Below the pieces are notes generated by a model. That model made no database searches and had not been told where the DNA came from. It worked only from the letters and a program-made list of their open reading frames with translations. From Thioclava sp. GXIMD2076 (GTDB taxonomy: Bacteria; Pseudomonadota; Alphaproteobacteria; Rhodobacterales; Rhodobacteraceae), in contig NZ_CP149933.1 of the NCBI RefSeq assembly GCF_037949795.1, positions 186,001 through 250,000 on the forward strand: a stretch of 64,000 nucleotides of DNA, read 5' to 3'. Below, piece after piece: positions 1 through 64,000 of the stretch (within the stretch, counting starts at the first letter, position 1; each line of letters opens with the position of its first letter). The position numbers and the translations under genes are program-made.

Positions 1-264
1 TTTCCATCGTGCAATTCCCTACATGATCTGGCGTTGACGCTCTCCACATATCCGTTCACTCAGGGCGATACAGGCCGATTTGGCGCGACCGCACCGTTCT
101 GGTTCCGTAGCCTGATAGCGGCAGGGTGGTCTGTTACGCGCCCAGCATCCGTCTGCTCGAGTTCCTTCCACCAGCGTTGTTTTTTAGATTACACGTCACC
201 ACGCTGATGCAGTCCCATAATGATATTTCGAAAAATCTATACAACGAAACCGGGCGCAAATATG
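1..264. other. Gene-free stretch at window edge
   Basis: No convincing coding region is visible in the first 264 bases. Short open frames exist on both strands, but they lack ribosome-binding sites, recognisable motifs and the strong third-position G/C bias of the real genes here. The stretch is visibly more A/T-rich than the genes that follow. It could be decayed sequence or the tail of an intergenic region; nothing recognisable as an insertion sequence was seen. Confidence 0.5.
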
Positions 265-298
265 AAAACGACCGCATAGAAATATATGCGGTCGTTTT
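265..298. terminator. Bidirectional rho-independent terminator
   Basis: A perfect 14-bp inverted repeat pairs 265-278 with 285-298 around a 6-base loop. It has an A4 tract on the left edge and a T4 tract on the right edge, so it can work on both strands. On the minus strand it lies about 95 bases beyond the rutA stop codon and would end that transcript. Confidence 0.8.
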
Positions 299-392
299 GG
301 TCCGGTCCGATTTCGGTCAATCGCCTGCGTGATGATATCCCGCCATGGCGAATACGACAGACCAATAGAGAAAATGTATTTATATCAGTGCT

Positions 393-1475
393 TTATTCAG
401 CAGCTTCCAGAACGTCCTGTCGGCATTCCATCAGCGGCTGGATCTTCTGGCCGAACATATCGAGCCCCTCGAGGAAATCATCGAAGGTCAGCATCAGCCC
501 TTTCACACCCGGCACCGAGGCCGCCTCGTCGAGCATCCGCGCACAGCTTTCATAGGAGCCCACGATCGTGCCCATATTGAAGTTCACCGCCCCCTCGGGG
601 AGGTTGATATGCGCGGCGGTCGAGTTCTCGCCGGCGAAGCTGTCCTTGGCGCCCTCGACGCCCATATAGGCCAGCGCCTCCATATCGGCGCCATCATGAT
701 AGAGCTTCCATTTGGCCATGGCCTTCTCGTCGGTCTCGTCCGAGATCACCATCATCAGGATATAGGCCCCGACATCGCGGCCGGTCTTCTCGGCGGCTTC
801 CAACAGGCGCTCGCAGGTGGGGGCAAAGGCTTTGGGCGTATTGATGCCAAGGCCGTTCACGAAGGAATAGTTGGTGTAGTTCGACGAGAACTCCATCCCG
901 CGCGGCGACTGGCCTGCGGCCACAATCTCTATCGGGGCCGAGGGGGCCGGCGACATCTTACAATCGTCCATGGTGAAATACTCGCCCTTGAAATCGGAGG
1001 AGCCGGTTTCCCACAGCTCTTTCAGGACCTTCACATATTCGGTCGCATAGTCATAGCGGTAGCCGAAATACTCGTTGCCCGGCCAGATCCCCATCTGGGT
1101 ATATTCCGACGGCGCCCAGCCGGTCACGATATTGATCCCGAACCGGCCCGGCGCGATGGAATCGACGGTGCTGGCCATGCGCGCCACGATCGCTGGCGGC
1201 AGGGTCAGGATGGCGGAGGAGGCGAAGAGCTTGATCTTGGTGGTCACGGCGGCAAGCCCCGCCATCAGCGTGAAGCTTTCCAGACCGTGATCCCAGAACT
1301 CGCTCTCGCCGCCGAACCCGCGCAGCTTGATCATCGACAGGGCAAAATCGAAGCCATAGCTTTCGGCCTTCTGCACGATCTGCTTGTTCAGCTCGAAGCT
1401 GGGCATGTATTGCGGCGAGGTCTTCGAGATGAGCCAGCCATTGTTGTTGATCGGGGTGAAGACGCCGATATCCAT
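393..1475 (-). CDS. rutA: RutA-type FMN-dependent pyrimidine monooxygenase
   Basis: Luciferase-like flavin monooxygenase of 360 residues, close in length and sequence to E. coli RutA. RutA uses FMNH2 and O2 to cleave the N3-C4 amide bond of uracil or thymine. Visible RutA signatures include GWLIS near residue 13, [39 protein letters not shown] and NIVTGW. The ATG at 1475 is chosen because it has an AGGAG ribosome-binding site and the protein then begins where RutA homology begins. No rutB, rutC, rutD, rutE or rutG lies nearby; rutF is 5 kb away on the other strand. A GntR gene lies upstream on the same strand, and an operator-like motif sits 24 bases before the start. The substrate may therefore be a related cyclic imide rather than uracil. 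Confidence 0.88.
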
Positions 1476-1498
1476 GGAAATTCTCCTGTTGGTATGAC

Positions 1499-1510
1499 TT
1501 TGTCCGTACC
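1499..1510 (-). promoter_or_regulatory. Candidate GntR operator upstream of rutA
   Basis: The 10-mer TTGTCCGTAC reads on the plus strand at 1500-1509, just ahead of the rutA start. The same 10-mer occurs in reverse orientation at 2406-2415, between gntR and the divergent small-subunit/amidase genes. An identical motif in front of both arms flanking a GntR gene suggests its binding site. This rests on sequence repetition only. Confidence 0.4.
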
Positions 1511-1627
1511 TTGGCAGGAGGAGGCGCTCTTGACTAAAGCATAATTTTGAGGGGCTCGGTTCAAAAAACTCAGCCACCCGGATAACAGGCCTGCGATGGA
1601 GCGCAGGCCGGCCCCCATGCGCCCCGT

Positions 1628-2365
1628 TCAGGTCGAGGACAGCGTCGAGGAATAGGAGAATTTCTCGGCCGGATAATATTGCACCGCATATTCCAGAAGC
1701 CTGCGCCCCGAGCCGTAATAGCGCCGCGTCATCTTCACGCAATAGCTGCCCGCCGGATAACCCAGATGGGTGGCGATCTCCTCGCTCATAGGCACCGCGC
1801 GGATATCCTGCCGGATCTCTTTTACACGGTCGCCACCCGCAGCCTCGATCAGGGTGAAAAGCGCGATATTGAGGCTGTCATGACCGTCGAGGACCGGTTT
1901 GTGGCTGGGCGAGATATAGGCCTCGTTATAGCACAGGACCGTCTCCTCGCCCTGATTATATCTTTTGCCTGCAATATGATAGAACCTCTTCCCCGAACGC
2001 ACCCCCATCTCGGTGGCTAAGGCTCCGCGCGCGGTGACCTCGGCGCGTTCGGAAATCTGCCAGATCGTTTCGCGCGCAAAGTCGAAGAGCTCGGCACGCG
2101 AGTTCGCAGAGAATCGTGCGCGCCAGTCGGAGGGCGGCTCCTCGACCCGGGTGCCCACGCCCTTGCGCGCCGATAGAAGCCCGCGCTGGCGTAGCTCGCC
2201 GATCGCCTGACGTACGGTCTGGCGCGACACCCCGAAACCTGCCGCCAGTTCGGTTTCTGTCGGCAGGAGCGAGCCCACCGGATAGGTGCCGGCGCTGATT
2301 TCGCCGTGCAGATGCCGTGCGAGCTGCTGATAGAGCGGTGCGGTTTCCTCGAATTTCAGCGCCAT
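1628..2365 (-). CDS. GntR/HutC-family transcriptional regulator
   Basis: 245-residue regulator. Residues about 8-75 form a GntR winged helix ([42 protein letters not shown]). The rest is a UTRA-type effector domain typical of the HutC subfamily, ending in the usual [12 protein letters not shown] strand. The ATG at 2365 follows a GGGGAAGAG ribosome-binding site. The gene lies between rutA, transcribed in the same direction, and a divergent amidase unit, so it probably controls both. UTRA domains commonly sense the substrate or an intermediate of the adjacent pathway, here presumably a heterocycle or amide. Confidence 0.85.
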
Positions 2366-2405
2366 CTCTTCCCCTTGACCCCGATGCCAAAAATAATCTT
2401 CATAA

Positions 2406-2415
2406 GTACGGACAA
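2406..2415 (+). promoter_or_regulatory. Candidate GntR operator between gntR and amidase unit
   Basis: GTACGGACAA here is the exact reverse complement of the 10-mer found before rutA at 1500-1509. It sits 41 bases upstream of the gntR start and 65 bases before the start of the divergent small gene, suitable for joint control of both. A one-mismatch relative, GTGCGGACA, occurs at 4384-4392 before the LysR gene. Confidence 0.4.
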
Positions 2416-2479
2416 TCGGCAGGGTCAATAGACCTGCCATCCTCTTCTGTCGGACCAGTGTCATATAAGCGGAGCTTTC

Positions 2480-2659
2480 ATGCCATCCCCAAATCTGCAA
2501 TTGATCGGCCGCCCAGCCTCGCCAGAGGAGCAGGCGCTTCAGGATATCGAGCGCGAAAGGCTCCGGCAGGGGGTTATGGACCACCCGCTGATCCGCCAGC
2601 AGCCCGAGGGTGCTCAGACCGCTCTGGTCGCGGTGGATCCGCAAGGGGGGGCGCTATGA
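2480..2659 (+). CDS. Short coupled ORF, possible small subunit of the following amidase
   Basis: A 59-residue open frame (begins MPSPNLQLIG, ends VAVDPQGGAL) starts at an ATG preceded by GGAG at 7 bases spacing. It ends in a TGA that overlaps the amidase ATG by 4 bases, the arrangement of translationally coupled subunits. It has a charged, probably helical middle (PEEQALQDIERERLRQ) and no signal or membrane segment. Small proteins of the AtzG/DUF4089 type sit in the same place before the partner amidase AtzE, and a second such pair occurs in this window at 14658-16309. Homology to AtzG is not evident from sequence alone, so the subunit role is inferred from gene arrangement. Confidence 0.6.
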   Translation: MPSPNLQLIGRPASPEEQALQDIERERLRQGVMDHPLIRQQPEGAQTALVAVDPQGGAL

Positions 2660-4008
2660 CCGCGCAGACAATCGCGCAGCAGATGGGCGCACGGCTCGAG
2701 GCCGGTGATGCGGAAGCGGTTACCCGAGCCGCCCTGAAACTCGCGCAGACCGAAGACACAATCTTCGTGCGCACCGAGCCCGAGGCCGCCCTCGCGCAGG
2801 CGCGGACTTGTGATGTGCTCGCGGCAAGGGGGCAGGCCATGGGGCCGCTGCATGGTGTGACGCTGGCGCATAAGGATATGTTCGACCGTGCGGGGCAGGT
2901 GACAGGCTTTGGCGCCCATCCCGATGCGGCGCGTGCGGCGACAGGCACTTCGACCGTTCTGGCGCGGCTCGATGCGGCGGGCCAAGTCGATCTGGGACGG
3001 CTCACGATGTCGGAATTCGCCATGTCGCCCACGGGGCAGAACGCTCATTGGGGTGTGGCGCGCAACCCGCGTATTCCGGGGGCCGTGCCGGGCGGCTCGT
3101 CCTCGGGGTCGGGAGCGGCGATTGCCGCGGGCCTCGTGCGCGCGGCTTTGGGCTCCGATACGGGCGGCTCGATCCGTCTGCCTGCGGCTTGTTGCGGGGT
3201 GGTGGGCTTCAAACCCACCAAGGGCCGCGTGCCGGTGACCGGGGTGATGCCGCTCAGCTATACGCTCGATTGCGTGGGACCACTGGCCGCAAGTGTCGCC
3301 GAGGCGCGTCTTGTGCTGTCAATCATTTCGGGCGCCGACGGGATCGATCCGGTCTGCGCGGACCGGCCCGCGCCCCGCGCCTATGCCCGCAGCCCGCAAA
3401 AGCTGCGGATCGGGTTTGATGCCAGTGCCTATACGGCGGGGATCGCACCAGAGATGGCCGAGGGCTTGCGCCGGTTGAAAGCGCTCCTGCAGGATCTTGG
3501 GCATGGGATCGTGGACCTCGATCTCTCACTCCTTGATACGCTGGGGGAGGCGTCCAATGTGATTGCGATGTCGGAGGCAGCCGCCGTCCATGCCGACCGT
3601 CTGGCCGTCGCCGCGGAGCGCTACGGCCCGCAAGTCCGCTCGCGGCTTCTGCAGGCCGAGGCGATGCCGGGCTATGCCTATGTCCGGGCGATGCAGATCC
3701 GGCTGAAGGCGCAGCAGCAGGTGAACCAAGAGGTATTCGGTAAGGTTGATCTGTTCATTCTGCCGACACTTATCGGCCTGCCGCCCATGGCCGATGCGGT
3801 CAATATCAGCGCCGATCCGAAAATGGCCTCGCTGATCGGGTCTATGGGAAAATACACCCGCCCGCTCAATCTTCTGGGGCTGCCCGCGCTCAGCCTGCCG
3901 GGCCATGAGGCCGAGGGCCTCCCTTATTCGGTGCAGATCGTAGGACCTGCATGGTCCGAGGATCTGATCGCCGATCTTGGTCAGCAGGTAGAAACAGTGC
4001 GCGCATAA
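2656..4008 (+). CDS. Amidase-signature (AS) family hydrolase
   Basis: 450-residue amidase with the complete AS catalytic triad: Lys73 in LAHKDMFD, the cis-Ser in GGSSSGSG (residues 146-153) and the nucleophile Ser172 in DTGGSIRLP. The family hydrolyses linear amides, ureido acids and carboxybiurets (GatA, AtzE, AtzF and others). The ATG at 2656 is chosen because it overlaps the stop of the preceding small gene and a GGGGGG run lies just upstream. The open frame itself continues further upstream without a credible start. It is divergent from gntR, shares the candidate operator, and is closed by a terminator at 4023-4060. It could replace RutB by hydrolysing the ureido product of RutA, but that is inference. 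Confidence 0.85.
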   Translation: MTAQTIAQQMGARLEAGDAEAVTRAALKLAQTEDTIFVRTEPEAALAQARTCDVLAARGQAMGPLHGVTLAHKDMFDRAGQVTGFGAHPDAARAATGTSTVLARLDAAGQVDLGRLTMSEFAMSPTGQNAHWGVARNPRIPGAVPGGSSSGSGAAIAAGLVRAALGSDTGGSIRLPAACCGVVGFKPTKGRVPVTGVMPLSYTLDCVGPLAASVAEARLVLSIISGADGIDPVCADRPAPRAYARSPQKLRIGFDASAYTAGIAPEMAEGLRRLKALLQDLGHGIVDLDLSLLDTLGEASNVIAMSEAAAVHADRLAVAAERYGPQVRSRLLQAEAMPGYAYVRAMQIRLKAQQQVNQEVFGKVDLFILPTLIGLPPMADAVNISADPKMASLIGSMGKYTRPLNLLGLPALSLPGHEAEGLPYSVQIVGPAWSEDLIADLGQQVETVRA

Positions 4009-4022
4009 TACAGAGTGTCTTT

Positions 4023-4060
4023 GATGGCCCCGCAGACCGTCTCTCGCGGGGCCATCGTAT
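4023..4060 (+). terminator. Terminator after amidase gene
   Basis: An 11-bp perfect stem (4023-4033 with 4046-4056) with a 12-base loop is followed by GTATTTT. It lies 15 bases after the amidase stop codon, so transcription of the small-gene/amidase unit probably ends here. Confidence 0.7.
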
Positions 4061-4351
4061 TTTGCTCCTGCTGATCTCTGGTCATGGACCCTTCCGTCCA
4101 TCGATGCGAGAACTTCTATGCGGCGCGCGGGGAGCGGAGACTAGGAAGAGTGTCGCCGTGAGTGTCGGGTTTGACCGGAAAAAGCGATGTAGCGGCGCTT
4201 TAAGGCCTCGGGTTCAAGAGTGCCGATATCACCCGATGCAACAGACCCCCGAAACATGCTGCGGCCGATGGAAACCGCGTGTAGGCAAAGCTGACTCTGC
4301 CCTGAATTGAGCCGCTACACCTGAAAAACTGCGTAATTACGCGGCCAACTA
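4061..4351. other. Intergenic DNA without recognisable gene
   Basis: About 290 bases between the amidase terminator and the operator-like palindromes before the LysR gene. Open frames crossing it lack ribosome-binding sites and family motifs. Nothing else was recognised here. Confidence 0.5.
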
Positions 4352-4369
4352 TATTTTGTCGACAATATA
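4352..4369. promoter_or_regulatory. 18-bp palindrome, candidate operator
   Basis: TATTTTGTCGACAATATA is a palindrome with one mismatched pair around the perfect core TTGTCGACAA. It lies in an A/T-rich promoter region 82 bases before the LysR start. Its TTGTC half-site resembles the one in the candidate GntR operators at 1500 and 2406. The protein that binds it is unknown. Confidence 0.4.
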
Positions 4370-4382
4370 CGGTTGTTCTTAT

Positions 4383-4400
4383 TGTGCGGACATATGCACA
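4383..4400. promoter_or_regulatory. Inverted repeat TGTGC-N8-GCACA, candidate LysR box
   Basis: TGTGC and GCACA are separated by 8 bases, 51 bases before the lysR start. The T-rich/A-rich dyad spacing fits a LysR-type autoregulatory site. The internal GTGCGGACA also resembles the 10-mer operator motif near gntR. Confidence 0.35.
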
Positions 4401-4451
4401 GATATTTGATGGGAAAAGATTTGAAACCGATGCTCATTAAAGGATCCGATC

Positions 4452-5375
4452 ATGCGCAAAAGAGTTCCACTCAATGCGATCCGTGCCTTCGAAGCCGTTG
4501 CGCGTCATGCATCGGTGGCTAAGGCGGCCGAGGAACTTTGCGTAACCCCCACTGCGGTCAGTCACCAGATCAAGCTGCTGGAGGATTTCCTACAGACCGA
4601 ACTGTTCTTGCGCAGAAATAGCCGGATCTATCTCACGAGCGAGTCGAGCGCGACATTGTCCAAGATCTCGCAGGCGCTGGATCTGATCGACGATTCCGTG
4701 CGCACCCTCGGGGGAACGCAGGAAAACCTCCATGCGCGGTTGACAGTGGGGGCCTCGACCTCGTTTGCCTCCTTCTGGCTGATGCCACGATTGCGCAAGT
4801 TCATTGAAAGTGTTCCCGAGGTCGATTTGTGCCTTCATACCTTCATCAGCCGCAAGGAAGCCGAGACGCAGGACTCGGACCTGCGGATCTGCAACTGGCA
4901 GAGCCATCTCGACTGGAAGATCGAGCCGCTGATGGAAGAAGAGAACCTGCCTGTCTGCACGCCCGAATTGGCGCGCCGCTATGGCAATGATCCGGCAAAG
5001 CTTCTGGCCAATGCACCGCTGATCCATGTGGACCGCTCGCATCTGGGGTATGAGGGGAACTATCCCGACTGGTCGCGCTATCTCGAGGAATACGGCATCC
5101 AGCGACCCGATGTGATGAATGGCCCCCGCTTCAATCAGGCAGGCACCGCGATCGAGGCGGCCCGCGCGGGTGTGGGATTGTTGCTGGGCCGCTCGCTTCT
5201 GGTCGAGCAGTTCATCGATAATGGCGAGCTGGTCATGGCGGCGGAATGCTATCCCGAGCGCAGTCCCTATTATCTGCTCTCCTCGTGGAAGACCACGCAG
5301 AACGACGCCATGCGCCAGTTTCGCGACTGGATCGTCGAGGCGGTGTCCAGCAGCCGGATGGTGCATGCGCTCTGA
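4452..5375 (+). CDS. LysR-family transcriptional regulator (GcvA-like)
   Basis: 307 residues. An N-terminal LysR helix-turn-helix covers residues about 5-64 (PLNAIRAFEAVARHASVAKA, then CVTPTAVSHQIKLLE), followed by a periplasmic-binding-protein-like effector domain. The opening PLNAIRAFEAVARH is typical of the GcvA subgroup. An AAAGGA ribosome-binding site precedes the ATG. It is transcribed in the same direction as the next amidase, rutF, ribB-like and racemase-like genes, starting 122 bases before that set, and probably regulates it. Two palindromes in its own upstream region could serve autoregulation. Confidence 0.87.
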   Translation: MRKRVPLNAIRAFEAVARHASVAKAAEELCVTPTAVSHQIKLLEDFLQTELFLRRNSRIYLTSESSATLSKISQALDLIDDSVRTLGGTQENLHARLTVGASTSFASFWLMPRLRKFIESVPEVDLCLHTFISRKEAETQDSDLRICNWQSHLDWKIEPLMEEENLPVCTPELARRYGNDPAKLLANAPLIHVDRSHLGYEGNYPDWSRYLEEYGIQRPDVMNGPRFNQAGTAIEAARAGVGLLLGRSLLVEQFIDNGELVMAAECYPERSPYYLLSSWKTTQNDAMRQFRDWIVEAVSSSRMVHAL

Positions 5376-5497
5376 TCACCCAGATCAAGGGAGAGGGACG
5401 TGTTGAAGAATATTTCAGGCCAGCGCTGACAAATGGTCGTTCCCGCATACCGTGCCCGACGTGGTTCACTGGCTCCACGCTTTGGAGGAAATGTCCC

Positions 5498-6787
5498 ATG
5501 TCCCGAGACCCGTTGAGCCTGATGACCGTAACCGAAGATGTGGCAAGCGGATCGCGTCTGATCCGCGATATCGCCGAGGATTGTCTTGATCTGATCTCGC
5601 TGGGCGAGCCGCGGATCGGGGCATTCTCACATCTGTCACCCGCCGATATCCGGCGCGAGGCGGACCGGCTGGATGGCGCGCCCAAAGGTCCGTTGAGCGG
5701 CCTGACGGTCGCTGTGAAGGATGTGATTGCCACGAAGGATATGCCCACGGGCTTTGCCAATGCCCGCTACGAAGGAGTGCGGACGGGGTGGGATGCGCCT
5801 TGCGTCGATGTGCTCCGGCAGGCGGGCGCGCTGATTCTCGGCAAGACGGTCACCACCGAATTCGCCGCCACCGCCCGCGGCGGCAAGACCCGTGATCCGC
5901 GCGATCCCGCGCGTTCTCCGGGTGGCTCGTCCTCGGGGTCGGCCGCGGCGGTTGCGGCAGGGTTCTGTTCGGTGGCCATCGGCACACAGACCGGCGGCTC
6001 GACCATCCGGCCCGCCTCCTATTGCGGGGTCTGGGGCTGGAAGCCCTCGTGGCATGCCATCTCTCGCGAGGGGCTGAAGCAGTTCTCGGTCACGCTCGAC
6101 ACGGTCGGTTTCTACGCCCGCCATGCCGAGGATCTGGAGGCGCTGGCCGAGGTTTACCGCCTCGACCCCGCACCGCCCGTCTCCAGCCTCAGCGGACTAC
6201 GGATCGGCCTGTGCAGGACACCCGTCTGGGACAGGGTCGACGCGCCCATGCGCGAGGCATTGGACGAGGCGGCCAAGCGGTTACGGCTGGAAGGGGCGGA
6301 GGTGATCTCCTTCGAGCTGCCGCGCAGTTTCGACACGCTTCCCGCGACCCATGGCAAGATTCTCGCGCGCGAGGGTAGCACGTCTTTCCTCAACGAGGCG
6401 ATGGCGCAGGGCGAGGCGCTGCACGAGCAGTTCCGCACGATGGTCGCGACCCGTGGCGGGCTGACTGCCGCCGAGCTGCGCCGCGCCTATACCGAGGCCG
6501 ATACCGCCCGCGCCGTCTTTGACGAGATCATGGACGGGTTCGATGCGGTCATCGCCCCCTCCGCCACCGGCGAGCCGCCCCTCGGGCAGGCGCATACCGG
6601 TGATGCCATCATGAATTCCTTCTGGACGCTCCTGCATGTGCCGGTCGTGTCGGTGCCCGGTCTGCAATCTCCCGCCGGCCTGCCACTTGGCATCTCCTTC
6701 ATCGGCCAGCGCTATACCGACCGCCGTCTGCTGAACATCGCCAGACTGGCGACCGAAGTGTTCCAGGCCGATCTCGCCTTTTCCTAA
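5498..6787 (+). CDS. Amidase-signature family hydrolase, second copy
   Basis: 429-residue AS amidase with Lys74 (VAVKDVI), GGSSSGSA (residues 142-149) and nucleophile Ser168 in TQTGGSTIRP. It keeps an unusual WGWKPSW where most relatives have G-KPT-G, so its substrate pocket probably differs from the other two amidases in this locus. A TTTGGAGG ribosome-binding site at 5481-5488 supports the ATG at 5498. It has no tiny upstream partner gene, unlike the other two. It precedes rutF by 35 bases and is probably co-transcribed with it. Confidence 0.85.
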   Translation: MSRDPLSLMTVTEDVASGSRLIRDIAEDCLDLISLGEPRIGAFSHLSPADIRREADRLDGAPKGPLSGLTVAVKDVIATKDMPTGFANARYEGVRTGWDAPCVDVLRQAGALILGKTVTTEFAATARGGKTRDPRDPARSPGGSSSGSAAAVAAGFCSVAIGTQTGGSTIRPASYCGVWGWKPSWHAISREGLKQFSVTLDTVGFYARHAEDLEALAEVYRLDPAPPVSSLSGLRIGLCRTPVWDRVDAPMREALDEAAKRLRLEGAEVISFELPRSFDTLPATHGKILAREGSTSFLNEAMAQGEALHEQFRTMVATRGGLTAAELRRAYTEADTARAVFDEIMDGFDAVIAPSATGEPPLGQAHTGDAIMNSFWTLLHVPVVSVPGLQSPAGLPLGISFIGQRYTDRRLLNIARLATEVFQADLAFS

Positions 6788-6822
6788 ACCCCTCCCGAAG
6801 ACATAAGACAGAAAGAACCGTA

Positions 6823-7356
6823 ATGTCCGATTTGGCCGATAGTCCAGCCGCAACCGACCTGCCGATCATCGAGCTGGCCGACAAGCAATCCTTCCGTGAC
6901 GGGATGTCCTGCCTTGTGGGGGCGGTCAATATCGTCACCACCGATGGTCCCGGAGGGCGCGCAGGCTTCACCGCGACCGCCGTCTGTTCGGTGACCGACG
7001 AGCCGCCGACGCTTCTGGTCTGCGTGAACCGCTCCAGCTCGGCCGCCCCCGCCTTCCTGCAAAACGACAGTATCTGCGTCAACACGGTCGGCCCGAAACA
7101 TGCCGAGATCGCCATGCTCTTCGGCGGCAAGACCCCGATGCAGGAGCGCTTTGCCGATGTGGCATGGCGCAAGAGTGCCAGGACCGGCGCGCCGGTCCTC
7201 GACGAGACAGTCGCGACCTTCGATTGCAAGGTCTCCGCCCGGCAGGTGGTGGGCACCCATGAGGTGATCTTCTGTCAGGTCGTCGAGGCGCGCTCGGATG
7301 CAACCTCTCCCGCTTCCGCCTATTTCGGGCGCAAATTCCACGAGTTGAGCGCATGA
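6823..7356 (+). CDS. rutF: RutF-type FMN reductase
   Basis: 177-residue flavin reductase of the split-barrel family, very close to E. coli RutF. Matching blocks include FRDGMSC, GAVNIVTTDGPGGRAGFTA, AVCSVTDEPPTLLVCVNR, CVNT, LFGGKTPM, RFADV and VGTHEVIFC. RutF supplies reduced FMN from NADH to RutA, so this is the expected partner of the monooxygenase at 393-1475, although the two lie on opposite strands about 5 kb apart. It overlaps the next gene by 4 bases (ATGA). An N-terminal extension of about 15 residues compared with E. coli is present. Confidence 0.88.
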   Translation: MSDLADSPAATDLPIIELADKQSFRDGMSCLVGAVNIVTTDGPGGRAGFTATAVCSVTDEPPTLLVCVNRSSSAAPAFLQNDSICVNTVGPKHAEIAMLFGGKTPMQERFADVAWRKSARTGAPVLDETVATFDCKVSARQVVGTHEVIFCQVVEARSDATSPASAYFGRKFHELSA

Positions 7357-7928
7357 TTATCACCGCACCTCCCGCCCCTGCAGGGCTCGCTGCCACTCGT
7401 GCATTGGCCGCCTCGCGCCCCGTGATCGTCACCGGCTGTCAGGGCGGGGCCTTCGTGCTGATTGCCGCGCATGACGCCGATGCAAACTGGATCAACATCA
7501 TGGCCCGCGATGCGCGTGGCCTTGTGGGTATGGTGATGCCGCTCGGGCATGCGCAGGGTCTGGGGCTGGAGCTGCAGCCCCAACGCGGGGGCCGCAACGC
7601 GCCGCTCTATACCCAGTCGATCGAGGCGACTATCGGGATCTCCACGGGCATCTCGGCCAAGGACCGTGCCTGCACGATTGCGGCGGCCACAACCGGCGCG
7701 CCCGATGCGGTGGTCAGCCCGGGCCATGTCTTCCCGCAGGTGCCCAATGGCTGCGCGGACGGGCAGGCCGATATCGCGCTCCGTCTTCTGGGTGATGCGG
7801 GGCTCGCGCACTTGGGCGTGATCTGCACGATCCTCGATAGTAAGGGGCGCGATGCTGGGCCCGAGACCGTAGCCGCGCTGGCTGCGGATCTCGACGCCGA
7901 GATTATTGCTGCAAGCGACCTCATGTGA
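7353..7928 (+). CDS. RibB (DHBP synthase)-like protein lacking the acidic loop
   Basis: 191 residues with the fold signature of 3,4-dihydroxy-2-butanone-4-phosphate synthase: ARDARGLVGMVMP, IEATIGISTGISAKDRACTI, SPGHVFPQ and LGVICTI align with the RibB core. The acidic metal-binding loop that reads DDEDRENEGD in true RibB is replaced by a stretch with no matching acidic cluster (GCQGGAFVLIAAHDADAN). The GGHTEA motif is also not conserved. It is therefore unlikely to make riboflavin precursors. It is coupled to rutF by a 4-base overlap, which ties it to the flavin-dependent ring-opening pathway. Its function is unknown; action on a ring-opened intermediate is possible. Confidence 0.7.
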   Translation: MIITAPPAPAGLAATRALAASRPVIVTGCQGGAFVLIAAHDADANWINIMARDARGLVGMVMPLGHAQGLGLELQPQRGGRNAPLYTQSIEATIGISTGISAKDRACTIAAATTGAPDAVVSPGHVFPQVPNGCADGQADIALRLLGDAGLAHLGVICTILDSKGRDAGPETVAALAADLDAEIIAASDLM

Positions 7929-7989
7929 TCTGGCATGCGGGGTTTCGGGCGGCTAGGCTGCTGGCCGAAACCCCTTCCGGAGCGCCCTC

Positions 7990-8646
7990 ATGGACAAGCC
8001 GCTTGTTGTGATGATCAACCCCAACAGCTCGACTGTCACAACGGCCCGGATGGTTCATATCGGGCAGGGGATGCTCGGGGATCGGGCGATTGCCCTCGAG
8101 GGACGCACGGCCAGCACCGGCCCCGCGATGCTGACCACGCCGGAGACCCTCACCGCCTGCGAGGCACAGGTTCTGGCGATGGCCGAGGCGTTGCCGCCCC
8201 GTGCGGGGATCATCGTCTCGGCCTTTGGTGATCCGGCAATGGACAGGCTCCGCGCGCAGCATGATGGCCCCGTTACGGGGATCGGCGAGGCGAGTTTTCT
8301 GGAGGCGGGGCGTGACGGACGGCGTTTCGGGATTGCCACCACAACGCCCGCGCTCGATGCGGCCATCCGTGCGCGGGTTGCCGCCTCGGGAAGGGCCGCG
8401 CAGCTGAGCGGGATCAGCTATACCGGAGGCGATCCCTTTGTTCTGACCGCCGATCCGCAGGCGCTTTTTGAGGCCCTCAAACGCGCGGCCGAGGCGGAGG
8501 CGGCAAAGGGCGCGGAGGCGGTCATCATAGGCGGCGGACCCTTGGCGCAGGTGGCGCAGCGGCTGGAGGCCGAGACGGGGCTGCCGATCATTGCCCCGAT
8601 CCCCGCTGCCATCCGCCACATGGTCCGCCTGCTAGCAGGCGGCTAG
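7990..8646 (+). CDS. Asp/Glu/hydantoin racemase-family protein without catalytic cysteines
   Basis: 218 residues beginning with the hydantoin-racemase signature VVMINPNSS. The two catalytic cysteines expected in this cofactor-independent racemase family are absent. The first motif (usually C-F-G-D-P) reads SAFGDPAMD, and the second (usually G-C-G-G/A-M) reads GGGPLA. The protein is thus not a standard two-base racemase; relatives in this superfamily also include decarboxylases and isomerases. It follows the ribB-like gene by 61 bases on the same strand. Its last 15 bases overlap the 3' end of the convergent dppD-like gene. Confidence 0.8.
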   Translation: MDKPLVVMINPNSSTVTTARMVHIGQGMLGDRAIALEGRTASTGPAMLTTPETLTACEAQVLAMAEALPPRAGIIVSAFGDPAMDRLRAQHDGPVTGIGEASFLEAGRDGRRFGIATTTPALDAAIRARVAASGRAAQLSGISYTGGDPFVLTADPQALFEALKRAAEAEAAKGAEAVIIGGGPLAQVAQRLEAETGLPIIAPIPAAIRHMVRLLAGG

Positions 8647-9627
8647 ACCGCCGTCTGCCAGCACACAGGCCACGCGTCTGCGGGGGCCGAGCTCCACGAC
8701 CGGCGGACGCGCGGCATGGCATTCGGCGCGCGCATGCGGACAGCGCGGCGCGAAGGAGCAGGCCGAGGGCCGCGCCTCGAGCGCGGGCGGTGCCCCCGGA
8801 ATGGCATGGAGCCGCGTGCCCTTTTCCACATCATGCAGATTGGCCGCCAGCAGACCTTGGGTATAGGGATGGCGCGGGTTCTTGATGACCTCGAGCGTCG
8901 TGCCTTCCTCGACGATCTCGCCCGCATACATCACCGCGATCCGCTCGCTGACCTCGACCGCCACGCCGATATCATGGGTCACGAAAATCACGCCCATATC
9001 GAAATCGCGCTGCAATTCGCGCAACAGCAGCAGGATCTGGATCTGCACCGTGGCATCGAGCGCCGTGGTGGGCTCGTCGGCCAGAAGCAGTTTGGGGCGG
9101 CAGGCCAGTGCCAGCGCGATCATCACCCGCTGGCGCATCCCCCCCGACAGCTCATGAGGGTAGTTCGACATCCGCCGCTCGGGCGAGGGGATGCGCACGC
9201 GCTTGAGCATATCGAGCGCGATCTCGCGCGCCTCGGGTTTGGATACTTTCTTGTGGCGGCGCACGGCCTCGGCGATCTGCACGCCCACTGTGTAAACGGG
9301 GTCCAGCGCCAGGCCGGGGTCCTGGAAGATCATCGACACATCCTGCCCGCGGAAGGCTTGCAGCGCACGGCCCTTCAGCGCGCCCACATCCTGCCCGTTG
9401 ACCGAGATCCCGCCCTCGATCTGGGTCCGCTTGGGCGGCAGAAGCTGCAAGAGCGTGCGCAGCGTCACCGATTTTCCCGATCCGGATTCCCCCAAAAGCG
9501 CCAGCGTCTCCCCCTGTTCGAGCCGTAAGCTGAGATCGGTGATCGCATGGATGGTCCTGTCGGTCCTGAAGCGCACATTCAGCGTCTCGATATCCACAAG
9601 CGCGGTCTTGTCCGCAAGATCCTTCAT
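8632..9627 (-). CDS. Dpp/Opp-type ABC importer ATP-binding subunit (DppD-like)
   Basis: 331-residue ATPase of the oligopeptide/dipeptide/nickel importer family. Visible motifs are Walker [10 protein letters not shown]-loop FQDP, signature LSGGMRQR and Walker [13 protein letters not shown], plus the family's C-terminal cysteine-containing region ([15 protein letters not shown]) that binds an iron-sulphur cluster in some members. The ATG at 9627 overlaps the stop of the partner ATPase gene by 4 bases, showing translational coupling. It is the last gene of a five-gene minus-strand transport operon. Confidence 0.9.
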
Positions 9628-10697
9628 TCCGCAGCCTCCCATGTGCCGGCTTTCGAATGGCCCGAATGCACATCCAGCAGATGGCAGGCGGCCAGATGGT
9701 CGGGCGCGTCTTTCATCGGTGCCAGCGCGGGCACCTTTTTCGCGCAGATCGTCTCGGCAAAGGCGCAGCGCGTATGGAAGCGGCAGCCCGAGGGCGGGTT
9801 GATCGGATTGGGCGGATCGCCCGCAAGGGGCGGGGCCTCGGTGCGGTTTTCGGGATCCATCGAGGGCATCGCGGAAAACAGCGAGCGCGTATAGGGATGG
9901 GCCTGATTGGTATAGAGCCGGTCCACCGGCGCCACCTCGACCACCTCGCCCAGATACATCACCAGGACGCGGTCCGAGATATAGCGCACCACATTGAGGT
10001 CATGGCTGATGAAAATATAGGTCAGGCCCAGATCGCGCCGCAGATCCGAAAGGAGGTTGAGCACCTGCGCCTCGACCGATTTGTCGAGCGCCGAGACCGC
10101 CTCGTCGAGGATCACCAGACGCGGGGCCATCGCCAAGGCCCGCGCGATATTCACCCGCTGGCGCTGCCCGCCCGACAGTTCATGCGGATAGCGACCGGCA
10201 AAGCGCGCAGGGTCGAGCCCCACACGGTGCATCATCTCCTGCGCCTTGGACATCGGGTCCTTGATCCCCGCCTGACGCGCACCGAAAGCCACGCTATCGG
10301 CAATCGTCATGCGCGGATTGAGCGAGGCATAGCTGTCCTGGAACACCATCTGCACCCCGCGCCGCAGATCGCGCAGCGATAGCCCTTCGCCAAGGCCATC
10401 GCCATCGAAGGTGATCTCGCCCGCGTCCTTGGGCGTGAGGCCGATCAGGAGCCGCGCAGTGGTGGATTTGCCGCAACCGGATTCGCCCACGATGCCCAGC
10501 GTCTCGCCCTTGCGGACCTCGAAGGAGACGCCATCGACGGCTTGCACATGGGCTTGGGTCCGGCCGAGCACGCCGCCCTTGATCGGGAAATGCTTGCGCA
10601 GGTCCTTCACCGTCATCAGCGCCTGTTGCGGACCGCCACGGTCGGGTAGGGCATGCGGGTCGGTGCCCGTGTTTTCTACGAAATCAATCACGGACAT
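9624..10697 (-). CDS. Dpp/Opp-type ABC importer ATP-binding subunit (DppF-like)
   Basis: 357-residue ATPase with Walker A GESGCGKST, Q-loop FQDSYASLNPRMTI, signature LSGGQRQR, Walker B LVILDEAVSALD and the C-terminal CRFHTRC...C cysteine cluster. YASLNPR is characteristic of OppF/DppF-type subunits. It pairs with the DppD-like ATPase downstream and its start overlaps the upstream permease gene by 14 bases. An N-terminal extension of about 28 residues precedes the ABC domain. Confidence 0.9.
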   Translation of the reverse strand: MSVIDFVENTGTDPHALPDRGGPQQALMTVKDLRKHFPIKGGVLGRTQAHVQAVDGVSFEVRKGETLGIVGESGCGKSTTARLLIGLTPKDAGEITFDGDGLGEGLSLRDLRRGVQMVFQDSYASLNPRMTIADSVAFGARQAGIKDPMSKAQEMMHRVGLDPARFAGRYPHELSGGQRQRVNIARALAMAPRLVILDEAVSALDKSVEAQVLNLLSDLRRDLGLTYIFISHDLNVVRYISDRVLVMYLGEVVEVAPVDRLYTNQAHPYTRSLFSAMPSMDPENRTEAPPLAGDPPNPINPPSGCRFHTRCAFAETICAKKVPALAPMKDAPDHLAACHLLDVHSGHSKAGTWEAAE

Positions 10698-11571
10698 TCA
10701 TCGCACTCCTTAGCCCGTCGCTCAGCAGGTTCAGGCAGAGCGAGGTCACAAAGATCATGACGCCGGGCAGGGCCGAGAGCCACGGGTTGATATAGATGGC
10801 CGAGCGGAGCGTGTTCAGCATCAGCCCCCATTCGGCCTGCGGCGGCTTTACCCCGATCCCGAGGAACGACAGCCCCGCCGCGAGGATCATGCAGACGCTG
10901 GTCAGCGAGGTTGCGTAGACGAAGATTGGCGAGAGCACATTGCCCAGCACATGCACGCGGATCACGGTGAGCGCGCTGGCGCCCGTGGCGCGGGCCGCAT
11001 CGATATAGTCGAGCGAGCGCACACCGGAGGTCACCGCTTCGGCCACACGGGTGATCGGCGGGATGAAAACGATGGTGAGCGAGACGAGGCTGTTTGTCAC
11101 GCCCGCGCCCAGCGAGCCCGAGATGGCGATGGCCAAGAGCACCGAGGGGAAGGCAAAGAACACATCGACCACCCGCATGATGGCGGTGTTCACGCGCCCG
11201 CCCGCATAGCCTGCGGTCACCCCCAGAGCGCCACCTATGAAGAAGGCCAGCACCACCGGCACCAGCCCCATGAACAGCGAGAGCCGTCCGCCATAGATCA
11301 GGCGTGCCAGCATATCGCGGCCCTGTTCGTCGGTGCCAAGCAGATGGCCCTCGGTGCCGATGGGTTTGAGGCGTGCGATCATCGAACCTTTATACGGATC
11401 CTGCAGCCCCAGCCATGGCGCAAGCACTGCCGCGAGGATCAGCGCCAGAATGACGGCGAGGCAGACGACGGATACGGGATCACGGCGCAGGCGGCGCAGC
11501 ACGCCCGCCCAGTAGCCATTGCCCTTGGTGGAGACGGGGGCGATATCGGAGGCGCTTTCGGCAAGGCTCAT
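10684..11571 (-). CDS. Dpp/Opp-type ABC importer permease (DppC-like)
   Basis: 295-residue inner-membrane permease. It has an N-terminal transmembrane segment, the DppC hallmark LGTDEQGRDMLARLIYGGRLSL, and the EAA coupling motif near RVAEAVTSGVRSLDYIDAARATGAS. About six membrane segments are visible. It lies 3 bases downstream of the DppB-like gene and overlaps the DppF-like gene, so the operon is tightly packed. Confidence 0.9.
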   Translation of the reverse strand: MSLAESASDIAPVSTKGNGYWAGVLRRLRRDPVSVVCLAVILALILAAVLAPWLGLQDPYKGSMIARLKPIGTEGHLLGTDEQGRDMLARLIYGGRLSLFMGLVPVVLAFFIGGALGVTAGYAGGRVNTAIMRVVDVFFAFPSVLLAIAISGSLGAGVTNSLVSLTIVFIPPITRVAEAVTSGVRSLDYIDAARATGASALTVIRVHVLGNVLSPIFVYATSLTSVCMILAAGLSFLGIGVKPPQAEWGLMLNTLRSAIYINPWLSALPGVMIFVTSLCLNLLSDGLRSAMNVRD

Positions 11572-11574
11572 GGA

Positions 11575-12528
11575 TCAGCCCCTTTTGATACGCGGGTCGA
11601 TCGCGGCCTGCGCCACATCCACCACAAGGTTTGAAATCACGAAGAACATCGCCAGTACAAGGATGGTGCCCTGCAACAGCGGCAGATCCTGCTGGAAGAT
11701 CGCGTTTGACAGAAGGAACCCCGAGCCCGGCCAGTTGAAGACAGTCTCGATCAGGATCGAGCCGCCCAAGAGCTGCGCGATCTGCAGGCCCATCACCGAG
11801 AGCGCGGTGGCGGCGGCATTGCGCGCCACATGGCACAGCACATCGCCACGGCTCATCCCCTTGGCATAGAGCGCCTGCACGAATTCCATCGACAGGATGT
11901 CACCGGCGAGCGCGCGGATGGTGCGTGCGATGATCCCGATCGGCACCACCGAGAGCGTGATGGCGGGCAGGATAAGATAGCGGATATGCTCGAAATCCCA
12001 CGCCCAGTGCTGCGAGCCCCCGGGGCCTGCGCCAATTGCCGGCAGCCAGCCCAGCGTGACCGAGAAGATGATCACCAGCACGATCCCCAGCCAGTAATTG
12101 GGCACCGAGACACCGGCAATCGCGACCCCCGTCACCAGCCGGTCCACCCAAGTGTCGCGGAAATAACCCGCCGTGAAGCCCAGAATTGTGCCGATGGGAA
12201 AGGCGATGATCGCCGCCGCAACCGCCAGCAGGAGCGAGTTCTTCACCGCGCCGAAGACCTCGGAGGCCACGGGCCGTCCTGAGGCGATGGAATTGCCCAT
12301 ATCACCATGCACCAGCTTCGCCGCCCAGATCGCATATTGCACCGGAAGCGGCTTATCGAGCCCATAGGCAGCGCGCATCGCGGCCTGTTCCTCGGCTGTG
12401 GCCTCTGCCGGCATGATCGAGGTCAGCGGGTCACCCGGCGCGATCTGCACCAGAAGGAAACAGATCACCGACACACCGAAGGCCACGGGGATCACAAGCA
12501 AAAGCCTGCGGAGGATATAGCTGAACAT
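11575..12528 (-). CDS. Dpp/Opp-type ABC importer permease (DppB-like)
   Basis: 317-residue inner-membrane permease starting MFSYILRRLLLVIPVAFGVS, the standard DppB/OppB N-terminus. LVQIAPGDPL follows, and the EAA-like coupling region EFVQALYAKGMSRGDVLCHVARNA is near residue 220. ETVFNWPGSGFLL is also typical of the family. It forms the heterodimeric channel with the DppC-like protein. Confidence 0.9.
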   Translation of the reverse strand: MFSYILRRLLLVIPVAFGVSVICFLLVQIAPGDPLTSIMPAEATAEEQAAMRAAYGLDKPLPVQYAIWAAKLVHGDMGNSIASGRPVASEVFGAVKNSLLLAVAAAIIAFPIGTILGFTAGYFRDTWVDRLVTGVAIAGVSVPNYWLGIVLVIIFSVTLGWLPAIGAGPGGSQHWAWDFEHIRYLILPAITLSVVPIGIIARTIRALAGDILSMEFVQALYAKGMSRGDVLCHVARNAAATALSVMGLQIAQLLGGSILIETVFNWPGSGFLLSNAIFQQDLPLLQGTILVLAMFFVISNLVVDVAQAAIDPRIKRG

Positions 12529-12606
12529 GGCTGGGGTCTTTCATTAGGAAAGCCTTGGCAAAACACGCAAAGGCAGTGCCGCGCCCCCGCAGGGGCGCGG
12601 CATCGG

Positions 12607-14241
12607 TCAGGCCGATTTCATGGTGATGCTGGAGAAGTTCTGGAACCAGTTCTGCGCCTGCACGAAGCCCGTCACCGTGGGTTTCATCGCGCGGGGGGCC
12701 ACATCATGGGCCACCATCAGGAACAGCGCCTCGTTGACGAATTTCTCATGCGTCTTGCGCAGCACATCATCCTGCGCGGCACTGTCGAAGGTGGTGCGGA
12801 TCTCGGAGAAGAGCGCATCCATCTCGGGGTCGCTATAATGGCCCCAATTGGTGCCGTTGGGCGCGATCAGTGCCGAGGACAGGTGACGGATCAGACCGGT
12901 GAAGGGGTCTTGGGTGAAATAGCTGAAATTGATCGACTGCGCTCCCTGACAGCCCGGATCGGCAGCACCCGCCCGCCACAGGTTGATCATCTGGTTCCAC
13001 TCGACCACGACAAACTCGACATCGATCCCCACATCCGCGAGGTTCTGCTGCATATATTCGTTCATCGGCAAGGGCAGCATCTGGCCCGAGCCCGAGGGCG
13101 AGATCAGCGCCTTCAGCTTCACGCGGTTGGTGTCATCGAAGCCCGCCTCTTTCAGGAGCGCCTTGGCCGCCTCGGGGTCGTATTTCACCTCGAAGGTCGG
13201 GTTGCCGAACCATTGCGAGGAGGGCGGCAGGAAGCCCTTGGCCTCGATCATCAGCCCACCCAGAAGCTGCTTCAGCCCTGCGCGGTCGATGGCGAGGTTG
13301 GCGGCCTTGCGCACACGGATATCGTTCCACGGGCTGTTCTCGAGGCGCGAGAGGTGCCATGTCCAGTTATGCGGGTAGGCGTTCGAGGAAACGGTGAAAC
13401 CATTGGCCTGCATCGCGGGGATCGTGTCGGGCGAGGGCGCCTCGATCCAGTCGACCTGCCCCGACATCAGCGCCGCCGAGCGGGCATTCGGCTCGGGCAG
13501 CGGGATCAGGATCAGCTTATCGAGCTGGGCCATGCGGGTATTGTCCCAGTAATCGGGGTTCGGCACCAGCTCGGCGCGTTCGCGGGGCGCGAAACTTGCC
13601 AGCTTCCACGGGCCCGTGCCCGAGGGCTGATAGGCGACCTTTTCCCAGTCCTTGCCCTGCGCTTCCCAGTTTGCGGGCGACGAATAGACGATCCATGCCA
13701 GCTGGTAGGGCAGGGTCGCGTCGGGTTCCTTGGTGGTGATCTCCACCGTCATCGGGTCGATGACCTTATAGCTCGCAACAGCCGGAATCCGCGATTTGCC
13801 CTGTGCCGATTGGCGCGGATCATATTGCGCGCACTCGCTATCCAGAAGCTTGTCGAGGTTCCACACGACCGCATCGGCGTTGAACTCGGACCCGTCATGG
13901 AATTTCACGCCCTCGCGCAGCTTGAAGGTCCATTTGGTCTTGTCGGTATCGTCGGTCGTCCATTCGGTCGCCAGACCCGGGATCAGGCCCGAGGGCTTGT
14001 CGGCCGAGGTCAGGTCCCAGTTGATCAGTGCATCATAGACCGTATAGCCCATGAAGCGCATGCCTTCGCCGCCCTGATCGGTCTGGCCGGTGGTCAGCGG
14101 AATATCCGCCGCCGTCATCCCGATGCGCAGCGTCCCGCCACCGCCTGCCGTCTGGGCCATAACGGCTCCGGTCCAGGGCGCCACGGCAGAAAGCGCCAGC
14201 GCGGAACCGGCGAGTTTCAAAAGGGAACGACGTTTAAGCAA
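12607..14241 (-). CDS. Tat-exported ABC importer solute-binding protein (DppA/OppA family)
   Basis: 544-residue family 5 extracellular solute-binding protein, first gene of the transporter operon. The N-terminus KRRSLLKLAG followed by a hydrophobic stretch and VMAQT looks like a twin-arginine signal with cleavage near residue 29. Family features include GMRFMGYTVYDALI, LREGVKFHDGSEFNADAVVWNLD and the late block TFDSAAQDD. Such proteins bind peptides, but also opines, nickel chelates and many small N-compounds. The context of amidases and Rut proteins suggests a heterocyclic or amide substrate. It is divergent from the AtzG-like/amidase pair. Confidence 0.88.
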   Translation of the reverse strand: MLKRRSLLKLAGSALALSAVAPWTGAVMAQTAGGGGTLRIGMTAADIPLTTGQTDQGGEGMRFMGYTVYDALINWDLTSADKPSGLIPGLATEWTTDDTDKTKWTFKLREGVKFHDGSEFNADAVVWNLDKLLDSECAQYDPRQSAQGKSRIPAVASYKVIDPMTVEITTKEPDATLPYQLAWIVYSSPANWEAQGKDWEKVAYQPSGTGPWKLASFAPRERAELVPNPDYWDNTRMAQLDKLILIPLPEPNARSAALMSGQVDWIEAPSPDTIPAMQANGFTVSSNAYPHNWTWHLSRLENSPWNDIRVRKAANLAIDRAGLKQLLGGLMIEAKGFLPPSSQWFGNPTFEVKYDPEAAKALLKEAGFDDTNRVKLKALISPSGSGQMLPLPMNEYMQQNLADVGIDVEFVVVEWNQMINLWRAGAADPGCQGAQSINFSYFTQDPFTGLIRHLSSALIAPNGTNWGHYSDPEMDALFSEIRTTFDSAAQDDVLRKTHEKFVNEALFLMVAHDVAPRAMKPTVTGFVQAQNWFQNFSSITMKSA

Positions 14242-14657
14242 GGGAATCTTCCTCTCTGTTGACGGGCCGATAGTGCCCGATCGAAGCGTGGCTTCTTTGA
14301 TTGCCGGATGCGCGCGGCGCGGACCGGATGGGGCGGGTCAATTGGGCTGACCTTCTGCAAGCACGCTAAGCGGGCTTGTGATCGGGCGGGAAGGGATGGA
14401 GCGGCCAAAACGCGGGATAGCCTTCAGCTGCCTGTTGCTTACGCATGGATTTGATCAAACGATTAATTTTAAGTCATCATCATGCGGGAAAAGCGCGAAT
14501 CCACTTTGCGCTCGACATCTGGCACCGCTACAATCAGGGTTCTTGCAAGGATGAGATTTTCTCATTTGTATCAGCAGGTTCACCACGAGAGGGTGGGGGG
14601 CGCAGATGCGCTTTCCTGTCAGTCCCCCAGTCTGTCAGGCTCCCAGAAGGATAGACA
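14242..14657. other. Divergent promoter region with small inverted repeats
   Basis: 416 bases between the transporter operon and the AtzG-like/amidase pair. It contains the palindrome TTTGATCAAA at 14450-14459 and the inverted repeat ATGAGA-TTT-TCTCAT at 14551-14565, either of which could be a regulator site. The TTGTCCGTAC motif seen near gntR is not present. An open frame at 14445-14654 lacks a ribosome-binding site and a family match and is not called a gene. Confidence 0.45.
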
Positions 14658-14903
14658 ATGCCCCAGACTGCCGCTCCCCCACCCGAAGATATGTCCCGAG
14701 ATGAGGCTCTGCGGCGTGAGTATGAAACAGCCCTCGCGCTCCATAAGTTTGTCATCGAGCCCGAGCGGGACGCCGTGATGTTCGAAAGCTTCAAAGCCTA
14801 TCGCGCGCTGATGGCCCGCCTCGATGCCGCCCTTCCGCAGCACCTCGAACCGGGCCCCGTCTGGACGCCTGCACCTGTGGTCGCATCCGTGGAGAAGGCA
14901 TAA
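14658..14903 (+). CDS. AtzG-like small amidase subunit (DUF4089-type)
   Basis: 81-residue protein ending in LPQHLEPGPVWTPAPV. The pattern of one or two helices followed by a Pro-rich tail with P-x-V-x-x-P resembles AtzG, the small partner of 1-carboxybiuret hydrolase AtzE. An AGAAGGA ribosome-binding site precedes the ATG. The stop TAA overlaps the ATG of the following amidase by one base (TAATG), so the two are translationally coupled. In AtzEG the small protein is needed to assemble the amidase. The assignment rests on length, tail pattern and gene position. Confidence 0.65.
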   Translation: MPQTAAPPPEDMSRDEALRREYETALALHKFVIEPERDAVMFESFKAYRALMARLDAALPQHLEPGPVWTPAPVVASVEKA

Positions 14904-16309
14904 TGACCAACACCACCCTGACGCGGCTTCCCGAGGCGATGCCCGATCTCACGCAGGCCTCGGCCGATCTGCAGGCGCGCCGGATCTCGGCGGTCGAGCT
15001 GCTGGAGCAAGCGCTTGGCCGGATCGGGGCGCTGGACTCCAAGCTGCATGCCTTCATCGCGCTGGCCGAGCCGCGCGCCCGGGCCGCAGCTCTCAATGCC
15101 GATCTGCGGATCGCGCGGGGCGAGGCGGGGCCGCTGACCGGCATCCCCTATGCGCTCAAGGATATCTACGATGTGGCGGGGATGCGCACGACCGCACATT
15201 CCAAACTGCGTCTCGATCATATGGCGGAAGAGAATAGTGATGCCGCCGACCGGCTTGATGCGGCAGGTATGGTGTTTCTGGGCAAGCTCTCGACCCATGA
15301 ATTCGCGCGTGGCGGTCCGACCGATCTGCTGCCTTTCCCCAATGCGAAGAATGCCTGGAATACCGGGCATTTTGCGGGTGGCTCGTCCTCGGGCTCGGGG
15401 GTTGCGGTGGCCTCGGGCATGGTGGGCCTCGCGATGGGCACCGATACCGGCGGCTCGATCCGGCTGCCTGCGGCCTGCAACGGGATCGTGGGGCTGAAGC
15501 CCACCTATGGCCGCCTCTCGCGGCGCGGGATCGTGCCGCTGTCGTTCAGTATGGACCATGCCGGCCCGCTGACCCGCACCGTGGCCGATTGCGCGCTTGC
15601 AATGCAGGCGCTTGCGGGCCACGACGCAAATGATGCGGCCTCGAGCCGCCAGCCGGTGCCCGATTACAGCGCCGGTCTGTCGGGCGATCTGAAAGGGCTG
15701 ACCATCGGTCGTGCCCGCGAATTCGACGCGCTGGCCGGTGTGGGACCGGAACAAATGGCGGCGCTTGACGCGGTGGAGGCCGTGCTCGAGGCACTTGGCG
15801 CGCGGATCATCGAGGTCAGCCTGCCCGAACGCGAGCTTCTGGATGCGATGACATGGGCGATCATTCAGGCCGAAGGCGTGTCGATCCATGGCAAGGATCT
15901 GCGCGAGCGTCCCGAGGAGTATGGCCGCACCACCCGCGAGCGGTTGATGATGGGCGCCTTTGCCACCGGCGGTCACTATGTCACCGCCCAGCGGCTGCGC
16001 CCGATCCTGAGCGCCGAGGTGACCAAGGTGCTCACCGGCGCGGATGCGATCCTGTGTTCGCCGATGGGCGGGCCTGCGCCTCTTGTCGCGGAGGTCGATG
16101 ACCTGCCGTGGCGCAAACAGGCTCCGCTGACCAGTGCTTTCAACGGCACGGGCCATCCCGCGCTTGTGCTGCCTGCGGGCTTTGGTGCAAACGGATTGCC
16201 GCTTTCGGCCCAATTCGTGGGGCGGCCTTTCGACGAGGCGATGCTCCTGCGGATCGGCCATGCTTATGAGCAGATGGCAGGCTGGGTTGCCAAACGTCCC
16301 GCTTATTGA
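14903..16309 (+). CDS. Amidase-signature hydrolase, AtzE-like large subunit
   Basis: 468-residue AS amidase with Lys86 (YALKDIYDV), GGSSSGSG (159-166) and nucleophile Ser185 in DTGGSIRLPA. The sequence around NGIVGLKPTYGRLSRRGIVPLSFSMDHAGP is typical of the GatA/AtzE branch. Pairing with an AtzG-like gene makes an AtzEG-type heteromeric ureide or carboxybiuret-type hydrolase the closest analogue. It is divergent from the DppABCDF-like transporter and is probably co-regulated with it. It is the third AS amidase in the first 16 kb. Confidence 0.85.
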   Translation: MTNTTLTRLPEAMPDLTQASADLQARRISAVELLEQALGRIGALDSKLHAFIALAEPRARAAALNADLRIARGEAGPLTGIPYALKDIYDVAGMRTTAHSKLRLDHMAEENSDAADRLDAAGMVFLGKLSTHEFARGGPTDLLPFPNAKNAWNTGHFAGGSSSGSGVAVASGMVGLAMGTDTGGSIRLPAACNGIVGLKPTYGRLSRRGIVPLSFSMDHAGPLTRTVADCALAMQALAGHDANDAASSRQPVPDYSAGLSGDLKGLTIGRAREFDALAGVGPEQMAALDAVEAVLEALGARIIEVSLPERELLDAMTWAIIQAEGVSIHGKDLRERPEEYGRTTRERLMMGAFATGGHYVTAQRLRPILSAEVTKVLTGADAILCSPMGGPAPLVAEVDDLPWRKQAPLTSAFNGTGHPALVLPAGFGANGLPLSAQFVGRPFDEAMLLRIGHAYEQMAGWVAKRPAY

Positions 16310-16422
16310 GGGGGCGGCGCGCACCGCTGCATCGTGATCCAGATACCGGCCACATCAAGACCGGACCCGGCAACGCCTGAGGGGCGGCTTCAGGACGGCA
16401 GTAAATTGTTTGCGCCTTTGGC

Positions 16423-17199
16423 TCAGAACGAGCTCCAGCTTTCGTAAAGCATATAGGCTGCCACCACGAAAATCAGGGACGCGAAGACCGATGTCAGCGC
16501 GCCCTTGCCCGATAACCTGCGCGCAAGGCCGGTGCCTGCCAGCCCCCCGATGACGCCGCCCGCGATGAAGGTGGCTGCGATCCCCCATGCAACAAGTCCG
16601 GATGCCGCGTAATTGAGCGCCGTGGTCAGACCGAAGGCGGTCACCGCCACGAGGCTCGTGCCGACCGCATTGATCACCGGCATCTGGGTTGCGGCCATCA
16701 GCCCCGGAACGATCAGAAAGCCGCCGCCGATCCCGAAAATGCCGGAAAACGCGCCAGTGCCCAGACCGTATCCCGCGACCTTGGCCACATTGTGTCGCCC
16801 GCATTGGGCACCGGCCAGGCCCTCGGCCTTGCGGTTTTTCAGCATCAACACACCCACCACGATCATCACCAGCGCGAAGAGAAAAAGAAGCTGGTGGCCG
16901 TTGACGGATTTGCCGAAACTCGATCCGCCGAACGCGCCCAGAATCCCCGCGCCTGCATAGATCATACCGCAGCGCCATTTGACGGTATGGGCACGGGCAT
17001 GGAGAGCCAGATTGGCTGCGGAGCTCACCGCCACCGCCAATGCCGAGGTGCCGATCGCCACATGCGGGTTCGCGACGCCCGCCACATAGACCATCAATGG
17101 CACGGCAAGGATCGAGCCGCCGCCGCCTACAAGGCCCAGCACAAGTCCGACCAGCGCGCCCGACAGCCCTCCAAGCGCATAATGGAATAGGTCATACAT
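16423..17199 (-). CDS. TauE/SafE-family membrane permease
   Basis: 258-residue multi-spanning protein. Two related halves carry Gly-rich signatures (GLVGGGGSILAVPLMVYV near the N-terminus and GIFGIGGGFLIVPGLM in the middle), which define the TauE/SafE/DUF81 family of putative sulphite, sulphonate or organic-anion exporters. The ATG at 17199 gives the standard N-terminus; an upstream in-frame extension is basic and less likely. It is convergent with the amidase at 14903-16309. Nothing nearby points to sulphur metabolism, so the substrate is unknown. Confidence 0.8.
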   Translation of the reverse strand: MYDLFHYALGGLSGALVGLVLGLVGGGGSILAVPLMVYVAGVANPHVAIGTSALAVAVSSAANLALHARAHTVKWRCGMIYAGAGILGAFGGSSFGKSVNGHQLLFLFALVMIVVGVLMLKNRKAEGLAGAQCGRHNVAKVAGYGLGTGAFSGIFGIGGGFLIVPGLMAATQMPVINAVGTSLVAVTAFGLTTALNYAASGLVAWGIAATFIAGGVIGGLAGTGLARRLSGKGALTSVFASLIFVVAAYMLYESWSSF

Positions 17200-17272
17200 G
17201 GGTAACTCGCTCCGGCTATGGCGTTTTCTCCTCAATAGGCAAAGGCATGACCGGAGACGGTGACATTGTCAC

Positions 17273-18232
17273 CTAGCTTTTGCATCGGTCCATCACAGGG
17301 GGGTGAGAAGAGCCGCTGCGTCCTGCGGTGCGGGCGGCCAGCGCCATGCCGCAAAAAACCATCGTAAGCCCCGCGAGGAAGATGCCCGACAGATGGTTTG
17401 ACAGGAGGAGCACCGATGCCGCGATCCCGATCAGCGGCACGCCCAGCGTGAAATTCGACATCGCGAACGCCGAGATCCGGCGCCCATATTCGGCGGCGAC
17501 CACAAAGCAGAGCGAGGTGGCGACAGGGCCGATGAAGACCAGCATAGCAGCCAGTTCACCGCTCCAGTGGATGCGGGAGGAAGGACCTTCGATCATGAGG
17601 GCCGCCCCGCCGAGGCACAGCGTGGCCAGCGCCATCTGCCATGGCGCGAGCGACAGGGCAGAGCCCTGCCATTTGTGGCGTTTCACATGCAAGATGACCC
17701 CCGACCATGCGACGGCTCCGACCAGCAGGAAGCCCGCGCCCATAAAGGCACCGGGCTGGCTCCAATCGGTCTCGAGTGGCGAGCAGACCAGCGCGATCCC
17801 GAAAAGCCCCAGCGCAAGCGCCAGCATCTGCCCGCGGTCGGGACGCTGGCCAAAGGCTGCCCAACCCAGAAGCAGCGTCCAGAGCGGGGTTGTATAGGCC
17901 AGAAGCACCGCATGGCTTGTGTCGGTGACCGTCATCGCGATCATGCCCAGACCGGTGAAGGTGGTCATCTGTAAGAGCCCCATGCTGAGCACGATCGGAA
18001 GATCGGCGCGTGCGGGCAGTTTCAGCCCGCCTTTCAGCGCGACGAAGGCAAACAGGCACAATGCCGCCGAGCCGAACCGGAACGCGGCCAGCCAGAGCGG
18101 CGGAATCTGCATCAGCGCGATCTGGGTGGCGGGCCAGCTGAGCCCCCATAAAAGCACCATCACCGACAGAACGGTGCCGGTGCGGGCCATCGGATGGGTG
18201 TGGAAAAACCGGGGAGCGGCGAGGGTAAGCAT
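17273..18232 (-). CDS. EamA/DMT-family transporter
   Basis: 319-residue inner-membrane protein with about ten hydrophobic segments in two EamA repeats. MVLLWGLSWPATQIAL at the start and the late FIGPVATSLCFVVAAEYGRRISA are typical of drug/metabolite transporters such as RhtA- or YdcZ-like exporters. It is divergent from an Lrp/AsnC gene only about 80 bases away, a common arrangement for amino-acid exporters controlled by Lrp. The start could alternatively be an internal Met 14 codons later. Confidence 0.82.
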   Translation of the reverse strand: MLTLAAPRFFHTHPMARTGTVLSVMVLLWGLSWPATQIALMQIPPLWLAAFRFGSAALCLFAFVALKGGLKLPARADLPIVLSMGLLQMTTFTGLGMIAMTVTDTSHAVLLAYTTPLWTLLLGWAAFGQRPDRGQMLALALGLFGIALVCSPLETDWSQPGAFMGAGFLLVGAVAWSGVILHVKRHKWQGSALSLAPWQMALATLCLGGAALMIEGPSSRIHWSGELAAMLVFIGPVATSLCFVVAAEYGRRISAFAMSNFTLGVPLIGIAASVLLLSNHLSGIFLAGLTMVFCGMALAARTAGRSGSSHPPVMDRCKS

Positions 18233-18313
18233 GCTGTGTCTCGAATGGATCTGTCTGCCCCCATTCTTGCGGAACCCGCGCGGTGAAATGCGTCTTTGTT
18301 TTCGGATTTTGCG

Positions 18314-18847
18314 ATGCTATCGGTAAATCTGACCCGAATTGCGCCAGTGAGAGAAAAGTTGAACCGGAAACCCGCCGATCTGGACCAGGCCAGCCTGCGC
18401 ATTCTAGATGCGCTGCAGCAAGATAGCGAACTCAGCAATGCCGAGCTGGCCGAGCGCGCCCATCTATCGGCCTCGCCCTGCTGGCGGCGGGTGGCGGAGA
18501 TGCGCGAGAAAGGCGTGATCCGTGGCTCGGTGGCGCTGGTCGATCCGGTCAGCCTCGGGCTGATGGTCAATGTCTTCGTGCATGTGACGCTGGAGAAGCA
18601 GGAGAAGAAGACGCTGAAGACCTTCACCGATGCGATCCGCGACCGGCCCGAGATCATGGAGTGCTACCTGATGACCGGTTCGGAGGATTTCATGCTGCGG
18701 GTCGTGGTGGAGGATCTCTTCCGCTATCAGGATCTGGTGATGAATTTCCTCACCCAGATCCCCGGTGTCGCGAATATCCGGTCGAGCTTCGCGCTCGACC
18801 AGGTGAAATATACCACGGCCCTGCCAACCAGCCACCTCAGGGATTAA
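18314..18847 (+). CDS. Lrp/AsnC-family transcriptional regulator
   Basis: About 177 residues. Residues about 23-72 form the Lrp helix-turn-helix (LDQASLRILDALQQDSELSN, then AHLSASPCWRRVAEM), followed by a RAM/AsnC ligand-binding domain (VFVHVTLEKQEKK, then MTGSEDFMLRVV). It is divergent from the EamA transporter and probably controls it in response to an amino acid. The ATG at 18314 has a GGA upstream; an upstream TTG at 18296 is possible. The stop overlaps the 3' end of the convergent esterase gene by 4 bases. Confidence 0.85.
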   Translation: MLSVNLTRIAPVREKLNRKPADLDQASLRILDALQQDSELSNAELAERAHLSASPCWRRVAEMREKGVIRGSVALVDPVSLGLMVNVFVHVTLEKQEKKTLKTFTDAIRDRPEIMECYLMTGSEDFMLRVVVEDLFRYQDLVMNFLTQIPGVANIRSSFALDQVKYTTALPTSHLRD

Positions 18848-19755
18848 TCCCCGCGCCGCAATGTCTCGCAGAAGAACCGCGTGACGCGGGCGATGATGTC
18901 CGGCTGATACCAGGGGCTGTCGCCATGCCCCGCGCCTTCGACCAGAAGATAGTGCGCCGCGACCCCGTGCGATCCGAGCGCACGGTAGAGCTTGGCGCTC
19001 TGTTCGGGCGAGACCAGCCGGTCGGCGCTTCCATGCAGGATCAGAAAGGGCGGGGAATGGGGGCCGACATGACCGATGGGGCTGGCCGCGCGGGTCTTTT
19101 CGGGGGTGTCGTGCACGGTGGCACCGAGTGACGGGCCGAAAGCGGGGCCATTGACGATCAGCGCCTCCGTCACCGCGGGCGAGGCATGGCTTGCGGCCGC
19201 CTCTGGCGGCAGTCCCGCGCCGATATCCGACAGGTCCGAGATCCCGTAAAGCGTGACGGCAGCCTGCACGTCCGAGGGCTGGTCGAGATAGTCGCCGCGT
19301 TCATACTCCGCGCCGGTCACGGTCGCGGCCAGCTGCGCCATATAGCCGCCCGCACTGTCGCCCATCACGCCGATGCGGGAGGGATCGATCCCGAACGTCT
19401 CGGCATGGGCGCGCAGGAAGCGGATCGCGGCTTTCGCATCCTCGGCCTGAGCCGGAAAAACATCGGGCACAGTGCGGTATTCTGCCGCTGCCACCACGAA
19501 GCCAGCCTGCGCCAGCGCCATACGCATCTGCAAATATTTGTCGTGATCGGCGCTGGTGAAGCCACCGCCCGGAAAATAGAGAATGGCGGGGCGGTTTCGG
19601 GCCTCAGCCTCGCGGATGACCGACATCCGCAACTGGCGGAAGCCTCTGGCATGTTTGATCTGCGCATAGTGTATGCCCGAAGTCATTTCGATCCTCGGGC
19701 TATCGCCTGCGACCTTGATCACTTCCGCGCCTCGGGTATATCCGTGCAGATCCAT
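18844..19755 (-). CDS. Alpha/beta-hydrolase esterase (HSL/BD-FAE-like)
   Basis: About 303 residues with the oxyanion-hole motif YFPGGGFTSADHDKYLQ, the nucleophile elbow GDSAGGYMAQLAA, and the late Asp/His pair in ILHGSADRLVSPEQS and VEGAGHGDSPW. These define carboxylesterases of the hormone-sensitive-lipase/BD-fold type. The Met at 19755 is preferred because an AAGGGG ribosome-binding site precedes it; two earlier in-frame Met codons exist. There is no signal peptide. It lies downstream of the mocR gene on the same strand; the substrate is not deducible. Confidence 0.8.
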   Translation of the reverse strand: MDLHGYTRGAEVIKVAGDSPRIEMTSGIHYAQIKHARGFRQLRMSVIREAEARNRPAILYFPGGGFTSADHDKYLQMRMALAQAGFVVAAAEYRTVPDVFPAQAEDAKAAIRFLRAHAETFGIDPSRIGVMGDSAGGYMAQLAATVTGAEYERGDYLDQPSDVQAAVTLYGISDLSDIGAGLPPEAAASHASPAVTEALIVNGPAFGPSLGATVHDTPEKTRAASPIGHVGPHSPPFLILHGSADRLVSPEQSAKLYRALGSHGVAAHYLLVEGAGHGDSPWYQPDIIARVTRFFCETLRRGD

Positions 19756-19823
19756 CCTGAACCCCTTCTTCATGTTCGGGAGAGTAGATAAGGGTGTGGG
19801 CGCGCACGGAAAGGACGTGCAGG

Positions 19824-21269
19824 TCACAAGCCGTTGAGAGAGGCTGCCCGAAGGATATGGCCCAGACGGATTGCGGCCTCCGACAGGGTGTCCTCATCGA
19901 AGCCGGCATAGCCCAGAAGCAATCCTGAAAGAGGATCAGGCAGCTGGCAATGCGTGGACAGCGCGCCGATTGCCAGGCCTTGGCCGGTGGCCTCGGCGCA
20001 GATCGCGCGGTCGGTTACGACCTTGGCCAATGCCGGTTTCAGGGGCACACATAGATGCATTCCACCCATATCGAGGGCCAGTTCCACAAGATCGGCCACC
20101 GGAGCCAGCGCGGCCAGAAGATGCGCCTGCCTACGGGCATAGACCCTGCGCATCCGCCGCAGATGGGCACCGAACTCGCCCGATTGCATCAGCCGTGCCA
20201 GCGCGGGTTGCGGCGTGAGCGAGGCCTGTGCGCCAAGACGGCCCAGATGGGCGCGGGCCTCGGGCACCCGCGCCTCCGGCAGGACCATATAGCCCAGCCG
20301 CATCTGCGCGTTGAGGAGTTTCGAGAAGCTACCCAGATAGACCACCCTTTTGCCATCCAGCCCCGCCAGCGTGGGCAGGGGCTGGCCCCGATAGCGGAAC
20401 TCGCTGTCGTAATCATCCTCGATGACCAGCCCGCCACTGCGCTGAGCCCAGTCCAGAAGGGCCATCCTGCGCGGCAGGCCGAGGCTGCGCCCCGTCGGGT
20501 AATGGCGCGAGGGGGTCACGATGACCGCGCGGGCCTGCGGCGGGATCAGGCGGCTGTCGAAGCCCTCGGCATCAATGCGGCAGGGCAGGGGGCGGCTGCC
20601 GGCGGCGATGAGCGCATGGCGCATCCGCGGCCAACCGGGGTCTTCTATGGCGGCGCAGGTTTCCTCGGGCAGGAGCCCGCGGAAGATGATCTCGAAAGCC
20701 TCGCGCGCGCCCGAGGTGATCACCACCTGTTCGGGGCGGCAGGCGAGCTGGCGCCATGCGCCCAGATGATCGGCAATCGCCGCGCGCAGGGGAAACCAGC
20801 CGAACGGATCGGGCCGCGCCAGAAGGGCGGGCTCGGGGTTGCGCCAGGATTGGTCCAGATGGCGCGCCCATTGCGTATGGGGCATCAGCGACAGATCGGG
20901 GAGCGAGGTCTGGAAAGGAGGCCATGCACGGGGTGCGGGAGGCTGTGGCGGCGCGGGCACCTCGACGCGCGCCAGATGCGGCAGATCCTGCGCCACAAAG
21001 GTTCCCGCACCGCGCCGTGTCACCAGATAGCCTTCGGCCACCAGCTGGTCATAGACCATCTGCACCGTCATCCGCGAGACCGACAGCTCGGCCGCCAGCA
21101 CACGGCTGGCAGGCAGCCTGAGCCCGCAATATTGCGCAGAGCCCAACACCTTGCGCCGCAGCCCGTCCATAAGCTGGCTCTGAAGCGTGTCGCGGGCGGC
21201 GGCATCAAGGCTCAGCCCGAACAGGTCGCGCTGCAAATTGGACTGGTGTGAATTGTCTGAATTGGTCAT
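19824..21269 (-). CDS. MocR/PdxR-type regulator (GntR-aminotransferase fusion)
   Basis: 481 residues. An N-terminal GntR winged helix (LPASRVLAAELSVSRMTVQMVYDQLVAEGYL) is joined to a fold-type I aminotransferase domain. SFSKLLNAQMRLGYMV carries the PLP-binding lysine, and VIEDDYDSEFRYRGQPLPTLA is a MocR hallmark. Such proteins sense PLP or amino compounds. It is divergent from a split-barrel flavoprotein gene. An inverted repeat ATTGGT...ACCAAT overlaps its start codon, with a further ACCAATA direct repeat near the neighbour's start. Confidence 0.88.
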   Translation of the reverse strand: MTNSDNSHQSNLQRDLFGLSLDAAARDTLQSQLMDGLRRKVLGSAQYCGLRLPASRVLAAELSVSRMTVQMVYDQLVAEGYLVTRRGAGTFVAQDLPHLARVEVPAPPQPPAPRAWPPFQTSLPDLSLMPHTQWARHLDQSWRNPEPALLARPDPFGWFPLRAAIADHLGAWRQLACRPEQVVITSGAREAFEIIFRGLLPEETCAAIEDPGWPRMRHALIAAGSRPLPCRIDAEGFDSRLIPPQARAVIVTPSRHYPTGRSLGLPRRMALLDWAQRSGGLVIEDDYDSEFRYRGQPLPTLAGLDGKRVVYLGSFSKLLNAQMRLGYMVLPEARVPEARAHLGRLGAQASLTPQPALARLMQSGEFGAHLRRMRRVYARRQAHLLAALAPVADLVELALDMGGMHLCVPLKPALAKVVTDRAICAEATGQGLAIGALSTHCQLPDPLSGLLLGYAGFDEDTLSEAAIRLGHILRAASLNGL

Positions 21270-21326
21270 TTATCTATAACCAATAGGCGGCGAGAAGGAC
21301 TGGTGCAAGTAGCAGGTTGGACCAAT
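21261..21326. promoter_or_regulatory. Candidate MocR operator cluster (ATTGGT/ACCAAT repeats)
   Basis: ATTGGT at 21261-21266 is inverted relative to ACCAAT at 21279-21284, and ACCAATA recurs as a direct repeat at 21321. All three lie in the short space between the divergent starts of mocR and the split-barrel gene. MocR regulators typically bind paired direct or inverted repeats in such regions, so this is a plausible shared control site. Confidence 0.4.
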
Positions 21327-21329
21327 ACC

Positions 21330-21980
21330 ATGTCAGAGACCCTCCCCGTCACCGACCGCACCCGCCTGCGGCGCAGCCATACCCGCGGGCATTTCGACCG
21401 CGAGACGGTCAATGCCATCCTCGATGCGCAGCCGATGTGTTCGGTGGGCTATGTGATCGACGGCAAGCCGTTTGTGACGCCCACGCTCCAATGGCGCGAG
21501 GGCAACCATATCTATTGGCACGGCTCTGCGGCTTCGCGGGCGCTGAAAAATTCGCGCGATATGGAGGTCTGTCTCAATGTGGCCATTCTGGACGGGTTCG
21601 TAATGGCGCGCTCGGGCATGCACCATTCGGTCAACTCGCGCTCGGTCACGCTTTATGGCCGCGCCTTCAAGGTCGAGGATGATACCGAGAAACACCGCAA
21701 GCTGGGCAATTTCGTCAACAGCCTCTTCCCCGGACGCTATGACATCCTGCGCCCCGACCATGCGCAGGATCTGAAAGCCACCATGGTTCTGGGGATGGAG
21801 ATTACCGAGGCCAGCGCCAAGATCCGCACCGGCGCTCCGGTCGACGAGGAGGCCGATTACGATCTGCCGATCTGGGCGGGTGTCATTCCGGTCCATATCC
21901 AGGTGGGGGAGCCGATCCCTGACCCGCGCAACCGCGAGGGGGTGGAAATGCCCGACCATGTCCGCGATTTTACCCTGTAA
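21330..21980 (+). CDS. Pyridoxamine-phosphate-oxidase-like split-barrel flavoprotein
   Basis: About 216 residues. The pattern RSHTRGHFDRETVNAILDAQPMCSVGYVIDGKPFVTPTLQWREGNHIYWHGSAASRALKN matches the FMN/F420-binding split-barrel family related to NimA and PNPOx (probably a flavin-dependent reductase or stress protein). The ATG at 21330 is preferred over a GTG at 21303 because homology starts just after it. It is divergent from mocR and is probably its target. A hairpin just after the stop could terminate transcription. Confidence 0.78.
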   Translation: MSETLPVTDRTRLRRSHTRGHFDRETVNAILDAQPMCSVGYVIDGKPFVTPTLQWREGNHIYWHGSAASRALKNSRDMEVCLNVAILDGFVMARSGMHHSVNSRSVTLYGRAFKVEDDTEKHRKLGNFVNSLFPGRYDILRPDHAQDLKATMVLGMEITEASAKIRTGAPVDEEADYDLPIWAGVIPVHIQVGEPIPDPRNREGVEMPDHVRDFTL

Positions 21981-21990
21981 AACAAAGACA

Positions 21991-22020
21991 CCCCCCTACA
22001 TCCAAGGAGATGCAGGGGGG
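21991..22020 (+). terminator. Hairpin after split-barrel gene
   Basis: CCCCCCT pairs with AGGGGGG, and after one mismatch CATC pairs with GATG, around a 6-base loop. It lies 10 bases after the stop codon. No long T tract follows, so termination strength is uncertain. Confidence 0.5.
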
Positions 22021-22028
22021 CTAAGGCA

Positions 22029-22051
22029 CTAAAACGTAAGGGGCGTTTTAG
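22029..22051 (-). terminator. Hairpin at the 3' end of the sugar-acid operon
   Basis: CTAAAACG (22029-22036) pairs with CGTTTTAG (22044-22051) around a 7-base loop. It includes the stop codon of the RraA-like gene at the end of the minus-strand operon. A second, stronger GC hairpin lies just beyond at 21991-22020, so the two together may form a convergent terminator region. Confidence 0.45.
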
Positions 22052-22758
22052 CGACCGTTCTTCTCGCGCCAGACCTTGAAATCGGCCTGATGCTGATCCT
22101 TGGTGCAGGGATAGAGACCGATGATCGTCTCGCCCTCTTTCACACGCTCGACCACGAAATCCTCATAGGCGGTCATCTCGACGGCCTCATCGGCAATCTC
22201 GTCGGCGATATCTGCGGGGATCACGATGACGCAATCCGCATCACCCACGATGATGTCGCCCGGGAAGACCGGCGCATCGCCGCAGCCGATCGGCTCGTTG
22301 ATGCCGATTGCCTCGTTATTGGTGAGGTTGGTCGGGCTCGAGGGGCGGGTGTGATAGGCCGCGATCTCGAGATCCGCGATCGTGGCCGCGTCACGGAAGC
22401 CGCCATCGGTGACTACGCCGACGCCACCGCGCATCATCAGGCGGGTGATCAGGATGTCACCGGCCGAGGCTGCAGCGGCCTGCTTGCGGCTATCCATCAC
22501 CAGAACCGATCCGGGAGGGCAGCTTTCGATGGCGACGCGCTGCGGGTGATCGGCGTTGCGGAAGCAGGTGATCGGGTTGCGGTCCTCGCGCGCGGGCATG
22601 TAGCGCAGGGTGAAGGCGGGCCCCACCATGTTCTTGCCCTTCCAGCCGACCGGATGCACGCCCTGGATGACCTGATTGCGCAGGCCGCGCTTGAAAAGCG
22701 CCGTGGCAAGGGTGGCCACCGAGACGCCCATCAGTTTCTCACGGGTTTCTTCTTTCAT
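22048..22758 (-). CDS. RraA-family protein (HMG/CHA-aldolase-like)
   Basis: 236-residue RraA-fold protein. Typical features are LMGVSVATLATALFKRGLRN, GPAFTLRYMP, a metal/substrate region in GDILITRLMMRGGVGVVTDGGFRD, and the late GDIIVGDADCVIVIPADIADEI. Despite the family name, metabolic members are pyruvate/oxaloacetate-releasing aldolases or decarboxylases. It is the last gene of the dehydratase-aldolase-dehydrogenase-lactonase operon, so a sugar-acid catabolic role is likelier than RNase regulation. The exact reaction cannot be read from sequence. Confidence 0.8.
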   Translation of the reverse strand: MKEETREKLMGVSVATLATALFKRGLRNQVIQGVHPVGWKGKNMVGPAFTLRYMPAREDRNPITCFRNADHPQRVAIESCPPGSVLVMDSRKQAAAASAGDILITRLMMRGGVGVVTDGGFRDAATIADLEIAAYHTRPSSPTNLTNNEAIGINEPIGCGDAPVFPGDIIVGDADCVIVIPADIADEIADEAVEMTAYEDFVVERVKEGETIIGLYPCTKDQHQADFKVWREKNGR

Positions 22759-22783
22759 GATTGGGTTCCTTTCCGGAAGATGC

Positions 22784-23824
22784 TTAAAGCGGTTGGGCCG
22801 ACCGTGTATTCACGTAGACGGCGTAGATCGAATGGCTCGAGGCCATGAACAGGCGGTTGCCGTATGTGCCGCCGAAACAGAGATTGGCGCAGCGTTCGGG
22901 CAGGTGGATATGGCCGATGGGCTTGCCTGAGGGGTTGAAGACCATCACCCCGTCCTGTGCTTCCGAATTGCCACCCTCGCCTCCGGTGCTGCCCCAGCCG
23001 CACCACAGGTTTCCATCCTCGTCACAGGCGATGCCATCCAGCGCCCCTGCGGTGGGTGCGGTGATATGGAGCCGCTTGTTTGCAAGCGTTCCGTCCTGAA
23101 GGTCATAGGCCCAGACAAGACGATCCGGCTTGGCACGGCCCTCGACGATATAGACAACCGTGCCTCCCGGCGCGAAGGTGATGCCGTTGGGGCCCTGCAG
23201 ATCGGAGAGTGCGAGGCTGAGGGAGCCGTCGGGCGCAATCCGGTAGACGCCGTGATGGGGTTGTTCCTGCTCGGCCTTCTCGCCCTCGTAGTAATTCGAG
23301 ATCTGGAACGGCGGGTCGGTAAACCAGACACTGCCATCGGCGCTCACGGCCAGATCATTGGGCGAATTGAGTTTCTTGCCCTCGTAACTGTCTGCCAGAA
23401 CTGTGATCGTGCCGTCATGCTCGGTGCGGGTCACGCGACGCATACCGCCTTCGCAGGTGATCAGCCGTCCTTCGAGATCGCGCGCATTGCCATTCGACCA
23501 GCCGGAAGGCTGACGGAATGTCGAGGCCTGCCCGGTGACCTCGTCCCAGCGGATCAGTCGGTTATTGGGAATATCGCTGACCAGAAGATAGCGCCCGTCA
23601 GCCACCCAGACGGGGCCTTCCATCCAGCCGAAGCCGGTCGCCAGACGTTCGACGGACGAATTGAAAATACGGTATTTGGAAAATTCGGGGTCGAGGATCT
23701 CGACTGCCGGATCCGGATAACGCAGCGACGGGCTCCAGTCGCCGGCAAATGCGCGGCTTGTCATCAGCGTTGCCGCAAGGCTCAGGCCTCCGGTCAGGGC
23801 CGTTCTACGGGTAGGGTGGGTCAT
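22784..23824 (-). CDS. Tat-exported SMP-30/gluconolactonase-family lactonase
   Basis: 346 residues. The N-terminus PTRRTALTGGLSLAATLMTSRAFAG is a twin-arginine-like signal, predicting export to the periplasm. The six-bladed propeller of the SMP-30/gluconolactonase family follows, with the metal-site motifs MEGPVWVADG, KLNSPNDLAVSADGSVWFTDP and GALDGIACDEDGNLW. It would open aldonolactones outside the cytoplasm. It sits between the semialdehyde dehydrogenase and the RraA-like gene. A periplasmic lactonase fits with the membrane PQQ glucose dehydrogenase at 54548-56974, which makes aldonolactones in the same compartment. Confidence 0.87.
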   Translation of the reverse strand: MTHPTRRTALTGGLSLAATLMTSRAFAGDWSPSLRYPDPAVEILDPEFSKYRIFNSSVERLATGFGWMEGPVWVADGRYLLVSDIPNNRLIRWDEVTGQASTFRQPSGWSNGNARDLEGRLITCEGGMRRVTRTEHDGTITVLADSYEGKKLNSPNDLAVSADGSVWFTDPPFQISNYYEGEKAEQEQPHHGVYRIAPDGSLSLALSDLQGPNGITFAPGGTVVYIVEGRAKPDRLVWAYDLQDGTLANKRLHITAPTAGALDGIACDEDGNLWCGWGSTGGEGGNSEAQDGVMVFNPSGKPIGHIHLPERCANLCFGGTYGNRLFMASSHSIYAVYVNTRSAQPL

Positions 23825-23898
23825 CCTTGCTCCTCCTCAGGTTCGGATGATGGTGCGGGGCGGCGTGGCTCCTCCTCTACGCCGCCCCGCAAGAGATC

Positions 23899-25428
23899 TC
23901 AGAGGTCCAGATCTTCGGGCAGGACGCCCTCGGGGATGTTCTGGAAGCAGACAGGGCGCAGGAAGCGGCGGATCGACATCGTGCCCACCGAGGTTGCGCC
24001 GAAATTGGTCGAGGCCGGATAGGGGCCGCCATGGACCATCGCATCGCAGACCTCGACGCCGGTCGGGAAGCCGTTCGCCATGACACGGCCCGCCTTGCGC
24101 TCGAGGATCGGCAGCAGACGGCGGCCGAGGGTGGCATCGCCCGCATCAAGCTGCATGGTCGCGGTCAGTTGCCCCTCGAAGCCGCGGGCAAGGCCCAGCA
24201 TCTCCTCGGCGCTATCCACGCGCACCACCAGACCCAGCGGCCCGAAGACCTCTTCGCCAAGCGCGTGATCCTGCAGATAGGTCTCGGCATCGGTCTCGAA
24301 GAGAAGGGGCTTGGCTTCGCGGCCCGCATTCTCGTTCTCGACCAGCGGACGCACGGCATTGCGGCCCTCGAAGCGCGACTGGCCATCGCGATAGGCTTTG
24401 GCGATGCCTTCGGTCAGCATGATCTGCGGGCCGACTTCCTTCAGCGCCTTGACGGCAGCGGCGACAAACGCATCGCCATCAGCGCCCTTTTCCACCACGG
24501 CAATACCGGGATTGGTGCAGAACTGGCCCGCGCCCATGGTGAGCGAGCCCGCCCAGCCGGTGCCGATCGCCTCGCCACGGGCTTTTGCGGCCTCGGGCAG
24601 GACGAACATCGGGTTGACCGAGCCCAGCTCGCCGAAGAAGGGGATCGGCTCGGGACGTTGGGCGCAGAGGTCAAAGAGCGCACGGCCCCCACCAAGCGAG
24701 CCGGTGAAGCCCACGGCCTTGATGTCGGGATGCTGCACCAGCGCCGAGCCCACCTGACGGTTGCCGCCCTGGATCAGGCTGAAGACGCCCTTGGGCAGGC
24801 CACATTTCTCGACGGCGGCTAGGATCGCCTCTGCGATGATCTCGCCGGTGCCCGGATGCGCCGAGTGGCCCTTGACCACGACGGGGCAGCCTGCGGCCAG
24901 TGCCGCGGCAGTGTCCCCACCTGCGGTCGAGAATGCCAGCGGGAAGTTCGAGGCGCCGAAGACGGCCACCGGACCGATCGGACGCTGGATCAGGCGCAGA
25001 TCGGGGCGCGGCAGCGGCTGGCGGTCGGGCAGGGCCTTATCGTGGCGGATATCGAGATAGTCGCCCTTGCGGATATGCTCGGCAAACATCTTCAGCTGGC
25101 CAGTGGTCCGGCCCCGCTCGCCCTCGAGGCGGCCTGCGGGCAGCCCGGTTTCCTGCGTGCCGATCTCGGTAACCGCATCACCGCGTGCATTGATCTCGTC
25201 GGCGATGGTGTCGAGGAACGTGGCGCGCTCCTCGCGGGTCAGATAGGCATAGGTCCAGAACGCCTCTTCGGCGGCTTTGCAGGCCTGATCGACCAGCTCG
25301 ACGGTGCCGGTGCTGAACTCATGCGCAGGGCCGTGGGCCGGCTCGGAAGTGAAAGTGTTTTCGGTGGCGACCCACTCGCCCGCGATCAGGTGGCGGCCAT
25401 GGGGTTTGAAGACTGCTTGTCCGTCCAT
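23899..25428 (-). CDS. Alpha-ketoglutarate-semialdehyde (2,5-dioxovalerate) dehydrogenase
   Basis: 509-residue aldehyde dehydrogenase. Motifs are GASNFPLAFSTAGGDTAAALAAGCPVVVKGH, the catalytic Glu in FFGELGSVNPMFVLP, and the catalytic Cys in GAGQFCTNPG. GELGSVNP and the about 510-residue length are typical of the KGSADH types in oxidative pentose and hexarate pathways, which give alpha-ketoglutarate with NAD(P)+. The ATG at 25428 follows an AAAGGAG-like ribosome-binding site. It is the third gene of the operon, directly after the keto-deoxy-pentonate dehydratase, consistent with catalysing the next step. Confidence 0.88.
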   Translation of the reverse strand: MDGQAVFKPHGRHLIAGEWVATENTFTSEPAHGPAHEFSTGTVELVDQACKAAEEAFWTYAYLTREERATFLDTIADEINARGDAVTEIGTQETGLPAGRLEGERGRTTGQLKMFAEHIRKGDYLDIRHDKALPDRQPLPRPDLRLIQRPIGPVAVFGASNFPLAFSTAGGDTAAALAAGCPVVVKGHSAHPGTGEIIAEAILAAVEKCGLPKGVFSLIQGGNRQVGSALVQHPDIKAVGFTGSLGGGRALFDLCAQRPEPIPFFGELGSVNPMFVLPEAAKARGEAIGTGWAGSLTMGAGQFCTNPGIAVVEKGADGDAFVAAAVKALKEVGPQIMLTEGIAKAYRDGQSRFEGRNAVRPLVENENAGREAKPLLFETDAETYLQDHALGEEVFGPLGLVVRVDSAEEMLGLARGFEGQLTATMQLDAGDATLGRRLLPILERKAGRVMANGFPTGVEVCDAMVHGGPYPASTNFGATSVGTMSIRRFLRPVCFQNIPEGVLPEDLDL

Positions 25429-25453
25429 TGGAATTCTCCTTTGGTGGCTAGAG

Positions 25454-26353
25454 TTAAAGAAGGCCGTTGGCGTTGAGGAAGCCACGCATCTTGGCCTGTT
25501 GTGTCTCGGTCAGGGGCCATGCGGAGGGCGCGCGGGTCGGGCCGCAATCGCGCCCCAGAGCCTGCAGCGCCGCCTTCACGCCCGTGACATTGGTCCCGTT
25601 CAGTTCTTCGGCACGGATGTCCTCGAAGGGCTTCATCTCGTTGATCAGCGCATTGGCCTTGGGGTAATCGCCTGCCTCCAAAGCGGCATGGATCGCCATC
25701 GAGCGCTCGGGCCAGATATTGATGAGCCCGGAGGTGAAGCCGCGGGCCCCGAGCGCATAGAGCGGCGGTGCCCAGACTTCGGCCAAACCGCAGACCCATG
25801 TGATCGACGGATCGCAGGCCTCGATGGCCGCGGCCATCTTCATCGGGTTGGGCGTGGCCCATTTCACACCCTTCACGCCCGGCAGGTCGCACAGCGCCTT
25901 GATGCCATCGGTGCCGATCGCATCATTGCGCAGATAGAGCATCAGGGGAAGCCCGCCCGAGGCCTCCGAGACCTGACGCACATAGTCCACCGTGCCGCGT
26001 GGCGAGACGAACGGGTCTGGCGGCTGGTGCACCATCAGCGCCGAGGCGCCTGCCTTGGCGGAGGCTTCGGCCAGACGGCAGGCATCCTTGATCCCGCGCC
26101 CCACGCCCGCCAGAAGCGGTGCGCGGTCGCCGATCAGCTGGGATACCTCGGCCACCATGGTGCAGGCCTCGTCGGTGGTCAGCGCGTAGAACTCGCCGGT
26201 ATTGCCGTTGACGACCGGCATGTGCACACCTGCCTCCAGCGCCCGATCGAGTATCGGTTCAAGTTTGGCGGGCGCGATGTCGCCCTTGTCATCGTAGGGG
26301 GTCACGAGAATCCCCGAGATCCCGCCCAGAGCTTTGTCCAGATCGTGTTTCAT
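25454..26353 (-). CDS. DHDPS-family 2-keto-3-deoxy-pentonate dehydratase
   Basis: 299-residue class I aldolase fold. Features are GNTGEFYALTTDE, the Tyr in LMLYLRND and the Schiff-base Lys in VKGVKWATPNP. In Weimberg-type pathways such proteins (AraD-like) convert 2-keto-3-deoxy-pentonate to alpha-ketoglutarate semialdehyde. The genes before and after it, an IlvD/Edd dehydratase and a KGSA dehydrogenase, are the expected flanking steps. It begins 10 bases after the dehydratase stop. KdgD (5-dehydro-4-deoxyglucarate dehydratase) is an alternative family assignment giving the same product. Confidence 0.83.
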   Translation of the reverse strand: MKHDLDKALGGISGILVTPYDDKGDIAPAKLEPILDRALEAGVHMPVVNGNTGEFYALTTDEACTMVAEVSQLIGDRAPLLAGVGRGIKDACRLAEASAKAGASALMVHQPPDPFVSPRGTVDYVRQVSEASGGLPLMLYLRNDAIGTDGIKALCDLPGVKGVKWATPNPMKMAAAIEACDPSITWVCGLAEVWAPPLYALGARGFTSGLINIWPERSMAIHAALEAGDYPKANALINEMKPFEDIRAEELNGTNVTGVKAALQALGRDCGPTRAPSAWPLTETQQAKMRGFLNANGLL

Positions 26354-26363
26354 GGGTGACTCC

Positions 26364-28103
26364 TCAGAAGATATCCGGCTCGGGCGCGGTGGCACCGAAA
26401 TCGCGTTGCAGATAGTCGAAATCGCAGCCCTTATCGGCCTGGGTCACATGTTTGGAGAACATATAGCCATAACCGCGCTCGTAGCGGGGAGCGGGCGGGG
26501 TCCATTCGGCACGGCGACGGGCGATCTCTTCCTCGTCCACCAGCATATCGAGGCGGCGGTTCTCCAGATCCATCCGCACGATATCGCCGGTCTTCAGCAG
26601 CGCCAACGGACCGCCGACATAGGATTCGGGCGCCACATGCAGCACGCAGGCGCCATAGGAGGTGCCCGACATCCGCGCATCCGAGATCCGCAGCATATCG
26701 CGGTGGCCCTGTTTGATCAGCGCCTTGGGGATCGGCAGCATGCCCCATTCGGGGAAGCCCGGTCCGCCCAGAGGGCCTGCATTGCGCAGCACCATGACCG
26801 TGTCGGGGGTCACCTCGAGGTTCTCGTCATCGACGGCTTTCTTCATTTCGGGGTAGCTGTCGAAGACCAGCGCCGGACCTTCATGATGATAATATTTCGG
26901 ATCGCAGGCCGCGGGCTTGATCACCGCACCATCGGGGCAGAGATTGCCGCGCAGGACGGCCAGCGAGCCTTCTTTGTAGACGGGGTTCGACAGCGGACGG
27001 ATCACATCGTCATTATAGACCTGCGCGCCCTCGAGATTCTCGCCCATCGTCTTGCCGGTGACGGTCATGGCCGAGCAGTCGAGACGGTCCTCCATCTGTT
27101 TCATCAAGGCGCGCAGACCGCCGGCATAGAAGAAATCTTCCATCAGATAGTCCTTGCCCGAGGGGCGGACATTGGCGATGAGCGGCGTGTTCCGCCCCAG
27201 CGCATCCAGATCGTCGAGCGTCAGATCGACGCCCGCGCGGCGCGCCATCGCGATCAGGTGCACCACGGCATTGGTCGAGCAGCCGGTGGCCATTGCGATG
27301 ATGGCTGCGTTGCGCACGGACCCTTCGGTGATGATCTGGTCGGGCGTCAGGTCTTCCCAGACCATGTCCACGATGCGGCGCCCACAATCGGCCCCCATGC
27401 GCTGGTGATTGGAATCGACCGCCGGAATGGAAGAGGCGCCGGGCAGGGTGAGGCCCATCGCATCGGTGATCGCCGTCATGGTCGAGGCGGTGCCCATGGT
27501 CATGCAGGTCCCGGCCGAGCGCGCGATGCCACCCTGAATGCCGAGCCATTCCTGATCCGAGATATTGCCGGCGCGGCGCTCGTCCCAGTATTTCCATGCA
27601 TCCGAACCGGAGCCCAGGATCTTGCCCGCGTAATTGCCGCGCAGCATGGGGCCGGCGGGCAGATAGATCATCGGCACACCTGCGGTGATGGCGCCCATCA
27701 CGAGGCCGGGCGTGGTTTTATCACAGCCGCCCATCAGCACGACGCCATCAAGCGGATGCGCGCGGATCTGCTCCTCGGTCTCGATAGCCAGAAGGTTGCG
27801 ATAGAGCATCGAGGTCGGTTTGTTGAACGATTCGTCCACCGAGAGCGAGGGCATCTCGACGGGGAACCCGCCCGCCTGCAGCACGCCGCGTTTCACATCC
27901 ACCACGCGTTCCTTGAAATGCGAGTGGCAGGAATTCAGCTCGGACCAGGTGTTCAGAATGCCGATGATGGGCTTGCCGCGAAACTCCTCCTCCGAGTAGC
28001 CCAGCTGCATCATCCGCGAACGGTGGCCAAAGCTGCGCAGATCGTCCGGCCCGAACCAGCGCGACGAACGTAGGTCATCCGGTGACTTCTTGCGAGTCGA
28101 CAT
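26364..28103 (-). CDS. IlvD/Edd-family aldonate dehydratase (arabonate/xylonate type)
   Basis: 579-residue iron-sulphur dehydratase, first gene of the operon. The opening KSPDDLRSSRWFGPDDL...HRSRMMQLGY resembles L-arabonate and related pentonate dehydratases. Cluster and active-site motifs are NSCHSHF, VLMGGCDKTTPG, SAGTCMTMGTAST and DARMSGTSYG. It would dehydrate an aldonate to a 2-keto-3-deoxy acid. The start at 28103 follows a GGAGGAT ribosome-binding site. A perfect LacI-type palindrome lies 31 bases upstream. L-arabonate, D-xylonate or a related pentonate are the likely substrates, but sequence alone does not decide. Confidence 0.88.
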   Translation of the reverse strand: MSTRKKSPDDLRSSRWFGPDDLRSFGHRSRMMQLGYSEEEFRGKPIIGILNTWSELNSCHSHFKERVVDVKRGVLQAGGFPVEMPSLSVDESFNKPTSMLYRNLLAIETEEQIRAHPLDGVVLMGGCDKTTPGLVMGAITAGVPMIYLPAGPMLRGNYAGKILGSGSDAWKYWDERRAGNISDQEWLGIQGGIARSAGTCMTMGTASTMTAITDAMGLTLPGASSIPAVDSNHQRMGADCGRRIVDMVWEDLTPDQIITEGSVRNAAIIAMATGCSTNAVVHLIAMARRAGVDLTLDDLDALGRNTPLIANVRPSGKDYLMEDFFYAGGLRALMKQMEDRLDCSAMTVTGKTMGENLEGAQVYNDDVIRPLSNPVYKEGSLAVLRGNLCPDGAVIKPAACDPKYYHHEGPALVFDSYPEMKKAVDDENLEVTPDTVMVLRNAGPLGGPGFPEWGMLPIPKALIKQGHRDMLRISDARMSGTSYGACVLHVAPESYVGGPLALLKTGDIVRMDLENRRLDMLVDEEEIARRRAEWTPPAPRYERGYGYMFSKHVTQADKGCDFDYLQRDFGATAPEPDIF

Positions 28104-28133
28104 GAGTATCCTCCAATCCTCCTATTTGAGGTT

Positions 28134-28149
28134 ATGTATGCGCATACAT
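28134..28149. promoter_or_regulatory. LacI-family operator, dehydratase side
   Basis: ATGTATGCGCATACAT is a perfect 16-bp palindrome with the central CpG typical of LacI-family operators. It is 31 bases upstream of the dehydratase start. A near-identical site lies 111 bases away on the transporter side, and a lacI gene closes the transporter operon. Confidence 0.75.
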
Positions 28150-28244
28150 TTGACGATGTCAATCAAATTGGGCGATAATTTATTGACGGATAGATTGCTG
28201 GATTCAGATGCTTGACAGGATGGGGGGAAATATGATGAAGCTAT

Positions 28245-28260
28245 ATGTATGCGTATACAT
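28245..28260. promoter_or_regulatory. LacI-family operator, transporter side
   Basis: ATGTATGCGTATACAT differs by one base from the perfect palindrome at 28134-28149. It lies 96 bases before the solute-binding protein start. The pair in a divergent promoter suggests cooperative or looped repression of both operons by the LacI protein encoded at 31504-32547. Confidence 0.73.
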
Positions 28261-28355
28261 ACGCTCGAACCTGCCGCCTGAGGAGACCGGCAGGTCGCCC
28301 AACTGGAAAAGATCAAACCGGAGAGGGCCGCCATGACGCGGTCTGGGAGGATTAT

Positions 28356-29399
28356 ATGAAACTGACACGCAGACTGATGATCGGCGCGCTGAGCGCGACG
28401 GCCCTGCTGACCCAGCCGATCATCGCATCGGCGCAGAACCTGCCGAAGAATATCCGCATGGTGATCGGCTCGAAATCGACGGGCGGCGATACCTATCAGA
28501 TCTCGGCAATGGTCGCGGATGCCCTGTCAGAAAAGCTGGGTGTGAACGTCAAGGTTGACGCCGTAGGCGCAACGGCGGCCTTCAAGGCGCTGGAGCGCGA
28601 CAAGCGTGGCACTACCATCATGATGTTCCACGACTTCGCCTATCTGGGAGAGCTTTATAAAGGTCAGGGGTTCGTCAATCCCTTCACCCATTTCGCTATC
28701 GGCCCGACCGTGGCGATCAACCCCGCCAACGCCTATCTCGTGGCGAAGAATTCGCCCTATCAGAGCATGGATGATATCCTGAAAGCGGCCGTCGATGGCA
28801 CCCGTATCCGTGTGGCGATCCAGCCGGGTGGTGTATCCGAGCTGGGCTTCTCGGCTATGAAGAACGCAGCCAATGTGATGAAGGCGGGCGCGGGCGATAA
28901 TATCGTCGCGGTCAACACGGGTTCGCAGTCGGACAAGAATCAGGCAATGTGGGATGGTCTTGCGGATGTGATCAATGGCTCGATCCAGTCGAACGAGCAG
29001 TTCACCCAGCTGCCCGCCGATGACCAGAAAGCCATGCGCTTCATCTGGCTGACCTCCGCGCCCGACACGCTGGCGCAGGCGCCCGAAGAAGGGATGGGCA
29101 AGCTGACCCGTGACGACATGCTCAAATATGCCTCGCCCCAGACGCATGTGCCGCTCAACGAGAACGAGGACTTCATCTTCGACAAGGAGTTCTTCTTCAT
29201 TTACAACAAAGACACCGATCCGGCGATGATCGATGCCATCGATGCGGCGCTCAAGGAGATCTACGACGAGGGCGAGCTGCAGAAGAAAGAAACCGAAGCC
29301 TTCTTCATCCCCGATTTCAAGCCCTCCGCGCAAGCGCGTGAAGAACTCGAGAAGAAGCGCGAGCTTTACGGTAAAGTCATCAACGACATCTCGAACTGA
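28356..29399 (+). CDS. Tripartite tricarboxylate transporter solute-binding protein (TctC family)
   Basis: 347-residue periplasmic binding protein with a Sec signal (MKLTRRLMIGALSATALLTQ, cleavage after ASA near residue 28). The Bug/TctC fold is recognisable from NIRMVIGSKSTGGDTYQISAMVADAL and VAIQPGGVSELGFSA. The ATG at 28356 has a GGGAGG ribosome-binding site; an upstream in-frame extension runs through the operator and is rejected. It is first gene of the transporter operon, divergent from the sugar-acid catabolic genes, and probably binds an aldonate or similar acid. An intercistronic hairpin follows the gene. Confidence 0.85.
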   Translation: MKLTRRLMIGALSATALLTQPIIASAQNLPKNIRMVIGSKSTGGDTYQISAMVADALSEKLGVNVKVDAVGATAAFKALERDKRGTTIMMFHDFAYLGELYKGQGFVNPFTHFAIGPTVAINPANAYLVAKNSPYQSMDDILKAAVDGTRIRVAIQPGGVSELGFSAMKNAANVMKAGAGDNIVAVNTGSQSDKNQAMWDGLADVINGSIQSNEQFTQLPADDQKAMRFIWLTSAPDTLAQAPEEGMGKLTRDDMLKYASPQTHVPLNENEDFIFDKEFFFIYNKDTDPAMIDAIDAALKEIYDEGELQKKETEAFFIPDFKPSAQAREELEKKRELYGKVINDISN

Positions 29400-29418
29400 G
29401 CCTTTCCGTGCTGCATCG

Positions 29419-29445
29419 ACCGGATCCTTCATGGAGGGGTCCGGT
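29419..29445 (+). other. Intercistronic stem-loop after tctC-like gene
   Basis: A 9-bp stem (29419-29427 with 29437-29445, one G-T pair) with a 9-base loop and no T tract lies between the binding-protein gene and tctB. Hairpins in this position often protect the upstream mRNA, so that more binding protein is made than membrane subunits. That role is inferred. Confidence 0.5.
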
Positions 29446-29508
29446 TCCTTTCGTGTCGCTTGGGCACTGGTCGCGCAGGCGACAGGCTATCGGGATTAGG
29501 AGGTTCTC

Positions 29509-29928
29509 ATGGGCGACCTGACACATGTCAAAATCAACTTCGAAACATCGCATCTGATCTTTCCGACGCTCATCGGGATCATTCTCGGCCTTCTGGGGCT
29601 GGCGATCGTGATCCGTGATCACAAGGCCATTCTGGCGTCGGGAACCTACTGGCGCCGGATCGCCTGCTCGATGGACAAGTTCCGCTTTTTGGGCACGATT
29701 GTCCTGACGGTGATCTATTTCTCGACCATGGTTCCGGTGGGAAATCTGTGGCCGAATACGGGGCTTGGCTTCCTGCTCTGTTCGATCCCCTATGTCGCGC
29801 TTACCGGTCTGTTGTTCATGCATGACCGTTCGCTGCGCCCCATGATCCCCGTGCTGATCGTGGCCGTGCTGGCCCCGACCATCGTCTGGTGGCTTTTCAC
29901 CAATCTCTTCTTCCTGACGCTGCCCTGA
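29509..29928 (+). CDS. TctB-family small membrane subunit
   Basis: 139 residues with four hydrophobic segments (LIFPTLIGIILGLLGLAIV; FLGTIVLTVIYFSTMVP; LGFLLCSIPYVALTGLLF; MIPVLIVAVLAPTIVWWLF), the size and topology of TctB in tripartite tricarboxylate transporters. An AGGAGG ribosome-binding site precedes the ATG. It sits between tctC and tctA as usual. Confidence 0.82.
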   Translation: MGDLTHVKINFETSHLIFPTLIGIILGLLGLAIVIRDHKAILASGTYWRRIACSMDKFRFLGTIVLTVIYFSTMVPVGNLWPNTGLGFLLCSIPYVALTGLLFMHDRSLRPMIPVLIVAVLAPTIVWWLFTNLFFLTLP

Positions 29929-29943
29929 GTTCTGGAGGCATAA

Positions 29944-31461
29944 ATGTCGGATATATTCCAGTTTCTTACCCCGCTCTTCGTCCTGCTGATCCTGGGCGGC
30001 GTGTTTGTGGGGATCATCTTCGGGTCCATCCCCGGTATGACGGCAACCATGGCGGTGGCCGTCTGCCTGCCGATCACCTATTCGCTCGGCCTCAATAACG
30101 GTATGGCGCTCCTTCTGGGGCTCTATGTGGGGGGTATTTCGGGCGGTCTGGTGCCTGCCATCCTACTTGGCATCCCCGGCACACCTTCCTCGATTACGAC
30201 AACGCTCGACGGTTATCCGATGGCCCAGCAGGGACATGCGGAAAAAGCGCTGAAGATCGGGATCTGCGCTTCGCTGGTGGGCGGTCTCGTCTCGCTTGTG
30301 ATCCTCAACTTCTTCGCCCCGACACTTGCGAATTTCGCGATCAAATTCTCCTATGTCGAGAAGTTCCTGATCATCTTCTTCGCGCTGACCGTGATGGCCG
30401 CGCTCAGCTCGGATATGCTGATGGGCATCTTCTCGGGCGTTCTGGGCATCTTCATCTCGTTGATCGGCACCTATGACGTGACCAATGGTGGCAATGGCCA
30501 CTGGCGCCTGATCCCGCCGGGCACAGAATACTGGCTTCAGGACGGCTTCTCGCTCCTGCCCGTGCTGATCGGGCTGTTCGGTCTGGCAGCGATCCTCGAG
30601 GAGGCGCAGATCGGTGTGCCGCCGGGCCTCAAGGGCAGCAATGTCGATGTAGGCAAGCGCGAGCGGTTCTCGCTCAAGGTGTTCAATGGTCAGTGGGTCA
30701 ATCTGATCCGGTCGGGAAGTATCGGGACTTTCGTTGGCATTCTTCCCGGTGTCGGCGGATCTGCGGCCTCGATCCTGAGTTATTCCAACGCCAAGACCTT
30801 CTCGAAGCATCCAGAGCGTTTCGGCAAGGGCGAGCCTGCGGGCGTGATCGCTTCCGAATCGGGTAATAACGGCCTCACCGGCGGGGCTCTGGTGCCGCTC
30901 CTGTCGCTCGGGATCCCCGGTGACAGCACGACCGCGCTGCTGATCGGTGCCTTCACGCTGCAGGGCATTCAGGTCGGGCCGCTCTTTATCGGCAACAACC
31001 CCCAGACATGGGATGCGATCATCTGGGCAATGCTCATTGCCAATATCGCGATGTTCGTGATGATGTATTTTGCGATCCGCTATTTTGCAAAAGTCGTGAT
31101 GATCCCGAAACATATCCTGTTCCCGATCATCCTCATGATGTGCGTGGTGGGCGCCTATACCATCAATTACGGCATCATGTTCGACGTCTGGACGCTGCTG
31201 ATCTTCGGCATCTTCGGCTGGCTGATGTCCCGGCTCAAACTGGAGGTGGCTCCGTTCATCATCGGCTTCATCCTCGGTCCGTCGGCAGAGGTCTATTTCG
31301 TCAAGACGCTCGAGAGCTTTGGCGATGTGACGATCTTCTTCACCAAAAGCCCGATTGCGGTTGTGCTCTGGTTGATGATTATCGGCTCGATTGCAGGCTC
31401 GGTGTGGCTCAACCGCTCCGCTGCCAAGAAGAAAGCCGAACTCGAGAACAAGGATCACTGA
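29944..31461 (+). CDS. TctA-family large membrane subunit
   Basis: 505-residue inner-membrane protein of the tripartite tricarboxylate transporter family with about eleven to twelve hydrophobic segments. Hallmarks are GSIPGMTATMAVAVCLPITY near the N-terminus, VGILPGVGGSAASILSY, GVIASESGNNGLTGGALVPLLSLGIPGDSTTALLIGA and LQGIQVGPLF. It starts 15 bases after tctB. Together with TctC and TctB it would import a carboxylate by ion gradient, here presumably the substrate of the adjacent catabolic operon. Confidence 0.9.
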   Translation: MSDIFQFLTPLFVLLILGGVFVGIIFGSIPGMTATMAVAVCLPITYSLGLNNGMALLLGLYVGGISGGLVPAILLGIPGTPSSITTTLDGYPMAQQGHAEKALKIGICASLVGGLVSLVILNFFAPTLANFAIKFSYVEKFLIIFFALTVMAALSSDMLMGIFSGVLGIFISLIGTYDVTNGGNGHWRLIPPGTEYWLQDGFSLLPVLIGLFGLAAILEEAQIGVPPGLKGSNVDVGKRERFSLKVFNGQWVNLIRSGSIGTFVGILPGVGGSAASILSYSNAKTFSKHPERFGKGEPAGVIASESGNNGLTGGALVPLLSLGIPGDSTTALLIGAFTLQGIQVGPLFIGNNPQTWDAIIWAMLIANIAMFVMMYFAIRYFAKVVMIPKHILFPIILMMCVVGAYTINYGIMFDVWTLLIFGIFGWLMSRLKLEVAPFIIGFILGPSAEVYFVKTLESFGDVTIFFTKSPIAVVLWLMIIGSIAGSVWLNRSAAKKKAELENKDH

Positions 31462-31503
31462 TCCCCATTGCAGCGCTCTTCTCCGCGTAGGAATATAGCC
31501 GGT

Positions 31504-32547
31504 ATGGATAAAGAGCCTGACACAGTAAAAAAGCGCGCCGCGGGTCGGAAATCCGGGGCGCGCGTGACCATGACCACCATCGGCAAGCTGGCGGGGGTCT
31601 CGCAAGTGACCGTGTCGCGTGCACTCTCGGACCCGTCGAAAGTGTCGCCCGAGACGATGGCACGCATCCGCGAGGCGATCGAGATGACGGGCTTTGTGCC
31701 CAATGCCGTCGCTGGTGCGCTGGCCTCGCAAAAATCGCATCTGATCTCGGCCATCGTGCCCTCGATCACCAATGTCGTGCATGCCGCGATGGTGCAGGGT
31801 TTCAGCCAGATCATGCGCGAACAGGGATACGAGATCCTGCTGTCCGAGACCGGTTTCTCGGCTCAGGACGAGGAGAAGCTGGTGGCCACCCACCTGTCGC
31901 GCCGTCCCGATGCGATCTATCTGACCGGCATACATCATACCCCCCAGACCCGCAAAATGCTCCTGAGCGCCGATATTCCGGTGGTGGAGGTCTGGGATCT
32001 GACCGATACGCCGATCGATCTCTGCGTGGGCTTCAGCCATAGCGAGGCCGGACGCGCTATGGCCGAATTCGCGGTGCAGGAAGGCTATGACAGGGTCGCG
32101 ACGGTCTCTGCCAATGACGAGCGCGCCCAACGCCGTCGCGCGGCCTTTTCCAAGCGCTATGCCGAGTTGACCGGACAGGACGTGCCCTCGGTCACATGGG
32201 CCGCCACCGCATCCTTGGCCGGCGGGCGGGATTCCCTGCGCAGGCTGATCGACGAGCATGGCTTCGAAGGCGGGCTCATCGCCTGTTCGTCTGACATGCT
32301 GGCGCATGGGGTGATGATCGAGGCACGCAAGCGTGGATTGAAAGTTCCCGAGGATCTGGCTGTGATGGGCTTTGGCGATCAGGATTTCGCAGAACATCTC
32401 GTGCCTTCACTCACGACAGTGCGTGTGGATCGGCCTGCATTGGGGCGGGTCGCTGCGGATGCGCTTCTGGCGCGGCTACGCGACGAGGAGGTCGCTGCGC
32501 CCTGTAACGATCTGGGATTCCGGATCGTGCGGCGTGAAAGTGCCTGA
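31504..32547 (+). CDS. LacI-family transcriptional regulator
   Basis: 347 residues. The N-terminal LacI helix-turn-helix and hinge (TMTTIGKLAGVSQVTVSRALSDPSKVSPETMARI, with PNAVAGALASQKS) begin near residue 22, after a basic tail. A periplasmic-binding-protein-like sensor domain follows, ending GFGDQDFAEHLVPSLTTVRVD. The ATG at 31504 is chosen by position relative to the domain. It closes the transporter operon and probably binds the two ATGTATGCG-type operators at 28134 and 28245. The effector is presumably the sugar acid or its keto-deoxy derivative. Confidence 0.9.
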   Translation: MDKEPDTVKKRAAGRKSGARVTMTTIGKLAGVSQVTVSRALSDPSKVSPETMARIREAIEMTGFVPNAVAGALASQKSHLISAIVPSITNVVHAAMVQGFSQIMREQGYEILLSETGFSAQDEEKLVATHLSRRPDAIYLTGIHHTPQTRKMLLSADIPVVEVWDLTDTPIDLCVGFSHSEAGRAMAEFAVQEGYDRVATVSANDERAQRRRAAFSKRYAELTGQDVPSVTWAATASLAGGRDSLRRLIDEHGFEGGLIACSSDMLAHGVMIEARKRGLKVPEDLAVMGFGDQDFAEHLVPSLTTVRVDRPALGRVAADALLARLRDEEVAAPCNDLGFRIVRRESA

Positions 32548-32639
32548 GCCCGGTTGTCTGGCGCCCGCCATATCGGCCGGAACTGCGGTCACTGCCGAAA
32601 TCCCTTGCCGCTGGGCAGGCCGCATTGTAGCGATCGAAC

Positions 32640-33140
32640 ATGCAGATCGATATTGATATTGACGATTCCCGCTGGGCGGACCTGGAGCTTGAGGCGCTGT
32701 GCAAGACGGCAGGGGCGCTGGTCTGCGAGGCATTGGGACTGGAGGCCGATCTGTGCGAGCTGTCGGTGTTGGGCTGTGATGATGCGCGGATCCGGGAACT
32801 GAACGCCGAATTCCGCGAGAAGGACAAGGCCACCAACGTGCTCAGCTGGCCTGCCGAGGAGCGTGGCGCGGAGGAAGATGGCGAGGTGCCCGCGCTGCCC
32901 GAGCCCGATATGTTCGGGGCGATCACGCTTGGCGATCTGGCCCTTGCCTACGAAACCTGCATCCGCGAGGCCACAGAACAGCAAAAATCCGCCAAGGATC
33001 ATATTCTCCATTTAATTATTCACGGGATCTTGCATCTTTTGGGCTACGATCACGTAAGGGACGGCGATGCAGGCTTGATGGAGGCGTTGGAAATCCGCAT
33101 CCTTGAAAAGCAGGGTATCGCGAACCCATATGACTATTGA
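32640..33140 (+). CDS. ybeY: Endoribonuclease YbeY (rRNA maturation factor)
   Basis: 166 residues with the zinc-binding HGxLHLxGYDH motif (IIHGILHLLGYDHVRDGDA) that defines YbeY, and the usual LNAEFREKDKATNVLSWP block. YbeY acts in 16S rRNA 3'-end processing and 70S quality control. It is followed by corC and lnt, as in many Proteobacteria. The phoH gene that usually precedes it is not here; the LacI/transporter genes occupy that place. Confidence 0.93.
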   Translation: MQIDIDIDDSRWADLELEALCKTAGALVCEALGLEADLCELSVLGCDDARIRELNAEFREKDKATNVLSWPAEERGAEEDGEVPALPEPDMFGAITLGDLALAYETCIREATEQQKSAKDHILHLIIHGILHLLGYDHVRDGDAGLMEALEIRILEKQGIANPYDY

Positions 33141-33175
33141 GGCCGCCTTGCGCGGTGTAACGCTGGAAAGGACAA

Positions 33176-34066
33176 ATGGGACAGGCTGCTGACGGAGCTC
33201 TCTCCGCCGAGAGCCCGGCTTCCGAAGAGGAAGCGGGAGACAATTCCGAACCCCGATCGCGGGGATTTCTTGGACGCTTATTCGGGACCAATGGCGGGGT
33301 GGAAGACCCGGCCAACGAAGACCCCGAGCCGAGCTCGCCGAACGCCCCACCGGGCTTGGGCAATCTCCGCCGCATGCGAGTGGGCGAGATTTCCATTCCG
33401 AAGGTGGAAATCGTGGCGGTTCCGGACGATATCTCGCCCGCTGAACTGGTCGATGTCTTCCGTGAACACGGATATTCCCGTTTGCCGGTTTTCCACGAGA
33501 CTCTGGATCAGCCGCTCGGCCTGATCCACCTCAAGGATCTTGCGCTACAATACGGGTTCAACGACCACAAGCCGGACCAGCTCGTGATGCAGGATCTCAT
33601 GCGTCCGCTGCTTTATGTGCCGCCATCGATGCCGATCGGCGTGCTCTTGCAGAAGATGCAGGTGCAGCGCATCCACATGGCTCTCGTCATTGATGAATAT
33701 GGCGGGGTCGATGGTCTTCTGACGTTGGAAGACCTCATCGAGCAGGTCATCGGCGAGATCGAGGACGAGCATGACGAGGTCGAGGGTGGTCTTTGGCGGC
33801 AGGAAAAGCCCGGCCAGTGGGTCGTGCTGGCCCGTGCACCGCTGAGCGATTTCGAAGCCGAGATCGGGCACATGCTCGCAGATCCCGAAGAGGAACACGA
33901 GATCGACTCTGTGGGGGGGGTGGTCTTTATGCAGATCGGACGTGTCCCCGCGCGCGGCGAGGTGATCGTGGCCGAGAACGGGATCGAATTCGAGGTGCTC
34001 GATGCCGATCCTCGGCGGATCAAACGTCTGCGAGTACGCTTGCCCGGGGTCGCTCCGGCAGAGTAA
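33176..34066 (+). CDS. corC: CorC/HlyC-family CBS-domain protein
   Basis: 296 residues. A tandem CBS pair spans about residues 75-200 (VEIVAVPDDISPAELVDVFREHGYSRLPVFHETLDQPLGLIHLKDL; MPIGVLLQKMQVQRIHMALVIDEYGGVDGLLTLEDLIEQVIGEI). A C-terminal CorC/HlyC domain (VGGVVFMQIGRVPARGEVI) follows. The protein is soluble and implicated in Mg/Co homeostasis. GGAAAGGA precedes the ATG. Position between ybeY and lnt is the conserved one. Confidence 0.9.
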   Translation: MGQAADGALSAESPASEEEAGDNSEPRSRGFLGRLFGTNGGVEDPANEDPEPSSPNAPPGLGNLRRMRVGEISIPKVEIVAVPDDISPAELVDVFREHGYSRLPVFHETLDQPLGLIHLKDLALQYGFNDHKPDQLVMQDLMRPLLYVPPSMPIGVLLQKMQVQRIHMALVIDEYGGVDGLLTLEDLIEQVIGEIEDEHDEVEGGLWRQEKPGQWVVLARAPLSDFEAEIGHMLADPEEEHEIDSVGGVVFMQIGRVPARGEVIVAENGIEFEVLDADPRRIKRLRVRLPGVAPAE

Positions 34067-34102
34067 GACTACGTTAAGAGCGTCAGGTAAGGTCAGGATT
34101 TC

Positions 34103-35638
34103 TTGCGTATTCCCGGTTTCTTGAAATCTCCGACCCGACTGGTCTGGAAAGTTTTGGGCCTCTCGCTTCTGGCGGGGGGCGCAATCGGTCTGGGACAGGT
34201 GCCCGTCAGCCTCTGGCCCGTGGCGATCCTCGCGCTGGGGCTCTTCATCCGCTTCACTTCGGCTCTGCGTCCCGCCCATATCGCATGGTGCGCCTTCATG
34301 GCGGGTATGGGGCATACCTTTGTGTCGATGTACTGGATCACCGAACCGTTCTTTGTTGAACCCGAGATCTACGGCTGGATGGCGCCTTTTGCGCTCCTGC
34401 TGATGGGCGCGGGCTTTGGCGCGTTCTGGGCCGCGGGGGCGGGGCTTGGCGCGCGTCTGGGGCGCGGGCCTGTAACGCGTGCGCTCGGTATCGCGCTGGG
34501 GCTCGTTCTGACCGATGCCATCCGCAGCTATGCCTTTACCGGTTTCCCCTGGGTGCTTTTCGGTCATATCTGGATCGGCACACCGGTGGCGCAGCTGGCC
34601 TCGGTCACCGGCCAGCTAGGGCTCAGCTGTCTGACCCTGCTTCTGGCGGTCACTCTGGCCTTTACCGGCAAACGCGCCCTTGTGGCGGGGGTGGTCCTGT
34701 GGGCAGGGGGCGCGGGGATCTGGCTCTGGGGACAGGCGCGGCTGGCCGTGCCCGTGGCCTATCCGGACAAACCTGTCGAGATCCGTATCGTCCAGCCCAA
34801 TGCCGAGCAGAAGCTGAAATGGCTGCCGCAATATCGTGACATGTTCTTCAAACGCCTGCTGGACCAGTCGGCAGCGCCTGCCAAAACGCCGCTCGATCTG
34901 ATCATCTGGCCCGAGACCTCGGTGCCCTTCCTGCTCAACTGGGCGGGGGACGGGCTCGATGTGATCGCGCAATCGGGTCGGGGCGTGCCGATTGCTCTGG
35001 GCATCCAGCGCAGCGAGGGAGATCGCTATTATAACTCTCTGGCAGTGCTCGATAAAGACGCGCAGGTCACGGCGCTTTATGACAAGGTCCATCTGGTGCC
35101 GTTCGGCGAATATATCCCCTTCGGGGATGCCTTGGGCAGGATCGGGATCGGCGCCTTTGCCGCACAGCAAGGCAATGGCTACTCGGCGGGAACAGCCGAG
35201 ACGGTGCTCGATTTGGGGATGGCAGGCAAGGTCCAGCCGCTGATCTGCTACGAGGCGGTCTTCCCGCAAGATATCCGCCGCGCGCCCTCGCGGCCCGACT
35301 GGATCATGCAGGTCACCAATGACGCATGGTTCGGCCAGCTCTCCGGCCCGCGCCAGCACCTGAGCCTGTCGCAGATGCGCGCCATCGAATTCGGCCTGCC
35401 GGTGGCCCGCGCCGCCAATACCGGCATTTCGGGGATGATCGACCCATACGGCCGTTTGGTGGCAAGGATCGGGATGAACACGCAAGGCCATCTGGATCTC
35501 CCGGTGCCGCAGGCCCTGCCGGAAACCCTTTATGCCCGGACCGGAGACTGGCCCGTCATAGCAGCTATGCTCATATCTTTACTGGTCTTAAGCCTTTTTG
35601 CCCTAAATACCGTTGACCGGCCTCGTGTGGAGGTCTAG
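34103..35638 (+). CDS. lnt: Apolipoprotein N-acyltransferase Lnt
   Basis: 511-residue membrane enzyme that adds the third acyl chain to lipoproteins. About six N-terminal membrane segments are followed by a periplasmic nitrilase domain with the catalytic Glu (IIWPETSVPF), Lys (YDKVHLVPFGEYIPF) and Cys (PLICYEAVFPQ), and one C-terminal segment. The start is a TTG at 34103 with AGGA 8 bases upstream; no ATG fits better. It follows corC by 36 bases and precedes metK. Confidence 0.93.
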   Translation: MRIPGFLKSPTRLVWKVLGLSLLAGGAIGLGQVPVSLWPVAILALGLFIRFTSALRPAHIAWCAFMAGMGHTFVSMYWITEPFFVEPEIYGWMAPFALLLMGAGFGAFWAAGAGLGARLGRGPVTRALGIALGLVLTDAIRSYAFTGFPWVLFGHIWIGTPVAQLASVTGQLGLSCLTLLLAVTLAFTGKRALVAGVVLWAGGAGIWLWGQARLAVPVAYPDKPVEIRIVQPNAEQKLKWLPQYRDMFFKRLLDQSAAPAKTPLDLIIWPETSVPFLLNWAGDGLDVIAQSGRGVPIALGIQRSEGDRYYNSLAVLDKDAQVTALYDKVHLVPFGEYIPFGDALGRIGIGAFAAQQGNGYSAGTAETVLDLGMAGKVQPLICYEAVFPQDIRRAPSRPDWIMQVTNDAWFGQLSGPRQHLSLSQMRAIEFGLPVARAANTGISGMIDPYGRLVARIGMNTQGHLDLPVPQALPETLYARTGDWPVIAAMLISLLVLSLFALNTVDRPRVEV

Positions 35639-35651
35639 GCAACAAGTATCG

Positions 35652-35700
35652 AACCGTCACAACGGCTTCCTGGCGTGACGGGGATATAACCAACGGAGCA
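35652..35700 (+). promoter_or_regulatory. SAM/SAH riboswitch upstream of metK
   Basis: The leader contains a stem CCGTCAC (35654-35660)/GTGACGG (35675-35681) enclosing AACGGCTTCCTGGC, then a downstream GGAGCA (35695-35700) 8 bases before the metK ATG. This matches the conserved core of the SAM/SAH riboswitch of Rhodobacterales, in which the apical part pairs with the Shine-Dalgarno region as a pseudoknot when ligand is bound. It should repress metK translation at high SAM. Confidence 0.88.
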
Positions 35701-35708
35701 CGTCTTTC

Positions 35709-36875
35709 ATGACACGTAAGAACTATATTTTCACGTCCGAGTCGGTCTCCGAAGGCCACCCGGATAAAGTCTGCGATCGCATTTCCGATGCCATCCTCGA
35801 CGCTTTCCTTTCCGAAGAGAAAAACGCCCGGGTCGCCTGCGAAACCTTCGCAACCACCAACCAGATCGTGGTTGGCGGCGAGGTCGGTCTGACCGACAAA
35901 GCCAAACTGGCGCTCTATATGGAAAAGGTCGATGGTCTCGTGCGCGATTGCGTGAAAGACATCGGCTATGAACAGGACGAGTTCCACTGGGCCACTCTGA
36001 AAGTCGCCAATTTCCTGCATCCGCAATCGGCGCATATCGCGCAGGGCGTGGATAAGGACGGGGCCGGCGATCAGGGGATCATGTTCGGCCATGCGGTCGA
36101 CGAGACCCCCGAGCTGATGCCCGCGCCGATCCATTACAGCCACGCGATCCTGCGCCGTCTGGCCGAGGCGCGCAAATCGGGCGCCGAACCGACCTTGCGC
36201 CCCGATGCCAAGTCGCAGCTTTCGGTGCGCTATGAGAATGGCAAGCCGGTGGGCGTGACATCGATCGTGCTCTCGACCCAGCACGAGAGCGAGAGCCAGA
36301 CCTCGGATGACATCCGTGCCATCGTCGAGCCCTATATCCGCGAAGTCCTGCCCTCGGGCTGGATCACGCCCGAGACCGAATGGTGGGTCAACCCGACCGG
36401 CACCTTCGTGATCGGCGGTCCCGACGGGGATGCGGGTCTGACGGGCCGCAAGATCATCGTCGATACCTATGGCGGTGCCGCACCCCATGGCGGCGGTGCC
36501 TTCTCGGGGAAAGATCCGACCAAGGTGGACCGTTCGGCCGCCTATGCCGCGCGCTATCTGGCGAAAAACGTGGTGGCTGCGGGGCTTGCGCGGAAATGCA
36601 CGATCCAGCTCAGCTATGCGATCGGTGTGGCCAAGCCGCTTTCGGTCTATGTCGATACTTTCGGCACCGGTCAGGTTGATGACGAGGCCATCGAGCGCGC
36701 GGTTGCACAATGTATGGATCTGACGCCTCTGGGCATCCGCACCCATCTGGATCTGTGCAAGCCGATCTATGCCCGCACCTCCGCCTATGGCCATTTCGGC
36801 CGTGCGCCGGAGGCCGATGGCGGCTTCTCCTGGGAGAAGACCGACCTTGTCGATGCGCTGAAAAAAGCCGTCTGA
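35709..36875 (+). CDS. metK: S-adenosylmethionine synthetase MetK
   Basis: 388-residue enzyme making SAM from methionine and ATP. Diagnostic motifs are [24 protein letters not shown] at the N-terminus, [12 protein letters not shown] in the middle, and the late [25 protein letters not shown]. It is controlled by the SAM/SAH riboswitch in its leader and followed by a strong terminator. Its place between lnt and trmB is conserved in this bacterial group. Confidence 0.97.
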
Positions 36876-36896
36876 TCGAAGCAGGCAGACAACCGG

Positions 36897-36922
36897 AGAG
36901 GGGGCGCTTGCGCCCCCTTTCT
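36897..36922 (+). terminator. Terminator after metK
   Basis: GGGGGCGC and GCGCCCCC form a GC-rich stem (about 36899-36918) followed by TTTCTC, 21 bases after the metK stop codon. Confidence 0.75.
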
Positions 36923-36969
36923 CATTCCATCTTGACCGCTCGGGCAAAGTGGCGCTATTCGCCACGCCC

Positions 36970-37734
36970 ATGAGCGATGATATTAAAACCCCGGATCACC
37001 CCGAACGCGGCTGGCGCAACTTTTATGGTCGCCGCCACGGTCCCACGCTGAACAAGGCCCAGAAGGATTATCTGGACGAGGATCTCGACGCGCTGTCGCC
37101 GGGCGCCGTGGATTGGGACAGCAATCCCGACCGCACGCCAATCGATATGGCAGCCCGTTTCAAGGGCAAGCCGGTCTGGCTCGAGGTGGGCTTTGGCGGT
37201 GGCGAGCATATGATCCATATGGCCGGGCGCTACCCGCAGGTCGAGATCATCGGCTGCGAGCCCTATATCAACGGCGTGGCGATGCTCCTGGGCAAGATCC
37301 GCCGCCTGGGCTCGCAAAACGTGGCCGTCCATCCGGGCGATGCGCGCGATCTGATGGATATCCTGCCCGAGGCGAGCCTGTCGAAAGCCTTCCTCAACTA
37401 TCCCGATCCGTGGCCCAAGACCCGCCATCATCGCCGCCGCTTTGTCACGCAGGAACATCTGGTGCCGCTCTTCCGCGCGCTGAAACCGGGCTCCGAGTTC
37501 CGCATTGCCACCGACATCTGCGACTATGTCCGTCAGGCCGTGCAGGAAGTCCCCAAAGCAGGCTTCGTGGCCGAGTTTGAGGTGCCTGCGGCCTTCGATT
37601 ATGACGATCCGCAGGAAGTCTCGGGCGATTGGGATACGCCCTGGGAGGACTGGCTCTCGACGCGCTACGAGCAGAAGGCGCTGCGCGAGGGCCGCAAGCC
37701 GCATTACCTGACCTATCGCAAGCCTGCCGTCTAG
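36970..37734 (+). CDS. trmB: tRNA (guanine-N7-)-methyltransferase TrmB
   Basis: 254 residues, methylating G46 in the tRNA variable loop. Features are the N-terminal RGRR-like NFYGRRHGPTL, the SAM site VWLEVGFGGGEHMIHMAGRYP, IIGCEPYINGVA, and the substrate motif NYPDPWPKTRHHRRRFV. The ATG at 36970 is inside a longer open frame and is chosen because family homology begins there. It follows the metK terminator and has its own short leader. Confidence 0.94.
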   Translation: MSDDIKTPDHPERGWRNFYGRRHGPTLNKAQKDYLDEDLDALSPGAVDWDSNPDRTPIDMAARFKGKPVWLEVGFGGGEHMIHMAGRYPQVEIIGCEPYINGVAMLLGKIRRLGSQNVAVHPGDARDLMDILPEASLSKAFLNYPDPWPKTRHHRRRFVTQEHLVPLFRALKPGSEFRIATDICDYVRQAVQEVPKAGFVAEFEVPAAFDYDDPQEVSGDWDTPWEDWLSTRYEQKALREGRKPHYLTYRKPAV

Positions 37735-37830
37735 GGCCCGCCGAATAAGCCTACGGACATTGGGGCTAAACCCGTTGCCTGCCGCCCTGTCATGCGCTAG
37801 CAGAGGGGCGACAGAATAAGGGAGGTCCGT

Positions 37831-39174
37831 ATGTCCGGCCATGGTGATCCGATCCGTATGAGCTCGCAGAAATGCGGGCCGCTTTCTGGTGTGGCCGAGG
37901 TGCCCGGCGACAAGTCGATCAGCCATCGCGCGCTGATCCTTGGCGCGCTTTCGGTCGGCGAGACGAAGATCACAGGTCTTCTGGAAGGCGAGGACGTTCT
38001 GGATACCGCCAAGGCGATGCGCGCATTCGGCGCGACCGTGACCCAGCATGGGGCCGGTGAATGGTCGGTGCAGGGCGTGGGGGTTGGCGGTTTTGCCGAG
38101 CCCGAGCAAGTGATTGATTGCGGTAACTCGGGCACAGGTGTGCGCCTCATCATGGGGTGTATGGCGACTTCGGACATCACGGCGACCTTCACGGGCGATG
38201 GAAGCTTGCGCAAACGTCCGATGGGCCGTGTGACCGACCCGATCGCGCTGTTTGGCGCGCAATCCTATGGCCGTCAGGGCGGGCGTCTGCCGATGACGGT
38301 GGTGGGCGCGGCCGATCCGGCCCCTGTGACCTACACAACGCCGATGGCCTCGGCGCAGGTGAAATCGGCGGTGCTCTTGGCAGGGCTCAATGCGCCCGGC
38401 CAGACCGTGGTGATCGAGAAGGTCGCAACCCGCGATCATACCGAGCGCATGCTGCGCGGCTTTGGCGCGGACGTGACCGTCGAGGATACGCCCGAAGGCC
38501 ACAAGATCACCCTGCAGGGCCGCCCAGAGCTTGTGGCGCAGACCGTGGCCGTGCCGCGCGATCCGTCCTCGGCGGCGTTTCCGGTCTGTGCGGCGCTCAT
38601 CGTGCCGGGCTCCGATATCATGGTGCCGGGCGTCAGCCAGAACCCGACCCGCAACGGGCTGTTCACCACGCTCAAGGAGATGGGCGGCGATATCGAGTTC
38701 CTCAACGAGCGCGAGGAGGGTGGCGAGCCGGTGGCCGATCTGCGTGTGCGCCATTCGGTGCTGCATGGCATCGAGGTGCCCGAAGAGCGCGCGGCCTCGA
38801 TGATCGACGAATATCCGGTGCTCTCTGTGGTGGCGGCCTTTGCCACCGGCACCACGGTGATGAAGGGTGTGCATGAGCTGCGCGTGAAGGAAAGCGACCG
38901 GATCGATGCGATGGCGCGCGGGCTCGAGGCCAATGGCGTGAGCATCGAGGAAGATGAAGATACGCTGATCGTGCATGGCATGGGGCAGGACGGCGTGCCG
39001 GGGGGCGGTGTGGCTGCGACCCATCTCGACCACCGGATCGCGATGAGCTTCATGATCATGGGGCTTGCGGCGCAAAAGCCGGTCTCGGTCGATGACGGCT
39101 CGCCCATTGCGACCTCTTTCCCGATCTTCGAGCCTCTGCTCAACGGCCTTGGCGCCAAGATCACGCGGGATTGA
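37831..39174 (+). CDS. aroA: 5-enolpyruvylshikimate-3-phosphate synthase (class II AroA)
   Basis: 447-residue shikimate-pathway enzyme. [67 protein letters not shown] and [11 protein letters not shown] are all present. The sequence is closest to the class II (Agrobacterium CP4-like) branch. At the position where CP4 has Ala100 (NAATG), this protein has Gly101 in GNSGTG, the residue normally linked with ordinary glyphosate sensitivity. It is followed 3 bases later by cmk, with which it is probably co-transcribed. Confidence 0.95.
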
Positions 39175-39177
39175 CAG

Positions 39178-39771
39178 ATGAGCTTTACCGTTGCCATTGA
39201 TGGCCCCGCCGCCGCCGGCAAAGGCACGTTGTCCAAGGCCGTGTCCAAACATTTCGGCTTTGCCCATCTGGATACCGGACTTCTCTATCGTGCCGTGGGC
39301 GCTAAGGTCGCGGAGGGGCAGGACCCGTTCCGCGCCGCCGAGGAACTGGTGCCCGAGGACCTGTTGCGCCCCGACCTGCGCACGCTGGGCGCAGGGCAGG
39401 CGGCCTCGCGCGTAGCGGCTCTGCCGAGCGTGCGGGTGGCTCTGGTCGATTTCCAGCGCCGCTTCGCACTGGCCGCCGAAGGGGCGGTGCTCGATGGGCG
39501 CGATATCGGCACGGTGATCTGTCCGCAGGCCGAGGTGAAGCTGTTCGTGACGGCGTCAGCCGAGGTGCGCGCCCATCGCCGCTGGCTGGAAGTGGGCGGG
39601 GACGAGGCGCAGGTGTTGGCCGAGGTCCGCGAGCGCGACGAGCGCGACATGAACCGCGCCGATGCGCCATTGCGCCCGGCCCCTGACGCGCATCTTCTGG
39701 ACACGTCCGAGCTGAGCATCGACGAGGCGGTCGCGCAGGCCATTGACCTGATCGCGGCAAAGCGCGGCTGA
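39178..39771 (+). CDS. cmk: Cytidylate kinase Cmk
   Basis: 197 residues. P-loop [17 protein letters not shown], then [42 protein letters not shown] and [27 protein letters not shown] identify CMP/dCMP kinase. The aroA-cmk-rpsA order is widespread; here two exported-protein genes sit between cmk and rpsA. A hairpin at 39783-39808 follows. Confidence 0.94.
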
Positions 39772-39782
39772 GTCCCCTTGCC

Positions 39783-39808
39783 GGATGGGCTGTCATGGCC
39801 CATCCTTG
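39783..39808 (+). terminator. Hairpin after cmk
   Basis: GGATGGGC (39783-39790) pairs with GCCCATCC (39798-39805) around a 7-base loop, 11 bases past the cmk stop, followed by a weak TTG tail. It probably terminates aroA-cmk. It also argues against starting the next gene at the ATG in its loop (39795). Confidence 0.55.
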
Positions 39809-39812
39809 TGTC

Positions 39813-40400
39813 ATGCGTGCATTCCTTCTTTTCTTACTGATGGTGAGCCCTTCATGGGCCGCGGATCTGCAGCGCCCCGAAGGGTTGGTGCAGTATCACA
39901 GCACGCTGCCCCGCACCTTTCCGCTGATCGTCAAGACGACGGCCGATCGCGATGCCTATCTGGAACTCTGGGCAGAGGGGGGCGATCATCCGGTCCTGAC
40001 CGCCTATGCCCGCGCGGGCCAGCCCTTCCGCGTTCTGGTGCCCCCCGGATCCTACCATATCCGGGCGTTTAGCGGGCAGGACTGGCAGGGCGAGGACAAG
40101 CTCTTCGGCAAGGAGACGACGGAGACTGACCTGTCCGGTGCGCTGGAATTCAGCGTCGAGGGCTATGCCCGAAAGGAAGGCTGGATCGTCGATCTGGCCA
40201 ATCCCGAGACCAGCCGTTCGGTGGCGATCTGCCAGAGCTATGTGCTGCAAACCAGGCCCTATGCGCCGCGCCCGCCATTCGCGGGGGCAGGCGCAACCTC
40301 AGGGGGATCGGCGGGTGTAAATCACAACCTAAATAGGCGGAATGCCGCCGATGACGGCCCATGGCCGAAATTGAAGAGTTACAAACATATCTGCGAGTGA
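39813..40400 (+). CDS. Hypothetical exported protein
   Basis: About 195 residues with a Sec signal peptide (MRAFLLFLLMVSPSWA, then ADLQ). The mature part is beta-rich and ends in a Gly/Ser/Asn-rich tail (GAGATSGGSAGVNHNLNRRN). GQPFRVLVPPGSYHIRAFSGQDWQGEDKLFG suggests a small sandwich domain. No family is recognised. The ATG at 39813 is preferred to 39795, which lies in a terminator loop. It sits between cmk and an exported peroxidase gene, both unusual insertions in the cmk-rpsA interval. Confidence 0.65.
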   Translation: MRAFLLFLLMVSPSWAADLQRPEGLVQYHSTLPRTFPLIVKTTADRDAYLELWAEGGDHPVLTAYARAGQPFRVLVPPGSYHIRAFSGQDWQGEDKLFGKETTETDLSGALEFSVEGYARKEGWIVDLANPETSRSVAICQSYVLQTRPYAPRPPFAGAGATSGGSAGVNHNLNRRNAADDGPWPKLKSYKHICE

Positions 40401-40466
40401 AAATATTATCACATTAGAGTGAACCAAACGTGAGCTTTTGCGTTAACCGTCGAAGGAGATCGTTAG

Positions 40467-41018
40467 ATGCGCAAGTTTGTTTCCGGTGTGATTGCCCTTA
40501 TGATCATGGTCGGGCTTGTCACGACAGTGCTGGCCAGTGGCCGCAGCTCCATGCCGGATGTGACCTTCGACGGGATCGAGGGCGAGCGGTTCCGGCTGGC
40601 GGACTGGTCCGACAAGGTCGTGCTGGTGGTCAACACGGCCTCGCTTTGCGGCTATGCGGGACAGTTCGAGGAAATGCAGGACCTGCTTGACCGCTATTAT
40701 GACGAGGGATTGATCGTTCTGGCGGTCCCTTCGGATAATTTCCGGCAGGAACTCCCCACCAACGCCGAGGTGAGGCGTTATTGCGTGATGGCGTTCGGGA
40801 TCGAGGATATGCCGATGGCCGAGATCACCGATGTGACCGGCGAGCGCGCGCATCCGTTTTACGCATGGCTCCGTGATAGCTACGATTTCGAGCCGGACTG
40901 GAATTTCAACAAGGTGCTTCTGGGCCGCGGTGGCGAGGTGCTGCATACCTACCGGTCATCCGATGCGCCAATGTCGGATACTATGCGCCACGATATTGAA
41001 CGGGCGTTGCGCGGCTGA
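40467..41018 (+). CDS. Exported glutathione-peroxidase-like protein
   Basis: 183 residues with an N-terminal signal or anchor (MRKFVSGVIALMIMVGLVTT). The thioredoxin-fold GPx domain follows, with the peroxidatic Cys in VVNTASLCGYAGQFEEMQDL and the WNFNK motif supplying Trp and Asn of the catalytic tetrad. The stretch that usually reads NQFG or NDFG here reads SDNFRQELP, so the canonical Gln position is altered. A GAAGGAG ribosome-binding site precedes the ATG. It probably reduces peroxides in the periplasm using a thiol partner; the reductant is unknown. Confidence 0.82.
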   Translation: MRKFVSGVIALMIMVGLVTTVLASGRSSMPDVTFDGIEGERFRLADWSDKVVLVVNTASLCGYAGQFEEMQDLLDRYYDEGLIVLAVPSDNFRQELPTNAEVRRYCVMAFGIEDMPMAEITDVTGERAHPFYAWLRDSYDFEPDWNFNKVLLGRGGEVLHTYRSSDAPMSDTMRHDIERALRG

Positions 41019-41057
41019 ACGGGAAGGCCTCCGGGCGCTGCGCGGGCGTATTCAGGC

Positions 41058-41086
41058 TTGTCTAATAAGGAAAATGCGCTTATATG
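41058..41086 (+). promoter_or_regulatory. Candidate sigma-70-type promoter for rpsA
   Basis: TTGTCT (41058-41063) and TATATG (41081-41086) are separated by 17 bases. This would give a leader of about 110 bases before the rpsA ATG at 41202. The assignment is by consensus only. Confidence 0.45.
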
Positions 41087-41201
41087 AGCGCGTCCGAGAT
41101 GGGGGGCGAGTCTATCGCGCCCCTTTTTGACTATCCAACGACAAGACCGGTGGAGCCAACCACCAGGCCTGAATAGTAGATGTAAAGGAAACTTTAAACG
41201 C

Positions 41202-42881
41202 ATGTCGCAAAACGCATCCATGGACGAATTCGAAGCGCTTCTTAACGAAAGCCTCGAAATCGACACCCCGAACGAAGGTTCGGTTGTTAAAGGTAAGGTC
41301 ATCGCAATCGAAGCGGGCCAAGCCATCATCGACGTCGGCTACAAAATGGAAGGCCGCGTTGATCTTAAAGAATTCGCAAACCCGGGCGAAGCTCCGCAGA
41401 TCGAAGTCGGCGACGAAGTCGAAGTCTTCCTCGATCGCGTTGAAAACGCGCGTGGTGAAGCTGTTATCTCGCGCGACAAGGCTCGCCGCGAAGCAGCTTG
41501 GGATCGTCTCGAAGCAGCCTACGCAAAAGAAGAGCGCGTCGAAGGCGCAATCTTCGGTCGCGTCAAAGGCGGTTTCACCGTGGATCTGGGCGGCGCAGTT
41601 GCGTTCCTTCCGGGCTCTCAGGTCGATGTGCGCCCCGTGCGCGATGCCGGCCCGCTGATGGGTCTGAAGCAGCCCTTCCAAATCCTGAAAATGGACCGTC
41701 GTCGTGGCAACATCGTTGTGTCGCGCCGTGCGATCCTCGAAGAATCGCGTGCTGAACAGCGTGCCGAAGTCATCGCGAACCTCACCGAAGGTCAGGTTGT
41801 CGAAGGCGTGGTCAAGAACATCACCGAATACGGTGCGTTCGTTGATCTGGGCGGCGTTGACGGCCTGCTGCACGTCACCGACATGGCATGGCGCCGTGTG
41901 AACCACCCGTCGGAGATCCTGACGATTGGCGAGACCGTTAAGGTCCAAGTCGTCAAGATCAACAAAGACACCCACCGCATCTCGCTCGGCATGAAGCAGC
42001 TTCAAGCCGATCCGTGGGATTCGGTCGAGTCGAAGTTCCCGCTGGGTTCGGTCCATGCTGGCCGCGTGACCAACATCACCGATTACGGTGCATTCGTCGA
42101 GCTGGAAGCAGGCGTCGAAGGTCTGGTCCACGTCTCCGAGATGTCCTGGACCAAGAAAAACGTCCACCCCGGCAAAATCGTTTCGACGAGCCAGGAAGTC
42201 GACGTCATGGTTCTGGAAATCGACACCCAGAAGCGCCGCGTTTCGCTTGGCCTCAAGCAAACCATGCGTAACCCGTGGGAAGTCTTCGCTGAGACCCATC
42301 CGGTCGGCACCCAGATCGAAGGCGAAGTCAAGAACATCACCGAATTCGGTCTGTTCATCGGCCTCGACAACGACATCGACGGCATGGTTCACCTCTCCGA
42401 CCTCAGCTGGGAACAGCGCGGCGAAGACGCGATCCAGAACTACCGCAAAGGCGACATGGTTTCGGCCGTTGTCACCGAAGTGGACATCGAGAAAGAGCGT
42501 ATCTCGCTCTCGATCAAAGCTCTGGACGCAGACACCTTCTCCGACGCCGTTGACGGCGTGAAGCGTGGCTCGGTCATCACCGTGACCGTCACCGCGATCG
42601 AAGATGGCGGCATCGAGTGCGAATACAACGGCATGAAGTCCTTCATCCGCCGTTCGGACCTCGCACGCGACCGCGCAGACCAGCGCCCCGAGCGTTTCCA
42701 AGTTGGTGACCACGTCGATGTGCGTGTGACCAACGTGGACTCGAAGTCGCGCCGTCTGGGCGTCTCGATCAAAGCCCGCGAGATCGCAGAAGAAAAAGAA
42801 GCTGTCGAACAATACGGTTCGTCCGATTCGGGCGCATCGCTGGGCGACATCCTCAGCGCAGCTCTGAAGGGCGACGAGTAA
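41202..42881 (+). CDS. rpsA: 30S ribosomal protein S1
   Basis: 559 residues with six S1 (OB-fold) repeats. Recurrent motifs such as VKNITEYGAFVDLGGVDGLLHVTDMAW, TNITDYGAFVELEAGVEGLVHVSEMSW and VKNITEFGLFIGLDNDIDGMVHLSDLSW mark the RNA-binding repeats 3-5. The ATG at 41202 follows AAAGGAA and gives the standard N-terminus MSQNASMDEFEALL. Codon choice is noticeably different from neighbouring genes, as expected for very high expression. A strong terminator follows. Confidence 0.97.
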   Translation: MSQNASMDEFEALLNESLEIDTPNEGSVVKGKVIAIEAGQAIIDVGYKMEGRVDLKEFANPGEAPQIEVGDEVEVFLDRVENARGEAVISRDKARREAAWDRLEAAYAKEERVEGAIFGRVKGGFTVDLGGAVAFLPGSQVDVRPVRDAGPLMGLKQPFQILKMDRRRGNIVVSRRAILEESRAEQRAEVIANLTEGQVVEGVVKNITEYGAFVDLGGVDGLLHVTDMAWRRVNHPSEILTIGETVKVQVVKINKDTHRISLGMKQLQADPWDSVESKFPLGSVHAGRVTNITDYGAFVELEAGVEGLVHVSEMSWTKKNVHPGKIVSTSQEVDVMVLEIDTQKRRVSLGLKQTMRNPWEVFAETHPVGTQIEGEVKNITEFGLFIGLDNDIDGMVHLSDLSWEQRGEDAIQNYRKGDMVSAVVTEVDIEKERISLSIKALDADTFSDAVDGVKRGSVITVTVTAIEDGGIECEYNGMKSFIRRSDLARDRADQRPERFQVGDHVDVRVTNVDSKSRRLGVSIKAREIAEEKEAVEQYGSSDSGASLGDILSAALKGDE

Positions 42882-42913
42882 TCGTCACGCCTCAGGCGCT
42901 TTGAAAACATCAG

Positions 42914-42942
42914 CCCCGTCCGGTTTCTCCGGGCGGGGTTTT
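42914..42942 (+). terminator. Terminator after rpsA
   Basis: A 10-bp GC-rich stem (42914-42923 with 42929-42938, one G-T pair) with a TTTCT loop is followed directly by TTTT. It lies 33 bases after the rpsA stop. Confidence 0.85.
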
Positions 42943-43139
42943 CTATTGAGCAGGCTTAATAAAACGTGATTTTGCACAATGAAGAGGCATTTGACGGTAT
43001 GGAGAGAGGTGATTTTTCGCGTAAGTCCCCCCGTCAATCGTAATCCGGTAGTTATTACAGTGCTTTGCTGTTTGTCATGCCGGAATTTCTGCCTATAGTC
43101 GGTTCAGCACCGCCAATTCTCGCAGGGGGGAATTCACCT

Positions 43140-43436
43140 ATGATCCGGTCCGAGCTGATCGCAAAGATTGCCGAAGAAAATCCGCATTTGTTCCAGCGTG
43201 ACGTGGAGAAGATCGTGAATACGATCTTCGAGGAAATCATCGAAGCCATGGCCCGCGGTGATCGGGTCGAGCTACGTGGTTTCGGCGCGTTCTCCGTCAA
43301 GAAGCGCGATGCGCGAACCGGACGGAACCCGCGCACGGGGGATTCCGTTGATGTGGACGAGAAACATGTTCCGTTCTTCAAAACCGGTAAGTTGTTACGC
43401 GACCGGTTGAACGGTCTGGAAGGAACCGAAGAATGA
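43140..43436 (+). CDS. ihfB: Integration host factor subunit beta
   Basis: 98-residue DNA-bending protein: [30 protein letters not shown], then [26 protein letters not shown] with the DNA-intercalating NPRTG loop, ending [11 protein letters not shown]. The ATG at 43140 is chosen by family length; the frame continues upstream. It follows rpsA as in many alphaproteobacteria and overlaps the lapA-like gene by 4 bases. Confidence 0.95.
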
Positions 43437-43795
43437 TCCGAGCCCTACGCTATGCCGTCCTTGCCATTATCGCGATCGTCTTGATCGTGCTGGCGCTGTC
43501 GAACACCCAGATGGTGACGTTGCGACTGTTGCCGCAAGAGACGGCGGGGCTGTTGGGTTTTGACTGGTCGATTCAGGTGCCGCTCTTTGTGGCGCTCATC
43601 GCCTTCGTTCTGCTGGGTCTCCTGATCGGCTTCATCTGGGAATGGACGCGCGAATACCGCATCCGTGCACGCGGTGCACAGCAGGCGCGCAAGGCCAAGG
43701 CTCTTGAACGCGAACTGGGGCATCTGAAGACCCGCCATGAAGGTCCGCAGGATGATGTCCTGGCCGTTCTGGAACGCGCTCCCGCGTCGCGCTGA
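43433..43795 (+). CDS. LapA/DUF1049-domain membrane protein
   Basis: 120 residues with two membrane segments ([18 protein letters not shown] and [20 protein letters not shown]) and a basic, helical cytoplasmic tail rich in Arg, Lys and Ala. This is the pattern of the LapA (YciS-like) family, which with LapB regulates LPS synthesis in E. coli. The start overlaps ihfB by 4 bases (ATGA) and trpF follows 6 bases later. The same small gene is usual between ihfB and trpF in related genomes. Confidence 0.8.
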
Positions 43796-43801
43796 GAACT
43801 T

Positions 43802-44443
43802 ATGACCGCGCGCGTTAAAATTTGCGGGCTGACCCGGCCCGCGCATGTGCAGGCCGTTGCCGAGAGCGGCGCGGCCTATGCGGGTTTCGTGTTCTTTGCC
43901 AAATCGCCCCGCAACGTTTCCATCGCGCAGGCGCGTGATCTGGCGCTTACTCTCAAGCCGGGTGTGGCCAAGGTCGGGTTGGTGGTGAATGCCACCAATG
44001 ACGAGCTGGACGCCATTCTGGCCGAAGTGCCTCTCGATATGCTCCAGCTCCACGGTAAGGAAAGCCCCGCGCGCGTGGCCGAGATCCGCGCGCGCTATGG
44101 CCTGCCGGTCATGAAGGCCGTGGGTGTGGCCGACGCTGCTGATCTGGACCAGCTCGCCGCCTATGAGGCCGTCGCCGACCAGATCCTCGTGGATGCCAAG
44201 GCGCCTAAAGGTGCCGATCTTCCGGGTGGAAATGGGCTTTCCTTCGACTGGACGCTGATTGCGGATCGGAAATGGTCCAAGCCATGGATGCTTGCGGGTG
44301 GTCTGACCCCCGAGAACGTCGCGCTGGCCATCGAGAAAACCGGTGCCACTCAGGTGGATGTGTCCTCGGGTGTGGAGGCCGCCCCGGGACAGAAAGACGA
44401 TGCCCTCGTGCGGGCTTTCGTCGCTGCGGCGGCTCATTCATAA
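43802..44443 (+). CDS. trpF: Phosphoribosylanthranilate isomerase TrpF
   Basis: 213-residue TIM-barrel enzyme of tryptophan synthesis. Catalytic Cys in VKICGLT near residue 8 and Asp in LVDAKAP; phosphate-binding [14 protein letters not shown] and [14 protein letters not shown]. It is usually followed by trpB in relatives. Here trpB lies 12.7 kb downstream at 57100, with unrelated genes between. Confidence 0.95.
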
Positions 44444-44647
44444 CCCTGCAGCTATAGATATAAGCTGGTTTACTATTTTTCTTTTCCCCGTTTCTCTGAA
44501 ACACTCCATCCCGAGGAGAGGGAGGCTCCGACGCAGGAACGGCCCATGCGGCCTGCCGCGTCGATCACATCCATAGCTTCGAACAAATTGCCCTCATGGG
44601 GCTTATTTCATGTATTTCAGGCTCTTGTGAGGTGGCAAGGGTCCTGT

Positions 44648-44673
44648 CCGGCTTTGGCTTCGGCCAAAGGCGG
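44648..44673 (+). other. UUCG-capped hairpin in leader of AAHS transporter gene
   Basis: CTTTGGC (44652-44658) and GCCAAAG (44663-44669) pair around a TTCG tetraloop, and after one mismatch a further three pairs extend the stem. It ends 17 bases before the ATG of the transporter, next to its GGGAGGA ribosome-binding site. No T tract follows, so a role in translation or mRNA stability is likelier than termination. Confidence 0.45.
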
Positions 44674-44690
44674 GGATAAGGGAGGACATC

Positions 44691-46004
44691 ATGTCAAACA
44701 AGGTTGCGGGAACATCCATCCGCACTGTGGCCATTCTGTGCTGGATCGCCGTCATTCTCGACGGGTTCGATCTTGTGGTACTGGGGGCGTTGATCCCCAC
44801 ATTGACGGGCGGCGAGACCCCGTGGATGACAACGGAGCAGGCCACGTTCGTCTCGACCATCAGCCTCGTCGGCATGACCATCGGCGCGCTCCTGATCGGG
44901 GTGGTCACCGACACGCTGGGTCGGCGCAAGGCGATGCTCTGGGCGGTCGGCAGCTTCTCGGTGATGACGCTGCTTTGCGCGGTTTCGGGGAGCTACTGGC
45001 AGATGGGGCTCTTCCGCTTTCTCGCGGGGGTCGGGCTTGGCGGGTGTTTGCCCACTGCCATCGCCATGGTCACCGAATTCTCGCGCGGGCGGGCGGGCAA
45101 GGCCTCTACGACCGTGATGACCGGCTATCATGTGGGCGCGGTCTCCACCGCGCTTCTGGGTCTGGTGATCCTGCCCTATCTCAGCTGGCATGCGATGTTC
45201 GTGCTGGGCGCCGTTCCGGGGCTTATCCTGCTGCCGCTGATGTGGAAAAACCTCCCCGAATCTCCGGCCTATCTGATGTCGCAGGGCCGCATGACCGAAG
45301 CGCGCGAGATTGCGGATCGCTATGGTCTGACGCTTGCGGCTCCCAAAGCAGAGGCGCCGGTCGAGAAGGCGTCCATCGGCACGCTTTTCCGCGCGCCCTT
45401 CCTGCGCAATTCCATTGCGATCTGGGTCACGTCCTTCATGGGGCTGATCCTTGTCTACGGCCTGAATACATGGTTGCCCAAGCTGATGGTCTCGGCGGGC
45501 TACAGCCTGACGGGTGGCCTGTGGCTGCTGCTGCTGCTGAATGCCGGCGCCGTGTGCGGGCTGTTGCTGGCCGGGCAGGTAGGCGACCGGATTGGCCTGA
45601 AAACCGCGGCCTTCACATGGTTCATCTGTGGCGCGGTGCTTCTGGCATTGCTGTCGGTCAAGATGCCGGGTGTGCTGCTTTATCCGGTTGTCTTTGTTAC
45701 CGGCTGTTTCGTGTTTTCGGCGCAGGTGCTGGTTTATGCCTTCACCGCCGCCAATCACCCGCCGGGCATCCGGGCCACGGCGATCGGTATGTCTGCAGGT
45801 GTAGGCCGGATCGGCGCGATCCTCGGACCGCTGGCGGGCGGGATGCTGGTTTCGATGGGGATCGGTTACCCGTGGGGCTTCTATGCTTTTGCGCTGGTGG
45901 GCTTCCTCGGGGCACTGGCTCTGGCCTCGACCCGCGTGATGGGCAGCGACATCGTCGCCAAAACGGAGCCTGTACCGGACGATGTGGCCTCGCATAAGGC
46001 CTGA
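44691..46004 (+). CDS. MFS transporter, aromatic acid:H+ symporter (AAHS)-like
   Basis: 437-residue twelve-segment permease. The AAHS signature Asp in ILDGFDLVVLGALIPTLTG (segment 1), the A-loop GVVTDTLGRRKAM and the late AANHPPGIRATAIGMSAGVGRIGAILGPLAGG match PcaK/BenK-like carriers for aromatic and related carboxylates. GGGAGGA precedes the ATG and a UUCG hairpin lies in the leader. No aromatic ring-cleavage genes are nearby, so the substrate may be another acid. It is convergent with the citrate-synthase-like gene and shares a terminator with it. Confidence 0.85.
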   Translation: MSNKVAGTSIRTVAILCWIAVILDGFDLVVLGALIPTLTGGETPWMTTEQATFVSTISLVGMTIGALLIGVVTDTLGRRKAMLWAVGSFSVMTLLCAVSGSYWQMGLFRFLAGVGLGGCLPTAIAMVTEFSRGRAGKASTTVMTGYHVGAVSTALLGLVILPYLSWHAMFVLGAVPGLILLPLMWKNLPESPAYLMSQGRMTEAREIADRYGLTLAAPKAEAPVEKASIGTLFRAPFLRNSIAIWVTSFMGLILVYGLNTWLPKLMVSAGYSLTGGLWLLLLLNAGAVCGLLLAGQVGDRIGLKTAAFTWFICGAVLLALLSVKMPGVLLYPVVFVTGCFVFSAQVLVYAFTAANHPPGIRATAIGMSAGVGRIGAILGPLAGGMLVSMGIGYPWGFYAFALVGFLGALALASTRVMGSDIVAKTEPVPDDVASHKA

Positions 46005-46010
46005 CCTTCC

Positions 46011-46036
46011 AAAGGCGCGCTACGGCGCGCCTTTTT
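46011..46036. terminator. Shared terminator between AAHS gene and citrate-synthase-like gene
   Basis: AAAGGCGCGC (46011-46020) pairs with GCGCGCCTTT (46025-46034) around TACG, followed by a T5 tract (46032-46036). It terminates the plus-strand transporter gene. The stop codon of the convergent minus-strand gene (46020-46022) lies within the hairpin. Confidence 0.85.
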
Positions 46037-47177
46037 CTATCGGCAGGGCGGAGCCTGTATAATGCGCCCGCGGCCGGATCAGGCTGCCCGTCTCGATCTG
46101 TTCCAGCGCGTGGGCGAGCCAGCCCAGTGACCGCGCAATCGCGAATAACGCAAAAGGCGCATCACCGGGCAACGCGCAATGATCGGCAAGTGCTGCGAGT
46201 GCCACATCGATTGTGGGCTCCTGACCGGTTCGCTCGCGCACATGAGCGATCAGGCCGGTGATCGCGGGGCTGGGACGGAAACAGCCCAGAAGGGCGCGCG
46301 CACGCGGATCGCCTTGGGGATAGAGCTTGTGACCAAACCCGGGCAGCGGCTCGCCGGTGCTCATCCAGCGGTTCACGGCAGGGACGATCCCCAGATGCAG
46401 GGCATCTTCGAGCACGGCTTTCACCCGCAATGTCATATCCCCATGCAACGGGCCTGAAAGCGCGGCCAGCCCCGAGAGTGCCGCTGCCTCGAAGGAGGCC
46501 CCTGTCGAGGCGGTCACGCGGGCGGCAAAGGCGGAGCTGGTCAGCTCCTGATCGGCAAGCGAAACCAGCGTGCGGCGGATCAGGTCGGCCTTGTCGGCAC
46601 AGTTCCATGCCTGAGCCAGCCGCAGGTGCAGCGGCGCGGGGCCCTGCGGAAGATCGGCGAAGTTTCCGGCCACCAGCCCGACGATCCGTGCCATGGTCCG
46701 GTGCCGCGCATCGCGCGAAAGACTGCCCGAGGGGATGGCATGGGCCGCTTCTGCCGCCAATGCCTGAAAGACCCGCGCACGACCGGCATTGCCCGGATAT
46801 GAGGGTATTGCGGGAAATTCGGGCAGCCGGTCCATCGCCCAGAGGAGCCGCGCCGTCTCCTCCAGAGACGCCGACTCGGCCAATGTTCCGACATTGACCC
46901 CACGGTAATACAATCGGCCCTGCGCGGTGGTCGAGATCATCGTCGAGATGATAGGTTCGCCCCATGACATGGTACTTGTGGCAATACTCGCCCGCCCGCG
47001 CCCGCGGCTCCGACGGTTGAGAAGAGCCGAAATATCCTCGCCATTATAAAGGTTTCGCCCCGATGTCTCGGGGTCAGGGCGGACCGTGATCTGGCCACGG
47101 CTGACATAGGCGTAAAGCGTCTGCCGCCGGACCCCCAGCGCGCTGCTGGCTTCCTCTTGTGTCATCCAGTTTTTCAT
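46020..47177 (-). CDS. Citrate synthase-like enzyme with N-terminal HTH domain
   Basis: 385 residues. Residues 1-55 are an excisionase/MerR-like helix-turn-helix (MTQEEASSALGVRRQTLYAYVSRGQI, then PETSGRNLYNGEDISAL). The rest is a citrate-synthase domain with GRLYYRGVNV, the catalytic His in SGPLHGDM, the second His in LPGFGHKLYP and the Asp in TIDVAL. The enzyme core therefore looks intact, though several surrounding residues differ from housekeeping GltA. The ATG at 47177 begins right at the HTH domain. It is divergent from a GudP-like permease. It may be a citrate/methylcitrate synthase or a metabolite-sensing regulator. Confidence 0.8.
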   Translation of the reverse strand: MKNWMTQEEASSALGVRRQTLYAYVSRGQITVRPDPETSGRNLYNGEDISALLNRRSRGRGRASIATSTMSWGEPIISTMISTTAQGRLYYRGVNVGTLAESASLEETARLLWAMDRLPEFPAIPSYPGNAGRARVFQALAAEAAHAIPSGSLSRDARHRTMARIVGLVAGNFADLPQGPAPLHLRLAQAWNCADKADLIRRTLVSLADQELTSSAFAARVTASTGASFEAAALSGLAALSGPLHGDMTLRVKAVLEDALHLGIVPAVNRWMSTGEPLPGFGHKLYPQGDPRARALLGCFRPSPAITGLIAHVRERTGQEPTIDVALAALADHCALPGDAPFALFAIARSLGWLAHALEQIETGSLIRPRAHYTGSALPIEKGAP

Positions 47178-47196
47178 ATTGACGATATTAATCAAT
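47178..47196. promoter_or_regulatory. Inverted repeat at the start of the HTH-citrate synthase gene
   Basis: ATTGA and TCAAT are separated by 9 bases immediately upstream of the minus-strand start at 47177. The location would suit autoregulation by the fused HTH domain, but the repeat is short and A/T-rich and could occur by chance. Confidence 0.25.
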
Positions 47197-47383
47197 GTTG
47201 ACCCATGCTTGGCAAGGGCGCAGTTTATCTGCAATGAACGGGCAGGAGGGGACGCCCGGTTCGGAGGATGGTCCGCAGGAGGGGACGCAGGTATGAGGAT
47301 GCCTGCTTCCCGTAGCTTTTGCGCTACACCCTGCGGCCGGTTTGGAGAGCGGTCACATTGCGGGGCCGCACGGGAGGACATCA

Positions 47384-48748
47384 ATGACGTATTCGAGCTC
47401 TACGGAGCACGTGGCCGTAGACGCCGCGCGCCCGACGCATACCCGTTACTACATGCTGGGGTTGATCCTGTTTCTGGCGACGACCGCCTATGCCGACCGC
47501 TCGATCCTGTCGATCGCGGGCTCGGGCATCAAGGCGGAATTCGGTCTCAGCCCGATGCAACTGGGTTATGTGTTATCGGCCTTCAGCTGGGCCTATGTGA
47601 TCGGACAGATCCCGGGCGGGATGCTGCTAGATAAATTCGGCACCAAGATGATCTATGGCGTAGCACTGGTCCTGTGGTCCATCGCCACCTTCCTTGTGGG
47701 GTTGGTCGGCGAGGTGACCACCGAACTATCGGTTGCGCTGGGGCTCCTTTTCGTGCTGCGCTTCGCCTTGGGATTGATCGAGGCGCCGAGTTTTCCGGCG
47801 AATGCCCGTGTCGCGGTGATGTGGTTTCCGCGCGGGGAGCGGGGGCTTGCCACCTCGCTCTTTGCCTCGGCCTCCTATTTCGCGGTCGCGATCTATTCGC
47901 CGATCTCGGGCTGGCTGGTGCAGAGCTTCGGCTGGCCTGTGCCCTTCTTCACGCTGGGTGTGGTGGGTCTTCTGGCCGCGGTCGTGTGGTTCAAATTCAT
48001 GAAGCCGCCGCGCGAGCATCGGGGCGTGAATGCCGCAGAGCTGGAGCTGATGGAAGCGGGCGGCGCGATGGTCGATATCGACAGCCAGCGCGAGCTGACC
48101 AACCGCCCCAAAGCCTCGGCGCGTATGTTCGGGCTGCTGCTGAGCAACCGCATGCTCTGGTGCGCCTATATCGGGCAATATTGCACCATCGCATTGAGCT
48201 ATTTCTTCATCACATGGTTCCCGATCTATCTGGTGCAGGCGCGGGGCATGAACATCATGGAGGCGGGCTTTGCCACCATGCTTCCGGCCATCGCGGGCTT
48301 TATCGGCGGCATCACGGGCGGCTCGGTATCGGATGCGCTGATCCGCAATGGCTGGAGCGTGTCGCGGGGCCGCAAGACGCCCTATGTGCTGGGTATGCTG
48401 ATCGGGTGTTCTATCGTTCTGGCGGCGTTCAGCAACTCCAACATCATGATCGTGGCGCTGATGGGGCTTGCCTTCTTCGGCAAGGGCATGGCCGCAGGCT
48501 CGGGCACATGGGCCGTGATCTCGGATACCGCGCCGCGTGAGGCTGTGGGTCTGGCCGGTGCGATCTTCAACTGCATCGGCAATGTGGGAGGCATTATCAC
48601 CCCCATCGTCTTCGGTTACACCGTGCAGGTGACGGGCGGCTATACCGTGGGGCTCTATTTCGTGGCCGCGCATTGCCTTGTGGCAGCGATCCTCTTTGCC
48701 TTCGTGATGGGTCCGATCAAACGTGTCGAGAGCGGCGCGCAGGGCTGA
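47384..48748 (+). CDS. MFS transporter, anion:cation symporter family (GudP/ExuT-like)
   Basis: 454-residue permease. YYMLGLILFLATTAYADRSILSIAG in segment 1, MLLDKFGTKMIYG, RFALGLIEAPSFPANARVAVMWFP and KGMAAGSGTWAVISDTAPREAVGLAGAIFNCIGNVGGIITP are close to glucarate/galactarate and hexuronate carriers of the ACS family. A GGGAGGAC ribosome-binding site supports the ATG at 47384. It is divergent from the HTH-citrate synthase and followed by a 2-hydroxyacid dehydrogenase gene, suggesting uptake of a sugar acid or hydroxy acid. Confidence 0.87.
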   Translation: MTYSSSTEHVAVDAARPTHTRYYMLGLILFLATTAYADRSILSIAGSGIKAEFGLSPMQLGYVLSAFSWAYVIGQIPGGMLLDKFGTKMIYGVALVLWSIATFLVGLVGEVTTELSVALGLLFVLRFALGLIEAPSFPANARVAVMWFPRGERGLATSLFASASYFAVAIYSPISGWLVQSFGWPVPFFTLGVVGLLAAVVWFKFMKPPREHRGVNAAELELMEAGGAMVDIDSQRELTNRPKASARMFGLLLSNRMLWCAYIGQYCTIALSYFFITWFPIYLVQARGMNIMEAGFATMLPAIAGFIGGITGGSVSDALIRNGWSVSRGRKTPYVLGMLIGCSIVLAAFSNSNIMIVALMGLAFFGKGMAAGSGTWAVISDTAPREAVGLAGAIFNCIGNVGGIITPIVFGYTVQVTGGYTVGLYFVAAHCLVAAILFAFVMGPIKRVESGAQG

Positions 48749-48806
48749 GAGCATTTACAAAAGGGCCTGCGGGATGCTGCGGGCCCCTTCGTCCATGGAG
48801 ATTATG

Positions 48807-49754
48807 ATGACCAAACCTGTTGTGTTGAAAGCTGCCAAACTGCCACAGACCACCGGCGCCGAGCTGGAAGAGCTGTTTGATCTGCGCATTCTGCCGGAGA
48901 GGGATGCTGCGGCATGGCTTGCGCAAAACGGCAAGGGCGTGCGGGGGCTTGCGCTGCGTAAGACCATCGTGGATCAGGCGCTTCTCGATGCGCTGCCCGA
49001 TCTGGAGGTCATCGCAAGCTATAGCGCGGGGCTCGACAATGTCGATGTGCCAGCCGTCAAGGCGCGTGGCATCAAACTCCTGAATACCTCGCATATTCTG
49101 GCCGAGGATGTGGCCAATGCCGCCCTCGGGCTGGCGCTTGCGGTCACCCGTGATCTGGTGCAGGCGGATGGCTTCGTGCGGGCAGGAAAATGGCCCGAGC
49201 AGCCGCAATACAAACTCGGACGTTCGATCTCGCAAATGGATGTGGGAATTGTCGGGCTCGGCACGATCGGCAAGGCGCTGGCGCGCAGGCTGGAGGCCAT
49301 GGGCGCACGGATCCATTACCAGGGCCCGAACCGCAAGCCTGTGGAGTATACCTATCACACAAGCGCGGTGTCGCTGGCCGAGGCCTGCGATCTGGTGATC
49401 CTGACCTGCCCGCTGACCGAGGCCACCCGCCATTCTTTCGGGGCCGCGGAGATCGCGGCGCTGGGGCCGCGCGGGTTCCTCGTCAATGTGGCGCGGGGGC
49501 CGGTGGTCGATGAGGCGGCCCTTCTGGAGGCCATGGCCCGCGACGGGCTGGCGGGGGCCGCACTTGATGTGTTCGAGCACGAGCCGCAGGTGCCGCAGGC
49601 CTTTATCGATGATCCGCGCCTGATCCTGACCCCGCATCTGGGCTCGGGCACCGAGGAGACCCGTCAGGCGATGGCCGATTATGTTGTCGATGCCCTGGCC
49701 GAACATTTCGGACAGAACAGTCCGCGGACCGCGCGCCCTCTGGCACAGGTCTGA
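48807..49754 (+). CDS. D-2-hydroxyacid dehydrogenase (glyoxylate/hydroxypyruvate reductase-like)
   Basis: 315 residues. NAD(P)-binding motif GIVGLGTIGKALARRLEAMG, then the catalytic Arg in NVARGPVVDE, Glu in ALDVFEHEPQ and His in TPHLGSGTEETR. This is the catalytic set of the family, with GSGTEETR typical of hydroxypyruvate/glyoxylate-type members. The second of two adjacent ATGs (48807) has the better spacing from GGAG. It is 58 bases after the permease stop and probably co-transcribed. Confidence 0.88.
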   Translation: MTKPVVLKAAKLPQTTGAELEELFDLRILPERDAAAWLAQNGKGVRGLALRKTIVDQALLDALPDLEVIASYSAGLDNVDVPAVKARGIKLLNTSHILAEDVANAALGLALAVTRDLVQADGFVRAGKWPEQPQYKLGRSISQMDVGIVGLGTIGKALARRLEAMGARIHYQGPNRKPVEYTYHTSAVSLAEACDLVILTCPLTEATRHSFGAAEIAALGPRGFLVNVARGPVVDEAALLEAMARDGLAGAALDVFEHEPQVPQAFIDDPRLILTPHLGSGTEETRQAMADYVVDALAEHFGQNSPRTARPLAQV

Positions 49755-49857
49755 CCCCTTTCCCCGCCGCACTGGTCCATTTCGCGGCGGGGAAACCCGC
49801 AAGGCCCCCGCAGAGGCCCATTGACGCCGCCTCGATTTTCGGCAAGTCTGCACCCAC

Positions 49858-49957
49858 GTCAGGGGAGTCCCGCCCAAGGGACTGAGAGGCTGATTGGAAG
49901 AAATTCCGGTGACGCGACCCTTTGAACCTGACCCAGTTGATGCTGGCGTAGGAAGAC
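49858..49957 (+). promoter_or_regulatory. TPP riboswitch (THI element) upstream of thiC
   Basis: The conserved THI-box elements appear in order: GGGGAGTCC, GGGACTGAGAGGCTGA, CCCTTTGAACCTGA, CAGTTGATGCTGGCGTAGGAA. They form the usual two-arm thiamin-pyrophosphate aptamer. Between it and the thiC ATG, ATGGGC...GCCCAT and GGGCC...GGCCC can form alternative hairpins as expression platform. It should switch thiC off when TPP is plentiful. Confidence 0.95.
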
Positions 49958-50071
49958 CGAAGGGCAATTCCGCATCCATGTCTCATGGGCGGTCCTTTCG
50001 GGCCGCTCTGGCCCATTTCCGGGTCAGCTGTGGCCTATTCCCTCGCAGTTTTTGGTTGGGTCTTTTCGTAA

Positions 50072-51868
<1,797 letters not shown>

Positions 51869-51882
51869 TCAACCCAAAGCTG

Positions 51883-51908
51883 CGGACGTGGAAATTATTT
51901 TGCGTCCG
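51883..51908. other. Inverted repeat downstream of thiC
   Basis: CGGACG (51883-51888) and CGTCCG (51903-51908) flank a 14-base A/T-rich loop, 15 bases beyond the thiC stop. The T-rich run is inside the loop rather than after the stem, so it is not a standard terminator. It could be a weak terminator or a regulator site for the aminotransferase gene. Confidence 0.3.
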
Positions 51909-52099
51909 TGGCGCCCTGTTTGTAATATTGCTCTCGTTTTTATGACCGATGCGTAGGTTTTCTGTGCATCATCTCACCTTTGCCCGTCTTGCGAAGGGTT
52001 ACGTTAGGCGCTAACGCTGCACGGACCCGAAGGGTATTAAGTGAAAAAGGGCGGCCTGTAAGGGCAGAGCGCGCCCGGACGAGACGCAGGAGACGTAAA

Positions 52100-53302
52100 A
52101 TGGACTGGACGAAAGTGCTCGCACGCCGCGCGGGCCGGATGAAAGCCTCGGAGATCCGGGAGCTGCTGAAACTTCTCGACCAGCCCGATATCATTTCCTT
52201 CGCGGGCGGCATTCCCGACCCGACCCTGTTCCCGAGCACAGCCTATTCCGACGCCTTTGCCGCGACGATGGCCGATAATAACGGCCATGCGGCGCTGCAA
52301 TATTCGGTCTCCGAAGGTTACCGTCCGCTGCGCGAATGGCTGGTGGGCGAGATGGAGAAGATCGGCGTGCCTTGCGCGGTCGATAATATCATGATCACCT
52401 CCGGCTCGCAGCAGGCGCTCGACTATCTTGGCAAGCTGATGCTGACCGAGAACGATACTGCCGCCGTGATGCGCCCGACCTATCTGGGGGCGCTCGGTGC
52501 GTTCAATGCCTATGAGCCGCGCTACATCCCGCTCGATCCGATGTCGAATATCGACCCCGAGACGCTGAAAGCCGAGGCCAAAGCCGCCGGCGGCGAGGTG
52601 AAGTTCGCCTATCTCTCGGCCGATTTCGCCAACCCCACCGGCGAGACCATCCCGCGCGAGGGCCGCGAGCGTGTGCTCGATCAGACCGAGGCGCTCGATT
52701 GCGCGATCATCGAGGATGGCGCTTATCAGAACCTGCGCTTCGATGGCGAGGCGATCCCTCCGATTCTCGCACTCGATATCGAGCGTAAAGGCGGCATCGA
52801 GAATACCCGCACGATCTATTGCGGTTCCTTCTCGAAGACCCTGGCACCGGGCCTGCGGGTGGGCTGGGTCGTGGCGGCCAAGCCTGTGATCGACCGGTTG
52901 GTGCTGATGAAACAGGCCGCCGATCTGCATTCGCCGACCCTCAACCAGATCGTGACCAACCATGTTGCCCGCGCGATCTTCCACGAGCATGTGGCCAAGA
53001 TCAAAGCAGTCTATGCCTCCCGCCGCGATCGGATGATTGCCGCGCTCGAGCGCGAGATGCCGGCTTCGGTCAGCTTCACCCGCCCCGAGGGCGGTATGTT
53101 CATCTGGCTGACATTCGACCCCAAGCTGAACGGCGCCGAGCTTCTGGCGAAAGCCGTGCGCGACGAGAAGGTGGCCTTTGTTCCGGGCGGGGCGTTCCAT
53201 GCCGATGGTTCAGGCCAGAACACGCTGCGGCTGAGCTATTCCTGTGCCAGCGACGAACAGATCGACGAGGGCATCGCGCGGATCGGCCGCATCCTGCGCT
53301 AA
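52100..53302 (+). CDS. PLP-dependent aminotransferase (2-aminoadipate/LysN-like)
   Basis: 400-residue fold-type I aminotransferase. ISFAGGIPDPTLFPS, QYSVSEGYRPLREWL, ITSGSQQALDYLGKL, SADFANPTGETI, the PLP-binding Lys in CGSFSKTLAPGLRVGW and RLSYSCASDEQI match the LysN/2-aminoadipate and broad-range aromatic/branched-chain aminotransferase group. It is a free enzyme without the GntR domain of MocR proteins. The ATG at 52100 follows GCAGGAGACG. A very strong terminator at 53321-53351 closes the transcript. Confidence 0.88.
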   Translation: MDWTKVLARRAGRMKASEIRELLKLLDQPDIISFAGGIPDPTLFPSTAYSDAFAATMADNNGHAALQYSVSEGYRPLREWLVGEMEKIGVPCAVDNIMITSGSQQALDYLGKLMLTENDTAAVMRPTYLGALGAFNAYEPRYIPLDPMSNIDPETLKAEAKAAGGEVKFAYLSADFANPTGETIPREGRERVLDQTEALDCAIIEDGAYQNLRFDGEAIPPILALDIERKGGIENTRTIYCGSFSKTLAPGLRVGWVVAAKPVIDRLVLMKQAADLHSPTLNQIVTNHVARAIFHEHVAKIKAVYASRRDRMIAALEREMPASVSFTRPEGGMFIWLTFDPKLNGAELLAKAVRDEKVAFVPGGAFHADGSGQNTLRLSYSCASDEQIDEGIARIGRILR

Positions 53303-53320
53303 CCGCCCGCACGTTATCCC

Positions 53321-53351
53321 GCCCCCGCTTTCCAGAAAGCGGGGGCTTTTT
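53321..53351 (+). terminator. Terminator after aminotransferase gene
   Basis: An 11-bp stem (53321-53331 with 53336-53346) with a 4-base loop is followed by a T5 tract at 53347-53351, 18 bases after the stop. Confidence 0.92.
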
Positions 53352-53459
53352 GATGGGCGTCATGCGTGCTGAAACCGGTCTTGCGATCCGGCCAGAGGAC
53401 GCTAGATTGCCGTGGCGACAGTCCGGCGGCATGTCGACCGCGCAACCAGCAGGCCCCGC

Positions 53460-54353
53460 ATGAGCTATTCCATCCCGCGTTCAACGCTCGAGCAATGGAG
53501 CGTTCTCCAAACTGTTGTGAAATGCGGGAATTTTGCCGATGCCGCGCATATCCTGTCACGCAGCCAGTCTTCGGTCAGCTATGCCATCTCGAAGCTGCAG
53601 GACAATCTGGGCGTGACAATCATGGAGGTGCAGGGCAGGCGGGCCGTGCTGACACAGACCGGCAAGGTGCTGCTGGCCGAGATCCTGCCGGTGCTGGAGG
53701 ATATGCGCCGGATCGAGGCCCGCGCGGCCGAGATCGCGGGCAAAGCGGAGCGTGATCTGCGCATCGTTGTCGATAGCCTTTTCCCAAAGCCGCTCCTGAT
53801 GCAGGCCATCTCGCAGGTGATCGCGCGCTATCCCGAAACGCGGATCGATCTGCGCGAGGTCGAGCGGACCTATGCCTCGGCGCTCGAGGATCAGAGGTTC
53901 GATCTGGCGATCTGTCTGCCCGATCCGCGCCGCATGGAAGGGCGCCCGCTCTACGAGGTGCTGATGGCACCCGTGGCCCGGCCAGACCATCCTCTGGCGC
54001 AGGCCAAAGGTGCCCTGCGCCACAACGATCTTGTGCGCTATTTGCGGGTGATCGTGCGTGAACGCGATAACGAACGCCCCGAGCCCCCAGTGACCGAAGG
54101 CCGGATCTGGTATGTCTCGGGGGTGGAAAGTGCGATCGAGGCGGTGCGGCAGGGGGTCTGTTTCGGCTGGTTGCCGCTGCACAAGGTGCAAGAGGAACTG
54201 GCGGCCAAGCGCCTGATCGCGCTCGAAACAGAGGTCGATCACCGCCGCTATGTGCGGCTCGATCTGATGCTGGGCAATGTCGACCACCCGCCCGTCGAGG
54301 CCAAGGCGCTGAGTGATCTGCTCTATGAAGGTGTCAAGGCGCTGACAGATTGA
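53460..54353 (+). CDS. LysR-family transcriptional regulator
   Basis: 297 residues. The helix-turn-helix (STLEQWSVLQTVVKCGNFADAAHILSRSQSSVSYAISKLQDNLG) lies at the N-terminus, followed by a LysR effector domain (DLRIVVDSLFPKPLLMQAISQVIARYPETRI, then DLAICLPDPRRMEGRPL). The ATG at 53460 is chosen so that the HTH begins near residue 8. It precedes the glucose dehydrogenase gene by 194 bases and may regulate it. An 8-bp inverted repeat lies between them. Confidence 0.85.
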   Translation: MSYSIPRSTLEQWSVLQTVVKCGNFADAAHILSRSQSSVSYAISKLQDNLGVTIMEVQGRRAVLTQTGKVLLAEILPVLEDMRRIEARAAEIAGKAERDLRIVVDSLFPKPLLMQAISQVIARYPETRIDLREVERTYASALEDQRFDLAICLPDPRRMEGRPLYEVLMAPVARPDHPLAQAKGALRHNDLVRYLRVIVRERDNERPEPPVTEGRIWYVSGVESAIEAVRQGVCFGWLPLHKVQEELAAKRLIALETEVDHRRYVRLDLMLGNVDHPPVEAKALSDLLYEGVKALTD

Positions 54354-54358
54354 TCGGA

Positions 54359-54383
54359 TTATCCGAATTGTTTCATCGGATAA
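54359..54383. promoter_or_regulatory. Inverted repeat before the glucose dehydrogenase gene
   Basis: TTATCCGA (54359-54366) and TCGGATAA (54376-54383) form a perfect 8-bp dyad with a 9-base spacer, just after the lysR stop. There is no T tract, so it may be an operator in the promoter of the PQQ glucose dehydrogenase gene rather than a terminator. Confidence 0.35.
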
Positions 54384-54547
54384 CAAATCTGGACCGGATG
54401 CACAAAGCTGTTAACTAGCGCCATTGTTACACAGCGTGATCTTTCGCGGATTTGCACGATGGCATTTTGTCACAGCTTTCATCGGGGCTGGTGGGAAGAC
54501 GGGAAGGGCGCGCGGGTTCCGACCTCCTCCTAAGGGAAACCTGATCA

Positions 54548-56974
54548 ATGACTGACACGAACACCTCCGTATCGGCTTGGGCCAAGGCCCTTCTGATCGT
54601 GCTCGGGGTTGCATTCGCCGTCGCGGGCCTCGGCCTTGCCATCGGTGGCGCTATGCTGATCTCGCGCGGCGGCAGCTGGTACTATCTCCTCATGGGGCTG
54701 GCCGTCCTCGTCACCGGTATCGAACTGGCGCGTGGCGGCTCGAAAGGCGCACTGGTCTATACCATCGCCTTCGCCCTGACCATCCTCTGGGCCTTCTGGG
54801 AAGCCGGCCTCGACTTCTGGGCGCTGCATGCGCGTATCTTCACCTTCCTCTGCGCCTTCTTCGTGCTGATGCTGGTGCAACCGCTGGCGCTGAAACGCGC
54901 GGGCCGCAAGCCGCTGACCGCGCCCAATCTGGGTGTGGCCGTGGTCGCGCTGATCGCGATCATCGGTCTGGTCTGGGGCATGTTCCAGCCGCATGGCATC
55001 CATAATTCGGTGGCCGCGACCGGTCAGGTGCCGGTGACAGATGCTACCCGTCAGCTCGACTGGTCCAGCTATGGTTCGGATGGCAACGAGGACCGCTTCG
55101 CGTCACTCGACCAGATCAACCGCGACAACGTGAAAGACCTGCAGGTTGCGTGGACCTTCCGTACCGGTGAAATCCCCAATAGCCCCAATGGTGGTGGTCT
55201 GGAAGACCAGAACACGCCCTTGCAGATCGGGAACCAGATCTATCTGTGCACCGCCTCCAATACCGTGATTTCGGTCAATGTCGATACGGGTGAGGAAAAC
55301 TGGCGCCACGAATTCCCGACCGATACCCGCACTTGGGTGCGCTGCCGTGGCTTGGGCTATTTCGACGCCACCGCGCCGATCCAGCAGCCGACCGCACCGA
55401 ACGCGACGCAGATTCTGCCGGCCGTTCTGCCGGAGGGGGCCACCAACTGCCAACGCCGCATCGTGATGAACACGATCGACGCGGTTCTGGTGGCGCTTGA
55501 TGCCGATACGGGCGCGCTCTGCGAGGGCTTCGGCACCGAGGGTAAGGTCGATCTGAAGCAGGGTCTGGGCGCGGCACAGGGCCCGCTCTACTCGCTGACC
55601 TCGCCGCCGGTGATCGCGGGCACGACCATCGTGGTCGGGGGCCGTGTGGCCGATAACGTCGCCATCGACATGCCGGGCGGTGTGATGCGTGGCTTCGACG
55701 TCATGACGGGTGCGATGCGTTGGGCCTTTGACCCGGGTGCCAAGGGACAGACCATCGAAGGGCCGATGACGGATGAAACCGCTTTCACCCGTTCGACCCC
55801 CAACGTCTGGGCGCCGATGACCTATGATGCGTCCTCGAACACCGTCTTCATGCCGGTGGGCAATGCCGCAATCGACCTCTGGGGTGTGGAACGCACGCCG
55901 GAAGACGAGAAATACGGCGCCTCCATGCTGGCGCTCGATGCGACCACTGGTGCCGAGAAATGGGTCTATCAGACCGTCCATCACGACCTGTGGGATTTCG
56001 ACGTGCCGATGCAGCCGACGCTGATCGACTTCAAGGGCACGCCCGCGCTGACCTTCGGGACCAAAGCGGGCCAGATCTGGGTGCTTGACCGTGTAACCGG
56101 CAAGCCGCTGACCGATGTCACCACCAAAACCGTGAAGGGCGCAGGCATCCCCGACGAGCCCTATGCGCTGGAACAGCCAGTGTCTTCGGGCATGCCGCAG
56201 ATCGGGGCGCAGACCCTGACCGAGGCCGATATGTGGGGCGCTACCCCCTTCGACCAGCTGATGTGCCGCTATATCTTTAAGGGCTATCGCTACGAGGGTC
56301 TCTTTACCGCGCCGGGCACCGATTATTCGCTGTCTTTCCCGGGATCGCTGGGTGGCATGAACTGGGGCGGCGTCTCCTATGATCCGACCGCAGACACTAT
56401 GTATATCAACGACATGCGTCTGGGTCTCTGGGTCCATATGGAGCCGCAGGAACGTCAGGCGGCGGCGTCGAACGGCTCGGAAGCCGTGAACGCGGGCATG
56501 GGTGCCGTGCCGCTCAAGGGCACTCCTTATTCGGTGATGAAGAACCGCTTCCTCTCGCCTCTGGGGATTCCGTGTCAGGAGCCGCCCTTCGGTTCGCTCA
56601 CCTCGGTCGATATGAAGACCCAGAAAGTGAACTGGGAAGTGCCGCTGGGCACCGTCAAGGACACCGTGCTCTTCGGGATGAAGATGGGCATGCCCATGCC
56701 CATCGGCATGCCGACCATCGGTGGCTCACTGACGACCCAAGGCGGCCTCGTGTTCTTTGCCGCCACGCAGGATTACTATCTGCGCGCATTTGACAGCGCG
56801 ACGGGTAAGGAAATCTGGAAAGCCCGTATGCCCGTTGGCAGCCAGGGCACCCCGATCTCCTATGTCTCGCCCGAGACCGGCAAGCAATATATCCTCATCT
56901 CGGCCGGTGGCGCACGCCAGTCGCCTGACCGCGGGGATTATGTGATCGCCTACGCGCTGCCCGATCAGAAGTGA
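54548..56974 (+). CDS. gcd: Membrane-bound PQQ-dependent glucose dehydrogenase
   Basis: 808 residues. Five hydrophobic segments in the first about 150 residues anchor the protein in the inner membrane. A periplasmic eight-bladed PQQ propeller follows (WSSYGSDGNEDRFASLDQINRDNVKDLQVAW, GLEDQNTPLQIG, CQRRIVMNTIDA, LTSPPVIAGTTIVVGG, and HHDLWDFDVP at residues 478-487 with the catalytic Asp region). It oxidises glucose and other aldoses such as xylose or arabinose to lactones, passing electrons to ubiquinone. No PQQ biosynthesis genes are in this window. Its product fits the exported lactonase and aldonate operon at 22-32 kb. Confidence 0.93.
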   Translation: MTDTNTSVSAWAKALLIVLGVAFAVAGLGLAIGGAMLISRGGSWYYLLMGLAVLVTGIELARGGSKGALVYTIAFALTILWAFWEAGLDFWALHARIFTFLCAFFVLMLVQPLALKRAGRKPLTAPNLGVAVVALIAIIGLVWGMFQPHGIHNSVAATGQVPVTDATRQLDWSSYGSDGNEDRFASLDQINRDNVKDLQVAWTFRTGEIPNSPNGGGLEDQNTPLQIGNQIYLCTASNTVISVNVDTGEENWRHEFPTDTRTWVRCRGLGYFDATAPIQQPTAPNATQILPAVLPEGATNCQRRIVMNTIDAVLVALDADTGALCEGFGTEGKVDLKQGLGAAQGPLYSLTSPPVIAGTTIVVGGRVADNVAIDMPGGVMRGFDVMTGAMRWAFDPGAKGQTIEGPMTDETAFTRSTPNVWAPMTYDASSNTVFMPVGNAAIDLWGVERTPEDEKYGASMLALDATTGAEKWVYQTVHHDLWDFDVPMQPTLIDFKGTPALTFGTKAGQIWVLDRVTGKPLTDVTTKTVKGAGIPDEPYALEQPVSSGMPQIGAQTLTEADMWGATPFDQLMCRYIFKGYRYEGLFTAPGTDYSLSFPGSLGGMNWGGVSYDPTADTMYINDMRLGLWVHMEPQERQAAASNGSEAVNAGMGAVPLKGTPYSVMKNRFLSPLGIPCQEPPFGSLTSVDMKTQKVNWEVPLGTVKDTVLFGMKMGMPMPIGMPTIGGSLTTQGGLVFFAATQDYYLRAFDSATGKEIWKARMPVGSQGTPISYVSPETGKQYILISAGGARQSPDRGDYVIAYALPDQK

Positions 56975-56996
56975 TCCGACAGCATCCACAAACAAG

Positions 56997-57025
56997 CGGC
57001 GCGGGGGCAACCTCGCGCCGTTTTT
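56997..57025 (+). terminator. Terminator after gcd
   Basis: A 10-bp GC-rich stem (56997-57006 with 57011-57020, one G-T pair) with a 4-base loop is followed by a T5 tract. It lies 22 bases after the gcd stop, isolating gcd from trpB. Confidence 0.88.
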
Positions 57026-57099
57026 ATTGCCCATGTCACGCGGCGCTTTATCTTCGCGCCATCCGGCGCTAAACGGGAGCAAACATAAGGGAGAGGTCC

Positions 57100-58338
57100 A
57101 TGGCCGACGATCTGATCAACAGCTTCATGAATGTGCCGGATGACAATGGCCGGTTCGGAATTTTCGGCGGGCGCTTCGTGTCCGAGACGCTGATGCCGCT
57201 GATCCTCGATCTCGAGGCCGAATACGAGCGCGCCAAGGTGGACCCGACCTTCTGGGCCGAGATGGACGATCTGTGGAAGAATTACGTTGGCCGCCCGTCG
57301 CCTCTCTATTTCGCGCCCCGCATGACCGAAGAGCTGGGCGGCGCGAAGATCTACCTCAAACGCGACGAGCTGAACCATACCGGTGCCCATAAGATCAACA
57401 ACGTGCTGGGCCAGATCCTTCTGGCGCGCCGCATGGGCAAGACCCGTATTATTGCGGAAACGGGTGCCGGTCAGCATGGTGTGGCAACGGCCACAGTCTG
57501 CGCCAAATTCGGCCTGAAATGCGTCGTTTACATGGGCGCGACCGATGTCGAGCGTCAGGCACCCAACGTCTTCCGTATGCGTCTTCTGGGGGCCGAAGTG
57601 GTCCCCGTCACCTCGGGCCGCGGCACGCTGAAAGACGCGATGAACGATGCACTGCGCGACTGGGTGACCAATGTGCGCGACACGTTCTATTGCATTGGCA
57701 CCGTCGCTGGCCCGCATCCCTATCCCGCGATGGTACGCGATTTCCAGTCCATCATCGGTAAGGAAGTGCGTTGGCAACTGCCCGAGCAGGAGGGCGAGGG
57801 CCGTCTGCCCGATACCGTGATCGCGGCCATTGGCGGTGGCTCGAACGCGATGGGCCTGTTCTACCCCTTCCTTGATGACGCATCGGTCAATATCATCGGC
57901 GTCGAGGCCGGTGGCCATGGCGTTGACGAGAAGATGGAGCATTGCGCCTCGCTCACCGGCGGACGTCCGGGCGTGCTGCATGGCAACCGCACCTATCTTT
58001 TGCAGGATGATGATGGCCAGATCCTCGAGGGCCATTCGATCTCGGCAGGGCTGGACTATCCGGGCATCGGTCCGGAACATGCCTGGCTGCATGATATCGG
58101 CCGCGCGAAATATGTCTCGATCACCGACAAGGAGGCGCTCGAGGCGTTCCAGTTCTCCTGCCGGACCGAAGGGATCATCCCCGCACTTGAGCCCAGCCAC
58201 GCTTTGGGTCATGTGATCAAGCTCGCACCGACCCTGCCCAAGGACCATATCATCGTGATGAATATGTGCGGGCGTGGCGATAAGGACATCTTCGCCGTGG
58301 CGAAACATCTGGGCTTCGATATCCAGACCGACCGCTGA
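57100..58338 (+). CDS. trpB: Tryptophan synthase beta subunit TrpB
   Basis: 412 residues. [19 protein letters not shown] at the N-terminus, the PLP-binding Lys98 in [37 protein letters not shown] and [11 protein letters not shown] are standard TrpB1 features. TrpF is 12.7 kb upstream instead of adjacent, and trpA is not in the window. A GGGAGAGG ribosome-binding site precedes the ATG. The gene must use its own promoter because a terminator lies 75 bases upstream. Confidence 0.97.
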
Positions 58339-58342
58339 TCAA

Positions 58343-58370
58343 GACGGGGCCCGCGTGGCCCCGTCGCTTT
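58343..58370 (+). terminator. Hairpin after trpB
   Basis: GACGGGGCC (58343-58351) pairs with GGCCCCGTC (58357-58365) around a 5-base loop, followed by GCTTTAT. It starts 4 bases after the trpB stop and is a likely, if imperfect, terminator. Confidence 0.6.
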
Positions 58371-58394
58371 ATGTAAAGCGCGGAGGAGATAGCG

Positions 58395-58862
58395 ATGCAT
58401 CCACGATTTTCTTCTGCTATCGAGGAACTGCATCCGTCTTTTGAACGACTGATGGCGATGCAGCCCCTGCGGGGTGTCGCCCCGTCTCATCAGGGTACGC
58501 CGCGCAGTGGTGTTTACCTATTCAGCGAAGCCGATCGTCCGCTATATGTTGGGCGCTCGAACCGTATATCGTATCGATATCGTCTTCATTGCGGGCCAGC
58601 TGCACGCCATAACCAAGCTTCTTTTGCATGGAAATTGATGGCTGAATCGGTCGGGCACAAAGCCAGCTACCGCAAAGGCGAAGGTCGTGCGGATCTGATC
58701 TTGCGGCCCGATTATGCAGAGGCCTTCAGCGCGGCGAAGGCCCGTATACGGGCAATGGACTTCCGCTTTGTCGAAGAAACGGACCAGACGCGTCAGGCGC
58801 TTCTCGAGGCTTATGCCTGTATCGCGCTTGACACTCCCTATAATGATTTCGGCACCTATTAA
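58395..58862 (+). CDS. Stand-alone GIY-YIG domain protein
   Basis: 155 residues. SGVYLFSEADRPLYVGRSNRISYRYRLH carries the two defining triplets (GVY and YVG), the following Arg and a His. A Glu in the late helix (ALLEAYACIALDTPYNDF) and the final Asn complete a plausible nuclease active site. It is not fused to UvrC or an intron-type DNA-binding domain. GGAGGAG precedes the ATG. Base composition is visibly less G/C-rich than its neighbours, hinting at acquisition by transfer. DNA repair, restriction or mobile-element roles are all possible. Confidence 0.75.
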   Translation: MHPRFSSAIEELHPSFERLMAMQPLRGVAPSHQGTPRSGVYLFSEADRPLYVGRSNRISYRYRLHCGPAARHNQASFAWKLMAESVGHKASYRKGEGRADLILRPDYAEAFSAAKARIRAMDFRFVEETDQTRQALLEAYACIALDTPYNDFGTY

Positions 58863-58875
58863 ATGGCTGAGCCGA

Positions 58876-59364
58876 TCAAGATTTCTTCTTTTTCTTCAGC
58901 GCCTTTTCGGGATCGGCTGCTGTGACTTTGGACAGCATCTCGGGGTCGAGTGCGGTCAGCTTGCGCAGCCAGGCGTTCATCTGTGCAGCAACCCCGGCAA
59001 GTTCCGGCAGGCGCATATCCTCGCCTGAAGCGGCAGTCAGTGCTTCGGCCAGCGGCTCGAAGGTCTTGCGCTGGCGCTCGATCATCATCTTGCGCAGAAG
59101 CGCCCAAGGATCAGCATCGGCCACATAGAAATCCCTGCGCGAACCGGGGCTACGGGCCTGCTGAACCAGCCCGATCTCGCGCAGCTCCTTCAGCGCGGTC
59201 GAGACATTGGAGCGCGAGATCCCGAGCATGGTCACCAGATCCTCCGCCGAAGGGTTCTGGGCCGCGCGCCAGATTGCGCCCAGACAGAGCGCCGCAGGAC
59301 GGCTGAGCCCCAACTGGGCGGCATTCTCGGACAGGATACGCGCCAGCGGCGGCAAGGTTGTCAT
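58876..59364 (-). CDS. GbsR/MarR-type transcriptional regulator
   Basis: 162 residues with a winged-helix core (ARILSENAAQLGLSRPAALCLGAIWRA, then AEDLVTMLGISRSNVSTALKELREIGLVQQARSPGSRRDFYVA) typical of the GbsR subgroup. A helical dimerisation tail follows, ending in a lysine-rich tract (KALKKKKKS). The ATG at 59364 matches the domain start. It begins 13 bases after the stop of the DgoK-like gene on the same strand, so both are probably in one transcript. Confidence 0.78.
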   Translation of the reverse strand: MTTLPPLARILSENAAQLGLSRPAALCLGAIWRAAQNPSAEDLVTMLGISRSNVSTALKELREIGLVQQARSPGSRRDFYVADADPWALLRKMMIERQRKTFEPLAEALTAASGEDMRLPELAGVAAQMNAWLRKLTALDPEMLSKVTAADPEKALKKKKKS

Positions 59365-59377
59365 TTCGGGGATCCGT

Positions 59378-60115
59378 TCATTCCAGATAGCTACGCAGCC
59401 CTGCCAGAACCGCCTGTTCGGCGGCTCCTTCGGTGGCGGCGACACCCTGTAGCGACAATGCATGACTCAGCGCGGTTGCGAAAGGCCCGAAGGCCAGAAC
59501 CTGCTGCCCGAGCCACCATGGTTTGGTATCGCACAGCTCGGCGCCGATCAGCGCGCCCAGCAGGCTTTGCGCCTTGGGCATGGGCTGCGCCAGCTCGCGC
59601 ATCAGTCGCTCGGGGCGGGCACGGGTCTCGGAGAGTGCGGTCTCGAACGCGGCATCGGGGGGCAGGGGGTGGCCCCCGCCAAGCGCCGCGAAAAGCCGTC
59701 CCGTCGCGGTGCGGGTGATCGAAACCACCTCTTCCGCCGAGATCTGCGCCCAGAGCGTGGTCTCTCCGGTGATGGCGACAACCCCGTCGAATTGCGGACG
59801 CGCTTTCAGAAGGCCAGCAATCAGCGCGACCTCGCGCGGCGTGACCTCGCAGGCGGGATGGTCCTGCACCAGCTTGGGGAGGAGCCGCAACTGATGGGCC
59901 GGTCCCTCGGGCCGCGCGGGTTTGCACGGGATGCGCAGCACCGCCCCCTCCGCGCCCGCAAGCGCCGCCCGCTCGGCCCCGAGCCGGTCCATTTCCTGCG
60001 CGATCACCGTTTGCGCATCGGCACCGTCGAGCGCCCTGATCCGCGGTGTCTGGGCCTGATCGTCCCAAAGATGTAGTCGGGCGCCATCCAATGCGCCCGC
60101 CAGCCATGCCGTCAT
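59378..60115 (-). CDS. Divergent DgoK-like (2-keto-3-deoxy-galactonokinase family) protein
   Basis: 245 residues, shorter than typical DgoK (about 300). The central block VAITGETTLWAQISAEEVVSITRTATGRLFAAL aligns with the DgoK segment that usually reads GTHSKWVQV...F.TF.TGELFALL. The N-terminal phosphate-binding DWGTTN motif of DgoK is missing (the protein starts MTAWLAGALDGARLHLW). The catalytic state is therefore doubtful; it may be a degenerate kinase or a sugar-acid-sensing relative. It is followed by a GbsR-type regulator gene in the same transcript. Confidence 0.6.
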   Translation of the reverse strand: MTAWLAGALDGARLHLWDDQAQTPRIRALDGADAQTVIAQEMDRLGAERAALAGAEGAVLRIPCKPARPEGPAHQLRLLPKLVQDHPACEVTPREVALIAGLLKARPQFDGVVAITGETTLWAQISAEEVVSITRTATGRLFAALGGGHPLPPDAAFETALSETRARPERLMRELAQPMPKAQSLLGALIGAELCDTKPWWLGQQVLAFGPFATALSHALSLQGVAATEGAAEQAVLAGLRSYLE

Positions 60116-60170
60116 ACCGTCCTCCTTGATCCTGCCCTAGAAAACATGGGCAGGACGCGGGGGCAAGGCC

Positions 60171-61199
60171 TTACTCCGCCACGAGGCAATCGCTCAGCGT
60201 ATCCGCCAGATCCGACATCAGGGTGGCATAGAGATCCGGACCATAATCGAGCGAGCTGCCCGACGGGTCGAGCGCACCACCAAGCTTCACATCCGTGCCA
60301 TCAAGCAGGATCTGGATCTGCTTGGGGTCATGCTGCGCTTCGGGGAAGGCGCAGGTGATATGACCTGCGGCAAAGGCGTCGTGCAATTCCTGCAGATGCG
60401 CGGCCCCCGAGGTTGCGGCATCACCCGCATTGACGCTGCCCGCGATTTCGAGCCCGTAATGCTGGGCCAGATAGCCATAAGCGGCATGAAAAACGACAAA
60501 GGGTTTGTCTTTGGCGGGCGCAAGCTGGTTGGCCAGATCCGCATCAAGCTCTTTGAGCCTTGCGATCGCCGCCTTGGCATTGGCGGCATAGGTCTGGGCG
60601 TTTTCGGGGTCCTGTTCAGACAGGTCCTTGGCGATGATATCCAGCCAGATCTCGGCATTATCGGGGTTCAGCCACGCATGGGGATCGAGGCCGGAATGAT
60701 GGTGATGCTCTTCCCCGTGTTCGTCCGCATGCTCATGCTCTGCATGGGCCGCATCATGGTCGTGGTCATGGTCTTCGTGATCGTGCGCCTCGTCGCCATG
60801 CTCCGCGTCGTGATCATGCGCGTCCTCATCCGGCACCAGTTCCGGGGTTGCGAATTGCTGCTGGATCGTGCCGTCGGCATGTAGGAGCGAAATTGCGGTC
60901 GCGCTGCCCAGAGTGTCGATGGCGCGGTCCAGCCACGGGGTCAGCTCCGGCCCGATCCAGAACACCAGATCGGCATTCTGCAGGCTGCGAGCCTGACTCG
61001 GGCGCAGCTGGAAGCTATGCGGATCGGCGCCCTTGTCGAGCAGCACATCCGGCGCGCCCAGATCTCCCATGACCTGCGCCACAAGCGATTGGACGACCGG
61101 TGTGCCGGTCACGACGGCAGGGACATCGGCCTGCGCCAATGCGGGCAGGACCGTCACGGCACCAAGGGTCGCGGCCAAGCGAAGCGTCATACGGGTCAT
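60171..61199 (-). CDS. znuA: Zinc ABC importer solute-binding protein ZnuA
   Basis: 342 residues. A Sec signal (MTRMTLRLAATLGAVTVLPALAQA) is followed by a metal-binding cluster A-1 fold with the ligand region KGADPHSFQLRPSQ. A long His/Asp/Glu-rich loop (about residues 125-170, rich in HDH and HEH repeats) is the hallmark of ZnuA. DPHAWLNP and FHAAYGYLAQHYGL supply further metal ligands. GGAAGGA precedes the ATG at 61199. It is divergent from zur-znuC-znuB, with a Zur-box-like palindrome between. Confidence 0.94.
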   Translation of the reverse strand: MTRMTLRLAATLGAVTVLPALAQADVPAVVTGTPVVQSLVAQVMGDLGAPDVLLDKGADPHSFQLRPSQARSLQNADLVFWIGPELTPWLDRAIDTLGSATAISLLHADGTIQQQFATPELVPDEDAHDHDAEHGDEAHDHEDHDHDHDAAHAEHEHADEHGEEHHHHSGLDPHAWLNPDNAEIWLDIIAKDLSEQDPENAQTYAANAKAAIARLKELDADLANQLAPAKDKPFVVFHAAYGYLAQHYGLEIAGSVNAGDAATSGAAHLQELHDAFAAGHITCAFPEAQHDPKQIQILLDGTDVKLGGALDPSGSSLDYGPDLYATLMSDLADTLSDCLVAE

Positions 61200-61273
61200 G
61201 GGTGGTTCCTTCCGGACAAACTTGTTTTCACGGGCCGTGTTGTTTATGTAATAGCCTAACAAGTCAAGCAGGA

Positions 61274-61290
61274 ATGTGATGCTATAACAT
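61274..61290. promoter_or_regulatory. Candidate Zur box
   Basis: ATGTGATGCTATAACAT is an imperfect dyad (six of eight pairs) around a single central base, resembling the A/T-rich ATGTTAT...ATAACAT pattern of Zur operators. It covers the zur start codon in the divergent znuA/zur promoter. Binding would repress both arms when zinc is sufficient. Confidence 0.5.
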
Positions 61291-61798
61291 GCCCCATCCG
61301 CACAACGAGACCGCCAATGCTTTCGAGGCCCATGACCACCACCATTGCGCCGGCCATGCGATGTCGCGCGCCGAGGCGCTGGTCAGCGAGCAGAAGCTGC
61401 GCCTGACCCCCGTGCGGCGGCGGGTTCTGGAGATCCTGCTCGAGGAACATCGCGCAATGGGCGCCTATGAGGTGCTCGAGCGTCTGGCGGATGAGGGCTA
61501 TGGCAAACAGCCGCCCGTGGCCTATCGGGCGCTCGATTTCCTATGTGACAGCGGGTTGGTGCACCGGATACGCAGGCTCAATGCCTTCATCGCCTGCCTG
61601 CATGCGGGCGAGGAGCATGCGCCGGTGTTCCTGATCTGCGAGAGCTGCGATGCCGTAGCCGAGGCTCCGGGCATGGCGGTGCGTGCGGAGCTGGACAGGG
61701 CGGCGGCGGGGATCGGCTTCAAGGTCGAGCGCGCCTCTCTCGAGGCGGTGGGGCTGTGCCCGCGCTGTGCCCAGAAAGCGCCCGACGATGCGGCCTGA
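61289..61798 (+). CDS. zur: Zinc uptake regulator Zur (Fur family)
   Basis: 169 residues. A His-rich N-terminus (EAHDHHHCAGHAMS) precedes the Fur-type winged helix (LRLTPVRRRVLEILLEEHRAMGAYEVLERLADEGYGKQPPVAYRALDFLCDSGLVHRI). The metal-binding/dimer domain has two CxxC pairs (CESCDAV and CPRCAQ) for structural zinc. It is divergent from znuA and overlaps znuC by 11 bases, so regulator and importer are made together. Confidence 0.92.
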   Translation: MPHPHNETANAFEAHDHHHCAGHAMSRAEALVSEQKLRLTPVRRRVLEILLEEHRAMGAYEVLERLADEGYGKQPPVAYRALDFLCDSGLVHRIRRLNAFIACLHAGEEHAPVFLICESCDAVAEAPGMAVRAELDRAAAGIGFKVERASLEAVGLCPRCAQKAPDDAA

Positions 61799-62564
61799 CA
61801 GTCTGATCCGCGCCGAGAATGTGGGCGTGCGGCACGGGGATGAGTTTGTCCTGCAAGCGGTTGATTTCACAATTCAACGCGGCGAGATCGTCACGGTGGT
61901 CGGGCCGAACGGCTCGGGAAAATCCACATTGGTGAAAGCGCTGATCGGGCTGGCACCGCTGGCCACAGGGCAGGTGGTAAAGGCCGCGGATCTGGTGATC
62001 GGCTATGTGCCGCAGAAGCTGCATATCGATGCGACCCTGCCGCTGACTGTGCGCCGTTTCCTGTCGTTGCCCAAACGGATCAGCAACGCGCGCGCGCAGG
62101 CCGCTCTGGCCCGCGTGGGTGTCGAGGATATCGGCAAGCGCCCGCTTTCGGGGCTCTCGGGCGGGCAGCTGCAGCGCGTTCTTCTGGCGCGGGCGCTTCT
62201 GGCCAAGCCCGATGTGCTGATCCTTGACGAGCCGACCCAGGGGCTCGACCAGCCGGGGACCGCGGCCTTCTACAGGCTGATCGAGGAGGTGCGCCGAGAG
62301 ACCGGCTGTGCCGTATTGCTCGTCAGCCATGATCTGCATGTGGTGATGTCCGCCTCTGATCGGGTGATCTGCCTGAACGGGCATATCTGCTGTCAGGGCA
62401 CACCCGCGATTGTCTCCGAGGCGCCCGAATACCGCGCATTGTTCGGATTGGGCACCGGCGGGGCCTTCGCGCTCTACCAGCACCATCACGATCACGACCA
62501 TGATGCGGATGGGCATTGCATGGCCCATCCCGCGCATGACCACCTGACAGAGAGCAGCACATAA
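61788..62564 (+). CDS. znuC: Zinc ABC importer ATP-binding protein ZnuC
   Basis: 258-residue ATPase: Walker A GPNGSGKST, Q-loop YVPQKLHID, signature LSGGQLQRV, Walker B VLILDEPTQGLD and switch His in LLVSHDLHVV. The C-terminus carries a His/Asp cluster (YQHHHDHDHDADGHCMAHPAHDH), common in ZnuC. The ATG at 61788 lies inside the end of zur; longer in-frame extensions upstream are antiparallel to family homology and rejected. It ends 1 base before the znuB ATG. Confidence 0.93.
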   Translation: MRPDSLIRAENVGVRHGDEFVLQAVDFTIQRGEIVTVVGPNGSGKSTLVKALIGLAPLATGQVVKAADLVIGYVPQKLHIDATLPLTVRRFLSLPKRISNARAQAALARVGVEDIGKRPLSGLSGGQLQRVLLARALLAKPDVLILDEPTQGLDQPGTAAFYRLIEEVRRETGCAVLLVSHDLHVVMSASDRVICLNGHICCQGTPAIVSEAPEYRALFGLGTGGAFALYQHHHDHDHDADGHCMAHPAHDHLTESST

Positions 62565-62565
62565 G

Positions 62566-63360
62566 ATGATGGCGATTTTTGATGATTTCCTGCTGCGCTC
62601 GGTGCTGGCAGGGGTGGGGCTCTGTCTTGCCACAGGCCCTCTGGGCGCATTCGTCGTCTGGCGGCGTATGGCCTATTTCGGCGATGCGACATCGCATGCG
62701 GCGATCCTTGGTGTGGCGATCAGTCTGGGTTTCGGTATTTCGGTCTATGCCGGCACTTTGGGCATGGCGCTCTTGATGGCGCTGACCGTGGCGCGGCTCT
62801 CGGGGCGTGGCTATGCCGCCGATACCATTCTGGGCGTGCTGGCCCACGCGGCACTGGCCATAGGTCTGGTGGCGGCGTCCTTTATCAGCGGGCTGCGCGT
62901 CGATCTGTCGGCATGGCTCTTTGGCGATATCCTCGCCGTCTCGCGCATGGATCTGGCGGTCATCTGGGGCGGCAGCCTCGTGGTGCTGGGGCTTCTGGTC
63001 TGGCGCTGGCAGAACCTGCTGACCGCCACTGTCAGCGAGGCTCTGGCCAAATCCACCGGTATCGATGCCCGTAAGGAACAACTGGTCCTGACGGTCGCGC
63101 TGGCGCTGACGGTGGCAGTGGCGATCAAGATTGTAGGGGCACTCCTGATTGCTGCGCTCCTGATCATTCCGGCCGCCGCCGGGCGGCGGATTTCGCGCAG
63201 TCCCGAGTCGATGGCGCTCTTCGCGACCGGCATCGGCATGGCTTCTGTCGGGGGCGGTATCTGGGGCTCGATGACTTGGGACACCCCTGCGGGGCCCTCG
63301 ATCGTAGTCAGCGGGGCGCTGTTTTTCGTGGTGATTCTGCTCTTCGGACGCCGCGACTGA
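62566..63360 (+). CDS. znuB: Zinc ABC importer permease ZnuB
   Basis: 264-residue ABC-3-family membrane protein with about seven to eight hydrophobic segments. LATGPLGAFVVWRRMAYFGDATSHAAILGVAIS is the family's N-terminal hallmark, and IKIVGALLIAALLIIPAAAGRRIS is the late conserved segment. It completes the ZnuABC importer. The ATG at 62566 has a second in-frame ATG directly after it (62569). Confidence 0.93.
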   Translation: MMAIFDDFLLRSVLAGVGLCLATGPLGAFVVWRRMAYFGDATSHAAILGVAISLGFGISVYAGTLGMALLMALTVARLSGRGYAADTILGVLAHAALAIGLVAASFISGLRVDLSAWLFGDILAVSRMDLAVIWGGSLVVLGLLVWRWQNLLTATVSEALAKSTGIDARKEQLVLTVALALTVAVAIKIVGALLIAALLIIPAAAGRRISRSPESMALFATGIGMASVGGGIWGSMTWDTPAGPSIVVSGALFFVVILLFGRRD

Positions 63361-63694
63361 GTCGTTTTTCGCGCCGAGTCGGGTAAATGCCAGACATTTG
63401 CAGCCTGTCGGAGCTCGGCGTGATCGCATGAACGTCACCCTGAGAGATCGGGTTCCCTGATTCTCGTGAAAAACTTCAGTTTTTCGAGCCTAAACAACAT
63501 ACTGCGCGCCTTATACCCAATGTGGTAAGGCTGGTGTGGCCGAAAACCTTAAAAAACCGTGCTAAAGTGCAACACATATCACAGTCGCGCGTGGAGGGCT
63601 TGAGATTCCCCCTTTGCAATTTCGTGAGCCTGTGCAATCGTCGCCAACGATGCTGCATTTTTGGCGGCTCTCTACGGTAATGACGGAGATTACT
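63361..63694. other. Intergenic region with AT-rich hairpin
   Basis: 334 bases between znuB and the small exported-protein gene, with no credible coding frame. GAAAAAC (63468-63474) and GTTTTTC (63479-63485) form a hairpin around TTCA, which may end the znu transcript. The remainder is presumably leader and promoter of the downstream gene; no riboswitch was recognised. Confidence 0.45.
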
Positions 63695-63880
63695 ATGAAA
63701 AAAATCGCTACCCTCGCACTCGTCGCCGGTCTCTCGGCTTCCACCGCTTTTGCAGGCGGCTACACCGCACCGGTCGTTGAGCCGGAGCCGGTTGTTGTTG
63801 AAAAAGGTTCGTCGTCCAACGCCGCGATCCTGATCCCGGTTCTGCTGCTGGTCGGTATCGCAGTTGCTGCGGCTGACTAA
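63695..63880 (+). CDS. Small exported/membrane protein, 61 residues
   Basis: The open frame begins MKKIATLALVAGLSASTAFA, a clear Sec signal peptide with cleavage after AFA. A short acidic Pro/Glu/Val-rich segment (APVVEPEPVVVEKGSSS) follows, then a hydrophobic C-terminal helix (AAILIPVLLLVGIAVAA). CGGAG precedes the ATG at 63695. A very strong terminator follows at once, supporting real expression as a single gene. Similar tiny proteins with signal, acidic linker and C-terminal membrane helix occur in Rhodobacteraceae; the function is unknown. Confidence 0.75.
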   Translation: MKKIATLALVAGLSASTAFAGGYTAPVVEPEPVVVEKGSSSNAAILIPVLLLVGIAVAAAD

Positions 63881-63901
63881 TCAGTTCGACTGATTTCATG
63901 G

Positions 63902-63939
63902 AAAACGCCGGAAAGCTCAGCTTTCCGGCGTTTTTCATT
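63902..63939 (+). terminator. Strong terminator after small exported protein
   Basis: A perfect stem pairs 63902-63916 with 63920-63934 around TCA (core ACGCCGGAAAGC), with a T5 run within its right arm followed by CATTTT. It lies 21 bases after the stop codon. Confidence 0.93.
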
Positions 63940-64000
63940 TTGGCGCAGTGTTCTAGGGGCCATCCTTTGCTTTCGCGATTGCAACCGGGATTGCTGCGGA

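What the first reader, a model, noticed from the sequence alone, without database searches (positions are those of the whole stretch)
393..16309. Possible undescribed Rut-like N-heterocycle degradation locus with AS amidases in place of RutB
Close RutA and RutF homologues are present, but rutB, rutC, rutD, rutE and rutG are not. The same locus carries three amidase-signature enzymes, two with tiny coupled partner genes. It also has a RibB-like protein, a cysteine-less racemase-family protein, a full Dpp-type importer, and GntR and LysR regulators. RutA opens a pyrimidine-dione ring to a ureido product; AS amidases such as AtzE and AtzF hydrolyse ureides and carboxybiurets. A route RutA/RutF, then AS amidases, then further steps, for uracil-like or other cyclic imide compounds, is a reasonable inference that no standard pathway explains.
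Basis: partly seen in the sequence, partly recalled or inferred. Interest (0 to 1): 0.8.

Follow-up and report, generated by a model that had tools for sequence, protein, structure and literature searches.

The report
Rut-like ring-opening regulon with amidases
A probably plasmid-borne gene set in a bacterium looks like a variant of the pathway that opens uracil-like rings, with a different class of amide-cutting enzymes in place of the usual one, its own DNA switch, and a worn-down vitamin B2 enzyme kept for an unknown new job.

Summary
The genes are as described: RutA, RutF-like, three amidase-signature (AS) amidases, two overlapping tiny partner genes, RibB-like, racemase-like, Dpp importer, GntR, LysR; RutB-E give no hit in the window. 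The genome has no RutB, RutC or RutE over cut-off but has a reductive uracil locus.

Comparison makes a system of the core. RutA copies with Ser at E. coli position 105, like the window's, have an AS amidase within 4 kb in 17 of 25 cases; copies with Thr, 0 of 12. GntR-RutA-AS amidase clusters occur in other Rhodobacterales and a Rhizobium; three hold RutE, pointing to malonic semialdehyde. A palindrome near ATGTCCGGACAT precedes rutA, gntR/small partner-amidase 1 and lysR-amidase 2-rutF-ribB-like; one precedes lysR of a second, chromosomal RutA locus. None marks Dpp or amidase 3 here, so those may be separate cargo.

The RibB-like protein keeps the fold but lacks the acidic motif in 32 of 32 relatives of its group. 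Substrate and its role are inferred. New variant of the Rut pathway.

The parts
393..1475 (-). rutA1: RutA-family FMN monooxygenase (Ser at E. coli position 105)
   Evidence: TIGR03612 623.2 bits vs cut-off 498.3; 542 bits to E. coli RutA structures; O2-pocket residues conserved, and outside the canonical RutA group in the tree
1500..1511 (.). palindromic site TTGTCCGTACCT, about 25 bp before rutA1
   Evidence: 13.1 bits, matrix trained on other loci
1628..2365 (-). gntR: GntR/UTRA regulator, proposed to bind the palindrome
   Evidence: Pfam GntR and UTRA; a GntR homologue of over 200 bits lies within 4 kb of RutA in 8 of 32 stretches compared
2404..2415 (.). palindromic site AAGTACGGACAA between gntR and g1
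   Evidence: 15.9 bits
2480..2659 (+). g1: 59-codon partner gene overlapping amidase 1 (AtzG-like in position, not by model)
   Evidence: similar tiny frames before amidase 1 in G188, G258 and Palleronia
2656..4008 (+). amidase 1 (AS family, AtzE-like)
   Evidence: 298 bits to the AtzE model, cut-off 461; triad in place, groups with amidase 1 of five relatives
4382..4393 (.). palindromic site TTGTGCGGACAT, about 60-70 bp before lysR
   Evidence: 12.8 bits
4452..5375 (+). lysR (GcvA-like)
   Evidence: 54-62% identical in four relatives and 57% in the second own locus
5498..6787 (+). amidase 2 (AS family, nearest solved relative malonamidase E2)
   Evidence: 191 bits to 1OCK; triad in place
6823..7356 (+). 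rutF-like flavin reductase
   Evidence: TIGR03615 223.3 bits, cut-off 254.75
7353..7928 (+). ribB-like: DHBP-synthase fold without the acidic motif of RibB
7990..8646 (+). racemase-like protein lacking both family cysteines (membership of the pathway uncertain)
   Evidence: beside Dpp homologues in Haematobacter and Paracoccus
8632..14160 (-). Dpp-type ABC importer, five genes (membership uncertain)
   Evidence: beside RutA1 and amidase 1 in G188, away from RutA in three plasmid stretches
14658..14903 (+). g3: 81-codon partner gene overlapping amidase 3 (membership uncertain)
14903..16309 (+). amidase 3 (AS family, AtzE-like; membership uncertain)
   Evidence: 296.2 bits to the AtzE model, cut-off 461; triad in place

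Best explanation
The core (rutA1, gntR, g1-amidase 1, lysR-amidase 2-rutF-ribB-like) is a variant Rut pathway under one GntR switch. The RutF-like protein supplies reduced FMN; RutA1 opens a uracil-type cyclic amide with a flavin N5-peroxide; the ureido or amide product is cut by AS amidases (amidase 1 with its tiny partner, amidase 2) instead of RutB; the three-carbon end is malonic semialdehyde. GntR represses from a palindrome near ATGTCCGGACAT until a pathway compound releases it. In this genome further parts (RutA2, another AS amidase, isochorismatase-fold and nitrilase-fold hydrolases, an importer) are on the chromosome with one such palindrome. The RibB-like protein is a DHBP-synthase paralogue that lost its chemistry and serves the flavin system, most likely by binding a flavin or a ring fragment. 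Shown: gene content, homology, conserved linkage, palindrome positions, loss of the RibB motif. Inferred: substrate class, order of steps, GntR as the binder, role of RibB-like. Substrate class about 0.5; that RutA1, the RutF-like protein, the AS amidases and GntR form one catabolic unit about 0.8.
For: RutA1 keeps L65, N134, V136, F224 and has Ser at 105; PMC7662398 (passages read) gives these as the O2 pocket and reports about 80% activity for T105S. RutA1 and RutA2 stand in one cluster with gntR, AS amidases, isochorismatase-fold, nitrilase-fold, lysR, importer, rutF and ribB-like in G042 and G153; the own genome holds most of that set in two loci (the MFS3 and second flavin reductase genes were not found there). 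RibB-like is in 4 of 345 family genomes, all 4 among the 10 of 345 with RutA (P about 1.2e-5 with own genome left out). Ser-105 copies: AS amidase 17 of 25, RutC 0 of 25; Thr-105 copies: 0 of 12 and 8 of 12 (Fisher 7e-5 and 1.3e-5). RutE lies in the cluster in Palleronia (299 bits, cut-off 152), G188 and G258 (73% and 66% identical). Palindromes at three promoters of the window, 0.024 expected in the intergenic bases scanned, and a 15.6-bit one before lysR of the chromosomal locus; 0 of 7 canonical rut loci, 0 of 3 lone Dpp stretches, 0 of 3 RutA2-only loci have one.
Against: No RutE or RutC over cut-off in this genome, so the proposed product has no identified consumer here. The genome has a reductive pyrimidine locus, so uracil needs no second route. 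8 of 25 Ser-105 copies have no AS amidase within 4 kb, and one of the 17 is beside an amidase that lost its triad (L143). In G239 only a 69-residue match to amidase 2 remains beside rutF and an asparaginase gene follows ribB-like. G239 and G258 have gntR and palindromes at their RutA1 loci but none at their RutA2-only loci L148 and L146, so the shared switch of the two halves is not general. Novosphingobium (L160) has RutA1 and AS amidases with neither gntR hit nor palindrome. The palindrome was first noticed by eye in the window and the 12.5-bit line was set after seeing the sites, so the P value (2e-6) is optimistic; 6 of the 8 GntR-RutA1 loci supplied training sites. Nine of the stretches (L169-L172, L175-L178 and L180 among them) were not scanned for it.
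Confidence: 0.58

Rival explanations
1. The pathway is RutA-based but its substrate is not a simple pyrimidine: a hydantoin, pterin, alloxazine or other cyclic amide with several amide bonds, which would explain the number of amidases and the RibB fold. (The odds given for the explanations overlap and need not add to one.)
For: Up to three AS amidases plus isochorismatase-fold and nitrilase-fold hydrolases in one set; reductive uracil locus already present; G239 has a rutABCD locus (RutB 368.2 bits, just below its cut-off 377.95; RutC and RutD over theirs) besides the non-canonical ones; dihydropyrimidinase and racemase-family genes about 10 kb or more beyond the G239 locus.
Against: RutE in three sister clusters fits a plain C3 product as from uracil. 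RutA1 is 64-65% identical to E. coli RutA with the named pocket residues kept.
Confidence: 0.4
2. The 16-kb stretch is a patchwork of unrelated nitrogen-scavenging modules landed on a large plasmid, without one pathway.
For: Dpp with or without the racemase-like gene lies away from RutA in three plasmid stretches; TniB and TniQ genes lie upstream in the sister plasmid; the RibB-like gene is in 1 of 16 genomes of the genus; no palindrome before Dpp or amidase 3.
Against: Core genes recur together in several genera and share a palindrome.
Confidence: 0.15
3. The RibB-like protein still feeds flavin synthesis, as rib genes do beside luxG in luminous bacteria, and is not part of the degradation chemistry. 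(Compatible with the main explanation.)
For: Next to the flavin reductase in 5 of 5 RibB-like loci read; G188 has, beside its flavin reductase, a RibB passing the RibB model (192.7 bits, cut-off 177.45); lux precedent in PMC10049116 (passages).
Against: The DRENEGD motif is gone in 32 of 32 RibB-like clusters, and 25 of 86 columns invariant in 27 ordinary RibB rows differ in all 8 RibB-like rows compared.
Confidence: 0.15

Closest known systems
Rut pathway (rutABCDEFG, E. coli b1012 operon)
   Same: RutA-family monooxygenase and RutF-like reductase; RutE in three sister clusters
   Different: No RutB, RutC, RutD or RutE in the window; AS amidases instead; Ser at 105; a GntR gene and palindrome that 7 canonical loci lack
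AtzE-AtzG amidase pair of cyanuric acid catabolism
   Same: AS amidase overlapping a tiny upstream gene. PMC6219798 (abstract, section 14 and passages read; [quoted passage not shown]
   Different: Below the AtzE cut-off (298 and 296.2 vs 461); tiny proteins match no Pfam family over cut-off. AtzD, AtzH and AtzF were not searched for
Malonamidase E2
   Same: Nearest solved structure to amidase 2 (191 bits); triad residues in place
   Different: Gene setting not compared; substrate of amidase 2 untested
RibB (3,4-dihydroxy-2-butanone 4-phosphate synthase)
   Same: Fold (Foldseek TM 0.87 to 3LRJ)
   Different: Acidic motif absent in the 32 members of the RibB-like group
lux-rib arrangement and lumazine protein of Photobacterium
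   Same: A flavin-monooxygenase locus with a flavin reductase next to a rib gene, and a rib-derived paralogue (PMC10049116, passages)
   Different: Another rib enzyme (RibB, not riboflavin synthase), no light; an analogy, not kinship
Hydantoin/allantoin racemase family
   Same: Pfam Asp_Glu_race
   Different: Both cysteines replaced in the 120 rows listed; 40.5 bits to the nearest solved racemase

Membership tests
Rut pathway | RutA over the NCBIfam cut-off | tested here: met
   623.2 vs 498.3 bits
Rut pathway | RutF over the NCBIfam cut-off | tested here: not met
   223.3 vs 254.75 bits
Rut pathway | RutB in locus or genome | tested here: not met
   No tblastn hit in the window; best in genome 54.9 vs 377.95 bits
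Rut pathway | RutC and RutE in the genome | tested here: not met
   RutC 66.1 vs 169.1 bits; RutE no hit at E<=1e-5
Rut pathway | RutG permease | tested here: inconclusive
   Two genes of the broad Pfam family in the genome, none in the window; RutG model not run
Rut pathway | Uracil or thymine opened to ureidoacrylate | not testable with these tools
   Needs enzyme assay
Reductive pyrimidine pathway (elsewhere in the genome) | PreA, dihydropyrimidinase and carbamoylase-family hydrolase together | tested here: met
   726.1 vs 335, 600.3 vs 393.25 and 692.8 vs 452 bits at one locus; the PreT-like subunit matches only general glutamate-synthase-type models below cut-off
AtzE | Score over the AtzE cut-off | tested here: not met
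   Amidase 1 298, amidase 3 296.2 vs 461
Amidase signature family | Lys and two Ser of the triad | tested here: met
   All three window amidases
DHBP synthase (RibB) | Score over TIGR00506 and acidic motif DRENEGD (its catalytic role is recalled) | tested here: not met
   62.4 vs 177.45; motif absent
DHBP synthase (RibB) | Fold | tested here: met
   AlphaFold2 mean pLDDT 85.6, Foldseek E 8.1e-16 to RibB
Asp/Glu/hydantoin racemase | Two catalytic cysteines (recalled) | tested here: not met
   Ala and Gly stand at the two places in 120 of 120 rows listed

The most novel reading that the evidence does not exclude
A hitherto unrecognised branch of flavin-N5 ring-opening catabolism: two RutA paralogues act in sequence on a compound with more than one cyclic amide, AS amidases replace RutB, and a RibB paralogue that has lost phosphate-sugar chemistry has become a new component of the flavin monooxygenase system, either a flavin carrier or a lyase for a ring fragment.
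Probability: 0.25. Interest if true: 0.82.

Novelty: new variant of a known kind. Interest (0 to 1): 0.6.

Why it matters
RutA is a model enzyme for flavin N5-peroxide chemistry, but its known metabolic setting is one operon. A recurrent second setting, with other hydrolases, a defined candidate regulator site and a changed RibB paralogue, gives direct tests of what else RutA-type chemistry does, which compounds Alphaproteobacteria use as nitrogen sources, and how a vitamin-pathway enzyme is reused. The palindrome gives a handle for finding the inducer without knowing the substrate.

Tried and rejected
Riboflavin or lumichrome breakdown as the known pathway: the published gene set (PMC12746152, abstract and first of six parts read) uses a P450, hydrolases and a thiamin-dependent decarboxylase, and the text holds no 'RutA' (count). 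Nicotinate route in Aspergillus (PMC9304392): its two hits are in the reference list, one of them the Spanish word 'ruta'. Racemase as a decayed enzyme: rejected, the missing cysteines are a subfamily trait. RibB-like as a pseudogene: not preferred, since open frames are kept in five loci and dN/dS to the sister plasmid is 0.26, though that rests on 12 substitutions. A 481-residue frame of L010 scanned at first was the wrong frame of an MFS transporter. Left out: one RutA fragment at a contig edge (G273) of the 19 matches, and 57 of 63 plasmid records (six were taken by choice). Nine library searches listed no paper that I recognised as describing this cluster; most listed papers were not opened; the nearest is the remark on Bordetella and Achromobacter in PMC6219798.
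Full report
What is there. The window is part of a 693-kb contig of a 4.15-Mb genome in five contigs; its bases 300-17000 are 98.9% identical over their whole length to plasmid p2 of Thioclava sp. 'Guangxiensis' (CP155823.1), whose annotation gives the gene starts. RutA passes its NCBIfam cut-off, the RutF-like protein does not quite. RutB, RutC, RutD and RutE give no tblastn hit in the 64 kb.

The genome. No RutB or RutC over cut-off and no RutE were found; RutD was not searched, and two permeases of RutG's broad family exist. Five isochorismatase-fold genes exist, none over the RutB cut-off. A reductive pyrimidine locus (PreA, PreT-like, RutR-like below cut-off, carbamoylase-family hydrolase, dihydropyrimidinase) is on contig C1. 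A second RutA copy (RutA2, 55% identical, 477.5 bits against 498.3) lies at C1:2197388 with an AS amidase 44% identical to amidase 2, a LysR 57% identical to the window's, an isochorismatase-fold gene, a nitrilase-fold gene and an importer.

Conserved set. Besides the own copy, RibB-like proteins at 48-51% identity are in G042, G153 and G239: 4 of 345 genomes of the family in all (next is G137 at 42%, a protein with a GTP cyclohydrolase II domain). RutA at E<=1e-80 is in 10 of 345; all 4 are among the 10. In G042 and G153 one cluster holds flavin reductase, AS amidase, RutA1, GntR, RutA2, MFS, isochorismatase-fold, nitrilase-fold, MFS, LysR, importer, amidase 2, RutF, RibB-like; Pseudooceanicola spongiae shows the right-hand part, its left side lies beyond the stretch held. 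In G239 RutA1, GntR, LysR, RutF and RibB-like are together, a 69-residue match to amidase 2 remains and an asparaginase gene follows RibB-like. A related form, GntR-RutA1 with three AS amidases, an Rbs-type importer and MFS, is in G188, G258, Palleronia sp. LCG004 and Rhizobium rhododendri (importer and MFS families); RutE is beside amidase 1 in the first three (299 bits against 152 for Palleronia) and was not hit in the R. rhododendri stretch. Novosphingobium resinovorum has RutA1, two AS amidases and MFS without a GntR hit. In the class as sampled, RutA at E<=1e-100 occurs in 9 of 385 genomes.

Two kinds of RutA. A tree of 19 proteins separates a canonical group (E. coli and three copies in rutABCD settings, 88/87) from RutA1 and RutA2 (RutA2 100/100, RutA1 weaker). 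In that set position 105 is Thr in the canonical group and Ser in the others; L65, N134, V136 and F224 are kept in RutA1 and RutA2. PMC7662398 (passages read) gives these as the O2 pocket and reports about 80% activity for T105S. Over 37 RutA copies in 32 stretches, Thr copies: RutB 7, RutC 8, AS amidase 0 of 12; Ser copies: RutB 1 (67.8 bits, beside a RutA only 41% identical to E. coli's), RutC 0, AS amidase 17 of 25. By stretch the AS-amidase figures are 14 of 20 and 0 of 12 (my count; Fisher 1.1e-4). Copies in one stretch are not independent, related genomes share history, and the six plasmid loci were my choice.

Regulation. Intergenic stretches next to gntR share a palindrome near ATGTCCGGACAT. 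A matrix from 13 sites of six other loci finds in the window, at 12.5 bits or more, 1500, 2404 and 4382, at the promoters of rutA1, gntR/g1 and lysR, plus one distant hit at 37831; 0.024 hits were expected in the 1424 intergenic bases and 0.66 in the window. In the own chromosomal locus a 15.6-bit site precedes lysR; a 13.2-bit one lies inside that gene. Sites also precede lysR in G042, G153 and P. spongiae, dpp in G188, and the Rbs-type importer in G188, G258, Palleronia and R. rhododendri. Canonical rut loci 0 of 7, lone Dpp stretches 0 of 3, RutA2-only loci 0 of 3 (two of them, L148 and L146, in genomes that have gntR and sites elsewhere), the reductive locus none, Novosphingobium none. The window sites were seen by eye before the matrix was made and the threshold was set afterwards; six of eight GntR-RutA1 loci gave training sites, the window and R. 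rhododendri did not. That GntR is the binder is inferred from position.

Amidases. All three window amidases keep the triad residues. Amidase 2 and the chromosomal amidase form neighbouring clades; amidase 1 groups with amidase 1 of five relatives; amidase 3 has no close partner among the 26 compared. Amidase 2 is nearest to malonamidase E2 among solved structures. Tiny frames resembling g1 precede amidase 1 in G188, G258 and Palleronia; in R. rhododendri another short frame overlaps its start.

RibB-like. Model confidence is good (mean pLDDT 85.6) and the fold is RibB. Of 86 columns invariant in 27 ordinary RibB rows, 25 are kept and 25 changed in all 8 RibB-like rows. In the profile search, 32 clusters stand at 195 bits or more, then a gap to 177; none of the 32 has DRENEGD (120 of 3714 hits were listed, and only the 8000 best candidates scored). 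Other degenerate RibB forms appear further down the list. The 8 rows form one clade, 99/97. G188 has a RibB with a largely kept motif (ARENECD; 17 of the 25 columns kept) beside its flavin reductase, on the ordinary side of the tree with a long branch, so RibB genes may have joined RutF-like genes twice. The lux operons, with a rib gene beside luxG and a lumazine protein thought to derive from riboflavin synthase (PMC10049116, passages), are an analogy.

Reading. A uracil-type ring-opening pathway with AS amidases and malonic semialdehyde as end point fits most of this; it does not explain the number of amidases or the presence of a reductive uracil locus, so a different cyclic amide stays open at about 0.4. 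The Dpp importer, racemase-like gene and amidase 3 may be neighbours only.

Noticed in passing
CP155823.1 212398-218952 (L153) and L009:7294-9693: TniB and TniQ genes lie about 5-7 kb from rutA and a chemotaxis receptor gene is next to it in the sister plasmid; the own genome has a long frame at the matching place.
   Followed up: no
L143:9697-10926: An amidase 2 homologue near RutA1 in G258 has lost all three triad residues.
   Followed up: partly
L037:11782-11988 and 13203-14198; L176:102-1178 and from 1232: Remnant match to amidase 2 and a full asparaginase gene in G239; a RutA-asparaginase pair also in G423.
   Followed up: partly
window 1628-4008: gntR, g1 and amidase 1 show 2 substitutions against CP155823.1 while rutA next to them shows 25; perhaps a recombination boundary.
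   Followed up: no
L163, L164, L165: Dpp importer, with amidase and Rid-family genes in two and a racemase-like gene in two, on plasmids of Haematobacter, Palleronia and Paracoccus away from RutA.
   Followed up: partly
L041:784-1938: A RibBA-type protein in G137 with an altered acidic motif, no RutA hit in the 15 kb read.
   Followed up: no
window 37831-37842: A 13.8-bit palindrome far from the locus.
   Followed up: no
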